Below, in pieces: positions 1 through 50,150 of a stretch of 50,150 nt of DNA. A program made the position numbers and the translations under genes. Where the stretch lies: positions 1 to 50,150 of the forward strand of contig WJIJ01000110.1 of NCBI GenBank assembly GCA_014730345.1, in the 5' to 3' direction. The DNA comes from Candidatus Zixiibacteriota bacterium. GTDB taxonomy: Bacteria > Zixibacteria > MSB-5A5 > UM-FILTER-46-8. Below the pieces are notes generated by a model. The model was given only the letters and a program-made list of their open reading frames with translations. It did not search any database and was not told the origin of the DNA. The stretch's first letter is position 1; each line of letters opens with the position of its first letter.

Positions 1-1
1 G

Positions 2-3000
2 CAGAGCGACCCGGATATCGCCGCCGATGATTTGGGCAATTTCCTGGTTGTATGGACCGATTACCGCCAGCATGGATATCCCTATTACGCGGATATCTAC
101 GGGCAATTCTATGATTACAACAATAATCCCGTAGGGGAAAATTTCCGGATCAGCCTTGCCAACGCCTCCAGCAAAGGCGCTTCGGTTGCTGTCGATGATG
201 ATGGGAACTATATAGTCAGCTGGTTCGACCTTCGCGGCGGCAACTGGGATATATATGCCCAGCGATATTCGGCAGACCGTCAGCCTGTCGGTTCGAATTT
301 CAAGGTCAATGACGACAACGGCTCTGGTTGGCAGCATCTGCCCATGGTTTGCGCCGCTTCGGATGGTTCATTTGTAATTGCCTGGGCGGATTACCGTGAT
401 AGCGTGGATGACATATACGCCCAGATTTATAATGATAATGGCAATCCCGTTGGCTCGAATTTCAGAGTTAACAGCAATACAGATGATACCAAGCAAAACG
501 CGCCGTCTATTGATTGTGATGGGGAGGGGCATTTTATAATCGCATGGCAGGATTATCGCAACGGTGATTACCCGGACAATCCCGACATTTACGCACGCAA
601 ATTTTTCAACGACGGCACCCCTGTTTCCGCCGAATTTAAAGTAAACAGTGATACATTGCATCACCGGCAGTTACATCCCTCTGTAGCGGTTGATGATTCG
701 GGAAATTTCGCTGTCTGCTGGGATGACTACCGAAATGGCGAATACCCAGACAATCCCGATATCTACTGCCAGAAATATTCCCCTGATTTAACCCCGGAGG
801 ATTCCAATTTTATCGTTAATAATGATACTACCGAATATTCACAGGTATTTCCCAATGTCGCGCTAAACGGCACCGGCATTTACACTACATGGACCGACCG
901 GCGCAACCCGTCGAATGATTTTGATGTATATGCTTCGGAGATTGACTGGGACAGAATACGGGCGCCGCAGATTTTTGTAAACCCCTCCGAAATAGAGTTC
1001 GGCTTGGTGCGTATCGGGGACTCGGATACATCGCAATTCGTGATTTCCAATATAGGTAATGCGGGTTTGACAGTCGATAGTATGACCTTCTCCGGTACTG
1101 CTTATGAACTCTCAGGTACTATTATGAATCTGTTTCTTTCACCGGGAGTGGATACGACCCTCTATGTCGTATTCGCTCCTCCTGATTCCTTCGATTATCC
1201 GGGTTTGATATCGATCTATAATAACGACCCCGAAAACCCGGTGGCAGAAGTCTCGTTAAATGGTATCGGCTATCGCAATGACTACGCGCCGACTGCTTTT
1301 AACCTTGTTTATCCGGGCGATGAAGCTGTCCTCGCCGATTCCAATGTAACCTTTATATGGAACCGCTCCATAGATTATGATCCCGGGGATTATGTTCGCT
1401 ACAAACTGGTTTATTCGGAAAATGAAAGCTTTGCAGACAGCACAATGCTTTCGGATATTAGCGATACCACCCGACTTATAGCGCTCAATGATAATTCGTG
1501 TTACTACTGGCGGGTTTTCGCCTACGACCGCTACGATGTAACCACCCGTTGTAATCCCGAATACTGGACGGTCTATATAGATACCGGTCCCGATCCGCCG
1601 GGAGATTTCTATCAGATATACCCGGCAAACGGTCAGACTATAGGCGAAATGCTTCCTGAACTGGTGTGGCAAAGTTCAATAGACCCGGATTATGGCGATG
1701 AAGTCGCTTACACATGCTACTTCGCCGATAATGAAGATTTTATCAACCAGTCGGTTTTCAACACCGGCAATGATACAACCATAACACTTCCCGATTCCCT
1801 CGAGGATAACACATCATACTACTGGAAAGTTGTCGCCGTAGATTTAAACAATGACAGCACCTGGGCGGATACAACCGCGTGGGCGTTCAATATTGACCAG
1901 ACTGCGCAATTGCCATCGGAGTTTGACTTGATTTATCCGCCTAACCTGGCCACCGTCAACCAGGGAGATTCATTTATATGGCAACAATCGATCGATCCCG
2001 ATCCCAGCGACACCCTTGAGTACGAATTATGGTATTCGACCGATTCGACATTCAGGATAGGCGCGGTTATATCCGGCTTGGCCGATACCACATACCCAAT
2101 AGCGAATCTGGTTGAAAATGCTGCATATTTCTGGAAAGTCAAAGTATCCGACTCTTACAACAATACCATCTGGAGCAATCAAACCCACTGGAGATTTTTC
2201 AATAACAGCCAGAATGATCCTCCGGGTTCATTCAGTATCCTCACTCCTCCTGAAGGAGTTACCGTGGGAACTGAAGGCGTAATGCTGTCATGGGAGAAAC
2301 CGCTGGATCCGGATCCCGATGACCGCCTGATGTATAATATCTACTTCGCGCCCGGTGAGCCACCCGACAGCAACCGGTTGCCGATAGCGGTTACGCCCTA
2401 TGAATATTTTATGTGTTACGATGCCGATGAACAGGGGACGTATTACTGGAAAGTGGAAGCTTTCGATTCAGAAGGGGAGGTGAGTATCTCCACCGGAGCG
2501 CCGCATTCCTTCTATGCCGGCATAGGCAATCCGCTGGCGGATTTTAATCTTATCGCCCCCATCAATGGTTTCGAGTTGGAGACTATGTCGGTTTATTTTG
2601 TATGGGAAAGCTCCTCGGGAGCATCGGAGATCACCTATTATGTGACCGTCGCCCTCGATACCAACTTCACTAAATCAGGGAAATATTATACTACCGCGGA
2701 TACATCTTTACTGGTCTCACTTAATGATTTGCCCGAGGATACCACGGTTTACTGGCGGGTTATTGCCGTAGATGAAGACGGCAACTTTAATATCAGCAAC
2801 CAGCTATACTGGAACTTCCGTCTGGGCAGGGGAGATGATTACCAGGTAGGCTTCAGCCTTATCTATCCGGGAAACTATGATACAATCCAGCAGAGATTAC
2901 CTGAGTTCGTTTGGCATCCGGCGCCCCAGGTAAATCCCCCGGGTGCGTTGAGTTATCGTCTGTACTACGACACCGACCCGCAATTCCCCATGCCCAGTAT

Positions 3001-3454
3001 TATTTTGGGTATCGATGATACCACGGCAATCCCGACCCGGGAATTGGCCCCCGGTGTTGATTATTTCTGGAAAGTCGAATCGTACATTCAGGACCAGTAT
3101 TACTGCCAGAGTTTCGGGTATTACCAGTTCATTGTTGACCAGATCGTACATGGCGGCGATGATCCCGGCCTGCCGCTAAAAACAGGGTTATTGCCGCCAT
3201 ATCCCAATCCGTTCAATCCATCGACAACAATACGTTTCACGGTGGCGGAATTCACCCGCGTGCGGATTTCAATTTACAACCTTCTCGGCCAGAAAACGGC
3301 TTCCCTCTATGACAACCGTGCCGGCCCCGGCGAATATTCAGTCATCTGGAATACTGCCGATGATGGCGGCAACGGGTTATCATCCGGTTTGTATTTCTGC
3401 GTTATGCGGACAGATACCGAAAAATTTACCCGGAAAATAGCGCTCCTTAAATAG
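2..3454 (+). CDS. Secreted multi-domain protein with C-terminal type IX-like sorting domain (5' truncated)
   Basis: The reading frame is open to the left edge. Its first residues already match the internal repeat, so the true start lies outside the window and the TTG at 32 is not a start. About 300 residues of beta-propeller-like repeats come first (a recurring pattern of D-D-x-G-N-F then W-x-D-Y-R). An ASH/choice-of-anchor-D-like immunoglobulin fold follows at about 960-1270. Then come six fibronectin-III-like repeats of about 100 residues (each with an FxLxxP start and a YYWKVxAxD strand) to about 3140. The last 90 residues hold PYPNPFNPSTTIRF and end in a T9SS type A-like sorting domain. 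This predicts a protein exported by Sec and then secreted or anchored by a type IX-like system. The substrate or ligand is unknown. A terminator follows. Confidence 0.85.
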   Translation, partial: QSDPDIAADDLGNFLVVWTDYRQHGYPYYADIYGQFYDYNNNPVGENFRISLANASSKGASVAVDDDGNYIVSWFDLRGGNWDIYAQRYSADRQPVGSNFKVNDDNGSGWQHLPMVCAASDGSFVIAWADYRDSVDDIYAQIYNDNGNPVGSNFRVNSNTDDTKQNAPSIDCDGEGHFIIAWQDYRNGDYPDNPDIYARKFFNDGTPVSAEFKVNSDTLHHRQLHPSVAVDDSGNFAVCWDDYRNGEYPDNPDIYCQKYSPDLTPEDSNFIVNNDTTEYSQVFPNVALNGTGIYTTWTDRRNPSNDFDVYASEIDWDRIRAPQIFVNPSEIEFGLVRIGDSDTSQFVISNIGNAGLTVDSMTFSGTAYELSGTIMNLFLSPGVDTTLYVVFAPPDSFDYPGLISIYNNDPENPVAEVSLNGIGYRNDYAPTAFNLVYPGDEAVLADSNVTFIWNRSIDYDPGDYVRYKLVYSENESFADSTMLSDISDTTRLIALNDNSCYYWRVFAYDRYDVTTRCNPEYWTVYIDTGPDPPGDFYQIYPANGQTIGEMLPELVWQSSIDPDYGDEVAYTCYFADNEDFINQSVFNTGNDTTITLPDSLEDNTSYYWKVVAVDLNNDSTWADTTAWAFNIDQTAQLPSEFDLIYPPNLATVNQGDSFIWQQSIDPDPSDTLEYELWYSTDSTFRIGAVISGLADTTYPIANLVENAAYFWKVKVSDSYNNTIWSNQTHWRFFNNSQNDPPGSFSILTPPEGVTVGTEGVMLSWEKPLDPDPDDRLMYNIYFAPGEPPDSNRLPIAVTPYEYFMCYDADEQGTYYWKVEAFDSEGEVSISTGAPHSFYAGIGNPLADFNLIAPINGFELETMSVYFVWESSSGASEITYYVTVALDTNFTKSGKYYTTADTSLLVSLNDLPEDTTVYWRVIAVDEDGNFNISNQLYWNFRLGRGDDYQVGFSLIYPGNYDTIQQRLPEFVWHPAPQVNPPGALSYRLYYDTDPQFPMPSIILGIDDTTAIPTRELAPGVDYFWKVESYIQDQYYCQSFGYYQFIVDQIVHGGDDPGLPLKTGLLPPYPNPFNPSTTIRFTVAEFTRVRISIYNLLGQKTASLYDNRAGPGEYSVIWNTADDGGNGLSSGLYFCVMRTDTEKFTRKIALLK

Positions 3455-3471
3455 AACAGAATTGTGTTCGC

Positions 3472-3529
3472 AAGCATGCTCTCAGTGACGACTGGGGTAG
3501 TCGTGGGATTGGGCGAGGGCATGCTTTTT
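3472..3529 (+). terminator. Bipartite hairpin terminator
   Basis: The arm AAGCATGCTCTC (3472-3483) pairs with GAGGGCATGCTT (3515-3526) with one G-T pair. A second perfect stem, ACGACT/AGTCGT, lies inside it at 3488-3504. A run of five T ends the structure. It sits 18 bp after the stop of the secreted protein. Confidence 0.7.
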
Positions 3530-3557
3530 ATATTCAATAAATCAAGAACTTTACACC

Positions 3558-3586
3558 TTGACAAAATTATAACCGTCCGGTAATAT
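3558..3586 (+). promoter_or_regulatory. Sigma-70-type promoter for mtaB operon
   Basis: TTGACA at 3558-3563, a 17-bp spacer, then TAATAT at 3581-3586. The -10 lies 33 bp upstream of the mtaB ATG and after the previous terminator, so it fits the start of a new transcription unit. Confidence 0.6.
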
Positions 3587-3619
3587 CTTTTCGTATAGCA
3601 TATTCTTCAGAGAAAGGAC

Positions 3620-4945
3620 ATGAAGACAATCGCCGTAAAAACGATCGGGTGCAAACTCAATCAATATGATTCCCAGGCCATCGCCGAACCTTTTCTTAAG
3701 CATGGTTATAGCTGGGTGAAATTCGATCAGCCCGCCGATGTCTATATCATCAATACCTGCACCGTTACCGGTCGCGCCGATTACTCCAGCCGCCAGGCCG
3801 TTTCGCGAGCGGCCCGGACCGCGAATGCTGATGGCAACAAAAAAGGAATCGTAGTTGTTACCGGATGTTATGCTGAAGTCGATCCGGACGCGCTTGAATC
3901 AATCGAAGGGGCGGATTTGGTTATAGGAAACCGGGGGAAAGCCAATATTTACAGAATAGTCAGCGATTACCTTGAAACGGGAATTATACCCCCGCTCGAT
4001 GAAGTCCATCCCGCCGAACAATGCTCAGTATGGGGAAGGGCGATATCTGAAATGAAAGGTTATTCCAGGGCGTTTATTAAAATCCAGGACGGATGCAACT
4101 CCAACTGCTCATATTGCATCGTGCCCCGGGCGCGCGGCGAAGAGACAAGCCGTTCACTGGAGGAAATTACCGGGGAGATAGAACGTTTATCATCAACCGG
4201 TTACAATGAAATAGTCCTTACCGGCGTTCATATCGGGCGGTATAAATATAATGGTTTGGACTTTCCGGGATTGCTTAAAGAAATCCTTACCGGCGCTGGA
4301 CCCCGCATTCGTTTCTCCTCAATTGAACCTAATGAGATAAACGACAAATTAATCGCTGTAATTTCAGGTAACTCCCGCTTCTGCAGGCACATCCACATCC
4401 CGGTCCAATCCGGGTCCGATAGGATTCTGAGGGCAATGAACCGGGGATATCGTGCCGAAAAGATACGCCGGATTGCCGCGGATTTGCACAACGCGGTCAA
4501 TGGTTTAACCCTCGGCGCCGATTTCATAACCGGATTCCCCGGCGAAACCGATGAAGATTTCAAACACAGCGAAACAATTGCATCAGAGGCCCGATTTGGT
4601 TATCTTCATGTGTTTACATATTCGGACCGGCCCGATACGAAGGCCGCGCGGATGAAGGAAAAGGTCGATTCCGAGGTTAAATCAAAAAGAACCGGCGAAT
4701 TGATTCGGTTAAGCTCAAGCCTTATAGAAGCAAACCTCAAGGCGAATATTGGGAAAACCGGCGAGGTTATATTGGAATCGAGAAAACACAGGGCGACAGG
4801 CATGTTCACCGGTATCAGCGATAACTATCTTCGGGCGGTTTTTCCGGAATGTTCTTCTGAATACGGCAGGTTGGCGCGGGTCAGGTATAAGGCCCATGCC
4901 GGCGAGGGAAAGTACCAGTATCTCTTATCTGAGATAGACGATTGA
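3620..4945 (+). CDS. mtaB: tRNA t6A37 methylthiotransferase MtaB-type
   Basis: This radical SAM enzyme of the methylthiotransferase family is predicted to convert t6A to ms2t6A at position 37 of tRNAs reading ANN codons. The 441 residues follow the family layout: an N-terminal UPF0004 domain starting TIGCKLNQYDS, with cluster cysteines in GCKLNQ, NTCTVTG and TGCYAE; a radical SAM core with C159-x3-C163-x2-C166 (CNSNCSYC); and a short C-terminal TRAM-like part. The form GCKLNQ and the order of insertions favour MtaB over MiaB, RimO or archaeal CDKAL1. The ATG follows an AGAGAAAGGA ribosome site. The stop overlaps the next start by one base (TGATG), implying coupled translation with MiaB. Confidence 0.88.
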   Translation: MKTIAVKTIGCKLNQYDSQAIAEPFLKHGYSWVKFDQPADVYIINTCTVTGRADYSSRQAVSRAARTANADGNKKGIVVVTGCYAEVDPDALESIEGADLVIGNRGKANIYRIVSDYLETGIIPPLDEVHPAEQCSVWGRAISEMKGYSRAFIKIQDGCNSNCSYCIVPRARGEETSRSLEEITGEIERLSSTGYNEIVLTGVHIGRYKYNGLDFPGLLKEILTGAGPRIRFSSIEPNEINDKLIAVISGNSRFCRHIHIPVQSGSDRILRAMNRGYRAEKIRRIAADLHNAVNGLTLGADFITGFPGETDEDFKHSETIASEARFGYLHVFTYSDRPDTKAARMKEKVDSEVKSKRTGELIRLSSSLIEANLKANIGKTGEVILESRKHRATGMFTGISDNYLRAVFPECSSEYGRLARVRYKAHAGEGKYQYLLSEIDD

Positions 4946-6264
4946 TGGAAAGCAAATCAAAGAAATTTCTTATCCGCACATTCGGTTGCCAGATGAACAA
5001 ATATGACTCCGACCTGCTTTCCGATATGCTCCTTTCCTCGGGATGGGAATCAACGGCCGAACCGGCGGAAGCCGATCTGGTGGTCTATAACACCTGTACG
5101 GTGCGGGAAAAGGCGGAACAGCGGGCGCTGGCGCATATATCCGGCACCGCCGCCGTGAAACGAGCCAATCCCCGACTGCGGCTGGCGGTTATCGGATGCA
5201 TGTCCGAACGCATGGGGCAACAGTTGCTTGATCAAATCCCCGAAATCGATTTTATACTCGGGCCCGACTATGAACATCGGCTTCCTGAACTTATCGAAAA
5301 CGGTTTCCGGACAAAAGGAGTTTATGTCACCGGCAATGAAACTTCGGCTGATACCATTACCAGACCGTCGGCGCCGGTTTCCGTGCGAGGAATAAGCGCT
5401 TTCGTGGCTATTTCGAAAGGATGTGAAAACTACTGTTCGTATTGTATCGTCCCCTATGTCCGCGGACCGCTGGTTAACCGCCCTGCCGAAGATATAATAG
5501 AGGAAATTAACGCGCTGGTAGATACCGGGGTAAAAGAGGTAACCCTCCTCGGCCAAAATGTCAATTCCTATGAGCATGATGGCGTGGATTTCCCTGATTT
5601 ACTGCGCAAGGTCGATGAGCGAACCGGCATCGATCGAATTCGCTTCACTACTTCACATCCCAGGGATGTCAGCGAAAAGCTTTTCAAAACTATGGCGGAA
5701 ATGCCCAGGATATGCGAATCGCTTCACCTTCCAATGCAATCCGGCTCCGACAGGATACTTGGGTTAATGAACCGGGGATATTCCTATGAAAACTACCGCA
5801 ACTCAATCAACACAGCCAGGCAATATATGCCCGGTATGTGCCTTACAACCGATTTAATCGCCGGATTTCCCACAGAAACTGAGGATGAATTCGGCATGAC
5901 CCTTTCGGCAATTGAGGAAATTGGCTTCTCAGCGGCTTTTATGTTCCGATACTCTGCAAGGCCCGGCACAAAGGCGGCGGAATATCCCGACTATCCTCCC
6001 GAGGAAGAACGTATCGACCGGCTGAACAGGATGATAGCCTTACAGCAAACAATCGCCCGGGAAAAAAATCAAAAATTGGCAGGGACAACGGCCGAGGTGC
6101 TCGTGGACGGTAAGTCGCGCAAAAGCGATACCGAATTCAGGGGACGGGACCGCGGCGGCAGGACAGTTATAATTAAAGATTCTTTGAATCTTAATGTTGG
6201 AGATATCGTGGATGTAACAATCGAAAGCGCCGACAGCTGGACTTTAATGGGGCGGTCGGGTTAG
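4945..6264 (+). CDS. miaB: tRNA-2-methylthio-N6-dimethylallyladenosine synthase MiaB
   Basis: A second methylthiotransferase (439 aa), a paralog of its upstream neighbour, predicted to make ms2i6A37 from the i6A product of MiaA, which is also encoded in this window (14153). It starts MESKSKKFLIRTFGCQMN. The three cysteines of the auxiliary cluster lie in GCQMNKYD, NTCTVRE and IGCMSE, and the SAM motif is C160-x3-C164-x2-C167 (CENYCSYC). The C-terminal TRAM domain has the typical VLVDGKSRKSD strand. I chose the ATG at 4945 over an in-frame TTG at 4942 because it overlaps the mtaB stop as TGATG. Confidence 0.92.
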   Translation: MESKSKKFLIRTFGCQMNKYDSDLLSDMLLSSGWESTAEPAEADLVVYNTCTVREKAEQRALAHISGTAAVKRANPRLRLAVIGCMSERMGQQLLDQIPEIDFILGPDYEHRLPELIENGFRTKGVYVTGNETSADTITRPSAPVSVRGISAFVAISKGCENYCSYCIVPYVRGPLVNRPAEDIIEEINALVDTGVKEVTLLGQNVNSYEHDGVDFPDLLRKVDERTGIDRIRFTTSHPRDVSEKLFKTMAEMPRICESLHLPMQSGSDRILGLMNRGYSYENYRNSINTARQYMPGMCLTTDLIAGFPTETEDEFGMTLSAIEEIGFSAAFMFRYSARPGTKAAEYPDYPPEEERIDRLNRMIALQQTIAREKNQKLAGTTAEVLVDGKSRKSDTEFRGRDRGGRTVIIKDSLNLNVGDIVDVTIESADSWTLMGRSG

Positions 6265-8733
6265 ATGATTATCAATATCCTGAATTTCATCTTTATAGTC
6301 CTCTCGATAGTTTTTAGTATTGCTTTTATTATCAGATACACCCGGGGCGCTTCGGAAACAAACGGCGGATGGAAAATAATACTCGGCGCCATTTTACTCG
6401 CGCTGGGAGGGGCTTTGGGGATTTTTCAGGATAAGTACCGGCAGATGAATGATATGATAAGCTCATTGGATATAGTATACCTGGCGCTTATAACCCTCGG
6501 ATTAACTGTACTTTTTATAGGTATTTTTGAAAATTACTACCGCGGGAAACAGGATAACCGTTCCCTTAATGAACGGATCCGCAAACTGTCGGTGATTAAA
6601 AAAATTAACGAAAGCATCTTTCGGAAACCGGCGCTTGTTGAGTTGCTCAACAATTCCCTCGAATGGATACTTCAATTGCTAAGGCTTAAAGGCGGCATAA
6701 TACATATCTATAATCCAAAGGATGGTTCCCTGGTCATGGGCGCGTTCAATGGTATGCCCTTATCGGTCGCGGGCAAAATGGAAGTTATCCCCCATGATGA
6801 TATTTTTATTAGCATCCTTAAGAAAGGGGAGAGCTCATCAATCCCGGAGCGTTATTTCGCCAGTATAAACCCATCGGACAGAATTGAATACGGTTATCGT
6901 TCGGCATTGTCAGCTCCGCTGATCGATGATGGAAAGATCCTTGGTTCCATAACGTTGTTCTCAAAACAGATACGTTTTTTCAAGGAAAACACCCGCGATG
7001 ATATAAAGCAATGCGCCGCCGCGCTTTCCAGCGCGATAAGCCAGCTTAAAAAAGAACGCTATTTCGAGCAACAGCTTTCCGCTTTGAACGCCCGTTCAAA
7101 GGCTTTCGATTTGCTTGTGGAAATGGGCAATCGCCAGCTCCGGATAATGAAGAATAGCGAGAGAATAAGGACCCTGACTGAAAAAATCGCCTCGGTTTTT
7201 CCGGAGTCCTGCGTGAGCGCCGTTTCAATTGATAAGAGAAACTACAAAATAAAGCTTCTATCGTCCACCGGGGATATATATTTAAATAACGGAGAGATCG
7301 AGCTGGGCAATGGAGATGAATTTTTGAGAATTTTGGAAGAGCTTGCCCTTAAAAATATCGACGACAAAGAAAAATTGCCTTATATATGGCACAAAAAAAT
7401 CCGCGATGACATTTTCGCGGGAAGAAAAAGGGAGGTCCGGAGCGTAGTTGTTATTCCGGCGGGATTGTTCAGGGAAGTTCAATCCTACATATTTATTGAG
7501 AGCTATAAAAAAAGGTCATACCCTGAAAGTATAATGAAGTGCCTGCAATTCATCTCCGAAGCGGTCTTTCTCGTTTATCACCAGGACAACCTCAAAGCGA
7601 ATATAACCGCGGAATACAACCAATTCCGCTATCTCACGGAAATCGGTATTTCGATGTCCGAGTTAAGCGACCCCCTCAGCTTCGATAAGCAGCTATGCGA
7701 AGCCGTGCATGACCTCGATAAAAACTTTCAGGGAGTATTTGTGTTATCTTTAAAGGGGGAAGGCGATATCGCGAATTTAACGGGATATTGCGACCCCGAA
7801 AAGAGAACGGCGATAAAAAACTACAACGCGGATTATCGTATTTTTCCGGTTGTGAGAACTGGCCGGATTTATAACCGTGATGAAATCGATGAAGACCTGA
7901 AACTTGTGATGGGAAATCCAACTTTTATCTTTGCCATACCATTCAAAGGCGACTCACGTATACTGGTTATCGCGACTTATGCCGATGATGAAACGACCTT
8001 CAGTAAAGCTAATTTCGATTCGGCGAAATGGCTTCTCAGAATAGTCAACCCCTTCCTGCGAGTTCAGAGAATAACGGCTTTAGAAAAATCCGCCTTCGAT
8101 TCCGCAGAAAACATTGCTCCACAACTCGCCGATAATTTCTCCGACTTACTGGACGGCATTTACAATAACAGCCGCAGAATTCTTGACAGGTTAAATGAAT
8201 CTCATTCATTGGAATCAACCGTTAAACCGCAAAACCTTAGAATATGGCTCGAAGCGGTCGAACGAGCCGCCGATGAGGGAAGGGGCGTTCTGAATCGGAT
8301 GAGAAAAAGGACCGATAGGATTAATATGAATAATGAAGAGAAAGCTAAAAAACCCTTGAAGATCTTAGTGGTCGATGATAACTTCGAGTTGTTGAAGACC
8401 GCGGAGATGATGTTCAACGCCCTCGGACATGTCCCGGTAACTGCTTTGGACGCCTACAAAGCGCTGGATATTATTGCCGTTGACAAGGATTTCGATTTGA
8501 TCTTTACCGACCTGGGCCTGCCCGGAATTGACGGCCTGGACTTTATCAGGCAAGTTAGAAGCAATGGTTTTACTAATCCGATTGTGGTTGTTACTGCCGC
8601 CGATGAAGAATTAACGCCCGAAGTTATAAGGGATTTGGATATAATGGCCGGGGCCGAGAAACCCTTCACCCTTGATTCCCTTACTGCCGTTGTTAAACAA
8701 ACCCGAGAAGTATTAAACCGGAAAAACACTTAA
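6265..8733 (+). CDS. Membrane GAF-domain signalling protein with degenerate kinase region and C-terminal receiver domain
   Basis: This 822-residue protein starts directly after the miaB stop. Three hydrophobic helices (about 3-24, 36-53, 68-90) anchor it. About 500 cytoplasmic residues follow, with a clear GAF domain near 113-260 and at least one further GAF-like segment. Residues 618-680 resemble the helix pair of hybrid kinases with an L-A-H-D-F-N-N box, but the box reads LADNFSD with D623 where the phospho-accepting His should be. No HATPase domain follows. A complete receiver domain occupies 695-822 with D704/D705, phospho-acceptor D749, T777 and K799. It could receive phosphate from another kinase. 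The sensed signal and output are unknown. Confidence 0.8.
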   Translation: MIINILNFIFIVLSIVFSIAFIIRYTRGASETNGGWKIILGAILLALGGALGIFQDKYRQMNDMISSLDIVYLALITLGLTVLFIGIFENYYRGKQDNRSLNERIRKLSVIKKINESIFRKPALVELLNNSLEWILQLLRLKGGIIHIYNPKDGSLVMGAFNGMPLSVAGKMEVIPHDDIFISILKKGESSSIPERYFASINPSDRIEYGYRSALSAPLIDDGKILGSITLFSKQIRFFKENTRDDIKQCAAALSSAISQLKKERYFEQQLSALNARSKAFDLLVEMGNRQLRIMKNSERIRTLTEKIASVFPESCVSAVSIDKRNYKIKLLSSTGDIYLNNGEIELGNGDEFLRILEELALKNIDDKEKLPYIWHKKIRDDIFAGRKREVRSVVVIPAGLFREVQSYIFIESYKKRSYPESIMKCLQFISEAVFLVYHQDNLKANITAEYNQFRYLTEIGISMSELSDPLSFDKQLCEAVHDLDKNFQGVFVLSLKGEGDIANLTGYCDPEKRTAIKNYNADYRIFPVVRTGRIYNRDEIDEDLKLVMGNPTFIFAIPFKGDSRILVIATYADDETTFSKANFDSAKWLLRIVNPFLRVQRITALEKSAFDSAENIAPQLADNFSDLLDGIYNNSRRILDRLNESHSLESTVKPQNLRIWLEAVERAADEGRGVLNRMRKRTDRINMNNEEKAKKPLKILVVDDNFELLKTAEMMFNALGHVPVTALDAYKALDIIAVDKDFDLIFTDLGLPGIDGLDFIRQVRSNGFTNPIVVVTAADEELTPEVIRDLDIMAGAEKPFTLDSLTAVVKQTREVLNRKNT

Positions 8734-8734
8734 T

Positions 8735-9226
8735 ATGAAAGAAGCCAAAATACCGGATATTTCCGAATACAGGTTCAAAGATTCCTTCCGGGTTCGCTAT
8801 CATCACTGCGATCCCCACAAAATCGTTCATCACAGCAACTACCTTCGTTTTATGGAAAACGCCCGCGTCGAGTACTGGCGCCAGTTCGGTTTGAGTTACC
8901 GTGATTTCGAAACTACGGGTATGATGTTCGTTGTAGCCGACAGCTATTGCAAATATATCTCCAGCGCGAAGTTTGACGACAATATCGACCTTTATACTCG
9001 TACGACTAACATAAAAAAAATCGTCCTGCAGATGGATTACCTCATGAAAAGGCGGGATGACAACGAGACCATCCTCTACGGCGCTATTACCCTGGTAAAT
9101 GTGGATTATAACACCCGCCGCCCGGTGCGTATACCCGAAAGTGTTGTGAGGGCTATCAAAGAATTCGAGGAAAACGGCACCGCCGCGGAAATCGACCCTT
9201 TGAAACTTATCAAAACCCGTTCTTGA
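8735..9226 (+). CDS. Acyl-CoA thioesterase, hotdog fold (YbgC/4HBT type)
   Basis: This 163-residue single hotdog domain has the 4-hydroxybenzoyl-CoA thioesterase signature near its start: VRYHHCDPHKIVHHSNYLRF followed by a glutamate and ARVEYWRQFG. The aspartate in CDPHKIVHHSNY is the usual catalytic residue of this class. Family members hydrolyse short- or medium-chain acyl-CoA, and some act beside the Tol-Pal envelope system. Here the gene is one base after the GAF/receiver gene and ends the operon, so context does not reveal a substrate. Confidence 0.82.
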   Translation: MKEAKIPDISEYRFKDSFRVRYHHCDPHKIVHHSNYLRFMENARVEYWRQFGLSYRDFETTGMMFVVADSYCKYISSAKFDDNIDLYTRTTNIKKIVLQMDYLMKRRDDNETILYGAITLVNVDYNTRRPVRIPESVVRAIKEFEENGTAAEIDPLKLIKTRS

Positions 9227-9237
9227 TACATATAAAA

Positions 9238-9258
9238 CCGGAACATTCCTCGTTCCGG
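9238..9258 (+). terminator. Possible hairpin terminator
   Basis: A perfect 7-bp stem, CCGGAAC/GTTCCGG, with a 7-base loop lies 12 bp after the thioesterase stop. The tail (GCTTGTTGT) is only moderately T-rich, so termination strength is uncertain. Confidence 0.4.
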
Positions 9259-9288
9259 GCTTGTTGTATCAAATTCTGTAAAAACAAC

Positions 9289-9317
9289 TTGCGTTATTAC
9301 CATTGCCGTGATAAATT
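9289..9317 (+). promoter_or_regulatory. Sigma-70-type promoter for URO-D family gene
   Basis: TTGCGT at 9289-9294, a 17-bp spacer and TAAATT at 9312-9317, 48 bp before the ATG. Confidence 0.45.
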
Positions 9318-9365
9318 CTTCGGCTTTCGGAATAATAAGCGCGGAATTAGAAAATAGGAATTATT

Positions 9366-10355
9366 ATGAACCATATTGAAAGAATCGACGCAGTTTTAAG
9401 AGGAGAAAAACCGGATAGGACACCTTTGAGTTTCTGGCGGCATTTCTTCCATCGGGAAGACAACGCCGAGGGCCTGGCCGATGCCATGCTTGCTTTCCAG
9501 CAAAAATACGACTGGGATTTCATGAAGGTCAATCCCCGGGCGGCTTATCATGTGGAAGCATGGGGCGCTAAGCTCAAATTTTTCGGCGATGAGTTCATTA
9601 AGCCGCAGATAGTGGAATTTCCGGTAAACACATCATCTGATTGGGATAAAATTGAAACCGTTGATCCCTCAAACCAGGCATTTTCAGAACAGTTGAACGC
9701 GCTGAAAATGATAAAAGACGGGCTTGGGGGTGAGTTGTATTTCGTGCAAACCGTGTTCTCTCCGTTATCCATCGCCGGTGATATGGTAAAAGAACCCCGG
9801 ATGCTTATCGATGATATGAAAAACAATCCGGAGAAGATTCACCGGGTTCTTGAGGTAATCACGCAATCTCTAATAGCTTATAGCGAAGAAGTTCTCAAAA
9901 CCGGAGCCGCGGGCCTGTTTTTCGCCACTACCGAATGGGCGACGACCAACACGATATCGAAAGAATTATATCTCGATTTCGGCAAACCGTATGACCTGCG
10001 AGTCCTCGAGGCTGTAAATGACGCCCGCATGAATGTCCTTCATGTATGCAAACCGAACAATATGCTGGAATTGTTTACCGAGTATCCTTTCAATGTTCTC
10101 AGTTACGCGGATACCGACGATGGCAACATGCCTTTCGATGAAGCGTCAAAAATATTCCCGGGTAAAGCTATAGTAGGGGGCCTCGGCGCTAAGACTATAC
10201 TGGTGAACGGCAAACCTGAAGAAGTAGTCTCAGAAGCAGAGTCGAAATCCAATCTTTTAGATTCTTCAAAATGGATACTTGGGCCAAGTTGTTCGATACC
10301 GCCAGAAGTTCCGGAGGAGAACCTTAAGGCAGTACGCGATTGGGTGGATAGATAA
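9366..10355 (+). CDS. Uroporphyrinogen decarboxylase (URO-D) superfamily protein, methyltransferase-like
   Basis: This 329-residue protein has the URO-D (alpha/beta)8 barrel pattern: start HIERIDAVLRGEKPDRTP and end ILGPSCSIPPEVPEENLKAV. It is probably not HemE, because the substrate arginines of the HemE PxWxMRQAGR motif are absent. It keeps H226-x-C228 (LHVCKPN) and C309 (GPSCSIPP), the H-x-C...C zinc ligands described for MtaA/MtbA-type corrinoid methyltransferases of this superfamily. A methyl- or thiol-transfer role is therefore more likely than porphyrin decarboxylation. It appears to be transcribed alone, with no corrinoid protein beside it. The substrate is unknown. Confidence 0.75.
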   Translation: MNHIERIDAVLRGEKPDRTPLSFWRHFFHREDNAEGLADAMLAFQQKYDWDFMKVNPRAAYHVEAWGAKLKFFGDEFIKPQIVEFPVNTSSDWDKIETVDPSNQAFSEQLNALKMIKDGLGGELYFVQTVFSPLSIAGDMVKEPRMLIDDMKNNPEKIHRVLEVITQSLIAYSEEVLKTGAAGLFFATTEWATTNTISKELYLDFGKPYDLRVLEAVNDARMNVLHVCKPNNMLELFTEYPFNVLSYADTDDGNMPFDEASKIFPGKAIVGGLGAKTILVNGKPEEVVSEAESKSNLLDSSKWILGPSCSIPPEVPEENLKAVRDWVDR

Positions 10356-10405
10356 ATCATTATCTAACAAAACGATAACCTAAAGCTAAAAATGTAAGTA
10401 TATAC

Positions 10406-10435
10406 TTGACATTTTTCTAAAACCAATAATATAGT
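10406..10435 (+). promoter_or_regulatory. Sigma-70-type promoter for the redox cluster
   Basis: Consensus TTGACA at 10406-10411 and TATAGT at 10430-10435 with an 18-bp spacer, in a very A/T-rich stretch. It lies 46 bp upstream of the TTG start at 10482. Confidence 0.6.
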
Positions 10436-10481
10436 AACCCTACTGTATTAGTAATGTTTAGCAATAAGTGAGGAAATATTC

Positions 10482-10925
10482 TTGACAGAAGCGATAATTG
10501 AGGATATAAAGGCGATTATAAGCGCTGGTTATGAAAAAGACGAAGCGCTTGATAGAATTGTAGAAAAACTGAAAGACGAGATACCCTATTATGATTGGGT
10601 TGGCTTTTACCTCATCCAGGACGGAAAACTCAAGCTGGGTCCGTATCGGGGAAAGCCTTCACCACATGAGGTTATCGAGATTAGCGATGGCATCTGCGGC
10701 GCGGCGGTAAGGGAGAATTCCACGATAATCGTAGACGATGTAAACGCCGATCCCCGGTATCTCGCATGCAGTATTGAAACAAAATCGGAGATTGTGGTTC
10801 CAATTACCCGCGGTAATAGGGTAGTTGGAGAAATCGATATAGATTCTCATACGCCCGCGGCATTTACCGATAATGATAAGGAGTTATTGGAAAAAATCGC
10901 GGGGTTAGTAACGCAAATATTGTAA
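10482..10925 (+). CDS. GAF-domain free methionine-(R)-sulfoxide reductase-like protein
   Basis: A single GAF domain of 147 residues that aligns with the fRMsr (E. coli YebR/MsrC) family: WVGFYLI, then LGPYRGK, then GICGAAV, then LACSIETKSEIVVPI. Of the three family cysteines (E. coli C84, C94, C118), the last two are present as C72 and C96 with the same 24-residue spacing. The first is replaced in the PSPHE segment. The C118 equivalent is the catalytic one, so reduction of free methionine-R-sulfoxide remains likely, with C72 as resolving partner. I accept a TTG start because GTGAGGA lies 7 bases upstream and no ATG fits. Confidence 0.8.
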   Translation: MTEAIIEDIKAIISAGYEKDEALDRIVEKLKDEIPYYDWVGFYLIQDGKLKLGPYRGKPSPHEVIEISDGICGAAVRENSTIIVDDVNADPRYLACSIETKSEIVVPITRGNRVVGEIDIDSHTPAAFTDNDKELLEKIAGLVTQIL

Positions 10926-10942
10926 CCAGGAGGTTATCAAAA

Positions 10943-11152
10943 ATGAAGGAACAGATTGGACAGAATGCCGGCAGAGTCTGGCAGTATCTCGAGGAGACCG
11001 GCGAACCGGTAACCGTAAGCAGTTTGAAAAAAGCCCTGAAGGGAACCCCCGAAAGCCAGGTTTATACGGCTTTGGGATGGTTGGCCCGCGAAGATAAAGT
11101 TGACATCTATAAGAATAAAAGAGCAACTTACGTACGCGTAATGACCGGCTAA
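10943..11152 (+). CDS. Small winged helix-turn-helix protein (DUF2582-like)
   Basis: This 69-residue protein has a strong AGGAGGT ribosome site 8 bases before its ATG. The sequence reads as one winged-helix domain: a first helix with GRVWQYLEETGEP, a recognition-like part SQVYTALGWLAREDKV, and a wing ending ATYVRVMTG. It resembles the DUF2582 family (PF10771), which is common in FCB bacteria and archaea and has no settled function. It could be a small DNA-binding regulator of the redox cluster in which it sits, but this is inference from position. Confidence 0.7.
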   Translation: MKEQIGQNAGRVWQYLEETGEPVTVSSLKKALKGTPESQVYTALGWLAREDKVDIYKNKRATYVRVMTG

Positions 11153-11165
11153 TTGCTCTGGGCTT

Positions 11166-11396
11166 ATGCATTTTACCAGGGACGAACTCCGCAGGTACGA
11201 TGGCAAAAGCGGTCGTCCCTGTTATATCGCTTATATGGGGATGGTATACGATGTAACCGATTCTACCATGTGGGAGGAAGGGTTGCATTTAAATGAACAT
11301 ATGGGCGGAGAGGATTTGACCTCTTTTATGGAAAATGCCCCCCACGGTGATGATTTATTGGAAGAATTTCCCATTGTTGGGAGATTGGTGGATTAA
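11166..11396 (+). CDS. Minimal soluble cytochrome b5-like heme-binding protein
   Basis: These 76 residues form one cytochrome b5 fold (Cyt-b5 Pfam family) of the short prokaryotic type: FTRDELRRYDGKSGRP, YIAYMGMVYDVT, then EHMGGEDLT and ENAPHGDD. H45 (in EHMGG) and H60 (in APHGD) are the expected axial heme ligands. There is no signal peptide or membrane segment, so it should be cytoplasmic. It lies 13 bp after the winged-helix gene and 24 bp before the ferredoxin gene. A role as a single-electron carrier is likely. Its ribosome site is weak, so it may depend on coupling to the gene upstream. Confidence 0.78.
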   Translation: MHFTRDELRRYDGKSGRPCYIAYMGMVYDVTDSTMWEEGLHLNEHMGGEDLTSFMENAPHGDDLLEEFPIVGRLVD

Positions 11397-11600
<204 letters not shown>

Positions 11601-11640
11601 AGTTCTTGCCTGCTGAAGTGGAGAAAGGTATCTTTCTTCT

Positions 11641-11663
11641 GGGTTATGCTTAACCCGTTTTTT
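11641..11663 (+). terminator. Rho-independent terminator after ferredoxin gene
   Basis: GGGTTA (11641-11646), a TGCT loop, and TAACCC (11651-11656), followed by G and six T (11658-11663). This is the clearest intrinsic terminator in the window, and it separates the redox cluster from rdgB. Confidence 0.75.
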
Positions 11664-11700
11664 ATTATTATCACCAAAGCAGGAGTAAATAACATCATTT

Positions 11701-12297
11701 ATGAAATTGTTCATCGCTACCGGAAATCAACATAAAATACGGGAAATCACCAAAATATTAGATAAATTCGGAATTACTCCGCTTACTCCCGCTAAAGGAG
11801 AACTCCCCGAAGTGGAGGAAACCGGGAAAGACTTAGTCGAAAACGCGATACTAAAAGCGAAGGCTGGTTACGAATTCTCAGGAATACCCACTATAGCCGA
11901 TGATACAGGTTTGGAGGTTGAATACCTTAATGGGGTACCGGGGGTTTATTCGGCGAGATACGCGGGCGAAGGATGCACCTACGATGATAACAACCGGAAG
12001 CTGCTCTCCGCCCTCGAAGGTGTGCCCCATGAAAACCGCAAGGCGCGTTTCCGTACCGTTATTGCCCTCGCCCTGGATAGTAACATCGTGGAAACTGTGG
12101 AAGGCACTGTGGATGGGTATATAATCGATGAAAAAAAGGGCGAAAACGGCTTCGGTTATGACCCCGTTTTCCTCTATCCTCCTAAAGGAAAGACATTCGC
12201 CGAGCTGGAACTTGATGAGAAGAACAAAATCAGCCATCGCGCCAATGCCTTGATAGAACTCGAAAAACTTCTGTCATCGGGCAAGATCAAATTATGA
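11701..12297 (+). CDS. rdgB: Non-canonical purine NTP pyrophosphatase, RdgB/HAM1 family
   Basis: This 198-residue enzyme is predicted to hydrolyse dITP, XTP and similar deaminated nucleotides to the monophosphate, keeping them out of nucleic acids. Family landmarks are the start MKLFIATGNQHKIREI, the acidic segment IADDTGLEVEYLNG, the GVYSARYAG loop, and FGYDPVF with a C-terminal SHRANAL. An AGGAG lies 15 bases before the ATG, further than usual. Its stop overlaps the mutL start as ATGA, so the two DNA-quality genes are translationally coupled. Confidence 0.94.
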   Translation: MKLFIATGNQHKIREITKILDKFGITPLTPAKGELPEVEETGKDLVENAILKAKAGYEFSGIPTIADDTGLEVEYLNGVPGVYSARYAGEGCTYDDNNRKLLSALEGVPHENRKARFRTVIALALDSNIVETVEGTVDGYIIDEKKGENGFGYDPVFLYPPKGKTFAELELDEKNKISHRANALIELEKLLSSGKIKL

Positions 12298-14156
12298 GCA
12301 ACGCGACCGCATCAACACCAAAAATAAAAATCTTGGACGAAAACCTCATCAATAAAATCGCCGCCGGAGAGGTTATCGAACGGCCGGCATCGGTGGTTAA
12401 GGAAATGGTCGAGAATTCGATAGACGCCGGCGCCCGGAATATATCCATAGAACTCGAAGAAGGAGGCCTGAAGCTAATCGCTATTCATGACGACGGAATC
12501 GGCATAGCCGGCGATGATCTCGAACTGGCTTTCACCCGTCATGCCACATCCAAAATACTAAAAGCCGAAGACCTGTTCAACATTCTCAGTTTCGGATTTC
12601 GCGGCGAGGCACTGCCGTCAATCGCTTCGGTTGCCCATGTCCGCGCCTTGAGCAGGTTCAGGGACCGCAACGCGGGTTCGGAAATCGAGATCGAGGGAGG
12701 TAAATTCAAGAGTTTGAAAGCCGCCGGTTGTCCTCCGGGAACCTCGATTTACGTCTCCAACCTTTTCTTTAATACGCCCGCCCGCCGCAAATTTATCAAG
12801 TCTCCGAGAGCGGAGCTGGCCAGGATTACCGAGCTTGTAACCTCCTATTCCATTGGCAATTACAGCATTGGCTTCAAGTTAAAACACAACGACCGATACC
12901 TCATGGAATACCCGCCTGCGAAAACGCTTAAAGACCGCTTGGGGGCGATTTACGGTTATAATTCGCTTGAAAATTTTATTCCCCTGCCGGGAACCGATGA
13001 AGGCGCGTTCGATAATCCGGGTACCCTGCTCGGGTATATTTCCCATCCCGACCAGGCCAAATCCAGGGCTACCGATATACGTTTTTTCGTAAATTTTCGT
13101 CCCATTTACTCCCGTACGCTGATGGCCGCCTTAAAGCAGGGATACGGAAACAAACTGCACCCAAAACTCTACCCGGTTTGCGCCGTGTTTTTTAATATGC
13201 TTCCCCGGGATATCGATGTTAATGTACACCCGGCAAAAACGGAGATACGCTTTAAAAACGAGAGCGAATTATTTATCAAACTCAAACGCGTGGTAGAACA
13301 TGGGCTTAGATCCGCGGGGGTGCTTACCGGCCTTTCTATCGATGAAAACAATGAATCCCCAAGCCTTTCGGGGCAGGAAGCTTCAAAACCATTCTCCTTT
13401 AAAAAGCCCCCGGAACAGAAGCGGGATATGCAGGAGTCATTATATAAGGGCGGGTTTACCGGACCATCGGCAGGGCCCACGCCCGATCAATCCAATATCG
13501 ACCGGGAAACCGGTGAGATCAAACCAGATATCGCAAAAGAGCCCCGTACGGAAGCCAATCTATACGACCGGCACGCCCAGCCGAAGATGTGGCAGTTCAA
13601 GGAAAGTTTTATCGTGGTTCCGTTGAAAGATTCATTGATGTTCATCGACCAGCACAATGCCCACGAAAGGATATTATACGAAGCGGCGATTCACCGCCTG
13701 AAATCGGGAAAAACATCAACCCAGCAATTGCTTTTCCCCATTACAGTGGACCTGACCCCGTCGGAATTCGCGAGATGGACCGATTATGAACAAATACTGG
13801 CACAGCTGGGCTATGAAATAAGCGAATTCGGCGGCAACTCCCTGATTATCACCGGAATACCGGCAGGAAGCGATGACAGCTCCCCGGAAATTGTATTAAG
13901 GAAAATACTCGATGATTTTCCCGGGGATGAGGATATACAGGAGGATTTAAACCGCCGCGCGGCGGCGTCTTTTGCCTGTCATTCCGCGATTAAGGCGGGG
14001 CAAAAGCTTTCACCCGAAGAAATGAACCTTATCTGCGACAAACTTTTTGCCTGCGAGGAATTCAATGTATGCCCCCATGGTCGTCCTATAATAGCCCGTT
14101 TGACCGTTGATGAAATAGAGAAAAAGTTCCAGAGGATTATACCGGAGAAGAAATGA
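12294..14156 (+). CDS. mutL: DNA mismatch repair protein MutL (endonuclease type)
   Basis: At 620 residues this is a full-length MutL. The GHKL ATPase N-terminus has IAAGEVIERPASVVKE and ENSIDAGA, then DDGIG and FGFRGEALPSI. A variable linker spans about 350-430, and the C-terminal dimerisation domain carries the endonuclease motifs. The metal motif DQHA(x)2E(x)4E appears as DQHNAHERILYE (D452 on), with Asn in place of the usual Ala. The companion motifs ACHSAI and CPHGRP are present. The protein should therefore nick DNA as in bacteria lacking MutH. MutS is not in the window. The stop overlaps the miaA start as ATGA. Confidence 0.95.
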   Translation: MSNATASTPKIKILDENLINKIAAGEVIERPASVVKEMVENSIDAGARNISIELEEGGLKLIAIHDDGIGIAGDDLELAFTRHATSKILKAEDLFNILSFGFRGEALPSIASVAHVRALSRFRDRNAGSEIEIEGGKFKSLKAAGCPPGTSIYVSNLFFNTPARRKFIKSPRAELARITELVTSYSIGNYSIGFKLKHNDRYLMEYPPAKTLKDRLGAIYGYNSLENFIPLPGTDEGAFDNPGTLLGYISHPDQAKSRATDIRFFVNFRPIYSRTLMAALKQGYGNKLHPKLYPVCAVFFNMLPRDIDVNVHPAKTEIRFKNESELFIKLKRVVEHGLRSAGVLTGLSIDENNESPSLSGQEASKPFSFKKPPEQKRDMQESLYKGGFTGPSAGPTPDQSNIDRETGEIKPDIAKEPRTEANLYDRHAQPKMWQFKESFIVVPLKDSLMFIDQHNAHERILYEAAIHRLKSGKTSTQQLLFPITVDLTPSEFARWTDYEQILAQLGYEISEFGGNSLIITGIPAGSDDSSPEIVLRKILDDFPGDEDIQEDLNRRAAASFACHSAIKAGQKLSPEEMNLICDKLFACEEFNVCPHGRPIIARLTVDEIEKKFQRIIPEKK

Positions 14157-15112
14157 AAGAAATTAATGACAAGCCGGTTTTAGTTATATGCGGCCCTACC
14201 GCGTCGGGCAAAACCCGCGTGGGAATTGAGGTTGCCAAGATACTCCGGGGAGAAATTATTTCCGCCGATGCCCGCCAGTTCTACCAGCTAATGGATATCG
14301 GCACCGCAAAGCCGACTCTTGCCGAGAGGGCTGAAGTACCACATCATCTTGTTGATTTCGCCGACATCAACTCCCAGATATCCGCGAATGATTTCCGGGA
14401 AATGGCGTTGGAACTGATAGAACAGATTTATTCACGGGAAAACGTTCCCATGATTGTCGGCGGTTCGGGTATGTACATACGCGCCCTCGAGGAAGGATTC
14501 TTCGAAGGCCCCAAAGCCAACCATAAATTCCGCCGGATGCTGGAGTATAAAATCGAAAAGGAAGGGATTGAAAAATTCCATAAGAGACTCCAGAAAGTCG
14601 ACCCGGAAACGGCAGAACGTCTGAGTCCCCGCGATAAATCGCGTATTATACGGGCATTGGAAGTGTACCAGGAAACCGGGAAAAGCATCACCGAACTTCA
14701 GCGGGAGAATCCCAAACCTCGAACTGAATATACATTTATTAAGGCTGGCTTAAAATGGCCCCGCGAGCTTCTTTATCACCGTATTAACCGCCGGGTTCAA
14801 GATATGGTCAATGCCGGGTTGGTCGACGAAGTCAAACGTGTCTTCGATCATCTCCAACCCGGAGCCAGCAAGGCACATAAGGCTCTGGGTTACAGGGAGT
14901 TCAAGAAACATATCGATGGCGAAATCGGCCTCGAAGAAGCTATCGAATTAACCCGGCTTCATACGCGTCATTACGCCAAACGCCAGATTACCTGGTTCAG
15001 GGGCGACCCGGATATAAAGTGGTTCAGCCCGCGAAAACCGGGGATAGCTGAACGTATCGCAGAATATTTCCAAAACCGTGTTATAAAAATAAAAAAGTCG
15101 GATAATGCGTAG
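14153..15112 (+). CDS. miaA: tRNA dimethylallyltransferase MiaA
   Basis: This 319-residue protein transfers dimethylallyl from DMAPP to A37 of tRNAs reading UNN codons, supplying the substrate of MiaB (encoded at 4945). The P-loop is GPTASGKT at residues 13-20. SADARQFYQLMDIGTAKP and VGGSGMYIRALEEG follow, and the C-terminal tRNA-contact part includes ALGYREFKKHIDGE and RHYAKRQITWFR. The four-base overlap with mutL is the widespread mutL-miaA arrangement. Confidence 0.95.
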   Translation: MKEINDKPVLVICGPTASGKTRVGIEVAKILRGEIISADARQFYQLMDIGTAKPTLAERAEVPHHLVDFADINSQISANDFREMALELIEQIYSRENVPMIVGGSGMYIRALEEGFFEGPKANHKFRRMLEYKIEKEGIEKFHKRLQKVDPETAERLSPRDKSRIIRALEVYQETGKSITELQRENPKPRTEYTFIKAGLKWPRELLYHRINRRVQDMVNAGLVDEVKRVFDHLQPGASKAHKALGYREFKKHIDGEIGLEEAIELTRLHTRHYAKRQITWFRGDPDIKWFSPRKPGIAERIAEYFQNRVIKIKKSDNA

Positions 15113-15128
15113 TTTACAAGGAGAAAAT

Positions 15129-15680
15129 ATGTCATCACAAAGCCATGGGGCAATATCGATTAATAGAACGACGCTAACATTTTGGAGTACGCGTTCCCTG
15201 GCGTTCCAAGCTATGTTGATAGCTTTAGCGGTTATACTTCCGGCAATTGCCCATTTAACCAACGCCCCGGTTCGAATCCTTCTGCCGATGCATTGGCCTG
15301 TTATACTTGCGGGCCTGGTATATGGATGGCGTGGCGGAGCCCTTGCGGGATTATTATCGCCTTTGGTCAGTTATCTTGTATCGGGGATGCCCTTACCGGC
15401 GATACTCCCGGCTATGACCGCTGAATTGTGCGTTTACGGTTTAATAACCGGTTTAATGAGGGAAACCCTTAAACTTAACCGGTTCCTTTCGGTAGCATTT
15501 GCTTTAATAATCGGCCGAATAGTGTTTGTTTTCTTTGTTTTCCTCGGATCGGCGGTAGAGCATAGTTACGGGCAATATTTCGGAGAGGCGCTTATTCCGG
15601 GTATCGCCGCGGGTACAGGCCAGATTATACTATTACCGTTAATCTCAGCATGGTGGATTAATAAAAGCCGGAATAACTGA
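15129..15680 (+). CDS. ECF transporter S component family membrane protein
   Basis: These 183 residues form about six hydrophobic helices with few charges. The segment LLPMHWPVILAGLVYGWRGG followed by ALAGLLSPLVSYLVSGMP is typical of vitamin-binding S components of energy-coupling factor transporters. I chose the ATG at 15129 because AAGGAG lies six bases upstream; the earlier in-frame ATG at 15105 lies inside miaA with no ribosome site. No EcfA or EcfT gene is adjacent, so it would share a module encoded elsewhere. The transported vitamin cannot be told, and no riboswitch was seen upstream. Confidence 0.72.
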   Translation: MSSQSHGAISINRTTLTFWSTRSLAFQAMLIALAVILPAIAHLTNAPVRILLPMHWPVILAGLVYGWRGGALAGLLSPLVSYLVSGMPLPAILPAMTAELCVYGLITGLMRETLKLNRFLSVAFALIIGRIVFVFFVFLGSAVEHSYGQYFGEALIPGIAAGTGQIILLPLISAWWINKSRNN

Positions 15681-16177
15681 GATTTCGGGATAAATTTATA
15701 CCGTTTTTGAGCTTATTGAATAATGCCAAATTATGCCCGGCGAGCTTCCGCAGGCTGTGACAAAACGATTGAAAAATAATCTAAATTAAATGAAACAACG
15801 ATTTTGACCGCGGGAGGATCACTCCTGAAATAACCGCGCGTATTAGACCGTGGATGTATAATAGTTTACACGACGGATTGGAGCCTGTCATTATTTCGCA
15901 TAAGGAACTTTTCTACGTTAAAACGCGGGTTCTCCATTTCTTACGCATTATTTCATTATGCTGCGGAGTACCTGCGCCCTGCGGTATTGCTTCAACTTAA
16001 CCGGGAATATAAATCCTTTTTTTAGTATTTTTATACCTCAAGTAAAATCCGCATTTTTCCGATGAAAATTAATGAACGTTAGCGCGGCGAATCCTGCACC
16101 CCCTTAGTGTCGCCGGACAACCACGCCTTCAGCGTGAAACTTGTTAGCCAACGGCTTAACGAAGAAGAAGGCGAGAT
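15681..16177 (+). other. 497-bp intergenic region with a structured leader
   Basis: I see no convincing coding frame here. A weak promoter-like pair, TTGCTT (15987-15992) and TATAAA (16008-16013), has a short 15-bp spacer. Just before the next gene lie three consecutive potential hairpins: CGGCGA/TCGCCG (16085-16115), CACGC/GCGTG (16122-16136) and GTTAGCC/GGCTTAAC with one bulged base (16143-16160). The last ends 17 bp before the ATG, next to the ribosome site. The region may hold the promoter and leader of the glycosylation island. No known riboswitch class was recognised. Confidence 0.4.
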
Positions 16178-18214
16178 ATGGATTACAAAAATGCGGCGGA
16201 GATACGTTTAGCGGTAAAAGCAAATCCCGATGACCCCAATATTCTCCGGGAAGCGGCGGAGTATTTCCTGTCAGTAGAACTCTACGACGAATCGATGAAA
16301 TACTGGGCCGATTACAACCGGCTTGTCGGCGGAGACCCCGATGCCCATAAAATAATCGGCGCTTTAAAGGGGAGAATCGGCAATCACCAGAAGGCGAAAG
16401 AACATTTCGAGAAAGCTTTGGCGCTTCGCCCCGATGACCCGGACACCCATTACAACCTGTCATTGACATTGCTCAATCTCGGCGATATCACCGGTTCGAT
16501 CAATCACCTCGCCGAGTCGGTGAAGTTAAATCCCAGGGACCTGACCGCGTGGAACAACCTCGGCGTATTGCTTTTCGAGACTAAAAACCGCAAGGAAGCC
16601 GAAAAATGTTTTCTCACCTGCCTTAATATAGATCCTTTTTACCGGGACGCTTACTTAAACCTGGCGCAATTCGAAGGGCAGTTTGAGAATCCCGATGAAG
16701 TAATTCGATATTTCCGCACTTATCTCGATATCCACAAGGAGGATGAACTCCTCAAAGCGGCATACGAAGTATTCAAGCCGAGGGATGAACCGCGGGAATC
16801 GGTCAATTACAATGGAATTAAAGTATCGCTGGCGGCATTTTCAGATTTTGAAACCGATCCTGAACGCAAGCTTCGCTGGGGCGATTACTGGTTCAAGAAA
16901 GAATTTTCGGAGGCGTTCGAGAGACTGGGATGCGAAGTGGTCGAAAATAACGCCGATTTACTCCTGCATCTCTTCGGCGTACCCATGAATAACCTGCCTT
17001 CAGCGAAAACCCGCGCTATCTGGATCCACAGTCATCCTGATATGGTTTCCGCTGAATTATTAAACAAGTACGATAAGGTTTTCTGTCTTTCGGAACCGTT
17101 TATCCCGCGCATTAAATCGATGGGATTCGACGCTGAGCTTTTAATCGGTGGCACCGGAAAAAAGCCGGTTGAAAAGGCGGAAAAGAAATACGACCTTGTT
17201 TTTGTCGGCAATACCAAGGGAAAATACGGCCGGCGGATTATCCGCGACCTCGGCGGAAACTACCAGGGATTGAAGGTCTGGGGTGAGGGATGGGAGCATA
17301 TCCTCCCGCCCGAAAATATCGAGGGAATATACTTCGAAAACCAGAAATTACCTGAACTTTACGCATCAACGAAAATCTCGCTCAATGACCATCATGATGA
17401 CATGCTCCGAGAAGGTTTCCTTAATCCGCGCGTGTTCGACATCCTCGCGTCCGGCGGGTTCGTTATCTCCGACAAGATGACCGGAATGGACAAACTCTTC
17501 GAGGGCGCGGTTCCCACGTATGAAACCCCGGAAGAACTACAACAACTGATAGATAAATATCTCAACGATGATAAGGCGCGCGAAGAATTGTCCGCGCGAG
17601 GCAGACAGATAGCATTGAAGTATTCGTTCGATTACATGGCATCACAGGTAATGAAATCAATTTACGGGGATTCCACGGACGCAAAAACAGGCATGCCGGC
17701 GAAGAAGATGACATTTAAGCGAAGCGCCGAAAGGAAACCTGTTAATGTGGGCATGGAGCATGAAAAACAATCCTGTGTATTCGGTATAGATGTCTCCGGC
17801 AGGGAGGAATACGAGGTTTTGCCTATCATCAATGGTTTCCGGCTGGTTCATGAGTTCTACAATCAAACCAGACTGCAGGTCATCGGGAACGCGAGTTTCG
17901 ATATAGGCCCCGAGTTAGAGGGAAATGCAAACATCGAGAATGTTCATGACCTGAGCAAATGCGATGTGTTCATCGATTGTTGCCTTAAATACACGGGCGA
18001 ATCGAATACTCCGGAGAACACGCGTTTCCGGTTAACGCCTAATCTCGAAGATGAGTATTATCGTGGTGATGATTGTACCATCCTGAGGATAAACACCCAG
18101 AAAGACATAGAGCTGGGGCGGATCTGGGAATTCAATGACCTGGCATTTAAGCTGGGATTCGCGGCCGAAAACCTGGAAACCATAATCAGCAAATACAAAG
18201 ACGTGCAAATTTAA
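16178..18214 (+). CDS. TPR-CgeB-like glycosyltransferase with extra C-terminal domain
   Basis: This 678-residue cytoplasmic protein has three parts. Residues 1 to about 190 are TPR repeats (for example AKEHFEKALALRPDDPDTHY). Residues about 200-520 are a CgeB-type GT-B glycosyltransferase: FVGNTKGKYGRR near 341, then ISLNDHHDDMLREGFLNPRV and a FDILASGGFVISD strand. About 150 further residues from 528 match no family I recognise; they include CVFGIDVSGREEYEVLP and VHDLSKCDVFIDCCLKY. It is the first gene of the island that ends at flagellin. I infer transfer of a sugar to a protein acceptor held by the TPRs. Donor and acceptor are unproven. Confidence 0.75.
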   Translation: MDYKNAAEIRLAVKANPDDPNILREAAEYFLSVELYDESMKYWADYNRLVGGDPDAHKIIGALKGRIGNHQKAKEHFEKALALRPDDPDTHYNLSLTLLNLGDITGSINHLAESVKLNPRDLTAWNNLGVLLFETKNRKEAEKCFLTCLNIDPFYRDAYLNLAQFEGQFENPDEVIRYFRTYLDIHKEDELLKAAYEVFKPRDEPRESVNYNGIKVSLAAFSDFETDPERKLRWGDYWFKKEFSEAFERLGCEVVENNADLLLHLFGVPMNNLPSAKTRAIWIHSHPDMVSAELLNKYDKVFCLSEPFIPRIKSMGFDAELLIGGTGKKPVEKAEKKYDLVFVGNTKGKYGRRIIRDLGGNYQGLKVWGEGWEHILPPENIEGIYFENQKLPELYASTKISLNDHHDDMLREGFLNPRVFDILASGGFVISDKMTGMDKLFEGAVPTYETPEELQQLIDKYLNDDKAREELSARGRQIALKYSFDYMASQVMKSIYGDSTDAKTGMPAKKMTFKRSAERKPVNVGMEHEKQSCVFGIDVSGREEYEVLPIINGFRLVHEFYNQTRLQVIGNASFDIGPELEGNANIENVHDLSKCDVFIDCCLKYTGESNTPENTRFRLTPNLEDEYYRGDDCTILRINTQKDIELGRIWEFNDLAFKLGFAAENLETIISKYKDVQI

Positions 18215-18235
18215 AATACGCGGGCGGATTTAAAA

Positions 18236-19585
18236 ATGAATAAAGATGATAAATACAGATATAAGGGTAAAAAGATTGCCTGGGTAGGTCCTTTCGAGGG
18301 CGAGCATCAATACGCCCACATGATACAAAAAACACTGGAGAGCCTCGGAGTCGAAGTAATCCCGGTCGATTACCGGATCCAGCGCTCCAATCTCACCAAT
18401 ATCCTTTTAGGCCTCGATGTTGACGCGTTGATCGTTAACCGCGGTGAAGGAATCGATCCGCAGATAATCAGGTCGATGAACTGCCCGACGCTTTTATGGT
18501 ATGGGGAATATATCCACGGCAATGACCAGGCCGCTATTCTCCACCGGCAGGAGCTGTTATACAATGGTTCGGCTTTTGATTATGTTATCTGGGAAGGGTT
18601 TCGGGAAGAACTCTCTATGAGTGTTATGCGCAACCTCGGTTGCTCAAATGTCAGTTATGTTTACCCTAACAGGATTGATAAAGATGTTTACCGCAAAATG
18701 AAAGTCAAAAAGGAATACGATGTTAATTTCATCGGCTCCCTTACTCCCCGCAGGGAGGAATTCCTGAACTATATCATGGAGAAAACGAATTACGAAGTCA
18801 ATTTCACCACGACTTATGATATTGAAGAACAGGTCCGGATTTTCAATGAAAGCCGAATCAACCTGCATATAAATTTCGCTCCTTACCATCTTGAAACAAC
18901 CGTCAACCTGCGCGTATTCGATGTTTTAAGCTGTGGTTGCTTCATGCTCAGCGAGGGGGTGGAACATGATGAAATGTTCAAGGACGGTGAACATCTCGCA
19001 TTTTTTAAGCCTGGTGATAAGGATGACATGGTTCAAAAAATAGATTATTACATTAAAAACAGCCGCGAAAGAAATTCCATAGCGAAACAGGGGCGGAAAT
19101 ATCTCCATGAAAATTATTCAGTTGATGACACGGTATTGGCATTGCTGGATGCCATAGATTTCGAGGGTTTCAGCCGTTCGCTCAGGTTAGAAGAATACGG
19201 CATAGGCACTGATAAATTCGGCATCCCCAGCCGTAATTTTATCAGAATGGGCAACGCCTGTAAAATGATACTTGATGAACGTTATGCCCAGCATCATCAC
19301 ATGTTTGGATTCCGTTTATTTCAAATGGGTGAGTTTGAAGCGGCTATCGATGCCTACTGGCGGGCGTTGAAATTACTGCCCAATAATCCGGCGACTTTGG
19401 ATTTACTGGCGCGCGCGTATGTTAAAATAGATGAAATCAGGGGAGCGGAAGATATAGTGAATAAATTGAGAGCTGTAAATCCTGGATATCCGGGATTAAG
19501 CGAACTTAATCAATTACTCGCCGGTCGCGGGAGTGTTAATAGACTTGAAGGAAATCAAAATTTAACGGAGGTGCATAGTGGTTAA
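18236..19585 (+). CDS. CgeB-like glycosyltransferase with C-terminal TPRs
   Basis: In this 449-residue protein the GT part comes first. An N-terminal Rossmann half opens KIAWVGPFEGEHQYAHMIQK, then VNFIGSLTPRREEF near 163. The donor half has INLHINFAPYHLETTVNLRV and the strand FDVLSCGCFMLSEGVEHDEM typical of CgeB-like (Glyco_trans_1_2) enzymes. From about 352 to 445 there are about two TPRs (GEFEAAIDAYWRALKLLPNN). The order is opposite to that of the upstream gene, where the TPRs come first. Its 3' end overlaps the next gene by 8 bp. Confidence 0.75.
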   Translation: MNKDDKYRYKGKKIAWVGPFEGEHQYAHMIQKTLESLGVEVIPVDYRIQRSNLTNILLGLDVDALIVNRGEGIDPQIIRSMNCPTLLWYGEYIHGNDQAAILHRQELLYNGSAFDYVIWEGFREELSMSVMRNLGCSNVSYVYPNRIDKDVYRKMKVKKEYDVNFIGSLTPRREEFLNYIMEKTNYEVNFTTTYDIEEQVRIFNESRINLHINFAPYHLETTVNLRVFDVLSCGCFMLSEGVEHDEMFKDGEHLAFFKPGDKDDMVQKIDYYIKNSRERNSIAKQGRKYLHENYSVDDTVLALLDAIDFEGFSRSLRLEEYGIGTDKFGIPSRNFIRMGNACKMILDERYAQHHHMFGFRLFQMGEFEAAIDAYWRALKLLPNNPATLDLLARAYVKIDEIRGAEDIVNKLRAVNPGYPGLSELNQLLAGRGSVNRLEGNQNLTEVHSG

Positions 19586-20669
19586 GGTAGCGGTTATAGG
19601 TTGCGGTTACTGGGGACCGAACCTTATCAGGAATTTCAATGAATTGGACAATGCCGAAGTCGCGATGATAAGCGATTTACGCCCGGAAAGACTCAGAACA
19701 ATGTCCGGAAAATACCCAAAGATGCAGGTAACTGTTGATCATAATGAAGTGCTGAACAATCCCGATATCGACGCGGTCGCTCTGGCTACACCGGTGGAAA
19801 CTCATTATCCGCTGGCATCGACAGCCATAAAGAACGGGAAATCGGTATTTATCGAAAAACCCCTCACCGCTTCGGTTAATGAAGCTGAAGAGCTTATTGA
19901 ACTCGCGGAGCGGCACAACCAGAAACTGATGGTCGGTCATACCTTTGTCTACACCGGCGCGGTACGCAAAATAAAGGAATTTATCGATAACCGTGAACTT
20001 GGGAATATCAATTACTTCGACTCGGTTAGGGTCAACCTGGGGCTGTTTCGCCCGACAGTAAATGTCCTCTGGGACCTCGCTCCCCATGACATTTCCATCA
20101 TGGATTACCTGCTCGGTTCCGAGCCCGAATTTGTCAGCGCCGTTGGGGCGTGCCATTCCGGGACCGGTATCGAAAATATCGCCTATATTACTATCCACTA
20201 CCCGGGAAATCTGCTGGCTCATATCCATGTCAACTGGCTGGCTCCGGTGAAACTCCGCAAGGTACTCATCTCAGGCACTAAGAAGATGATTGTCTATGAT
20301 GATACAGAACCGGATGAAAAGGTAAAGGTTTATGACAAGGGTATCATGATAAACGATGATGAAGATAAGATGTATTCGCAGATGGTTGAATACCGCATCG
20401 GCGACATGTACGCTCCCAAGCTGGATACATCCGAAGCCCTGCGCACCGAGTGCGGACATTTCGTGGATTGCATAATCAATGACAAAAAGCCCATTACCGA
20501 TGGTGAAGCGGGCCTGCGCGTGGTGAAAATTCTCCAGGCCGCTCAATTATCGATGGAAAACAACAATGAAAGGGTAGACATAAGATGTATCAGAAAATCA
20601 CCGGCGACGTTAAGCTCGGAAAAGATGTCAAAATCTTCGACTTCGTCAACCTCTATGGCTGCAGTATAG
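19578..20669 (+). CDS. Gfo/Idh/MocA-family NAD(P)-dependent sugar oxidoreductase
   Basis: The N-terminal Rossmann fold starts VAVIGCGYWGPNLIRNF. The consensus EKPLTASVNEAEEL carries the family lysine, and DLAPHDISIMDYLLG marks the C-terminal domain. Beside a WbpD-like acyltransferase and a DegT aminotransferase, the likely step is oxidation of the 3-hydroxyl of a UDP-GlcNAc or UDP-GlcNAcA sugar, as in WbpB or GnnA. The start is GTG, with GGAGG six bases upstream. The last 28 residues are the next gene read in another frame, giving an 85-bp overlap. Homologs usually end near ERVDI, so the overlap or a small indel deserves a check. Confidence 0.82.
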   Translation: MVKVAVIGCGYWGPNLIRNFNELDNAEVAMISDLRPERLRTMSGKYPKMQVTVDHNEVLNNPDIDAVALATPVETHYPLASTAIKNGKSVFIEKPLTASVNEAEELIELAERHNQKLMVGHTFVYTGAVRKIKEFIDNRELGNINYFDSVRVNLGLFRPTVNVLWDLAPHDISIMDYLLGSEPEFVSAVGACHSGTGIENIAYITIHYPGNLLAHIHVNWLAPVKLRKVLISGTKKMIVYDDTEPDEKVKVYDKGIMINDDEDKMYSQMVEYRIGDMYAPKLDTSEALRTECGHFVDCIINDKKPITDGEAGLRVVKILQAAQLSMENNNERVDIRCIRKSPATLSSEKMSKSSTSSTSMAAV

Positions 20670-21085
20670 GGGATAATTCAAAGGTCGGCGCGTTCGTGGA
20701 GATTCAAAAAAACGCGTATGTCGGCAAAAACTGCAAAATTTCCACCCACAGCTTCATTTGCGAAGGTGTTACCATCGAAGATGATGTTTTCGTGGGTCAC
20801 GGAGTGAACTTTATCAACGATAAATACCCCCGGGCTACGGCTGGCGGACAACTCGCAACCGAGGAAGACTGGGAAGTGGTAGCAACCCTCGTAAAAAAGG
20901 GCGCTTCTATCGGCACCGGTTCGACAATACTATGCGGTGTTACTATAGGGGAAAACGCTATAATCGGCGCCGGAAGCGTGGTTACCAAAGATGTTCCCGC
21001 GAACGCAATTGCAGCCGGAGTACCCGCCCGGATAATGAAAACAATCGATGAGGAAGAGGTGGTCTATGAAAGTACCGTTTCTTGA
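20585..21085 (+). CDS. WbpD-like sugar N-acetyltransferase (hexapeptide repeat)
   Basis: This 166-residue left-handed beta-helix acyltransferase has hexapeptide repeats from about residue 8 to 150, the segment ICEGVTIEDDVFVGHGVNFI followed by NDKYPRAT, and the end GAGSVVTKDVPANAIAAGVP. This closely matches WbpD/WlbB, which N-acetylates the 3-amino group of UDP-2-acetamido-3-amino-glucuronate; FdtC/QdtC-type 3-amino sugar acetyltransferases are the alternative. It lies between the oxidoreductase and aminotransferase genes of the same predicted route and overlaps the aminotransferase start by 20 bp. Confidence 0.82.
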   Translation: MYQKITGDVKLGKDVKIFDFVNLYGCSIGDNSKVGAFVEIQKNAYVGKNCKISTHSFICEGVTIEDDVFVGHGVNFINDKYPRATAGGQLATEEDWEVVATLVKKGASIGTGSTILCGVTIGENAIIGAGSVVTKDVPANAIAAGVPARIMKTIDEEEVVYESTVS

Positions 21086-22220
21086 TTTAAAAGCCCAATA
21101 CAAATCAATAGGCAAGAAAATAAAAGACCGGTTTGAATATATTTTTGAGAACACCGCGTTTATTCTCGGGCCGGAAGTTGAAACTTTTGAAAAACATTTT
21201 GCCGAGTGGATCGGCGTTAAGTATTGCCTTGCCTGTAATTCAGGGACATCCGCCCTTCATTTGGCATTGCTTGCCAATGGTATCGGCAAAGGTGATGAGG
21301 TCATAACCGTTCCCAACACTTTCATAGCCACCGCCGAAGCTATTTCATACACAGGCGCAAAACCCGTTTTCGTTGATGTGGACCCGGATACTCTGCTGAT
21401 GTCCCCCAAGCAATTCGAAGGGGCTGTTACTCCCAAAACGAAGGCTGTAATTCCGGTGCATCTTTTCGGGCAGGCTTGTGACATGGCGGCGATTAACACC
21501 ATCGCCCGGGCTAATAATATCGCGGTAATCGAGGATGCCTGCCAGGCGCACGGCGCGGAATACGCCGGTCAGATGCTCGGTTCTTTCGGCAAAGCCGCCG
21601 CGTTCAGTTTCTACCCCGGCAAGAACCTCGGCGCTTATGGCGAGGGTGGAGCAATGGTTACCGATGATGAACAGGCATATCAACGAGCTAAAGCTTTTCG
21701 GGATCATGGACAAACCCGGAAATCTGAGCATACGGTTATCGGGTATAATTACCGAATGGATTCTTTCCAGGGCGCGGTGCTCAATGTGAAACTCAGGAGC
21801 ATGAAGGATTACAGCAATGCCCGCCGTCGTCATGCTCAGCAATACCGTGAACAATTGAGCGGACTGCCTATCCAGCTTGTTGACGAAGAAAACGAAAGCA
21901 AAGGCGTGTACCATCTTTTTGTCATCAGGACAGAACATCGCGATGAGATGCGGGAGTACCTGGGCGCGATGGATATCGGCACGGGAATTCATTATCCCAA
22001 ACCGGTTCATCTTCAGAAAGCTTATGAGCATCTCGAATACCGCCGGGGAGATTTCCCCGTCGCTGAAAAAGCGGCTGACGAGATGGTTTCATTGCCGATG
22101 TTCCCCGAGCTAACTGAGGACCAGGTTCGCTATGTATGTAGCTGTATCCGTAACTTTTTCAAAAACAACAATGCCGATGACCTTTGGATTAAAACCAGGG
22201 AAGAAGCGGTAACGGTTTGA
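21066..22220 (+). CDS. DegT/DnrJ/EryC1-family PLP sugar aminotransferase (WbpE/GnnB-like)
   Basis: A 384-residue sugar aminotransferase beginning MKVPFLDLKAQYKSIGKKI. The PLP lysine is K186 in FYPGKNLGAYGEGG. CNSGTSALHLALLANGIGKG and VIEDACQAHGAEY are the usual PLP-fold segments. With the two preceding genes it would complete oxidation, transamination and acetylation at C3 of a UDP sugar. The ATG at 21066 follows AGGAAGAGGTGG; the in-frame ATG at 21048 lies deeper in the acyltransferase gene and has no site of its own. Confidence 0.88.
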   Translation: MKVPFLDLKAQYKSIGKKIKDRFEYIFENTAFILGPEVETFEKHFAEWIGVKYCLACNSGTSALHLALLANGIGKGDEVITVPNTFIATAEAISYTGAKPVFVDVDPDTLLMSPKQFEGAVTPKTKAVIPVHLFGQACDMAAINTIARANNIAVIEDACQAHGAEYAGQMLGSFGKAAAFSFYPGKNLGAYGEGGAMVTDDEQAYQRAKAFRDHGQTRKSEHTVIGYNYRMDSFQGAVLNVKLRSMKDYSNARRRHAQQYREQLSGLPIQLVDEENESKGVYHLFVIRTEHRDEMREYLGAMDIGTGIHYPKPVHLQKAYEHLEYRRGDFPVAEKAADEMVSLPMFPELTEDQVRYVCSCIRNFFKNNNADDLWIKTREEAVTV

Positions 22221-22238
22221 CAGACGGAGTGCCATGAG

Positions 22239-22988
22239 ATGTTAAACACCGGAATCGACACACAAACATCAAACAGGTTGATGGAATTAGCCGAATTGAG
22301 AGTGGTCCCGGCGGTATCGGCGAACAAACCTCTCGAGGAATCGGATGAGATTTCCCGTTTCGCGGATTACCTCCGGGATTGTTTTGATAAAAATGAACTG
22401 AGTAACCTGTATTTCCAATTCGAACATGCCCATGGACCCTTAGCGGACCTGTACAGAAGCTTAACCTTGCGGGCAATTATAAAATCCTGCGGGATATGCC
22501 TTTCCATCGAGCCCGGCGTTAAATTCAAACATCCGGAGACCTTTGAATTTGGAGATGGCGTTTTCGTAGGAACCAATGTCTTTTTGCAGGGGCGTTTTGA
22601 CGGTGAATTTAAAGTGGGCGACAGGACCTGGCTGGGACCAAATTCATATTACGACTGCCGAGCCCTCGAGATTGGGAGCTATGTCGGAATAGGACCAGGC
22701 GTGAAATTTCTCGGTTCTGAGCATACCGGAACTCCTGTAGAGAAGCCCACCGTAACCACAGATCTCGTAATCCGAAAAACGAAGATAGCGGATAATGTGG
22801 ATATCGGCACAGGCGCCGTTATCCTGCCGGGGATTAAAATCGGTGAGGGCGCGATAATCGGCGCGGGCGCGGTAGTGAACCGGGATATACCCGAATACGC
22901 CGTCGCCGCGGGTGTTCCGGCCAGAATAATAAAATCGAGAATTAACAAAAGTAAACAGGAGAGATGTTTTGGACAAGGGGAAAAATAA
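22239..22988 (+). CDS. Hexapeptide-repeat acyltransferase, second
   Basis: In this 249-residue protein the first 85 residues are helical and not recognised. The rest is a left-handed beta-helix of the WbbJ/maltose-acetyltransferase type: GDGVFVGTNVFLQG, then DIGTGAVILPGIKIGEGAII and GAVVNRDIPEYAVAAGVPAR. It probably acylates an amino or hydroxyl group of the island's sugar, at a different position from the WbpD-like enzyme. The start has GGAG nine bases upstream. The 3' end overlaps the next gene by 20 bp. Confidence 0.72.
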   Translation: MLNTGIDTQTSNRLMELAELRVVPAVSANKPLEESDEISRFADYLRDCFDKNELSNLYFQFEHAHGPLADLYRSLTLRAIIKSCGICLSIEPGVKFKHPETFEFGDGVFVGTNVFLQGRFDGEFKVGDRTWLGPNSYYDCRALEIGSYVGIGPGVKFLGSEHTGTPVEKPTVTTDLVIRKTKIADNVDIGTGAVILPGIKIGEGAIIGAGAVVNRDIPEYAVAAGVPARIIKSRINKSKQERCFGQGEK

Positions 22989-23967
22989 TCTTAGGGGTTC
23001 AAGGATACTAATCACCGGGGGAGCGGGTTTGATAGGCTCGCATATCGCCGACCTTTGCGTTCAAAAAGAAGCGGGCGAGGTTATAGTTCTGGACAATTTC
23101 ACCCGCGGCCGGAGGGAAAACCTCGATTGGGCCGCGAACTGCGGAAATGTAACTATTATTGAAGGCGATATAAGAGATCCGGAAATGCTCATGGAAGCCA
23201 CCCGCCACGTTGACTATATATTTCACCAGGCGGCGATCCGGATTACAGCTTGTGCCGAATTTCCGCGCGGAGCAATGGATGTCATGGTCAATGGCACATT
23301 TAATGTCCTTGATGCCGCCGCGCGCAACAATGTCAAGAAAGTGGTTGCCGCGTCTTCAGCGTCAATCTATGGTATGGCCGAGGAATTCCCCACGACTGAG
23401 GAACATCATCCATATAACAATGACACCATATACGGCGCATTTAAAATGGCAAACGAAGGGATGCTGAAATCGTTCTACGCCATGTACGGCCTTGAATACA
23501 CAGCGCTCAGGTATTTCAATGTTTACGGTCCGCGTATGGACGTATTTGGGGCATACACCGAAGTAATGATACGCTGGCTTGATGCCATCGACCAATGGGT
23601 GCCTCCGAAAATATTCGGTTCCGGTGAACAGACCATGGATTTTGTATATGTCGGCGATGTCGCCCGGGCTAATGTACTGGCAATGGAAGCCCGCGGCGTT
23701 AACACCGCCCTGAATGTAGCTTCCGGTACTGAAACCAGTTTGAAGGGACTCCTTGATAAGATGCTGGCTATTACTGGTTCGACCATAAATCCGGAATATC
23801 ATCCCGAACGCAAGGTAAACCCGGTACCCCGGAGATTAGCAGACACATCCCGCGCCGAACTCGAGATTGGGTTTAAAGCCGAAACATCCCTTGAGGATGG
23901 ATTGTCAGAACTTATCAATTGGCGCGAGGGAGTTAAAAACTCGAAACAAAATTTGGTGTTAAAATGA
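22969..23967 (+). CDS. NAD-dependent nucleotide-sugar epimerase/dehydratase (extended SDR)
   Basis: This 332-residue extended short-chain dehydrogenase has the NAD-binding GGAGLIGSH near the N-terminus, SSASIYG for the catalytic serine, IYGAFKMANE giving Y-x3-K, and ALRYFNVYGPRM near the sugar site. It resembles UDP-glucose 4-epimerase-like enzymes; the exact sugar and reaction (4-epimerase or other) cannot be read from sequence. The start is TTG, with AGGAGAG about six bases upstream inside the acyltransferase gene. Its stop overlaps the next ATG (ATGA). Confidence 0.82.
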   Translation: MDKGKNNLRGSRILITGGAGLIGSHIADLCVQKEAGEVIVLDNFTRGRRENLDWAANCGNVTIIEGDIRDPEMLMEATRHVDYIFHQAAIRITACAEFPRGAMDVMVNGTFNVLDAAARNNVKKVVAASSASIYGMAEEFPTTEEHHPYNNDTIYGAFKMANEGMLKSFYAMYGLEYTALRYFNVYGPRMDVFGAYTEVMIRWLDAIDQWVPPKIFGSGEQTMDFVYVGDVARANVLAMEARGVNTALNVASGTETSLKGLLDKMLAITGSTINPEYHPERKVNPVPRRLADTSRAELEIGFKAETSLEDGLSELINWREGVKNSKQNLVLK

Positions 23968-25133
23968 AAATACCATTGACCAAACCATATTTATCGCAGG
24001 AGGAGGAGAACGCCGCTTCTGAAGTGATCCGCTCGGGCTGGTTAACTCAGGGACCGAGAGTAGCCGAGTTGGAGAGAAAGCTCGTTGATTATATCGGCTG
24101 CAGGGACGCAGTCGCCGTCTCCTCCTGTACTACTGCCCTTTATCTGTGTCTAATCGCCGCCGGCATTGGCGATGGCGATGAGGTTATCTGCCCCGCGTAT
24201 ACATTTATCGCCACCCCGAATTCAATTGTCCACGCCGGTGCTAAACCGGTATTCGTGGACATTGACCCGGCGACATACAATCTCGATCCGAACCTTATCG
24301 AGGATACTATAACCAATAGAACTAAGGCGATAATGCCCGCATACCAGGGAATGGCATCCGGAACCGATGAGATAAATGAAATCGCGCGTAAGCACAACCT
24401 GGCGGTAATCGAGGATGCCGCTCCCGCAATAGGAGCGCTATACAAAGGCCGTAAGGTCGGTTCTGAAAGTTTCCTTTCATGTTTCAGCCTGCACCCCCGC
24501 AAAGTTATCACCGCCGGAGAAGGAGGATTGATAACCACAAATGACCCGGAGACGGGTAAAAAACTAAGGAAACTGCGCCATCATTATATGTCCGTCACCG
24601 ACCTCGAACGCCACAAAAGCGATGATTTGATCTTTGAAAGTTACCCCGAGGTAGGTTATAACTTCCGTATGACCGATATCCAGGCCGCAATCGCCTCGGT
24701 GCAAATCGACCGGCTTGAGGGTTTAATAGTCAAGCGCAGGGAACTTGCCTATCGTTACAATGAAGCATTCGGGAAAATTAATTGGGTTTCGGTTCCTGTT
24801 AATGACGAAAATCATTATAATACCTATCAATCCTACATGATACGTCTTTCCCCGGAAGCTCCGGTTTCCAGGGACAATATTATGAAGGGATTGATGAAAG
24901 CCCAGATTGCCTCCCGCCGGGGCTTTATCAGCTGTCATAAGGAATCGTATTACAGGAAAATGTATCCGGATCTGACTTTAAAGAACAGCGAATATTGCAC
25001 TGATAACTGTATCATCCTGCCGCTCTTTCCGGCAATGACCAGGCGCGAGCAGGATTATGTAATCGAGAACTTCAAGAGGATAGCCAGTGAAAGTACTGTT
25101 GATACACCCGCCCTCGCGGGAAGTCTACGATAA
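23964..25133 (+). CDS. DegT/DnrJ/EryC1-family PLP sugar aminotransferase, second
   Basis: This 389-residue protein begins MKIPLTKPYLSQEEENAA. It has the substrate-side segment VIRSGWLTQGPRVAELE, typical of ArnB/PglE/PseC-like aminotransferases, VIEDAAPAIGALYKGRKVGS, and PLP lysine K180 in SLHPRKVITAGEGG. It is only distantly like the aminotransferase at 21066, so the island can place two amino groups, probably at different carbons (C3 and C4). The CapE/FnlA-type dehydratase at 28640 would supply a 4-keto sugar. The 3' end overlaps the radical SAM gene by 47 bp. Confidence 0.86.
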   Translation: MKIPLTKPYLSQEEENAASEVIRSGWLTQGPRVAELERKLVDYIGCRDAVAVSSCTTALYLCLIAAGIGDGDEVICPAYTFIATPNSIVHAGAKPVFVDIDPATYNLDPNLIEDTITNRTKAIMPAYQGMASGTDEINEIARKHNLAVIEDAAPAIGALYKGRKVGSESFLSCFSLHPRKVITAGEGGLITTNDPETGKKLRKLRHHYMSVTDLERHKSDDLIFESYPEVGYNFRMTDIQAAIASVQIDRLEGLIVKRRELAYRYNEAFGKINWVSVPVNDENHYNTYQSYMIRLSPEAPVSRDNIMKGLMKAQIASRRGFISCHKESYYRKMYPDLTLKNSEYCTDNCIILPLFPAMTRREQDYVIENFKRIASESTVDTPALAGSLR

Positions 25134-26430
25134 ATTCGCCCGGAAAAGCATAGACCGCCTTCCCATAGGTTTAGCATATATCGCGGCTGTAACTGAAAAG
25201 CAGGGGCATAACACCATTGTGATTGACGCCGAGGCGGAAAAACTGAGTCTAATGCAACTTTACGGGCATATCTATGATATCCAACCGGATGTTTTGGGAA
25301 TAACCTGCACCACGCCGCTTTTCCCCATATCCGCCAAAATACTCGCCCGGGTCAAGGAACTTATCCCTGTCTGCAAAACGATTCTTGGCGGACCGCACAT
25401 CAACGCGCTGCCCGGGGAATCACTCAATAGCTGTCACAGTCTTGACTATGTTATTTTCGGCGAGGGGGAGGCGAGTTTCGGGGAATTGTTGACCGCCCTG
25501 CAATCCGGCGCCGAAAGACCGAAAATACCGGGTGTCGGTTTTAGAAACGGCAAAGGGATTACTTTAAACTCCCCCAGGAAAGCTATCGAAGACCTTAATC
25601 AACTGCCGTTTCCGGCGAGACATCTTTTTCCCATGAAACGTTATCATGACCCCGACCGGTACAATAAACCATATACCCTCATGGTAACCAGCAGGGGATG
25701 CCCGTATAACTGCATCTTCTGCGGCTCATCGGCGACATGGGGGAGAAAAGTGCGTTTTCGTTCGGCGGAGAATGTCCTCGCGGAAATCGACGAAGTGGTA
25801 AACAGATACGGCGTCGGGAATATTACCTTCACCGATGACACCTTCACTCTGGGCAAGAGAAGGGTAATCGATATATGCAGAGGTATTACTGACAGAGGAT
25901 ATAAAATAAAGTTCCTGTGCAGCTCCCGTGTCAACACTATAGATGAGGAAAGATTGGATGCTCTGGCCGAAGCCGGGTGTATCGAACTTTCCTTTGGAAT
26001 CGAATCCGGTGATGAAGATATCCTCAAAACGATATGTAAAAATATCAGGCTGGATGAGGTGATACCTAAATTCGAACTTGTCAAAAGGTACGGAATCCGG
26101 GTGCACTCGTCGTATATCCTCGGTAATCCAGGCGACACCCATGACACCATAGAAAAAACAATTCAATTTGCCATTGATTCGGGCACTGATGCCGCCCAGT
26201 TCTCTATTTCAACACCCTATCCCGGCACGGCGCTTTGGGATATGTCGGTTCAAAAAGGAAAACTCAAAGATGTGGATTTTTCCAGGCATAAGTGGTATTA
26301 CTCTGTTGTCGCGAATCTGAGCGAGGTTTCCGATGAAGCTCTGATTGAATATCAACGCAACGCGTATAAGAGATTCGAGGAAGCCAGGATTAATTCAAGT
26401 TTCAATAAAAACGGAGTATCACAGGATTAA
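25087..26430 (+). CDS. B12-binding-domain radical SAM protein
   Basis: A 447-residue enzyme of the cobalamin-dependent radical SAM class. Residues 1-140 form the B12-binding Rossmann domain (MKVLLIHPPSREVYDK, then DVLGITCTTPLFPISAKIL). The radical SAM core follows with C205-x3-C209-x2-C212 (CPYNCIFC), SFGIESGDEDIL and SSYILGNPGDTHDTI. Such enzymes often methylate unactivated carbons; others do ring or oxidation chemistry. Inside a sugar island it might C-methylate the sugar or an acyl group, but no sequence mark proves this. The start is GTG, preceded by AGAGGA. Confidence 0.82.
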   Translation: MKVLLIHPPSREVYDKFARKSIDRLPIGLAYIAAVTEKQGHNTIVIDAEAEKLSLMQLYGHIYDIQPDVLGITCTTPLFPISAKILARVKELIPVCKTILGGPHINALPGESLNSCHSLDYVIFGEGEASFGELLTALQSGAERPKIPGVGFRNGKGITLNSPRKAIEDLNQLPFPARHLFPMKRYHDPDRYNKPYTLMVTSRGCPYNCIFCGSSATWGRKVRFRSAENVLAEIDEVVNRYGVGNITFTDDTFTLGKRRVIDICRGITDRGYKIKFLCSSRVNTIDEERLDALAEAGCIELSFGIESGDEDILKTICKNIRLDEVIPKFELVKRYGIRVHSSYILGNPGDTHDTIEKTIQFAIDSGTDAAQFSISTPYPGTALWDMSVQKGKLKDVDFSRHKWYYSVVANLSEVSDEALIEYQRNAYKRFEEARINSSFNKNGVSQD

Positions 26431-26431
26431 A

Positions 26432-28630
26432 ATGATAAGAAAAGCTGACCCTGGAATATTTGGAGCCGCCCGCTCATTGATGCAGAGCGGCGATTTTCGG
26501 AGCGCCGAAACGCTTTTAAAAAACTTAGTTGCCGATTACCCAGATGACCCCAACGTTGCCTGCGCCATGGCCGATTGTTATGCGGGTATGCCAGATTATG
26601 AATCGGCGGAATACTGGTACAGGAGAGCCGTTTCTATACAGCCATATAATCCCCAATTGGGCTTAAGCTACAATCGGTTTCGAATTGCCAACCTGCGTAA
26701 ACTCCCCCAGGACCGGCCTAAGTTTTTAATCGGCCCCCTGATGGGAGCGGCTTATTTTTTCGCTAATTACGCCGACTGCGTATTTTACGGTTCCAATAAC
26801 CCGGTTCAGAATGATCCGACCCAGATTCAATCCGGTATATATTCAGATATCAGTAATATTATTAAAAACTGCCCGAATGGATTTACTCCGGAAAAAATCA
26901 TCTGTATGATTCCCGAATACAACTCGCCTCCGGCCGGAATTGAGGACTGCGGGATAGAAACAGTAGGCGTTTACACGGACCTCCCCGCCCACTCGGAAAT
27001 GATTGCGTTAACGGCGCCATTATTTGATATATGTCTTACCCAGGGATTTCATGATGGCCCCGATATGCTTTTAAGGCTTGGGGCGCGGAAGTCCGGGACA
27101 GGATTTTTTATCGGCGATGACCCGCTTTTCTGGAGAGATACTAACAATCAAAGGGATATCGATATCCTGTTCCTGTCGACTTTCCAGGTCCCGCACCTAT
27201 ATAGAGGCCGGAACAGAATCATTAATGAACTGGTGAAACTGACAGATAAATACAAAATCGTTATCGGTACCGAAAACCAGAAAAATTCAGCGGAATTATC
27301 CACACGCGCGAAAATTGTCATCAACTCATCCCATTCCGGGGAACTAACCTCCGAGATGATAGCGCGGCGAATATTCGAGAGTATGAGTTGTGGCGCGCTA
27401 TGTTTCGCCGAGGAAAATATCGAGGTAGTCAAGCATTTCTACAAGGATAAATCGGAGATTGTCTATTATAATCCGGAAAACCTTTTGCCGCTTCTGGAAA
27501 GCTATCTGAAAAGCGACAGCGAACGACAGCGTATTGCAGAATCAGGCAAAAAGAAAACCATCTCGGAATATACTTATGCCCGCAACATAGAGAAAATATT
27601 TTACCTGGTGAAGGCGGAGCATGGCTATCGCATTTCGGATACTAACCGCAAGATTCACAAAGCCGAGTATAACCTCCGAAGGGCAAGGTCACTGTTCTAT
27701 TCGCATACCCAGAGGAACTATAACCAGATAAATAACCTTTTAAAATCCGCGGGAGACCAGGATCCGGCATTTGAATCCGAGTGCGAGAACGATCTCGCCG
27801 TTGTTTCCGCTTACGCTTTGGGAATAAGAGATTCTGAAGGAAAATTCCGTAAAATCGACAGCGCAGAAAACCCCATATTGTTCGCCAACGCGGTTATCTC
27901 CGAACTTGCCGGAAATCATATTGATTCAGCTTTGAAATTGATGGCCATGGGAATTCCCTCTTACAAAAACGGAATAAATTTTGGCCTTCCGCTTTATCTT
28001 GTAATGAGCAGGGACGGACTGATCCCCCCGGAAAGACATACTTCGAGTATTTACTACATTAAAATCCAGGAAGCATACTTGCAGTATCCGCTATTGGATG
28101 ATGGCTTTAAAGGGCGGATTCAAAAAATAGTAGAGGCTGAATTGAATAAGCAGGCAGGTAGTTCACTATGCGCGATTGAAAAGTACGAGGAAGCTATCTC
28201 TATGATGGAAACGGCTGTGGAAGAATATGCCAATGATTATCAACTCCACCATCAATTGAGTATCGCTTATCATGAAACCGGAAAGATAGAGAAGGCGCTC
28301 GAATTATCCCGAAAGGCATGCGAGCTACTGCCGTTGAATATCGAATACAGGTATACCTATTGCAAAATCCTCTATATGTTGGAAAACTATGAGGAAATTT
28401 TCGAAACTGCCGATTCCTTATTAAAGGCGGATATTCGCATCGAAGGAAGTTTAGTACCGATTGTATTGATGCGCAATGCCGCGGCGGAAAAAATAAAACA
28501 TCCTGACGCGGATAAATATATTAATGACTTCCTCTCCAATACAGAATTGAGCGAAAGCGATTTTGAACTATTGGGAGATACCGGAAGAGAAATTTTAGAT
28601 AAATGGCGACAACTATCCTCTAAACAATGA
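26432..28630 (+). CDS. TPR-CgeB-like glycosyltransferase flanked by TPRs on both sides
   Basis: This 732-residue protein has N-terminal TPRs over about 1-90 (SAETLLKNLVADYPDDPNVA). The GT-B core runs from about 120 to 410, with DILFLSTFQVPHLYRGRNRI near 243 and the donor-side helix MIARRIFESMSCGALCFAEE near 320. After a helical linker there is a second TPR block at about 567-685 (KYEEAISMMETAVEEYANDY). I chose the ATG at 26432, just after the previous stop; the frame is also open upstream inside the radical SAM gene, but without a site. Probable cytoplasmic protein glycosyltransferase. Confidence 0.72.
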   Translation: MIRKADPGIFGAARSLMQSGDFRSAETLLKNLVADYPDDPNVACAMADCYAGMPDYESAEYWYRRAVSIQPYNPQLGLSYNRFRIANLRKLPQDRPKFLIGPLMGAAYFFANYADCVFYGSNNPVQNDPTQIQSGIYSDISNIIKNCPNGFTPEKIICMIPEYNSPPAGIEDCGIETVGVYTDLPAHSEMIALTAPLFDICLTQGFHDGPDMLLRLGARKSGTGFFIGDDPLFWRDTNNQRDIDILFLSTFQVPHLYRGRNRIINELVKLTDKYKIVIGTENQKNSAELSTRAKIVINSSHSGELTSEMIARRIFESMSCGALCFAEENIEVVKHFYKDKSEIVYYNPENLLPLLESYLKSDSERQRIAESGKKKTISEYTYARNIEKIFYLVKAEHGYRISDTNRKIHKAEYNLRRARSLFYSHTQRNYNQINNLLKSAGDQDPAFESECENDLAVVSAYALGIRDSEGKFRKIDSAENPILFANAVISELAGNHIDSALKLMAMGIPSYKNGINFGLPLYLVMSRDGLIPPERHTSSIYYIKIQEAYLQYPLLDDGFKGRIQKIVEAELNKQAGSSLCAIEKYEEAISMMETAVEEYANDYQLHHQLSIAYHETGKIEKALELSRKACELLPLNIEYRYTYCKILYMLENYEEIFETADSLLKADIRIEGSLVPIVLMRNAAAEKIKHPDADKYINDFLSNTELSESDFELLGDTGREILDKWRQLSSKQ

Positions 28631-28639
28631 GGTAATACT

Positions 28640-29737
28640 ATGTATAAAGGCAAAACTGTCCTGGTGACCGGGGGAACGGGTTCGTTCGGTCATTATATTG
28701 TTAAAGAGCTGATGAGAAAAGACCCCGCCGAGATACGCATCTTCAGCCGCGATGAGAAAAAGCAGGATGACATGCGTTATAAGTACCGCCACATGGACAA
28801 TCTGCGGTTCATTATAGGCGACGTGCGCAACAGCGAAAGCCTTATGAATGCTGTTCGCGGCTCCGATATGATATTTCACGCGGCGGCATTAAAACAGGTC
28901 CCCAGTTGCGAATATAACGTCCATGAAGCGGTTTTGACCAATATTATCGGCGGCAAGAATGTTATCGATTGCGCGATTGAGGAAAATGTCGAAAAAGTTA
29001 TCGCGGTTTCCACCGACAAGGCGGTCAAACCGGTTAATACCATGGGCATGACCAAGGCGTTGCAGGAAAAGCTCATGATATGGGCGAACCTGAATAAAAA
29101 CGGGTGCAGAACGGTTTTCGCCGCCGTTCGCTATGGCAACGTGGTCGGCTCACGCGGCTCGGTTGTGCCGCTCTTCAAAAAGCAGATCGAGGAGGGCGGA
29201 CCGTTGACTATTACCGACCCGGAAATGACCAGGTTTATCCTTACCCTGGAACAGGCGGTTAAGCTGGTTTTTAAAGCCGCCGAAGAAGCTGTCGGCGGGG
29301 AGATATTCGTGATGAAGATACCGTCGGTCAAAATTGGAAACCTCGCCGATGTTATGCTCTCCAGCGTACCGGAGTCGCTTCGCCCGGATGTTAAAATCTC
29401 CGGCATCCGCCCCGGGGAAAAAATTGATGAAGTGCTGGTTTCCGAGGAAGAAGCTTTCCGCACTATCGACATGGGCGATTACTATTGCATTCTACCGGCA
29501 GTCGATATTCCCGTGGTTAGGGAACGATACAGGGACGTTCCCTTTGTCAATATTACCGAATATACCTCCGGCAATACCGAAAGATACAGCGATGAGAACA
29601 TGGTGCGACTGCTCGACAGCGAGGGATGGATGCCCACTGTAAGGTCCATCATGGTAAAAAGAGGTTTGAGTGAAGATGATACCAGTCTACGGAGCATAAA
29701 CCGAAATCGAATCATCAGGGAGATGGAGACGCTGTGA
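28640..29737 (+). CDS. UDP-GlcNAc 4,6-dehydratase, CapE/FnlA-type (MxxxK)
   Basis: A 365-residue polysaccharide-biosynthesis SDR. VLVTGGTGSFGHYIVKELM binds NAD(P); RIFSRDEKKQDDMRYKY, AAALKQVPSCE and AVSTDKAVKP are hallmarks of the FlaA1/PseB/CapE group. The catalytic Y-x3-K is M-x3-K here (M135 to K139 in TMGMTK). This is the known feature of the 5-inverting CapE/WbjB/FnlA branch, which leads to L-FucNAc-type sugars, and not of PseB. VPLFKKQIEEGGPLTITDP and ISGIRPGEKIDEVL also fit. The product would be a UDP-4-keto-6-deoxy-hexose for the island's aminotransferase. Confidence 0.85.
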   Translation: MYKGKTVLVTGGTGSFGHYIVKELMRKDPAEIRIFSRDEKKQDDMRYKYRHMDNLRFIIGDVRNSESLMNAVRGSDMIFHAAALKQVPSCEYNVHEAVLTNIIGGKNVIDCAIEENVEKVIAVSTDKAVKPVNTMGMTKALQEKLMIWANLNKNGCRTVFAAVRYGNVVGSRGSVVPLFKKQIEEGGPLTITDPEMTRFILTLEQAVKLVFKAAEEAVGGEIFVMKIPSVKIGNLADVMLSSVPESLRPDVKISGIRPGEKIDEVLVSEEEAFRTIDMGDYYCILPAVDIPVVRERYRDVPFVNITEYTSGNTERYSDENMVRLLDSEGWMPTVRSIMVKRGLSEDDTSLRSINRNRIIREMETL

Positions 29738-32559
29738 CTAAAAACAAATCTAATAGCAAAAAACGTAAATTAGCAATAAAGAAAAAGAATAAAGATGTAT
29801 TCCCGCGCAAAGAGCTAAAAGCCATCGACAAACTCGAGAAGATGATGGAGGCGGGGGACTACTCGGGCATAAAACGCGCGGTTAAGAAAACCATATACAA
29901 GGAACTAACCAATAAGGTTTTGCGCGAAAGGGCGGTATACCTTGGGGCATTCGCCATTACGTCACTGAACGAACCTAATGCGGCCCTTCGACTTCTAAGG
30001 GAGCATGTCTTCATCCCCGATAATGTAGACAGGGAATATCTGTATACTTATTTGTTATTGAAAGTAAACGAACCGGAAGCTGTCATCAAGCATGGCTCGA
30101 GATACCTGCGGTTTTATAGAAACGAACCCGAATACAGCAATTCCGAATTCAACCGCACAAATATTCGCAACAGGCACGAGGTGCATAATTTCCTGGCCCT
30201 TGCCTATAAAAAGATGTTTCTCGCCGAAAAAGCAATCCGGGAATTTAAATATGCTATCAGGTTTAAAAACGATTATGAAGAATCAATATTGAACCTCATA
30301 TCCCTTTTGATCGAGAATAACCGTTTCGCCGAAAGCGAAGAGTTATGTGATAAGTACCGGGATGTACTCCAAAATAATCCCCAGTTGGAAAGCCTGCACG
30401 CGATTGCCGTATTTGGCAGTGGAGAGACAGAAACGGGCGAAAAATTGCTCAATCGTCTTCTCGAGAAATACCCGGATTCGCCCGATGCTATCCTCAACCT
30501 GGGTGTTATGTACCAGAAAACCGGCGACTATAACAAAGCCCGTGAATATTACCTCAAAGCCAGGGAAATAGCCCCTGAACATAGAGGAGTGATTGAAAAC
30601 CTCTTCAAACTCGAGGTAAATCACTTCGGTAAAGAACCAGCAATTTCCCTGTGCATGATAGTCAAAAATGAAGAAGACAATATTGCCCGATGCCTTAATT
30701 CGATTAAAGATGTAGTAGACCAGATGGTTGTGGTCGATACCGGTTCCACCGACCGTACCGCGGAAATTGCCGGGGAAATGGGAGCGGAAGTATATCATCA
30801 CCCGTGGAGGAATTCATTCTCGGAGGCAAGAAACAACTCCATAAAGTATGCTACCGGCGACTGGATAATCTACCTCGATGCCGATGAAGAGCTTTTTGAA
30901 GAGGATAAGGAAAAACTGCGCCAGGCGGCAAGAGACACTAATTCTAACGCGGTTTCCATACAAATTTTCAACCCGACTCACGGTAAACAGCAGGGTTACC
31001 TTAGATTTACGAGAATGTGGAGGAATCACCTCGGCTTCCATTTTGAGGGAATCGTTCATAACCAGCTTGTATACGACGGTTTCGTAAACGAAAGCGATGT
31101 CCGCATACGGCATTATGGCTACGGTTATGAAAAAGAGAAAATGGAGAAGAAGTATGAAAGATCTTCCGCTCTTTTATTGGAACAATTAGAAGAAAACCCG
31201 GATAACACATTCGCCTTGTTCAATCTGGCTCAGATCAGGAGGGGCCAGCAGAATCATGAAGAAGTGATCAAATATGCCAGCAGGCTGACTGAGCTGATTA
31301 ACGAAAAAACCCGAGGCCAACTCCATCTTTACCTGATGGGTCTCGACCAGCTTTGCACATCCCATTTCTTCCTGAAAGATTACCGGAAATCTATTGAATT
31401 TGGCAAAAAGGCGTTAAAAGTCAAGCCTGACTATTTCGATCCAATGTTGACTATCGCGTCAGCATATACAGCCATTGAAGATTTTGAGCAGGCTCTGCAT
31501 TATTACAACCTGTTTTTAGAAACCATCGATAGCTTCGATCCTGAGAAAGAAAAGGTAAACCTGATTTTAAACAATCTCGGTTCTGAATATTATGCTTACT
31601 ATGGCATCGGAGCGATTTACCGCCGGATGAAACGCTATAAAGAAGCCGAGAAATACTTATTGAAAGTTTCCGAACAGGTCGAAAACCACCTCAAATTGCA
31701 CTTTGAACTTGGACAATTAGCGTTCGATAGAAAAGACTATCAGGCCGCCAAAAAGGAATTCGAACTCGACCTGCGGTATAATAAAGACAGCAGTGAATCG
31801 CACTTTATGCTTGGTGAAGTACTGGCAATAACCGGTGAAAAGAAAAACGCTCTGCCATATTATAAAATGGCTGTTGAATTGGGTCTGGAAAGCCCGGTTG
31901 CCCTGTTTAAATACGCCGAAACTCTCAGCGAGTTAAACCGCTTCGATGAAGCTAAAACAGCGATAGAAACACTAATCGAAAAGTATCCTGACTTCTCATC
32001 CGCCTATCGAGTGAAGGGCAATATCGATTTCCAGTTAAAAGATTATAAATCCGCAGTTTCCGCGTATCAGAAGTTTTTAACGGATAATCCGGAGGATTAC
32101 AAAATAATAAGCAACCTCGGAAACAGCCACCTTAAAAACGGCGACTACGAAGATGCCATTAGAAGTTATGACTTGGCCCTTAATATAAAACCGGACTGTG
32201 CCATAAACTATCTCAACCTGGCAATTTGCTACAAGGAAATGGACAGGTGGAGCGAAGCGGTTGCTAATTTCAAGCGTTACGCCGACTTAAATCCCACCGA
32301 TACAGATATTTTTGTAGCTATCGCCGACTGCCTCGCTTCCGATGAAAGATACACGGAAGCTATAAGCTACTACGAAAAATACCTTTCGCGCAATCCAGGC
32401 GATTACCTGGCGATATTTAAGATGTCAGAATGCTACCGTATCCAGGGAGCGTTGGATGCCGCTGATTTGGGTTATAATGCTGTTTTGAAAATGAATCCTG
32501 AATTCGAACCCGCTAAAAGAATGAAATTGATGCTATCTGGCGAAGCGGCAAAAGCTTAA
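29734..32559 (+). CDS. Large TPR protein with embedded GT2 glycosyltransferase domain
   Basis: This 941-residue protein has TPRs over about 60-300. A GT-A family 2 domain starts near 303 (ISLCMIVKNEEDNIARCLNS), with VVDTGSTDRTAEIA and the metal-binding YLDADEE near 379. About 15 TPR-like helix pairs run from about 480 to the end (AIRSYDLALNIKPDCAINYL, for instance). The N-terminus is strongly basic (KNKSNSKKRKLAIKKKNK). No signal or membrane segment was seen. The start is GTG in a GTGA overlap. As the last gene before fliC, it is the best candidate in the island for direct recognition of flagellin, by analogy with TPR-containing flagellin glycosyltransferase FlmG of Caulobacter. Confidence 0.8.
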   Translation: MTKNKSNSKKRKLAIKKKNKDVFPRKELKAIDKLEKMMEAGDYSGIKRAVKKTIYKELTNKVLRERAVYLGAFAITSLNEPNAALRLLREHVFIPDNVDREYLYTYLLLKVNEPEAVIKHGSRYLRFYRNEPEYSNSEFNRTNIRNRHEVHNFLALAYKKMFLAEKAIREFKYAIRFKNDYEESILNLISLLIENNRFAESEELCDKYRDVLQNNPQLESLHAIAVFGSGETETGEKLLNRLLEKYPDSPDAILNLGVMYQKTGDYNKAREYYLKAREIAPEHRGVIENLFKLEVNHFGKEPAISLCMIVKNEEDNIARCLNSIKDVVDQMVVVDTGSTDRTAEIAGEMGAEVYHHPWRNSFSEARNNSIKYATGDWIIYLDADEELFEEDKEKLRQAARDTNSNAVSIQIFNPTHGKQQGYLRFTRMWRNHLGFHFEGIVHNQLVYDGFVNESDVRIRHYGYGYEKEKMEKKYERSSALLLEQLEENPDNTFALFNLAQIRRGQQNHEEVIKYASRLTELINEKTRGQLHLYLMGLDQLCTSHFFLKDYRKSIEFGKKALKVKPDYFDPMLTIASAYTAIEDFEQALHYYNLFLETIDSFDPEKEKVNLILNNLGSEYYAYYGIGAIYRRMKRYKEAEKYLLKVSEQVENHLKLHFELGQLAFDRKDYQAAKKEFELDLRYNKDSSESHFMLGEVLAITGEKKNALPYYKMAVELGLESPVALFKYAETLSELNRFDEAKTAIETLIEKYPDFSSAYRVKGNIDFQLKDYKSAVSAYQKFLTDNPEDYKIISNLGNSHLKNGDYEDAIRSYDLALNIKPDCAINYLNLAICYKEMDRWSEAVANFKRYADLNPTDTDIFVAIADCLASDERYTEAISYYEKYLSRNPGDYLAIFKMSECYRIQGALDAADLGYNAVLKMNPEFEPAKRMKLMLSGEAAKA

Positions 32560-32587
32560 AAAGTTTACAAAATTTGTGTTCCGGGGC

Positions 32588-32614
32588 TAAAGTGGTATAT
32601 TAGGGAGTCGATTA
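32588..32614 (+). promoter_or_regulatory. Sigma-28 (FliA) promoter of fliC
   Basis: TAAAGTGG at 32588-32595, 11 bp, then GTCGATTA at 32607-32614, against the consensus TAAAGTTT-N11-GCCGATAA. This gives an untranslated leader of about 160 nt before fliC. Confidence 0.7.
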
Positions 32615-32639
32615 CTTTCTTAGAAAATATATCGACTCC
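32604..32639. repeat. Inverted repeat overlapping the fliC -10 element
   Basis: GGAGTCGAT (32604-32612) and ATCGACTCC (32631-32639) are perfect 9-bp arms separated by 18 bp, with a small TTTC/GAAA stem inside. The left arm contains most of the sigma-28 -10 element. There is no T-run, so it is not a usual terminator; it could be an operator or a 5' RNA hairpin. Confidence 0.5.
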
Positions 32640-32779
32640 TGATAGCTTAAAATGGCGGTAATTTTATCAACAAGGAGGTCGTTTCAAACGAATTTTACTG
32701 TAAATGCCGTATTATAATGGATTATGGTACGGTATAACTTCAACGGAAGAAGTACTAAACAAATCAAGGAGGATTTTCA

Positions 32780-35047
32780 ATGGCATTACGTATTAACCAC
32801 AACGTAACCGCCCTCGACGCCTGGCGTAATCTTACCCTTACTACAGGTTCCATGCAGAATTCCATGGAAAAGCTGTCGTCCGGTTACAGAATTAACAAGG
32901 CCGCCGATGACCCGGCCGGCTTGGTTATCAGTGAGCAGTTCCGGGCCCAGATCGCAGGTTTGAATCGCGCTATCCAGAACTCCGAAGGTAGCATCAACAT
33001 GATCCAGACCGCTGAAGGCGCCCTCACTGAAATTAACAGCCTTCTGGTAAGCATGAGAGAGCTTGCTATCCATGCCGCCAACGAAGGTCTCAACGACGAA
33101 AACCAGCTTTTGGCTGACCAGTCGGAAATCTCCAACTCCATCAAGACCATCAACAGAATTGCCGCCAATACCCAGTTCGGCACCAAGATGTTGCTCGATG
33201 GTTCCGCGGACAACGTTTCCACCATCACCACCGGCAATACCTCTGGCTTGAACCTGAAGGAATCCGGATTGTCCGACGGCGTTCACAGTATTTCCGCCAC
33301 CAAGGTTACAGATCCTTCGGCTACTTTCAATACCACTTCTCTTGGTATCAAGAGCCCGGAATATGTCAACAAGATGGCTGGTGGCATTCATAATGTTGAT
33401 GTTGTTCAGGCTTCCGACGGCGCGACCAAAACCACTAACGCTATTCAGATTCGCGATGCCTGGAACAACGGTTTAAGGCTTCTGGACGGCGCCGCTACCG
33501 TAGCTAAAATTACCGGTACAATGGCTGCTGCCGCCAACAGCCTCGGCGATACCGCAACCGTTTCATTCCAGTTGAACTACCAGGAATCTATCGATGGACC
33601 GGTTGGCGTGCAGACCCTTACCTTCAATATTACCGCCCCTGCCACGAACATGTCCGCTACCATGTCCGCGCGCGTTATTACTGAAGGTTTGAACAGCGCT
33701 ATCTCCAATAACACCGAACTCGCCGGTAAGGTTATCGCCAGTGTAGCCGCTACCGGACAGATGGCGATTAAATCCGTCGATTCCGGCGCGCAGTATTCAG
33801 TTATGGCCGCCGCCATGAATACTTCCGGTAACATCACCTTCAACTGGAGCGCCCAGTCAATAATTGGTGATTCCGGACGCGGCGCTTCGGCTGATGATAC
33901 TTTGACTGTCAATGCCCTGGTCGCGACCGCCGGCGGAGGTGACAACACTTACGCCGCCCAGGCTCTTGACCTGGTTTCGGCCGCTACCACCATTGTCAAC
34001 GAAGCCCAGTTGCTGAAGATCGTTGCCACCCAGATGAGGCAGACTTTCGGTACCGTTCATGGTGATTCCACCGCTTCGGGCGCAAACGCCCTTGCCAGGA
34101 TCTCCGTGGCTACCACTACCACCGCCGAAGGTCACACTGCTCTGGTATTCAAGACCAGGGATGAAGGCTCGCACTTCTACCTTGGATTCAATGAAAGCTC
34201 TTCAGCTTCCAGCCGCACCAGCCTCGCCTTCGGTATTGACCCTGATGGCGTCAATATTACCGGTCAGGACGCGTTGGTCTCTGTTGATGGCTATATCAAC
34301 ACCATAGACGAGGTGCGCTATTACGAAAATAGCACCTCCGACCTGGTAACATATACCCTTTATGATGGTTCTGACACCTCGACCCGCGGAAGCTTCCAGA
34401 TTACTGTCGAGAACGGCAAGACTTACGGTGGAATAAACGTTGGCAACATCCTCATGGATGTTGAAGCCGCGACATTCTCGGTAAGGCTCGACGGCGGACC
34501 GGAGTACAACGTAACCGCCGGGGAATGGACCACGCTGTTCAACGCCAGCGGTGAAGAATCCATTAAGGTCAAGTACGACCTCGATTCGCAGGGCGGAACC
34601 GAAAGAATCAGGAATACCGACCAGTCCCTGGTCTTCCAGATCGGCGCTAATGTCGGCCAGACCAGCAAGATCGGTATCCTGAACATGAACGCCAGCTATC
34701 TCGGTCAGAACGTAACCGGCAACCAGTTCAACTCACTGGCTGATATCGATGTTACTTCCGCCGAGAAAGCCTCCGATGCCCAGGCTGTAATCGATGCCGC
34801 CATCGACGAGGTAACCAACCTCCGCGGTAATCTCGGTTCGTTCCAGCGCAATACTCTGGAATCTAACCTGACCAACTTGAGAATCGCTTCTCAGAACCTG
34901 ACTGCCGCGGAAGCTACTATCCGCGACACCGATATGGCTCTGGAGATGAGCAACTTCGTACGCAACCAGATCCTGCTTCAGGCTGGTACTTCGATGTTGG
35001 CTCAGGCGAACCAGGTTCCCCAGGTGGTTCTCTCGCTCTTCAGGTAA
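32780..35047 (+). CDS. fliC: Flagellin, large (755 aa)
   Basis: This is the filament subunit. The conserved N-terminal D0/D1 part (MALRINHNVTALDAWRNLTL; LSSGYRINKAADDPAGLVIS) spans about 1-165 and the C-terminal one about 655-755, ending AEATIRDTDMALEMSNFVRN then QILLQAGTSMLAQANQ and a final LSLFR. The roughly 490 residues between are Ser/Thr/Ala/Gly-rich and unrelated to common flagellins. They would form the exposed outer domains, a rich target for O-glycosylation by the enzymes encoded directly upstream. A strong AAGGAGG lies 7 bases before the ATG. A sigma-28 promoter and a 160-nt leader precede it, and a long hairpin follows. Confidence 0.96.
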   Translation: MALRINHNVTALDAWRNLTLTTGSMQNSMEKLSSGYRINKAADDPAGLVISEQFRAQIAGLNRAIQNSEGSINMIQTAEGALTEINSLLVSMRELAIHAANEGLNDENQLLADQSEISNSIKTINRIAANTQFGTKMLLDGSADNVSTITTGNTSGLNLKESGLSDGVHSISATKVTDPSATFNTTSLGIKSPEYVNKMAGGIHNVDVVQASDGATKTTNAIQIRDAWNNGLRLLDGAATVAKITGTMAAAANSLGDTATVSFQLNYQESIDGPVGVQTLTFNITAPATNMSATMSARVITEGLNSAISNNTELAGKVIASVAATGQMAIKSVDSGAQYSVMAAAMNTSGNITFNWSAQSIIGDSGRGASADDTLTVNALVATAGGGDNTYAAQALDLVSAATTIVNEAQLLKIVATQMRQTFGTVHGDSTASGANALARISVATTTTAEGHTALVFKTRDEGSHFYLGFNESSSASSRTSLAFGIDPDGVNITGQDALVSVDGYINTIDEVRYYENSTSDLVTYTLYDGSDTSTRGSFQITVENGKTYGGINVGNILMDVEAATFSVRLDGGPEYNVTAGEWTTLFNASGEESIKVKYDLDSQGGTERIRNTDQSLVFQIGANVGQTSKIGILNMNASYLGQNVTGNQFNSLADIDVTSAEKASDAQAVIDAAIDEVTNLRGNLGSFQRNTLESNLTNLRIASQNLTAAEATIRDTDMALEMSNFVRNQILLQAGTSMLAQANQVPQVVLSLFR

Positions 35048-35056
35048 TTTATATAC

Positions 35057-35094
35057 AATGGACAGTAAGGCGCTTCGCGCGCCTTACTTCCATT
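35057..35094 (+). terminator. Strong hairpin after fliC
   Basis: A perfect 9-bp stem, GTAAGGCGC/GCGCCTTAC (35065-35073 with 35079-35087), is extended by AATGGA/TCCATT (35057-35062 with 35089-35094) across a small internal loop. No T-run follows, so it may act as a partial terminator or as a 3'-end stabiliser that keeps flagellin mRNA more abundant than flaG-fliD mRNA. Confidence 0.55.
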
Positions 35095-35115
35095 AATTGA
35101 AAGGGGTGATGTTTT

Positions 35116-35505
35116 ATGAAAGTTAATCCTGTTACCGATTTGACCGGCAAACAAGCTGGATCCAATGCTGTCGGTCATAGCCCCATGCCTGAAAATGCGA
35201 AATCCACCGGGAAGGGTGAATCTACCAGAGTGGAGATAAATCTTCCCAGGTCTAATCAGCACAATGACGGTCAACTTACTAATGAACAGGAAATCAGTAA
35301 AGCTATCGATAATGTCAGCCAGATGCTCGCTGACAAGCATATTGATTTGAACTGGAATTACGATGATAAATCTAATAGCATAGTTATAAGATTTGTCGAA
35401 AGAAACAGCAATAAATTGATACGTCAGGTACCGCCTGAGGAGATACTTAAGCTCCGACAGCATATTACCGAAATGCTTGGGATGATATACGATCAGAAAC
35501 TTTGA
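35116..35505 (+). CDS. flaG: FlaG family flagellar protein
   Basis: This 129-residue protein has a variable, disordered first half and a conserved FlaG second half: ISKAIDNVSQMLADKHIDLN, a VIRFVERNSNKLIRQVPPEE strand-turn, and the ending ILKLRQHITEMLGMIYDQ. The family lies between flagellin and fliD genes in many bacteria and affects filament length; its biochemical role is not settled. The ATG has GGGGTGAT seven to eight bases upstream. Confidence 0.85.
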   Translation: MKVNPVTDLTGKQAGSNAVGHSPMPENAKSTGKGESTRVEINLPRSNQHNDGQLTNEQEISKAIDNVSQMLADKHIDLNWNYDDKSNSIVIRFVERNSNKLIRQVPPEEILKLRQHITEMLGMIYDQKL

Positions 35506-35528
35506 TGATTCCGATCATTGTTTATTTC

Positions 35529-35553
35529 GGGGCGTCCTTTTTGGGGACGCCCT
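35529..35553 (+). terminator. Hairpin terminator after flaG
   Basis: GGGCGTCC (35530-35537) pairs with GGACGCCC (35545-35552) around a 7-base loop, with a G-T pair extending the base. The tail is TTAAAATTT, so it is only partly typical. Confidence 0.5.
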
Positions 35554-35632
35554 TAAAATTTATACTAAGTGTATACTCCATTTCTGACGATAATCTTTTA
35601 TAGATAATCAGGGAAAATCAGGAGGTAATTTT

Positions 35633-37948
35633 ATGCCGTCAGGCTCTTTTACAGGAATGGTATCCGGTCTGGATACCGAATCCATCATTAACGCAATGCT
35701 CGCCTATGAGGCACGCAATGAGCTGTTGATCAACGCGCGGAAAACCGAGGTTACCAATAAAATGACCGCGTGGAATTCGGTTTCGGCCTATTTGCTCGGG
35801 TTCCGCAACCAGGCTTCAGTTCTTTCCAAGGAATCCGCGTGGAATACGAAAACAATCGCCAACAGCGATGATACGGTTTTTACCGCTGAAGCGAAATCAA
35901 ACGCCGTGCCCGGAGTATATTACGTTTCCGTGGATTCTCTTGCTCAGCAGGAACAATTAGCCAGCCAGGGATTTGATTCTACCGATTCCGTGATAGGCGA
36001 GGGAACAATTGTTATCTCGGTAGGAGAAGGCGCCGCGAAAACTTTGACTATCGATTCATCAAATAATACTTTGGAAGACCTTCGCGATGCCATTAACGAA
36101 GCAGACGCAGGAGTCAGCGCTTCGATTATAAACGATGGCTCTTCGGCTAATGCCTACCGCTTGATCCTGACCGCTGAAGAAACGGGGCTTGAAAACCAAA
36201 TTAATCTCGAAATCGACCTGACCGGCGGGACTACCCCTGATTTTACCTCTTCTTCTTTCGATACCCCCGAAACTTTGACATGGAATTCAAACGCCACATC
36301 CTCCCCCGCGTTGGGAGATACCGCTTCTTACACCGGCGATGAAAACAAAACCTATACTTTTACTATCCAGGGAAGCGGCGAGATGACCGTCGGATCCGGG
36401 GATATCTTTATCGACTGGACCGATGGAACCAACTCCGGTACTATTACGGTCTCATCCGCCGACACCGAAGTAGCCCTCGCCGGCGCCGGCTCGGATGGCT
36501 TGAAAATCAAACTGGCGGCTGGTACTGTCTATGGCGGCGATACATTCCAGGTTCAGACATTCAGCCCCGTTTTGCAGGAAGCAACTGATTCCAAAATTTC
36601 CATCGGGAATACATCCGGGGGTGGTTCGCCGATACAGGTTACCTCCTCTACCAATACCGTGGAAGATGTTATTGAAGGCGTTACTTTAAATTTATTAAAA
36701 GTTTCGGATTCCGGGCCAAATACAGTTACCGTCGAACTTGATAAACAGGGAATGACCAAGAAAGTCCAGGGTTTGGTCGACCAATACAACCAGTTAGTTG
36801 ATTACCTCCTCGAGGTTACCGATTATGATCCCGAAACCGAACAGGCGGGCATGTTGATCGGTGAATCCGGTATAATCAGCCTGCAGAGTACTGTGCACCG
36901 GCTTATGACCAATCCGATTTCAGGGTTGCCGGACGGACTCAATCGTTTGATGGATTTAGGGGTCTCCACTCAGACCGACGGGAAGTTAAAACTCGACGCC
37001 AGCGTTTTACATGAAAAAATAGAGGACGACCTTCAGGGGGTAATAGACTTTTTCAGAACTTCGGGCAGTTCCACCACCGAGCTGATTGAATATATTTCAT
37101 CAACGGACGACACGGTAATAGATGGAACCGCTTATTCGGTTAATATTACCCAGGCCGCCACGAAGGGCACGTATACCGGAACTTCGATTGACGATCCGGC
37201 TGTAAATAATCTTGTAATTGACGACAGCAATTACAAATTCAAAATCCGTGTCAATGGAGTACAATCAAATGATATCGAGTTGACCAGGAAGACTTACACC
37301 ACCGGCGAAGAACTTGCCGAAGAGATGCAAAAACAGATAAATACCGACCCGGAACTGACTGTGGACGTCTCTGTCACATGGGTCGATGAGGGCGATACAG
37401 GCTATTTAAAAATTGAATCCGATAATTACGGGAGTAGTTCAAAAGTGGAAGTGCTCTCGTCGAGCTCCAATTCAGCAGTTCTTGACCTGGGATTGAAAGA
37501 TGGTGAAAAGGAGGATGGCCAGGATGTAGCAGGTACCATCAATGGCGAAGAAGCGGAAGGCACCGGCCAGTTGCTTCGGGGAAAATCCGACAATGAAACC
37601 ACTGAAGGATTGGTACTGAAAATAACATTAACCGAAGACGATATCAACGAAACCACAAACGAGGGTTCGATAACATTATCCAGAGGGCTCGCCTCTCATA
37701 TATCATACGAGATTAACAAATATACCGACTACTATGATGGCAGTATTTCTTATCGCATTAATGCTTATGAGAAGCAAATAGAAGGATACGACAAACAGCT
37801 GGAAAACCTCTACGCGCGGCTTGAGAAAAGAAGAGAAAGTTTAATGCAGGAATTCTATGAGATGGAACAGGTATTAAGCAGGCTTCAGTCGCAGGGGAAT
37901 TATTTTTCGTCACAAATATCGCAACTCACTGCTCTACAATCGAAGTAA
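35633..37948 (+). CDS. fliD: Flagellar hook-associated protein 2 (filament cap) FliD
   Basis: A 771-residue cap protein. The N-terminal FliD_N domain starts FTGMVSGLDTESIINAMLAY, a flagellin hook IN motif-like stretch follows (LTIDSSNNTLEDLRDAINEA), and the C-terminal FliD_C domain has VQGLVDQYNQLVDYLLEVTD and ends in a long coiled coil (YEKQIEGYDKQLENLYARLE). It is longer than the usual 450-500 residues because of extra central domains, matching the oversized flagellin. The ribosome site AGGAGGT lies seven bases upstream. A sigma-28-like -10 (GACGATAA, 35586-35593) is present, but its -35 is two bases out of register. Confidence 0.93.
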   Translation: MPSGSFTGMVSGLDTESIINAMLAYEARNELLINARKTEVTNKMTAWNSVSAYLLGFRNQASVLSKESAWNTKTIANSDDTVFTAEAKSNAVPGVYYVSVDSLAQQEQLASQGFDSTDSVIGEGTIVISVGEGAAKTLTIDSSNNTLEDLRDAINEADAGVSASIINDGSSANAYRLILTAEETGLENQINLEIDLTGGTTPDFTSSSFDTPETLTWNSNATSSPALGDTASYTGDENKTYTFTIQGSGEMTVGSGDIFIDWTDGTNSGTITVSSADTEVALAGAGSDGLKIKLAAGTVYGGDTFQVQTFSPVLQEATDSKISIGNTSGGGSPIQVTSSTNTVEDVIEGVTLNLLKVSDSGPNTVTVELDKQGMTKKVQGLVDQYNQLVDYLLEVTDYDPETEQAGMLIGESGIISLQSTVHRLMTNPISGLPDGLNRLMDLGVSTQTDGKLKLDASVLHEKIEDDLQGVIDFFRTSGSSTTELIEYISSTDDTVIDGTAYSVNITQAATKGTYTGTSIDDPAVNNLVIDDSNYKFKIRVNGVQSNDIELTRKTYTTGEELAEEMQKQINTDPELTVDVSVTWVDEGDTGYLKIESDNYGSSSKVEVLSSSSNSAVLDLGLKDGEKEDGQDVAGTINGEEAEGTGQLLRGKSDNETTEGLVLKITLTEDDINETTNEGSITLSRGLASHISYEINKYTDYYDGSISYRINAYEKQIEGYDKQLENLYARLEKRRESLMQEFYEMEQVLSRLQSQGNYFSSQISQLTALQSK

Positions 37949-38008
37949 GGCGGTTTTACTATCAGCCAGGAAAACAGGGGACGTCAGAAACCAGCGGACA
38001 GGGGAGAA

Positions 38009-38440
38009 ATGAACAGCAGCATACAAACTTACGAAAGAGTCCAGGCAGAAGGTTTAAATCAAAAACAGCTTATAGTAATGATGTACAACGGTATCTCCCG
38101 GTTTTTAAGCGAAGCCATCGAGGCCATAGATAAAAAAGAACTCGCTTTAGCCCACGAAAAGTTCGACAGGGCGCGCAAGATAGTATTTCATTTGCTATCG
38201 ACATTGAACATGGAAGCAGGGGAGATTTCCGAAAAACTCAGGAGCATCTACTTATTTCTCATAGAAAAAATCACCGAAGCCAACATGAAGAAAGACCCGG
38301 CTTTAGCCAAAGAGATTATCCCCGTGGTCGATAATATCCGCCATGGTTGGGAAAGTATAAAATTAACAGACGAATCTATTCCCAAGGAAAAACGTTCGAT
38401 TTCAGGCAAGAACAATCAACAGGTTTCTATAACCGCGTAG
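38009..38440 (+). CDS. fliS: Flagellin export chaperone FliS
   Basis: This 143-residue all-helical protein has the family start YERVQAEGLNQKQLIVMMYN, then GISRFLSEAIEAIDKKELAL and FHLLSTLNMEAGEISEKLRS. FliS binds the disordered C-terminus of flagellin in the cytosol and delivers it to the export gate. If flagellin is glycosylated before export, FliS and the TPR glycosyltransferases would share the same substrate pool. GGGGAG precedes the ATG by about four bases. Confidence 0.92.
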   Translation: MNSSIQTYERVQAEGLNQKQLIVMMYNGISRFLSEAIEAIDKKELALAHEKFDRARKIVFHLLSTLNMEAGEISEKLRSIYLFLIEKITEANMKKDPALAKEIIPVVDNIRHGWESIKLTDESIPKEKRSISGKNNQQVSITA

Positions 38441-38448
38441 GGAAGTTT

Positions 38449-38895
38449 ATGTTTTCTAACGAAGCGATAGTTTCCAATCTTGAGAGTAAACTCAAATATT
38501 CATTGAAGTTTAACGAAATCCTGGATAAACAGTATGACGCTCTTAAGAAGGGCGATTCGAAAAAACTGGCCCGGTATATCAACCTGATGGATGAATACCA
38601 TGCCCGGTTGAAGGATATTGACAATATCCTCGCTGAACATGGTTTGAAAGACATGTCCATGCAAACCGCCGGCGATAATGCTTCTCTGTTCAGTGACCAG
38701 GAAATCAGCGATTTATTCATGAAAACGCGCGATATCGTTGTTGACAACGCAGGGAAGCTTCAGCGGAATAAAAACGCCGTTAAGTCGATGCAGGATAAGA
38801 TTCAGGAAGAGATGAAAGATCTTACCAAATCAGAACTTTTAAAAAATTACTTCGATTCGACCGAATCGGGAAGTTTTTTAAATTTTTCGGGTTAA
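38449..38895 (+). CDS. FlgN/FliT-like flagellar chaperone candidate
   Basis: This 148-residue, mostly helical and charged protein lies 8 bp after fliS. The pattern ESKLKYSLKFNEILDKQYDA, then LMDEYHARLKDIDNILAEHG with a late KTRDIVVDNAGKLQRNKNAV, recalls FlgN (chaperone of FlgK/FlgL), and position after fliS would also suit FliT (chaperone of FliD). Similarity is weak and rests on helix pattern and place. I chose the ATG at 38449, behind AGGGAAG; the frame is open further upstream inside fliS. Confidence 0.55.
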   Translation: MFSNEAIVSNLESKLKYSLKFNEILDKQYDALKKGDSKKLARYINLMDEYHARLKDIDNILAEHGLKDMSMQTAGDNASLFSDQEISDLFMKTRDIVVDNAGKLQRNKNAVKSMQDKIQEEMKDLTKSELLKNYFDSTESGSFLNFSG

Positions 38896-38900
38896 GCAAC

Positions 38901-38927
38901 TAAAGTTATTAAAGTAGTCGCCGATAA
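38901..38927 (+). promoter_or_regulatory. Near-perfect sigma-28 (FliA) promoter of flgM
   Basis: TAAAGTTA (38901-38908), 11 bp, GCCGATAA (38920-38927): 15 of 16 consensus positions with exact spacing. It lies in the 51-bp gap before flgM, 19 bp upstream of its ATG. Confidence 0.8.
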
Positions 38928-38946
38928 GATTAAATAGAGGATTTAT

Positions 38947-39231
38947 ATGCGTATTTCCAAGATTAGCGATGCTTATTTAAATCTGCATATCCCCGCCAAT
39001 AGAACTGCCTCCAAAGGCGTTCAGAGAAAGGGCGATACGGTTGAGATTTCCGATATTTCAATGAATAGAGCCCAGGAAAGCAAATCAATATCGGAAAATC
39101 CCCGCCTTGAAAGCATCAAGGAAAAAATCGATTCAGGTTATTACATCACCGACTCATTTCAAAGCCGGCTGGTGGAATCGCTCTCTTCCAGCGATAAGTT
39201 CTTATCGGATTTAGGATTATATTCAAAATGA
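38947..39231 (+). CDS. flgM: Anti-sigma-28 factor FlgM
   Basis: This 94-residue protein has a disordered, polar N-terminal half and a helical C-terminal half. DTVEISDISMNRAQESKS followed by PRLESIKEKIDSGYYITDSF and QSRLVESLS matches the FlgM pattern of D-x-V-x-(I/L)-S, then a helix with I-x-x-G-x-Y. FlgM holds FliA inactive until the hook is complete and is then exported. Its own sigma-28 promoter gives the feedback loop known in enteric bacteria. Without that promoter and the flagellar context, the sequence match alone would be modest. Confidence 0.75.
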   Translation: MRISKISDAYLNLHIPANRTASKGVQRKGDTVEISDISMNRAQESKSISENPRLESIKEKIDSGYYITDSFQSRLVESLSSSDKFLSDLGLYSK

Positions 39232-39247
39232 GACGGATTTAGGAGAT

Positions 39248-40138
39248 ATGCCAGCGGTAAAGACGGAAGAACGAGGGGATATCCTCGAGATAATCAGGAA
39301 AATAGAAGAACTGCCTTCACCTAAATTTATCCTTGAACAGATAAATCGGGTTCTCAACAATCCCCATTCATCAGCAATCGATATTGGCAATATTATCGCC
39401 GAGGACGTTTCCACATCGGCCAAAATACTGAAAATGGCTAATTCCGCATACTACAGCCTGCCCTACGAGGTTAGTAATGTCAAACAAGCGGTCATGATTA
39501 TTGGTCTGCAAACCCTTAAAAGCGTCGTGTTGACATCCTCGGTGATGGACACCTTTAAAGGAGGTAAAGCCTTAGACAAGGAATACACCGAATCATTCTG
39601 GCGCCATTCTTTATCAGCGGCCATACTTTCCAAAATCATCGCCCGTCGCGTACGCCCCTCCGATCTCGAATTCCATGAGACCGCTTTTTCCGCCGGAATA
39701 CTGCACGATATCGGGAAGATGATTATTGCGGCTTTCCTGCCCGGCATCCATCAAAATAAGCTGGAATACCTCAATGAATATTCGGTCAGCGAATTCGAAG
39801 CCGAACATTATGTAATTAATAGGGCCCATAACGAGATAGGCCGTTATCTCGCCGAAACCTGGAAACTTCCAAGATCCGTCGCTGATGTTATTTATTTCCA
39901 CCACAATCCGGCGTCAACCCCCGGAGACAGCTCATTAGTATATATAACCCACCTCTCCGATTTCCTGATTCACGACTCCGGCCAGAGTAATTACTACGGC
40001 TATTCAAGGCACACCACCCTCCTCGATGAAAGAACCTACGGCCGCCTCAACCTCGAAGAAAACTATAAAGATAAATTAATGGAAGATTTGAATAACGAGT
40101 ACAGTAAAGCGGAAACTTTCCTGCGCTTTAGCAGTTAA
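39248..40138 (+). CDS. HDOD domain signalling protein
   Basis: This 296-residue protein consists mainly of one HDOD domain: ELPSPKFILEQINRVLNNPH, then EDVSTSAKILKMANSAYYSL, and VKQAVMIIGLQTLKSVVLTS. An HD pair is kept in GILHDIGKMIIAAFLP, whereas many HDOD proteins have lost theirs. HDOD proteins act in chemotaxis, motility and nucleotide signalling in other bacteria without one shared activity. It lies 16 bp after flgM with AGGAGAT before its ATG, so it may be co-expressed under sigma-28 and adjust motility. Confidence 0.85.
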   Translation: MPAVKTEERGDILEIIRKIEELPSPKFILEQINRVLNNPHSSAIDIGNIIAEDVSTSAKILKMANSAYYSLPYEVSNVKQAVMIIGLQTLKSVVLTSSVMDTFKGGKALDKEYTESFWRHSLSAAILSKIIARRVRPSDLEFHETAFSAGILHDIGKMIIAAFLPGIHQNKLEYLNEYSVSEFEAEHYVINRAHNEIGRYLAETWKLPRSVADVIYFHHNPASTPGDSSLVYITHLSDFLIHDSGQSNYYGYSRHTTLLDERTYGRLNLEENYKDKLMEDLNNEYSKAETFLRFSS

Positions 40139-40177
40139 TAGGGTTAGTGTCCATTTTGAAACGGCGTAAATTTTTGC

Positions 40178-40207
40178 TTGACAATATAAAAACGTTATTT
40201 ATATCAT
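40178..40207 (+). promoter_or_regulatory. Promoter of tRNA-Val
   Basis: Consensus TTGACA at 40178-40183 and TATCAT at 40202-40207 with an 18-bp spacer. The -10 ends 20 bp before the first tRNA base. Confidence 0.6.
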
Positions 40208-40227
40208 TGGTTTGGTTTTTTACAGTA

Positions 40228-40301
40228 GGGCGATTAGCTCAGTTGGTTAGAGTGCTTGCTTGACATGCAAGAGGTCACTGGTTCAATTCCAGTATCGCCC
40301 A
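40228..40301 (+). tRNA. tRNA-Val(GAC)
   Basis: A 74-base cloverleaf. The acceptor stem GGGCGAT pairs with ATCGCCC (40294-40300), the D arm is GCTC/GAGT, and the anticodon stem CTTGC/GCAAG encloses the loop TTGACAT with anticodon GAC. The T arm is ACTGG-TTCAATT-CCAGT and the discriminator base is A. The 3' CCA is not encoded. Confidence 0.95.
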
Positions 40302-40427
40302 TATTTACAGTTATGAGAGACACGAAGAAAACTACAGTTTTATTTATATAAAGATTTTGAAAATAATTCCAATCCGTTTCTTAATCTTGTAATCCGGGGG
40401 CTGTTATAACGATAGGAATTAATTGAG

Positions 40428-42359
40428 ATGATAAAAATTACCTTACCGGATGGCTCAATAAAAGAATATAACGCCACTGTTACCGGAGCCCAAATAGCGA
40501 ACGACATCAGCCCGCGCCTGGCTAAGGCCGCTCTCGCTATCCAGACCAATGGCTCCGTAATCGACCTTTCAAGGCCTATTGAGAACGACACCGGGGTTAA
40601 AATTCTTACCTTCGATGACGAAAAGGGCAAAGAGGTTTTCTGGCACTCAACCGCCCATATTATGGCTTCCGCGGTAGTCAGGCTCTTCCCGGAAACCAAA
40701 GTTACTATCGGTCCCGCTATTGAAAACGGTTTCTATTATGACTTCGACCGCGATGAACCTTTCACCCCCGAAGACCTCGGGAAAATCGAAGCGGAGATGC
40801 AAAAAATAGTCAAAGAAGATGCCGAGTTTAAACGGACCGACCTTTCTAAAACCGATGCCCGCGCGAAATTTGAAGAAGCCGGCGAGAACTATAAACTGGA
40901 AATCCTCGAAGATTTGGAGGAAGACGGGGTAAGCCTTTATACTCACAGCGATTTTGTCGACCTTTGCCGCGGACCGCATATTCCATCCACCGGCAAGATT
41001 AAAGCTTTTAAACTGCTATTTGTCGCCGGCGCTTACTGGCGGGGTTCGGAACACAACAAGATGCTCCAGCGCATCTATGGCATTTCCTTCCCTAAACAGA
41101 AGATGCTTGATGAGCATCTCAAAAAACTCGAGGAAGCCAAAAAGCGCGACCATCGTATTCTGGGCACCCAGCTCGATTTATTTTCCATCACCGATGACAT
41201 CGGCGCGGGATTGGTTTTGTGGCATCCCCGGGGCGCTTTGATCCGCCATGAAATTGAGAAATTCTGGTTCTCACAGCACTTTAAGAATGGGTATAAGATT
41301 GTTAATACCCCCCATATCGCCCATATTGATTTGTGGAAAACCTCCGGGCACCTCGATTTTTACAATGAAAATATGTTCACACCTATCGACATGGAAAACA
41401 CCCAGTTCCAGCTTAAACCGATGAACTGCCCATTCCATATCATGATTTATAAATCAAAACTCCGCAGTTACCGCGATCTCCCCATACGCTGGGCAGAGAT
41501 GGGAACCGTTTACCGCTATGAACGCTCAGGCGTTCTACACGGCTTGATGAGGGTGCGCGGGTTGACCATGGACGACGCTCACATCTTCTGCAGTTACGAC
41601 CAGATGCCCGCTGAGACCAAAAAGGTCGTCGAATTTTCGATTAAGATGCTCCGTTCTTTCGGTTTCGACACACTGAAGATTTACCTTTCCACCAAGCCCG
41701 AAAAATATGTGGGCGATGATGAGCAGTGGGATGCGGCAACCAATTCGCTGAAAGATACCCTCGACGGCATGAACATCGATTATAAAATCGACGAGGGCGG
41801 AGGCGCTTTTTACGGCCCCAAAATTGACATAAAACTGGAAGACAACCTCGGCCGCCAATGGCAATGCTCTACTGTCCAGTTCGACTTTAACCTGCCCAAA
41901 AGGTTCGACCTGAATTTTATTGGAAGCGACGGTAAACAGCACACTCCTTACATGGTTCACCGGGCGCTCCTTGGAAGCCTGGAACGCTTTTTCGGTACTT
42001 TGCTCGAATACTACGGCGGGTACCTACCCCTCTGGCTCAGCCCGGAGCAGGTAAGGGTTATGCCTATTTCCGAGAAACAAAACGACTTCGCCGAAGATAT
42101 AAATAACAGGCTTCTCGATGCCGATATCCGTTCAACTCTCGATGACCGCTCCGAGAAAATCGGTTTCAGGATAAGGGAAGCTGAAAACATGAAAGTTCCT
42201 TATATGCTGATCCTCGGCGAAAAGGAAAAAACGGAAAATAAAGTGTCGGTTAGAGAACATATAGTAGGAGATCATGGAAAAACCGATCTCGATAGTTTTA
42301 TAAAAATGCTTATAGAGAAAATAGAGAAGAAAGAAACTCCGGTTTCGAAAACAGAATAG
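40428..42359 (+). CDS. thrS: Threonyl-tRNA synthetase
   Basis: A 643-residue class II synthetase of bacterial type. The N-terminal TGS domain (MIKITLPDGSIKEYNATVTG) is followed by the editing domain with HSTAHIMASAVVRLFP and VDLCRGPHIPSTG, then the catalytic core (MKPMNCPFHIMIYKS in part; RYERSGVLHGLMRVRG; DAHIFC) and the anticodon-binding domain (PEQVRVMPISEKQNDFAEDI). It opens the translation operon. No T-box or E. coli-type operator-like leader was recognised in the 126 bases after the tRNA gene. The stop codon lies inside the infC ribosome site. Confidence 0.97.
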   Translation: MIKITLPDGSIKEYNATVTGAQIANDISPRLAKAALAIQTNGSVIDLSRPIENDTGVKILTFDDEKGKEVFWHSTAHIMASAVVRLFPETKVTIGPAIENGFYYDFDRDEPFTPEDLGKIEAEMQKIVKEDAEFKRTDLSKTDARAKFEEAGENYKLEILEDLEEDGVSLYTHSDFVDLCRGPHIPSTGKIKAFKLLFVAGAYWRGSEHNKMLQRIYGISFPKQKMLDEHLKKLEEAKKRDHRILGTQLDLFSITDDIGAGLVLWHPRGALIRHEIEKFWFSQHFKNGYKIVNTPHIAHIDLWKTSGHLDFYNENMFTPIDMENTQFQLKPMNCPFHIMIYKSKLRSYRDLPIRWAEMGTVYRYERSGVLHGLMRVRGLTMDDAHIFCSYDQMPAETKKVVEFSIKMLRSFGFDTLKIYLSTKPEKYVGDDEQWDAATNSLKDTLDGMNIDYKIDEGGGAFYGPKIDIKLEDNLGRQWQCSTVQFDFNLPKRFDLNFIGSDGKQHTPYMVHRALLGSLERFFGTLLEYYGGYLPLWLSPEQVRVMPISEKQNDFAEDINNRLLDADIRSTLDDRSEKIGFRIREAENMKVPYMLILGEKEKTENKVSVREHIVGDHGKTDLDSFIKMLIEKIEKKETPVSKTE

Positions 42360-42369
42360 GAGGCGCGGC

Positions 42370-42930
42370 ATAAGCGACAAAAAAGGCAGAGTCAGAGTTA
42401 ATAACAAAATTCGGGTACCCCAGGTACGGCTTATTGACGAAGAGGGAACCCAGGTGGGTATACTGCCGACTCATCGTGCGTTGCAGATAGCGGAAGAAAG
42501 AGGCTATGACTTGGTTGAAGTAGCCCCCAACAGCAAACCGCCGGTCTGCCGTATTATGGATTATGGCAAATACGTATATGAACTGCAGAAAAAGGCCAAA
42601 AGCGCCAAGAAAAAGCAGCATACGATCCAGATGAAGGAAATACGTTTCCGACCGAAAATCGAGGGCCATGACTACGATTTCAAAATAAAACACATTAAAG
42701 AATTCCTCGAACAGGGCTATAAGGTCAAAATAATGGTCATGTTCCGCGGACGGGAAATGGCCCATAAAGAACTCGGATTCAAGGTTATCGATAAACTCAA
42801 GGAAGACCTCGCCGAATTGGGCAAATTTGAATCCAAGGAAAAGATGGAGGGACGTACCATCAACGCCGTTATTGCTCCTGTTTCCGGGGTAAAAACAGCA
42901 TCCGGTAAACAAAGCGACGAATCCGAGTAA
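42370..42930 (+). CDS. infC: Translation initiation factor IF-3 with ATA start codon
   Basis: The 186-residue product begins at ATA (42370), six bases after a perfect AGGAGG (42358-42363). In that frame it reads SDKKGRVRVNNKIRVPQVRL then IDEEGTQVGILPTHRALQIA, the full IF-3 N-domain. The first ATG/GTG-type codon (42454) would remove half of that domain. The C-domain has KEIRFRPKIEGHDYDFKIKH and VMFRGREMAHKELG. IF-3 rejects non-standard starts, and E. coli infC uses ATT for self-control, so ATA here most likely serves the same autoregulation. Confidence 0.93.
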   Translation: MSDKKGRVRVNNKIRVPQVRLIDEEGTQVGILPTHRALQIAEERGYDLVEVAPNSKPPVCRIMDYGKYVYELQKKAKSAKKKQHTIQMKEIRFRPKIEGHDYDFKIKHIKEFLEQGYKVKIMVMFRGREMAHKELGFKVIDKLKEDLAELGKFESKEKMEGRTINAVIAPVSGVKTASGKQSDESE

Positions 42931-42938
42931 AAAAGTCC

Positions 42939-42967
42939 TTGCTTTTTCTTAATTGCCGATATATTAT
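42939..42967 (+). promoter_or_regulatory. Possible internal promoter before rpmI
   Basis: TTGCTT (42939-42944), 17 bp, TATTAT (42962-42967), in the 65-bp gap between infC and rpmI. It would allow ribosomal protein genes to be expressed apart from thrS-infC. Confidence 0.4.
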
Positions 42968-42995
42968 GAAGGTTTATTAAATAAATGGAGTTGTC

Positions 42996-43190
42996 ATGCC
43001 GAAAATCAAGACAAGTAAAAGCGCCGCGAAAAGGTTCAAAAAAACCGCTTCCGGCAAATTGAAAAGATATAAAGCATATAGATCGCATATCTTAACCAAG
43101 AAAACAACGAAACGTAAACGCAACCTGCGAAAATCGGCAATAGTGAATCCTTCGGATGCCAGGCGTATCCAATCCGCTATTCCTTATTAA
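42996..43190 (+). CDS. rpmI: 50S ribosomal protein L35
   Basis: A 64-residue, highly basic protein of standard length: [20 protein letters not shown], then [20 protein letters not shown] and a VNPSDARRI end. L35 is a late-assembling, bacteria-specific large-subunit protein. The gene lies between infC and rplT in the usual order. Confidence 0.97.
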
Positions 43191-43244
43191 TCGGCGGGTT
43201 TTTAAATAGATTGGGCTTTGCCCGTTGTGACCAGGAGGTTTTAG

Positions 43245-43595
43245 ATGTCTCGCGCAACAAATAACGTAGCCGCCAGAAGGCGCAGAAAAAAGATATTAAA
43301 AGCCGCCCGCGGTAACTATGGAGGGCGCAGTAAATTATACCGCACCGCCAAGGAAACCGTCCAGAAAGGGATGGCTTATTCATATATCCATCGTCGAGTT
43401 CGAAAACGTGATTTCCGCAGTCTCTGGATTATCAGGATTAATGCCGCCTGCAGGGAACACGGAATCTCTTACAGCGCTTTCATTGACCGCCTCAAAAAAG
43501 CCGGCATTGAACTCGATCGCAAGATGCTTGCCGATATGGCTGTAACCGACCCGGAGGGCTTCAAATCCCTGGTTAATTCCATAAACGCCGCTTAA
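43245..43595 (+). CDS. rplT: 50S ribosomal protein L20
   Basis: A 116-residue basic protein, full length: [40 protein letters not shown], then [21 protein letters not shown]20 starts large-subunit assembly on 23S rRNA, and in several bacteria it also binds its own operon mRNA as a repressor. CAGGAGG precedes the ATG by seven bases, and a small GGGC/GCCC hairpin lies just upstream of that site. Confidence 0.97.
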
Positions 43596-43615
43596 CCGAA
43601 ATTCCTGAGGGGAAT

Positions 43616-44632
43616 ATGAGCACGCTTTTAACCAGGCTGGATGAGCTTCGGGATAAGGCGTTTGGCGAGTTGAAAAATTTAACCAGCGCTACTGACTTAG
43701 AGGCATTCAGAGTAAAATATCTTGGGCGAAAAGGGGCCATAACTGGTGTATTGCGCGAATTGGGCTCGATTGAGCCGGAGCAACGGGCCAACGTAGGCGC
43801 TGAAGCCAATAAACTTAAAAACGAACTTACTTCCGCCTTCGAAAAACACCAGGAATCATTAAAATCCAAATCTATCCCTGATAGCAAGGTGGACCTGACC
43901 CTGCCCGGTCGTTCACGGTTTTTAGGAAAAAAACATCCAATTTCCCGCACCATCGATGATATAATTGATATCTTCTACAGCCTCGGATTCTCAGTGGCTG
44001 AGGGACCCGATGTGGAAACTGAATGGTACAATTTCGATGCCCTCAATACGCCCGATGACCATCCGGCCCGGGACCTGGCCGATACTTTCTACATCAAGGA
44101 CAATATCCTTTTGAGAACTCACACGTCCCCGGTGCAAATACGTACCATGGAAAACAACAAACCTCCTGTCAGGATTATTGCCCCCGGGAGATGCTACAGG
44201 AAGGACACCCCCGATGCCTCTCACGCGCCGAATTTTTTCCAGACTGAAGGTCTCTACGTCGATAAAGACGTAACCTTCTCCGATTTGAAGGGGGTTATTA
44301 ACATATTTGCCCGCCGCCTCTTCGGACCCGAAATAAAGGTTCGCTTCCGCCCGCATTTTTTTCCGTTCACCGAACCAAGCGCTGAATACGATTTCTCCTG
44401 CCTTATCTGTAAAGGAGACGGTTGCCGGGCATGCAAACATACAGGATGGGTGGAGATTTCGGGTGCCGGCATGGTTGACCCGGCGGTCTTTGAAGCAGTT
44501 GGCTACGATCCCGAAAAATATACCGGTTACGCTTTCGGTATGGGCGTCGACCGGATTACCATGCTGAGATATGGAATCGCCGATATACGTTACCTGTACG
44601 ACAATGACCTGCGGGTTTTAAGGGGGATCTGA
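43616..44632 (+). CDS. pheS: Phenylalanyl-tRNA synthetase alpha subunit
   Basis: This 338-residue catalytic subunit of the alpha2-beta2 enzyme has an N-terminal coiled coil of about 85 residues (LTRLDELRDKAFGELKNL). The class II core follows: HPISRTIDDIIDIFYSLGFS, EGPDVETEWYNFDALNTPDD, LLRTHTSPVQIRTM, and motif 3-type GYAFGMGVDRITMLRYGI. It keeps four cysteines in CLICKGDGCRACKHTGW, a zinc-like knot seen in part of the family. It lies 20 bp after rplT and 5 bp before pheT. Confidence 0.96.
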   Translation: MSTLLTRLDELRDKAFGELKNLTSATDLEAFRVKYLGRKGAITGVLRELGSIEPEQRANVGAEANKLKNELTSAFEKHQESLKSKSIPDSKVDLTLPGRSRFLGKKHPISRTIDDIIDIFYSLGFSVAEGPDVETEWYNFDALNTPDDHPARDLADTFYIKDNILLRTHTSPVQIRTMENNKPPVRIIAPGRCYRKDTPDASHAPNFFQTEGLYVDKDVTFSDLKGVINIFARRLFGPEIKVRFRPHFFPFTEPSAEYDFSCLICKGDGCRACKHTGWVEISGAGMVDPAVFEAVGYDPEKYTGYAFGMGVDRITMLRYGIADIRYLYDNDLRVLRGI

Positions 44633-44637
44633 ATACC

Positions 44638-47046
44638 ATGAAAATCAGCAGGAACTGGCTAAGAAAAATCGTTCCCTTCGACTGGACCGTGGAAGAACTT
44701 GCCGAAAAACTCACCATGTCCGGCTCCGAAGTCGAATCCATTGAGGATTTCAGCCATAACTTCGAGAATATACTCACCGCCGAAGTTAAAAACGTGGTCA
44801 AACATCCAGATGCCGATAAACTGACCGTATGCGAAGTCTATGACGGTTCCCAATCCTATTCGGTAGTATGCGGCGCCCCCAATGTTGCCGCCGGGCAAAA
44901 GGTGATTCTCGCGAAAGTTGGTGCCGAACTTCCCGGCGGATTGAAAATAAAAAAGGCTAAAATCCGCGGAGTCGAATCGGAAGGAATGATATGCTCCCAC
45001 AAAGAACTCGATTTGGGAGAAGATGCCAGCGGCATTGCCGTCCTGCCGGAGAACACCGAATTGGGTACTCCCATACGGGAAATCGTCGGTGAAGAAGATT
45101 ACATCCTTGAACTTGAAATCACACCCAATCGGCCGGACTGTCTTTCCCACCGGGGACTGGCCCGTGAAGTACAAGCCCTTGAGGGTGGGAGGCTTTCATC
45201 GCCGGTTATAAATCTAACCGAAAGCGATGTCGATGCCTCAGATGAGGTTACGGTTTCTATCGACAATCCCGGCGACTGCCCACGTTACGCCGCCCGGGTG
45301 ATAAAAAATGTAAAAATAGGCCCTTCTCCTCTATGGTTATCGACCATCCTGCACCGCCTGGGAATACGCTCGATTAACAACGTGGTCGATATTACTAACT
45401 ATGTAATGATGGAATACGGCCACCCGCTCCACGCCTTCGATTTCGATTTATTCGAGGAGAATAAAGTGGTTGTCAGGGGAGCCGGGAAGGGCGAAAAATT
45501 CACTACTCTCGATGAAGTGGAAAGGGAGATTCCCGAAGGCTCGGTTTTCATAACCGATGGAATTAAACCCGTTGCCCTCGGCGGCGTCATGGGCGGACTC
45601 GATTCCGAAGTTACTGTAAATACCCGGAATATTTTATTAGAATCAGCGTATTTCAATCCCGTAACTATCCGTAAAACCGCCAAAGCCGTAAAACTATCCA
45701 CCGAATCTTCCCAGCGTTTCGAGCGGGGCGCCGACTGCGAAAATTTAAACATAGCCCTCGACCGGGCTTCCGCGTTGATTGCGGAACTTACCGGAGGGGA
45801 TATAGCGCGGGGAATCGTCGATTGCTATCCTGACAAACATAAACTGGTTTCTATACAAATATCGGCATCCGAGGTAAACCGCCTGCTGGGAACAGAGTTG
45901 TCATTGAGCAAGATTGAATCGATACTGCGTTTACTCGATATAAATACAAAACACGGCGACAGCGACATCCTTACCGCCGAGATTCCATCTTTCCGCCCGG
46001 ATCTAACCAGGCCCGCCGATTTAATTGAAGAAATTGCCCGCATTTACGGCTTCGGCAATATCAATTCCAGGGAACAGCTCGCTGGTTCGACCGAAGTTAC
46101 CATCCCTGAAAGTTTCAGGATCGCTGATCAAATGCGGAGTTTCTTTACATCTGCCGGCTTCGACGAGGTCGTAAACTGGGTTCTCTATGACCCCAAAAAG
46201 TACGACAAATCCAACCTGCAATTCAATCCGGTAACTATCAGCAACCCTCTTTCGGAAGACACGGCTATATTGAGACCCCGGCTATGGGGAAGCCTGCTGG
46301 ATAATATATGCTACAATCTGAACCGCAACCTCGAGGATATAGCGGTTTTCGAGATAGGTCATGTATATTCGGCGGTGGAATCGTCGGATGAACTCCCGGA
46401 ACAGAGATTATCGCTTTGCCTGGCCTGGACCGGCAATGCCCGTTATCCAGGTTGGGATGTGCCGGCGAGACCCGTGGATATTTACGACCTGAAAGGGCTG
46501 GTAGAGGATTTCATAAATGAATTTAATCTCCGCGAATCCGAATTTGTCGAATTGACCGATGATTCTCAATTCGACCCGGTGTATGATAAGGAAATGCTTC
46601 TCGGCCTTAACATTAATAACAGAACGGTTTGCCGTTTTGGCAGAGTAGCGGGTAATATTCTATCCATTTTTGATATTAAAACTCCTGTCTGGATTATGGA
46701 ATTAGACCTTGAATATCTACAAGCAAAGACTTTCGCGCAGGGCTATTATAAAGAACCGCCCAAATTCCCGCCCTCTGACAGGGATCTTGCGCTTGTTGTT
46801 GACAGGGGTCTGCAATTCGGAGAAATATATAATTTTATTACTGATTTGCGGTTGCCATTCCTTGAAGATATCAGGTTATTCGATATTTATACCGGAAAGC
46901 AGATAGACCCGGGCAAGAAAAGCCTTGCTTTGTCATTGCGTTTCCGGCATCCGGAAAGGACTTTGAAGGATAAAGATATAGACAAGGTTATGGAGAAAAT
47001 AATATCTGAACTTAAATCAAAATATAAGCTTGACCTGAGACAATAA
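44638..47046 (+). CDS. pheT: Phenylalanyl-tRNA synthetase beta subunit
   Basis: An 802-residue structural and editing subunit. Domain order is standard: N-terminal B1, an EMAP/OB tRNA-binding domain (KHPDADKLTVCEVYDG), the B3/B4 editing domain (HPLHAFDFDLFEENKVVVRG), B5 (SASEVNRLLGTELSLSKIES), the pseudo-catalytic core, and the C-terminal FDX-ACB anticodon domain (KFPPSDRDLALVVDRG). It closes the synthetase/ribosomal part of the operon; the gap that follows is very A/T-rich. Confidence 0.97.
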   Translation: MKISRNWLRKIVPFDWTVEELAEKLTMSGSEVESIEDFSHNFENILTAEVKNVVKHPDADKLTVCEVYDGSQSYSVVCGAPNVAAGQKVILAKVGAELPGGLKIKKAKIRGVESEGMICSHKELDLGEDASGIAVLPENTELGTPIREIVGEEDYILELEITPNRPDCLSHRGLAREVQALEGGRLSSPVINLTESDVDASDEVTVSIDNPGDCPRYAARVIKNVKIGPSPLWLSTILHRLGIRSINNVVDITNYVMMEYGHPLHAFDFDLFEENKVVVRGAGKGEKFTTLDEVEREIPEGSVFITDGIKPVALGGVMGGLDSEVTVNTRNILLESAYFNPVTIRKTAKAVKLSTESSQRFERGADCENLNIALDRASALIAELTGGDIARGIVDCYPDKHKLVSIQISASEVNRLLGTELSLSKIESILRLLDINTKHGDSDILTAEIPSFRPDLTRPADLIEEIARIYGFGNINSREQLAGSTEVTIPESFRIADQMRSFFTSAGFDEVVNWVLYDPKKYDKSNLQFNPVTISNPLSEDTAILRPRLWGSLLDNICYNLNRNLEDIAVFEIGHVYSAVESSDELPEQRLSLCLAWTGNARYPGWDVPARPVDIYDLKGLVEDFINEFNLRESEFVELTDDSQFDPVYDKEMLLGLNINNRTVCRFGRVAGNILSIFDIKTPVWIMELDLEYLQAKTFAQGYYKEPPKFPPSDRDLALVVDRGLQFGEIYNFITDLRLPFLEDIRLFDIYTGKQIDPGKKSLALSLRFRHPERTLKDKDIDKVMEKIISELKSKYKLDLRQ

Positions 47047-47102
47047 TTGCGCTAAATTTATTAAGATTAATAATTTTAAAATATAAAATTAATGGAAAAT
47101 TA

Positions 47103-47357
47103 ATGGAAATTGAGTTGCTCGACGCCCTCGAGGCAAAAATAAAAAAAGCTACCGAATATATAGAGAAGCTCAAGGAAGAGAATAAAAATTTATCACAATT
47201 CCAAAATGAGATAGAAAATTTAAAGGGGGAATTGGAGAAAACACGTTCCGAAAGGAATTTACATATAGATAAACAGATAGAAAGGGAGAAGTTACTTAAG
47301 ACTAAACTACAGGAAATAATAAAAAAGCTCTCGATTCTGGAGCCGCTGGCGAGTTGA
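47103..47357 (+). CDS. Small coiled-coil protein, ZapB-like
   Basis: This 84-residue protein is predicted to be almost entirely coiled coil (IELLDALEAKIKKATEYIEK, then LKEENKNLSQFQNEIENLKG). Length, heptads and position right before zapA fit a ZapB-like partner that crosslinks ZapA-FtsZ at the division ring. Coiled coils match many proteins by composition alone, so this name rests mainly on neighbourhood. No clear ribosome site is seen, and the upstream 56 bp are about 85% A/T. Confidence 0.6.
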   Translation: MEIELLDALEAKIKKATEYIEKLKEENKNLSQFQNEIENLKGELEKTRSERNLHIDKQIEREKLLKTKLQEIIKKLSILEPLAS

Positions 47358-47393
47358 AGGGATTTAAACTGAAGCGGCTGATTTGGTTATTGG

Positions 47394-47690
47394 ATGGATG
47401 AGAACAAACGTTCCGTTAAAGTAAATATTTTTGGTGAGGATTATACGATCAAAGGTGAAGCCAAACCTGAATATATAAACCAGGTGGCTCATTATATCGA
47501 TCGTCAGATGAGGCTTGTGTCGGAAGTAATTACGGACAGATCACACAATAAAGTAGCGGTGCTTGCAGCGCTCAATATCGCCGATGAACTATTTCGCGAA
47601 AGAGCGAATTCGGAAAATATGATTTCCACTATAGAGGGACGATTAGAAAAATTCTGTGAGGAATTAGATAAAAGCATCGCTTTCGAGTAA
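47394..47690 (+). CDS. zapA: Cell division protein ZapA
   Basis: A 98-residue ZapA: VKVNIFGEDYTIKGEAKPEY forms the small N-terminal domain, and INQVAHYIDRQMRLVSEVIT with HNKVAVLAALNIADELFRER forms the start of the dimer helix. ZapA binds and bundles FtsZ filaments. It lies between the ZapB-like gene and rny, an order I know from other FCB and Gram-positive genomes. No 6S RNA was seen in the 97 bp after it. Confidence 0.9.
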   Translation: MDENKRSVKVNIFGEDYTIKGEAKPEYINQVAHYIDRQMRLVSEVITDRSHNKVAVLAALNIADELFRERANSENMISTIEGRLEKFCEELDKSIAFE

Positions 47691-47787
47691 TTGTATCTAC
47701 TTAACTGAATCCAATCGGTAATCAATCAAGCCGAATATCCATCCCGAAGCGCGGCATATCCATGAATTGAAGGGGAGGTTTTAATAT

Positions 47788-49347
47788 ATGTCGTTGATTA
47801 ACATAGCGGTTGGCGCCGCCGGCATTCTCCTCGGGTTGTTGATCGGCTGGTTGATTCTCAAAATTGTAGGCACCAAAAACATCCGTAAAGCCGAGCAACA
47901 AGCCGAGCGCATCCTTGAAGACGCCAAAAAAGAAGCTCAAATCAAGAAAAAAGAAGCAATTCTCGAGGCCAAGGATGAGCTTTATAAATCCAAGACTAAC
48001 TTCGAACGGGAGATGCAGAATAAAAAGCATGATATCACCCGTACCGAAAAGCGTCTTGTCGATAGAGAAGCTAACCTTGACCGAAAAGTAGATATTCTCA
48101 ATAAAAAAGACCGGGAAGTTAAAAACAGGGAAAAGATTATCGGCGCTAAAGAAAAAGCGCTGTCCTCCCGGGAATCCGAATTAGACCGGCTCATCGAAGA
48201 ACAGAACAAACAGCTTGAAAAAATAGCCAATATGTCTGCCGACGAAGCCAAAAAATTGCTCATGGCCAACCTCGAACATCAGGCTAAAATGGATGCCGCC
48301 CAGATGATCAAGGACATAAAAGAAGAAGCCGAACATACCGCGGAAAAGGAAGCGCGGAACATTATTGTTCAGGCTATCCAGCGATGCGCCGCCGACCAGG
48401 CTACAGAATCCACCGTATCAGTTGTAAATCTGCCCTCCGATGAAATGAAGGGGAGGATTATCGGCCGTGAAGGACGTAACATCCGTTCCTTTGAAGTTGC
48501 CACCGGCGTTGATGTTATCGTTGATGACACCCCGGAAGCGGTAATTCTTTCCGGGTATGACCCTATTAAGCGAGAAGTCGCCCGCATGGCTCTCGAGAAA
48601 CTTGTAACCGACGGCCGAATACATCCGGCTCGAATCGAAGAGGTCGTGGCTAAAAGCGAAAAGGAGATGGAGGTTATTATCCGGGAATTGGGCGAACAGG
48701 CATGTTTCGACTGCGGCGTTCACGGCCTTCACACGGACCTTGTCAGATTGCTGGGAAAACTTCACTTTCGCACCAGTTACGGCCAGAATGTGCTTCAGCA
48801 CGCTAAAGAAGTTTCTTTCCTGTGCGGAATCATGGCTTCCGAACTGGGACTGGATTCCGTGCTCGCCAGGCGTTCGGGGCTTCTGCATGATATCGGCAAA
48901 GCCGTAGACCGCGATACTGAGGGTACCCATACAGAAATAGGTTTGAAAATCGTCTCCAAGTATAATGAAAACCCGATCATCCTTAACGCTATCGCGTCCC
49001 ATCACGAAGACGTGGTTCAGGAAACCCCTTATTCCGTGCTGGTGCAGGCCGCCGACGCGATCTCCGGCGCCCGTCCGGGAGCGAGACGCGAAACACTCGA
49101 AGGTTATATCAAACGCCTGGAGAAACTCGAGGAACTCGCCGATTCATTCAAAGGAGTCGGCAAAGCTTACGCAATCCAGGCCGGACGCGAGGTAAGGGTT
49201 ATGGTCGAGGCCGAAAAAGTTCAGGATGAGGAAGCGATTACCCTTGCCGGCGATATCGCCCAGAAAATACAAGCGGAGATGGAATATCCGGGCCAGATCA
49301 AGGTTACCGTAATCCGTGAAACAAGATCAGTTGAGTACGCTCGTTAA
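47788..49347 (+). CDS. rny: Ribonuclease Y
   Basis: A 519-residue endoribonuclease. One N-terminal membrane helix ([20 protein letters not shown]) anchors it, followed by a charged coiled coil of about 150 residues. The KH domain includes [20 protein letters not shown], and the HD domain has [14 protein letters not shown] and the later SHHEDV. RNase Y starts mRNA turnover at the membrane. The strong GGGGAGG lies about nine bases before the ATG. The pairing with the ymdB-type gene downstream is widely conserved. Confidence 0.96.
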
Positions 49348-49355
49348 TTGATAAT

Positions 49356-50144
49356 ATGCGAATTCTCTTTATTGGCGACATAATGGGCAAGCCGGGAAGG
49401 CTTGCCATAAAGCAGGTTTTACCCGAGTTAATCGGTCAACGGGATATCGATTTCGTTATTGCGAACGCCGAGAACAGCGCCGGCGGCTTCGGCATCAACC
49501 TGGATATTGCCTCCGCCATTTTTTCCTATGGAGTCGATGCCATAACCGGAGGTAATCATTTCTGGGACCGCCGCGAGATAGAACCTGTTCTAAACGAGTT
49601 TCCGGATGTACTGCGTCCGGCGAATTATCCGCCATCTTTGCCGGGTTTCGGCTCAAAGGTTTTTAATACCAAAAGCGGTAAAAAGGTCGGCGTCCTCAAC
49701 CTGCAGGGACGTACCTTCATGGCCAATATCGACTGTCCCTTCCGAACCGCTGATAAGGAAGTTACCGATCTTCGCTCTCAAACCAACCTTGTTATCGTCG
49801 ATTTCCACGCGGAAGCTACTTCCGAAAAACAGGCTATGGGCTACTATCTCGATGGGCGGGTAGGAGCTGTGATTGGCACGCATACCCACGTTCAATCGGC
49901 GGATGAGAAGATACTCCCCAATAAGACTGGTTATATTACCGATGCCGGTATGACCGGCGGCCATCACTCGGTAATCGGTATGGATTATTCAGGGGCGATA
50001 CAGCGATTCTTGACCGGAGTGCCCAACCGTCTAAAAATTTCCAACAAGGATGTCAAGGTATGCGGGGTTTTGATGGAATTTGACACCCGCAATGGAAGCT
50101 GTATCTCCATCGAACGAATCCGTGAAGACGCTGTCCCGGAGTAA
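49356..50144 (+). CDS. ymdB: YmdB-family metallophosphoesterase (TIGR00282)
   Basis: This 262-residue protein has the complete family pattern: ILFIGDIMGKPGRLAIKQVL, ANAENSAGGFGINLDIA, GGNHFWDRREIEPV (usually GNHTWDKKE), VDFHAEATSEKQAMGYYLDG and GTHTHVQSADEKILP. Bacillus and Deinococcus members hydrolyse 2',3'-cyclic nucleotides and affect biofilm or sporulation choices. It starts 8 bp after rny, so decay of RNA and clearing of cyclic nucleotide products may be linked. It ends six bases before the window edge. Confidence 0.94.
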   Translation: MRILFIGDIMGKPGRLAIKQVLPELIGQRDIDFVIANAENSAGGFGINLDIASAIFSYGVDAITGGNHFWDRREIEPVLNEFPDVLRPANYPPSLPGFGSKVFNTKSGKKVGVLNLQGRTFMANIDCPFRTADKEVTDLRSQTNLVIVDFHAEATSEKQAMGYYLDGRVGAVIGTHTHVQSADEKILPNKTGYITDAGMTGGHHSVIGMDYSGAIQRFLTGVPNRLKISNKDVKVCGVLMEFDTRNGSCISIERIREDAVPE

Positions 50145-50150
50145 TAAGCA

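Follow-up and report, generated by a model that had tools for sequence, protein, structure and literature searches.

Gene Content of the Island

The window (the whole 50,150-nucleotide stretch analyzed here, contig WJIJ01000110.1 of a Candidatus Zixiibacteriota metagenome-assembled genome) encodes four soluble glycosyltransferases with tetratricopeptide repeats (TPRs), none of them with a predicted transmembrane segment; all of the genes described here lie on the forward strand. GTa (16178..18214) has an N-terminal TPR array, a CgeB-like GT-B domain (PF13524), and a C-terminal alpha/beta region; GTb (18236..19585), homologs of which adjoin GTa in loci L039 and L041, has a PF13524 GT-B domain followed by a short C-terminal TPR region; and GTc (26432..28630) carries TPRs on both sides of a PF13524 GT-B domain. 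GTd (29734..32559) has a GT2 core similar to GmaR and SunS, flanked on both sides by TPRs, and its gene ends 220 bp upstream of fliC (32780..35047), which encodes the proposed acceptor, a flagellin of 755 aa without cysteine. Genes for FlaG (35116..35505), the filament cap FliD (35633..37948), and the flagellin chaperone FliS (38009..38440) follow.

The sugar-nucleotide genes begin with a Gfo/Idh/MocA dehydrogenase (19578..20669) similar to UDP-GlcNAc 3-dehydrogenase (NF040723, 189.8 bits against a cut-off of 450), for which a PDB sequence search at 1e-25 gave no match, followed by a WxcM-like hexapeptide N-acetyltransferase (20585..21085; 4mzu and 3mqg) and a QdtB/WbpE-like DegT aminotransferase (21048..22220). 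Next come a second hexapeptide acyltransferase (22239..22988), an NAD-dependent sugar epimerase/dehydratase (22969..23967), a PseC/ArnB-like DegT aminotransferase scoring under the PseC cut-off (23964..25133), and a B12-binding radical SAM enzyme (25087..26430) that may carry out C-methylation of a sugar or a protein. A PseB/FnlA-like UDP-GlcNAc 4,6-dehydratase (28640..29737), under both curated cut-offs, separates GTc from GTd. The two DegT proteins, the Gfo/Idh enzyme, the acetyltransferases, and the PseB-like dehydratase are predicted to make UDP-activated amino sugars, putatively of the 2,3-diacetamido and 2-acetamido-4-amino-4,6-dideoxy types. This domain content confirms the initial annotation, which had placed four TPR-glycosyltransferases free of membrane signals, together with sugar-nucleotide genes, directly before flagellin.

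Pseudaminic acid, though a conceivable donor for the island, is unsupported by gene content, despite the PseB- and PseC-like genes. No NeuB was found among the island proteins, and the genome's only match lies on another contig (C116), which carries a CTP transferase, a further DegT protein, and Wza/Wzz-type genes.

GTd and Its Linkage to Flagellin

Among solved sequences, GmaR (22ao) comes nearest to the core of GTd (E 7.1e-33; 72 of 183 aligned residues, 39% identity), with SunS next. GmaR transfers GlcNAc to Listeria flagellin (PMC9638930). GTd resembles it in having a GT2 core with a conserved DxD-type motif, followed by C-terminal TPR helices, and differs in its extra long N-terminal TPR array and in being accompanied by three more TPR-glycosyltransferases; GmaR acts on flagellin, and GTd, whose activity is predicted, is genetically linked to it. 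Against the SunS family model (TIGR04195, NCBIfam) GTd scores 99.2 bits, below the cut-off of 350. The acceptor residue of SunS is cysteine. PDB titles describe SunS and ThuS as S-glycosyltransferases, whereas cysteine is absent from the window's FliC, so SunS-type S-linked glycosylation of this protein was rejected; 49 of 53 FliCs likewise have none. Serine or threonine is thus the more plausible target of GTd. A conserved glycosylation-site signature was not found in the middle region of FliC, where 13 of 99 Ser/Thr positions are conserved versus 28 of 106 Ala/Gly positions.

GTd orthologs (at least 160 bits) occur in 88 of the 99 flagellin-bearing genomes of the phylum and in 1 of the 19 flagellin-less ones (118 genomes; Fisher p = 7.5e-13, a statistic that ignores phylogeny). 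GTd is present and flagellin undetected in G114, which is 74% complete. Ten or eleven flagellated genomes, some of them incomplete, have no GTd match; one counted among the eleven, G110, has a GTd truncated by a contig end. Weak matches in G088 and G094 are stand-alone 256-aa GT2 proteins without scored TPRs and were therefore not counted as GTd. In each of three families (f3, f8, and f9), some genomes are flagellated and carry GTd, and one or more have neither flagellin nor GTd, a pattern resembling repeated joint loss; G039, of f9, has no GTd match above 75 bits.

Among the matches listed, 69 of the 72 contigs that carry both GTd and a large FliC have the two genes in the same orientation, with the GT core of GTd 1.1–2.9 kb ahead of fliC. 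This count used GTd matches of at least 167.9 bits, leaving out those of 91 bits or less, and the best 89 flagellin matches, leaving out FlgL-type and small flagellins. In G093, one of the three exceptions, the C-terminal TPR part of GTd adjoins fliC and the GT part lies 1.36 Mb away. The order PseB-GTd-fliC is present in all four genomes of the window's family (f1). Among 75 GTd relatives from records without Zixiibacteriota in the title, 25 also have a gene for a flagellin N domain in the fetched flank (FlgL may account for the two weakest of these matches, at 18 and 34 bits). Cultured relatives with a TPR-GT2 protein and flagellin in one neighborhood include Paenibacillus naphthalenovorans, Caldanaerobacter subterraneus, and Desulfacinum infernum. 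Distance matrices for 39 loci gave a correlation of 0.90 between GTd and FliD and 0.86 between GTd and FliC; as FliD correlates at least as well, there is no sign of specific GTd–FliC co-evolution.

Flagellin as the predicted substrate of GTd is well supported, because the core is GmaR-like and the gene, throughout the phylum, is linked to flagellin and tends to be absent along with it. Co-occurrence with fliC, which the initial annotation put forward as a check, holds for GTd. It does not extend across the phylum for GTa and GTc, or to fliC size: a large flagellin is normal for this phylum, and the suggested tie between the island and an unusually large flagellin was dropped.

The GT-B Enzymes and the Slot Upstream of fliC

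GTa and GTc were each found solely in family f1 (4 of 118 genomes). For GTa the count comes from a search with the GT core only, adopted because abundant TPR proteins fill the initial screening step; the full-length search, which scored ten candidates per genome, likewise gave 4 of 118. All four genomes have flagellin, and relatives of the island lacking flagella, or adjoined by capsule genes, did not turn up. In G087 a GTa-GTb-Gfo-Hex-DegT module lies away from fliC and is ended by an opposite-strand gene, and DegT-radicalSAM-GTc occupies a third contig. In G024 the flagellar block has an opposite-strand gene before it instead, and GTa is found on a separate contig. Because GTa and GTc are family-specific and GTa is off the flagellar block in two of the four genomes, the case for flagellin is weaker for the GT-B enzymes than for GTd; action of GTa, GTb, and GTc on flagellin is moderately supported.

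It is conceivable, if somewhat unlikely, that GTd alone modifies flagellin and that GTa, GTb, GTc, and the sugar genes are here by chance, serving an S-layer, a secreted or pilus protein, or a surface glycan. The family restriction, the separation of GTa from fliC in two genomes and of GTb in G087, and the fusion of some GTa relatives elsewhere to sulfotransferase or methyltransferase domains fit such an arrangement. Against it, GTa and GTc accompany GTd in all four family genomes, GTc directly precedes PseB-GTd-fliC in three of them, and in other families the same slot is filled by other TPR-glycosyltransferases. The occupants in relatives include other TPR GT-B proteins and GT-B/GT2 fusions; a single genome, G028, has a TPR-sulfotransferase there, with an APS kinase also beside fliC. 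The analysis covered 60 further regions picked from GTd matches (60 of 60 fetched). Genes in the neighborhoods were called as longest-ORF picks and by home-made HMMs, and the flgL-like gene was assigned by a weak flagellin match or by size.

In other families the flgL-like gene stands on one side of this slot and fliC on the other, and the Ser/Thr fraction of FliD (0.217) matches that of FliC (0.199); both observations would suit a division of labor in which FliC, FlgL, FliD, and FlgK are each modified by one TPR-glycosyltransferase, in place of a single stepwise glycan. We consider this unlikely. Of the 56 loci traced back as far as the flgL-like gene, 26 have, by our criteria, no second large TPR or glycosyltransferase gene, and GTd still adjoins fliC when the flgL-like gene is located somewhere else. 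In the window's own genome, flgK-, flgL-, and fliW-like genes (named from gene order and sequence) are on a contig other than that of fliC, no GTd was found in the 3.2 kb past them, and the sole GTd copy adjoins fliC.

Single TPR-targeted flagellin transferases are already known (FlmG, GmaR, and Maf-1). FlmG of Caulobacter combines TPRs with a GT-B domain (PMC7591256), and GTa, likened to it by layout and not by sequence, has the same order of N-terminal TPR and GT-B without a membrane segment; GTb, with its C-terminal TPR, and GTc, with TPRs on both sides, do not match this layout. FlmG uses pseudaminic acid and is described as working alone (PMC7591256), in contrast to the several enzymes here; the absence of NeuB from the island is only weak evidence against a FlmG-type system, since the Caulobacter donor genes, judging from locus tags, are also scattered. 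Maf-1 is cited as using a C-terminal TPR for flagellin choice (PMC13317340); a search of G000 for the MptE-like/Maf domain (PF01973) gave no match, as was also the case for bacterial controls. Like the protein O-glycosyltransferases OGT and SPINDLY, GTa joins a TPR superhelix to a GT-B domain, and it has a Foldseek match to SPY and OGT (E 1.7e-16), but its GT-B domain is PF13524/CgeB-like and the whole-chain TM is only 0.26; structural matches of either model were used as evidence only where listed by VIA-align.

GT2-TPR proteins of a Clostridium sporogenes flagellar island were earlier proposed as flagellin transferases; that proposal, as presented in PMC13317340, concerns single islands, without a phylum-wide fixed linkage or a mix of GT-A, GT-B, and sulfotransferase. 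Geobacillus islands, like the window, have glycosyltransferases (up to five, GT2 and GT4) and sugar-nucleotide genes adjoining flagellin (PMC5109656); the word TPR does not occur in the main text of that paper. A literature search by title and abstract opening, with subscription papers mostly outside it, returned no study of flagellin glycosylation in Zixibacteria and no flagellin TPR-sulfotransferase.

A Proposed Cytoplasmic Route to Glycosylated Flagellin

Gene content, domain make-up, and the phylum-wide GTd–fliC linkage lead us to think that this is probably a cytoplasmic flagellin-glycosylation island, in which the four TPR-glycosyltransferases would dock on unexported FliC to build a sugar coat. 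The TPR superhelix of GTd would hold FliC while the enzyme attaches a HexNAc-type sugar to Ser/Thr; the first sugar would probably come from GTd. GTa, GTb, and GTc, each guided by its own TPRs, might then lengthen this glycan or fill other sites, a step that we propose with less assurance, and the modified subunit would be handed to FliS for export.

GmaR has an antirepressor role besides glycosylation (PMC9638930), and GTd might by analogy act chiefly in regulation or as a chaperone for flagellin, with a vestigial transferase domain. The 320-aa TPR-only piece that is all that remains upstream of fliC in G019 is compatible with either reading; the invariance of D382 and D384 in the GT2 core (15 of 15 homologs from the phylum and, with the window counted, 18 of 18 more distant ones) argues for a working transferase and makes a relic quite improbable. 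Chance placement of a capsule or O-antigen locus beside flagellar genes is very improbable: the sugar-nucleotide genes are of types that O-antigens use too, but flippase, polymerase, ligase, and membrane glycosyltransferase families are absent among the island proteins, the Wza/Wzz-type export genes and NeuB are on C116, and soluble TPR-GT2 proteins are linked to fliC across the phylum.

Extending the cytoplasmic route beyond the window, we tentatively suggest that TPR docking may serve as a shared flagellin address tag, by which unrelated enzymes, each having acquired TPR arrays and a place beside fliC, form a swappable cytoplasmic assembly line with the GmaR-like TPR-GT2 protein as its fixed initiator. 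With similar caution, the idea may cover Zixibacteria and many other phyla, drawing on GT-A, several GT-B families, GT-B/GT2 fusions, and an APS-kinase-fed sulfotransferase to give lineage-specific, sometimes sulfated glycans before export. If this is true, bacterial protein O-glycosylation can run as an OGT-like docking line without a lipid carrier, and a TPR and transferase pair beside flagellin would be a practical predictor of flagellin-modifying enzymes. Across the entire phylum, GTd has the appearance of a near-core flagellar gene, which other TPR enzymes join lineage by lineage.

The island upstream of fliC

The window is an entire contig (G000:C28) of a 3.58-Mb Candidatus Zixiibacteriota MAG. 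In it, 12 co-directional genes lie between miaA plus an ECF transporter gene and fliC-flaG-fliD-fliS; four encode soluble TPR glycosyltransferases, GTa, GTb, GTc, and GTd (starting at 16178, 18236, 26432, and 29734), and eight encode sugar-nucleotide or related enzymes. The run of TPR glycosyltransferases before flagellin described in the initial annotation is borne out. The C-terminal part of GTa (residues 530–678; 17765–18214) is modeled, with mixed prediction confidence, as an alpha/beta region. A B12-binding radical SAM enzyme (25087–26430) adjoins GTc in all four genomes of the window's family (f1) and could C-methylate a sugar or flagellin.

Homology indicates that the island can make two sugars: a 2,3-diacetamido sugar (via Gfo/Idh, acetyltransferase, and WbpE/QdtB-like aminotransferase) and a 4-amino-4,6-dideoxy sugar (via a PseB/FnlA-like dehydratase, whose nearest solved structure is 4j2o [E 4.3e-95], and a PseC/ArnB-like aminotransferase). 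None of these enzymes reaches its curated equivalog cut-off among the matches listed, so the exact sugars are inferred. NeuB and Wza/Wzz-type genes of this genome are located outside the island; a separate locus (G000:C116, L210) carries NeuB, a CTP transferase, DegT, two formyltransferase-like proteins, and Wzz- and Wza-type genes.

GTd and flagellin across the phylum and beyond

A search with GTd's GT2 core covered 118 phylum genomes, including the window's own, and its results were compared with those of a flagellin search of the same set. GTd was found in 88 of 99 flagellin-bearing genomes versus one of 19 flagellin-less genomes (Fisher p 7.5e-13, uncorrected for shared ancestry). Three families (f3, f8, and f9) each contain flagellated genomes with GTd plus at least one genome with neither; these joint absences support a GTd–flagellin tie in a way less open to the shared-ancestry objection. 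The sole GTd genome without detected flagellin (G114) is 74% complete; downstream of its GTd (C133, L190) are a 175-aa ORF and then thrS, with no fliC there. Eleven flagellated genomes gave no GTd match; GTd is truncated by a contig end in one (G110), and several of the rest are incomplete genomes. The 96% complete G019 (L055/L200) retains only a 320-aa TPR piece of GTd before fliC. In its congeners G030 and G057, that site carries GTd together with a GT-B gene, and G019 lacks the GT-B gene too; this is possibly a natural loss of flagellin glycosylation, or else an assembly error.

GTd and a large FliC share a contig in 72 of the 89 GTd genomes and lie on different contigs in 10; in the remaining seven, large FliC is absent among the matches listed. 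In 69 of the 72, the GTd core and fliC share a strand, with the core 1.1–2.9 kb upstream. The exceptions are G028 (~14 kb of inserted genes between them), G048 (~7 kb), and G093, where GTd is split and its C-terminal TPR part still adjoins fliC. The usual order in most families is flgK (~464 aa), a flgL-like gene (~640 aa), a 158-aa protein that we take to be FliW-like, optional genes, GTd, fliC, fliD, and fliS; the names flgK, flgL, and fliW are our reading. In the window's genome, the flgK, flgL-like, and FliW-like genes are on another contig (C198) with no GTd within 3.2 kb beyond, and fliC and the genome's only GTd are both on G000:C28, which indicates that GTd either accompanied fliC in a relocation or remained beside it. 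Two loci (L179, 1464 aa; L193, 1467 aa) have, directly upstream of fliC, one TPR polypeptide with two GT2 cores.

Relatives of GTd in named genomes were examined at 79 loci, the best 79 of at least 529 confirmed candidates and not a random sample. A gene with a flagellin N domain occurs in the fetched DNA of 28, many contigs being short. The 75 loci with titles other than Zixiibacteriota contribute 25 of the 28, including Planctomycetota, Scalindua, Syntrophaceae, Desulfobacterales, Chloroflexi, Gemmatimonadota, Paenibacillus, Caldanaerobacter, and Desulfacinum. The two weakest flagellin matches (18 bits in L126 and 34 bits in L136) could instead be FlgL.

What precedes fliC in other families

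GTd is present in 75 of 80 fetched loci, and 56 of the 75 are readable back to the flgL-like gene. By home-made HMMs, the slot before fliC contains another large gene of TPR or GT type in 30 of the 56 and none in 26. Pfam confirmed TPR plus GT-B in all six such slot proteins examined (two with an extra GT2 domain), an additional TPR-GT2 in two of two, and, in G028, a TPR-sulfotransferase, APS kinase, and carbamoyltransferase. The slot GT-Bs of other families match PF13692 and PF00534 in addition to, or more strongly than, PF13524, and core searches with GTa and GTc did not recover them; these sequence comparisons suggest repeated recruitment.

The G028 interval (C12, ~62001–88000; L048, L199) has two TPR-GT2 genes; between them and fliC are the APS kinase, TPR-sulfotransferase, carbamoyltransferase, and a GDSL protein. 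Also encoded between them and fliC is a 1667-aa protein with pyruvyl transferase, GT2, CheR-like and other methyltransferase, and GT4 domains, and the locus possibly produces a sulfated flagellin glycan. In families f9 and f15 (L047:8490–10202, L140, L145, L149, and L150), a 555–593-aa TPR protein, an epimerase, and DegT precede GTd; Pfam finds nothing but TPRs in this protein (two of five scanned), which is perhaps a divergent transferase.

Substrate and novelty

The initial annotation proposed that these enzymes would add sugars one after another to flagellin, or to several filament proteins, before export. Flagellin is the likely substrate of GTd, and a plausible one for GTa, GTb, and GTc. 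TPR-guided flagellin glycosylation is already known as a principle, and GT2 plus TPR candidates are also on record (PMC7591256, PMC9638930, and PMC13317340). What is new, as far as a literature search shows, is a TPR-GT2 that is almost universal in a phylum and physically fixed in place, with other TPR enzymes stacked around it.
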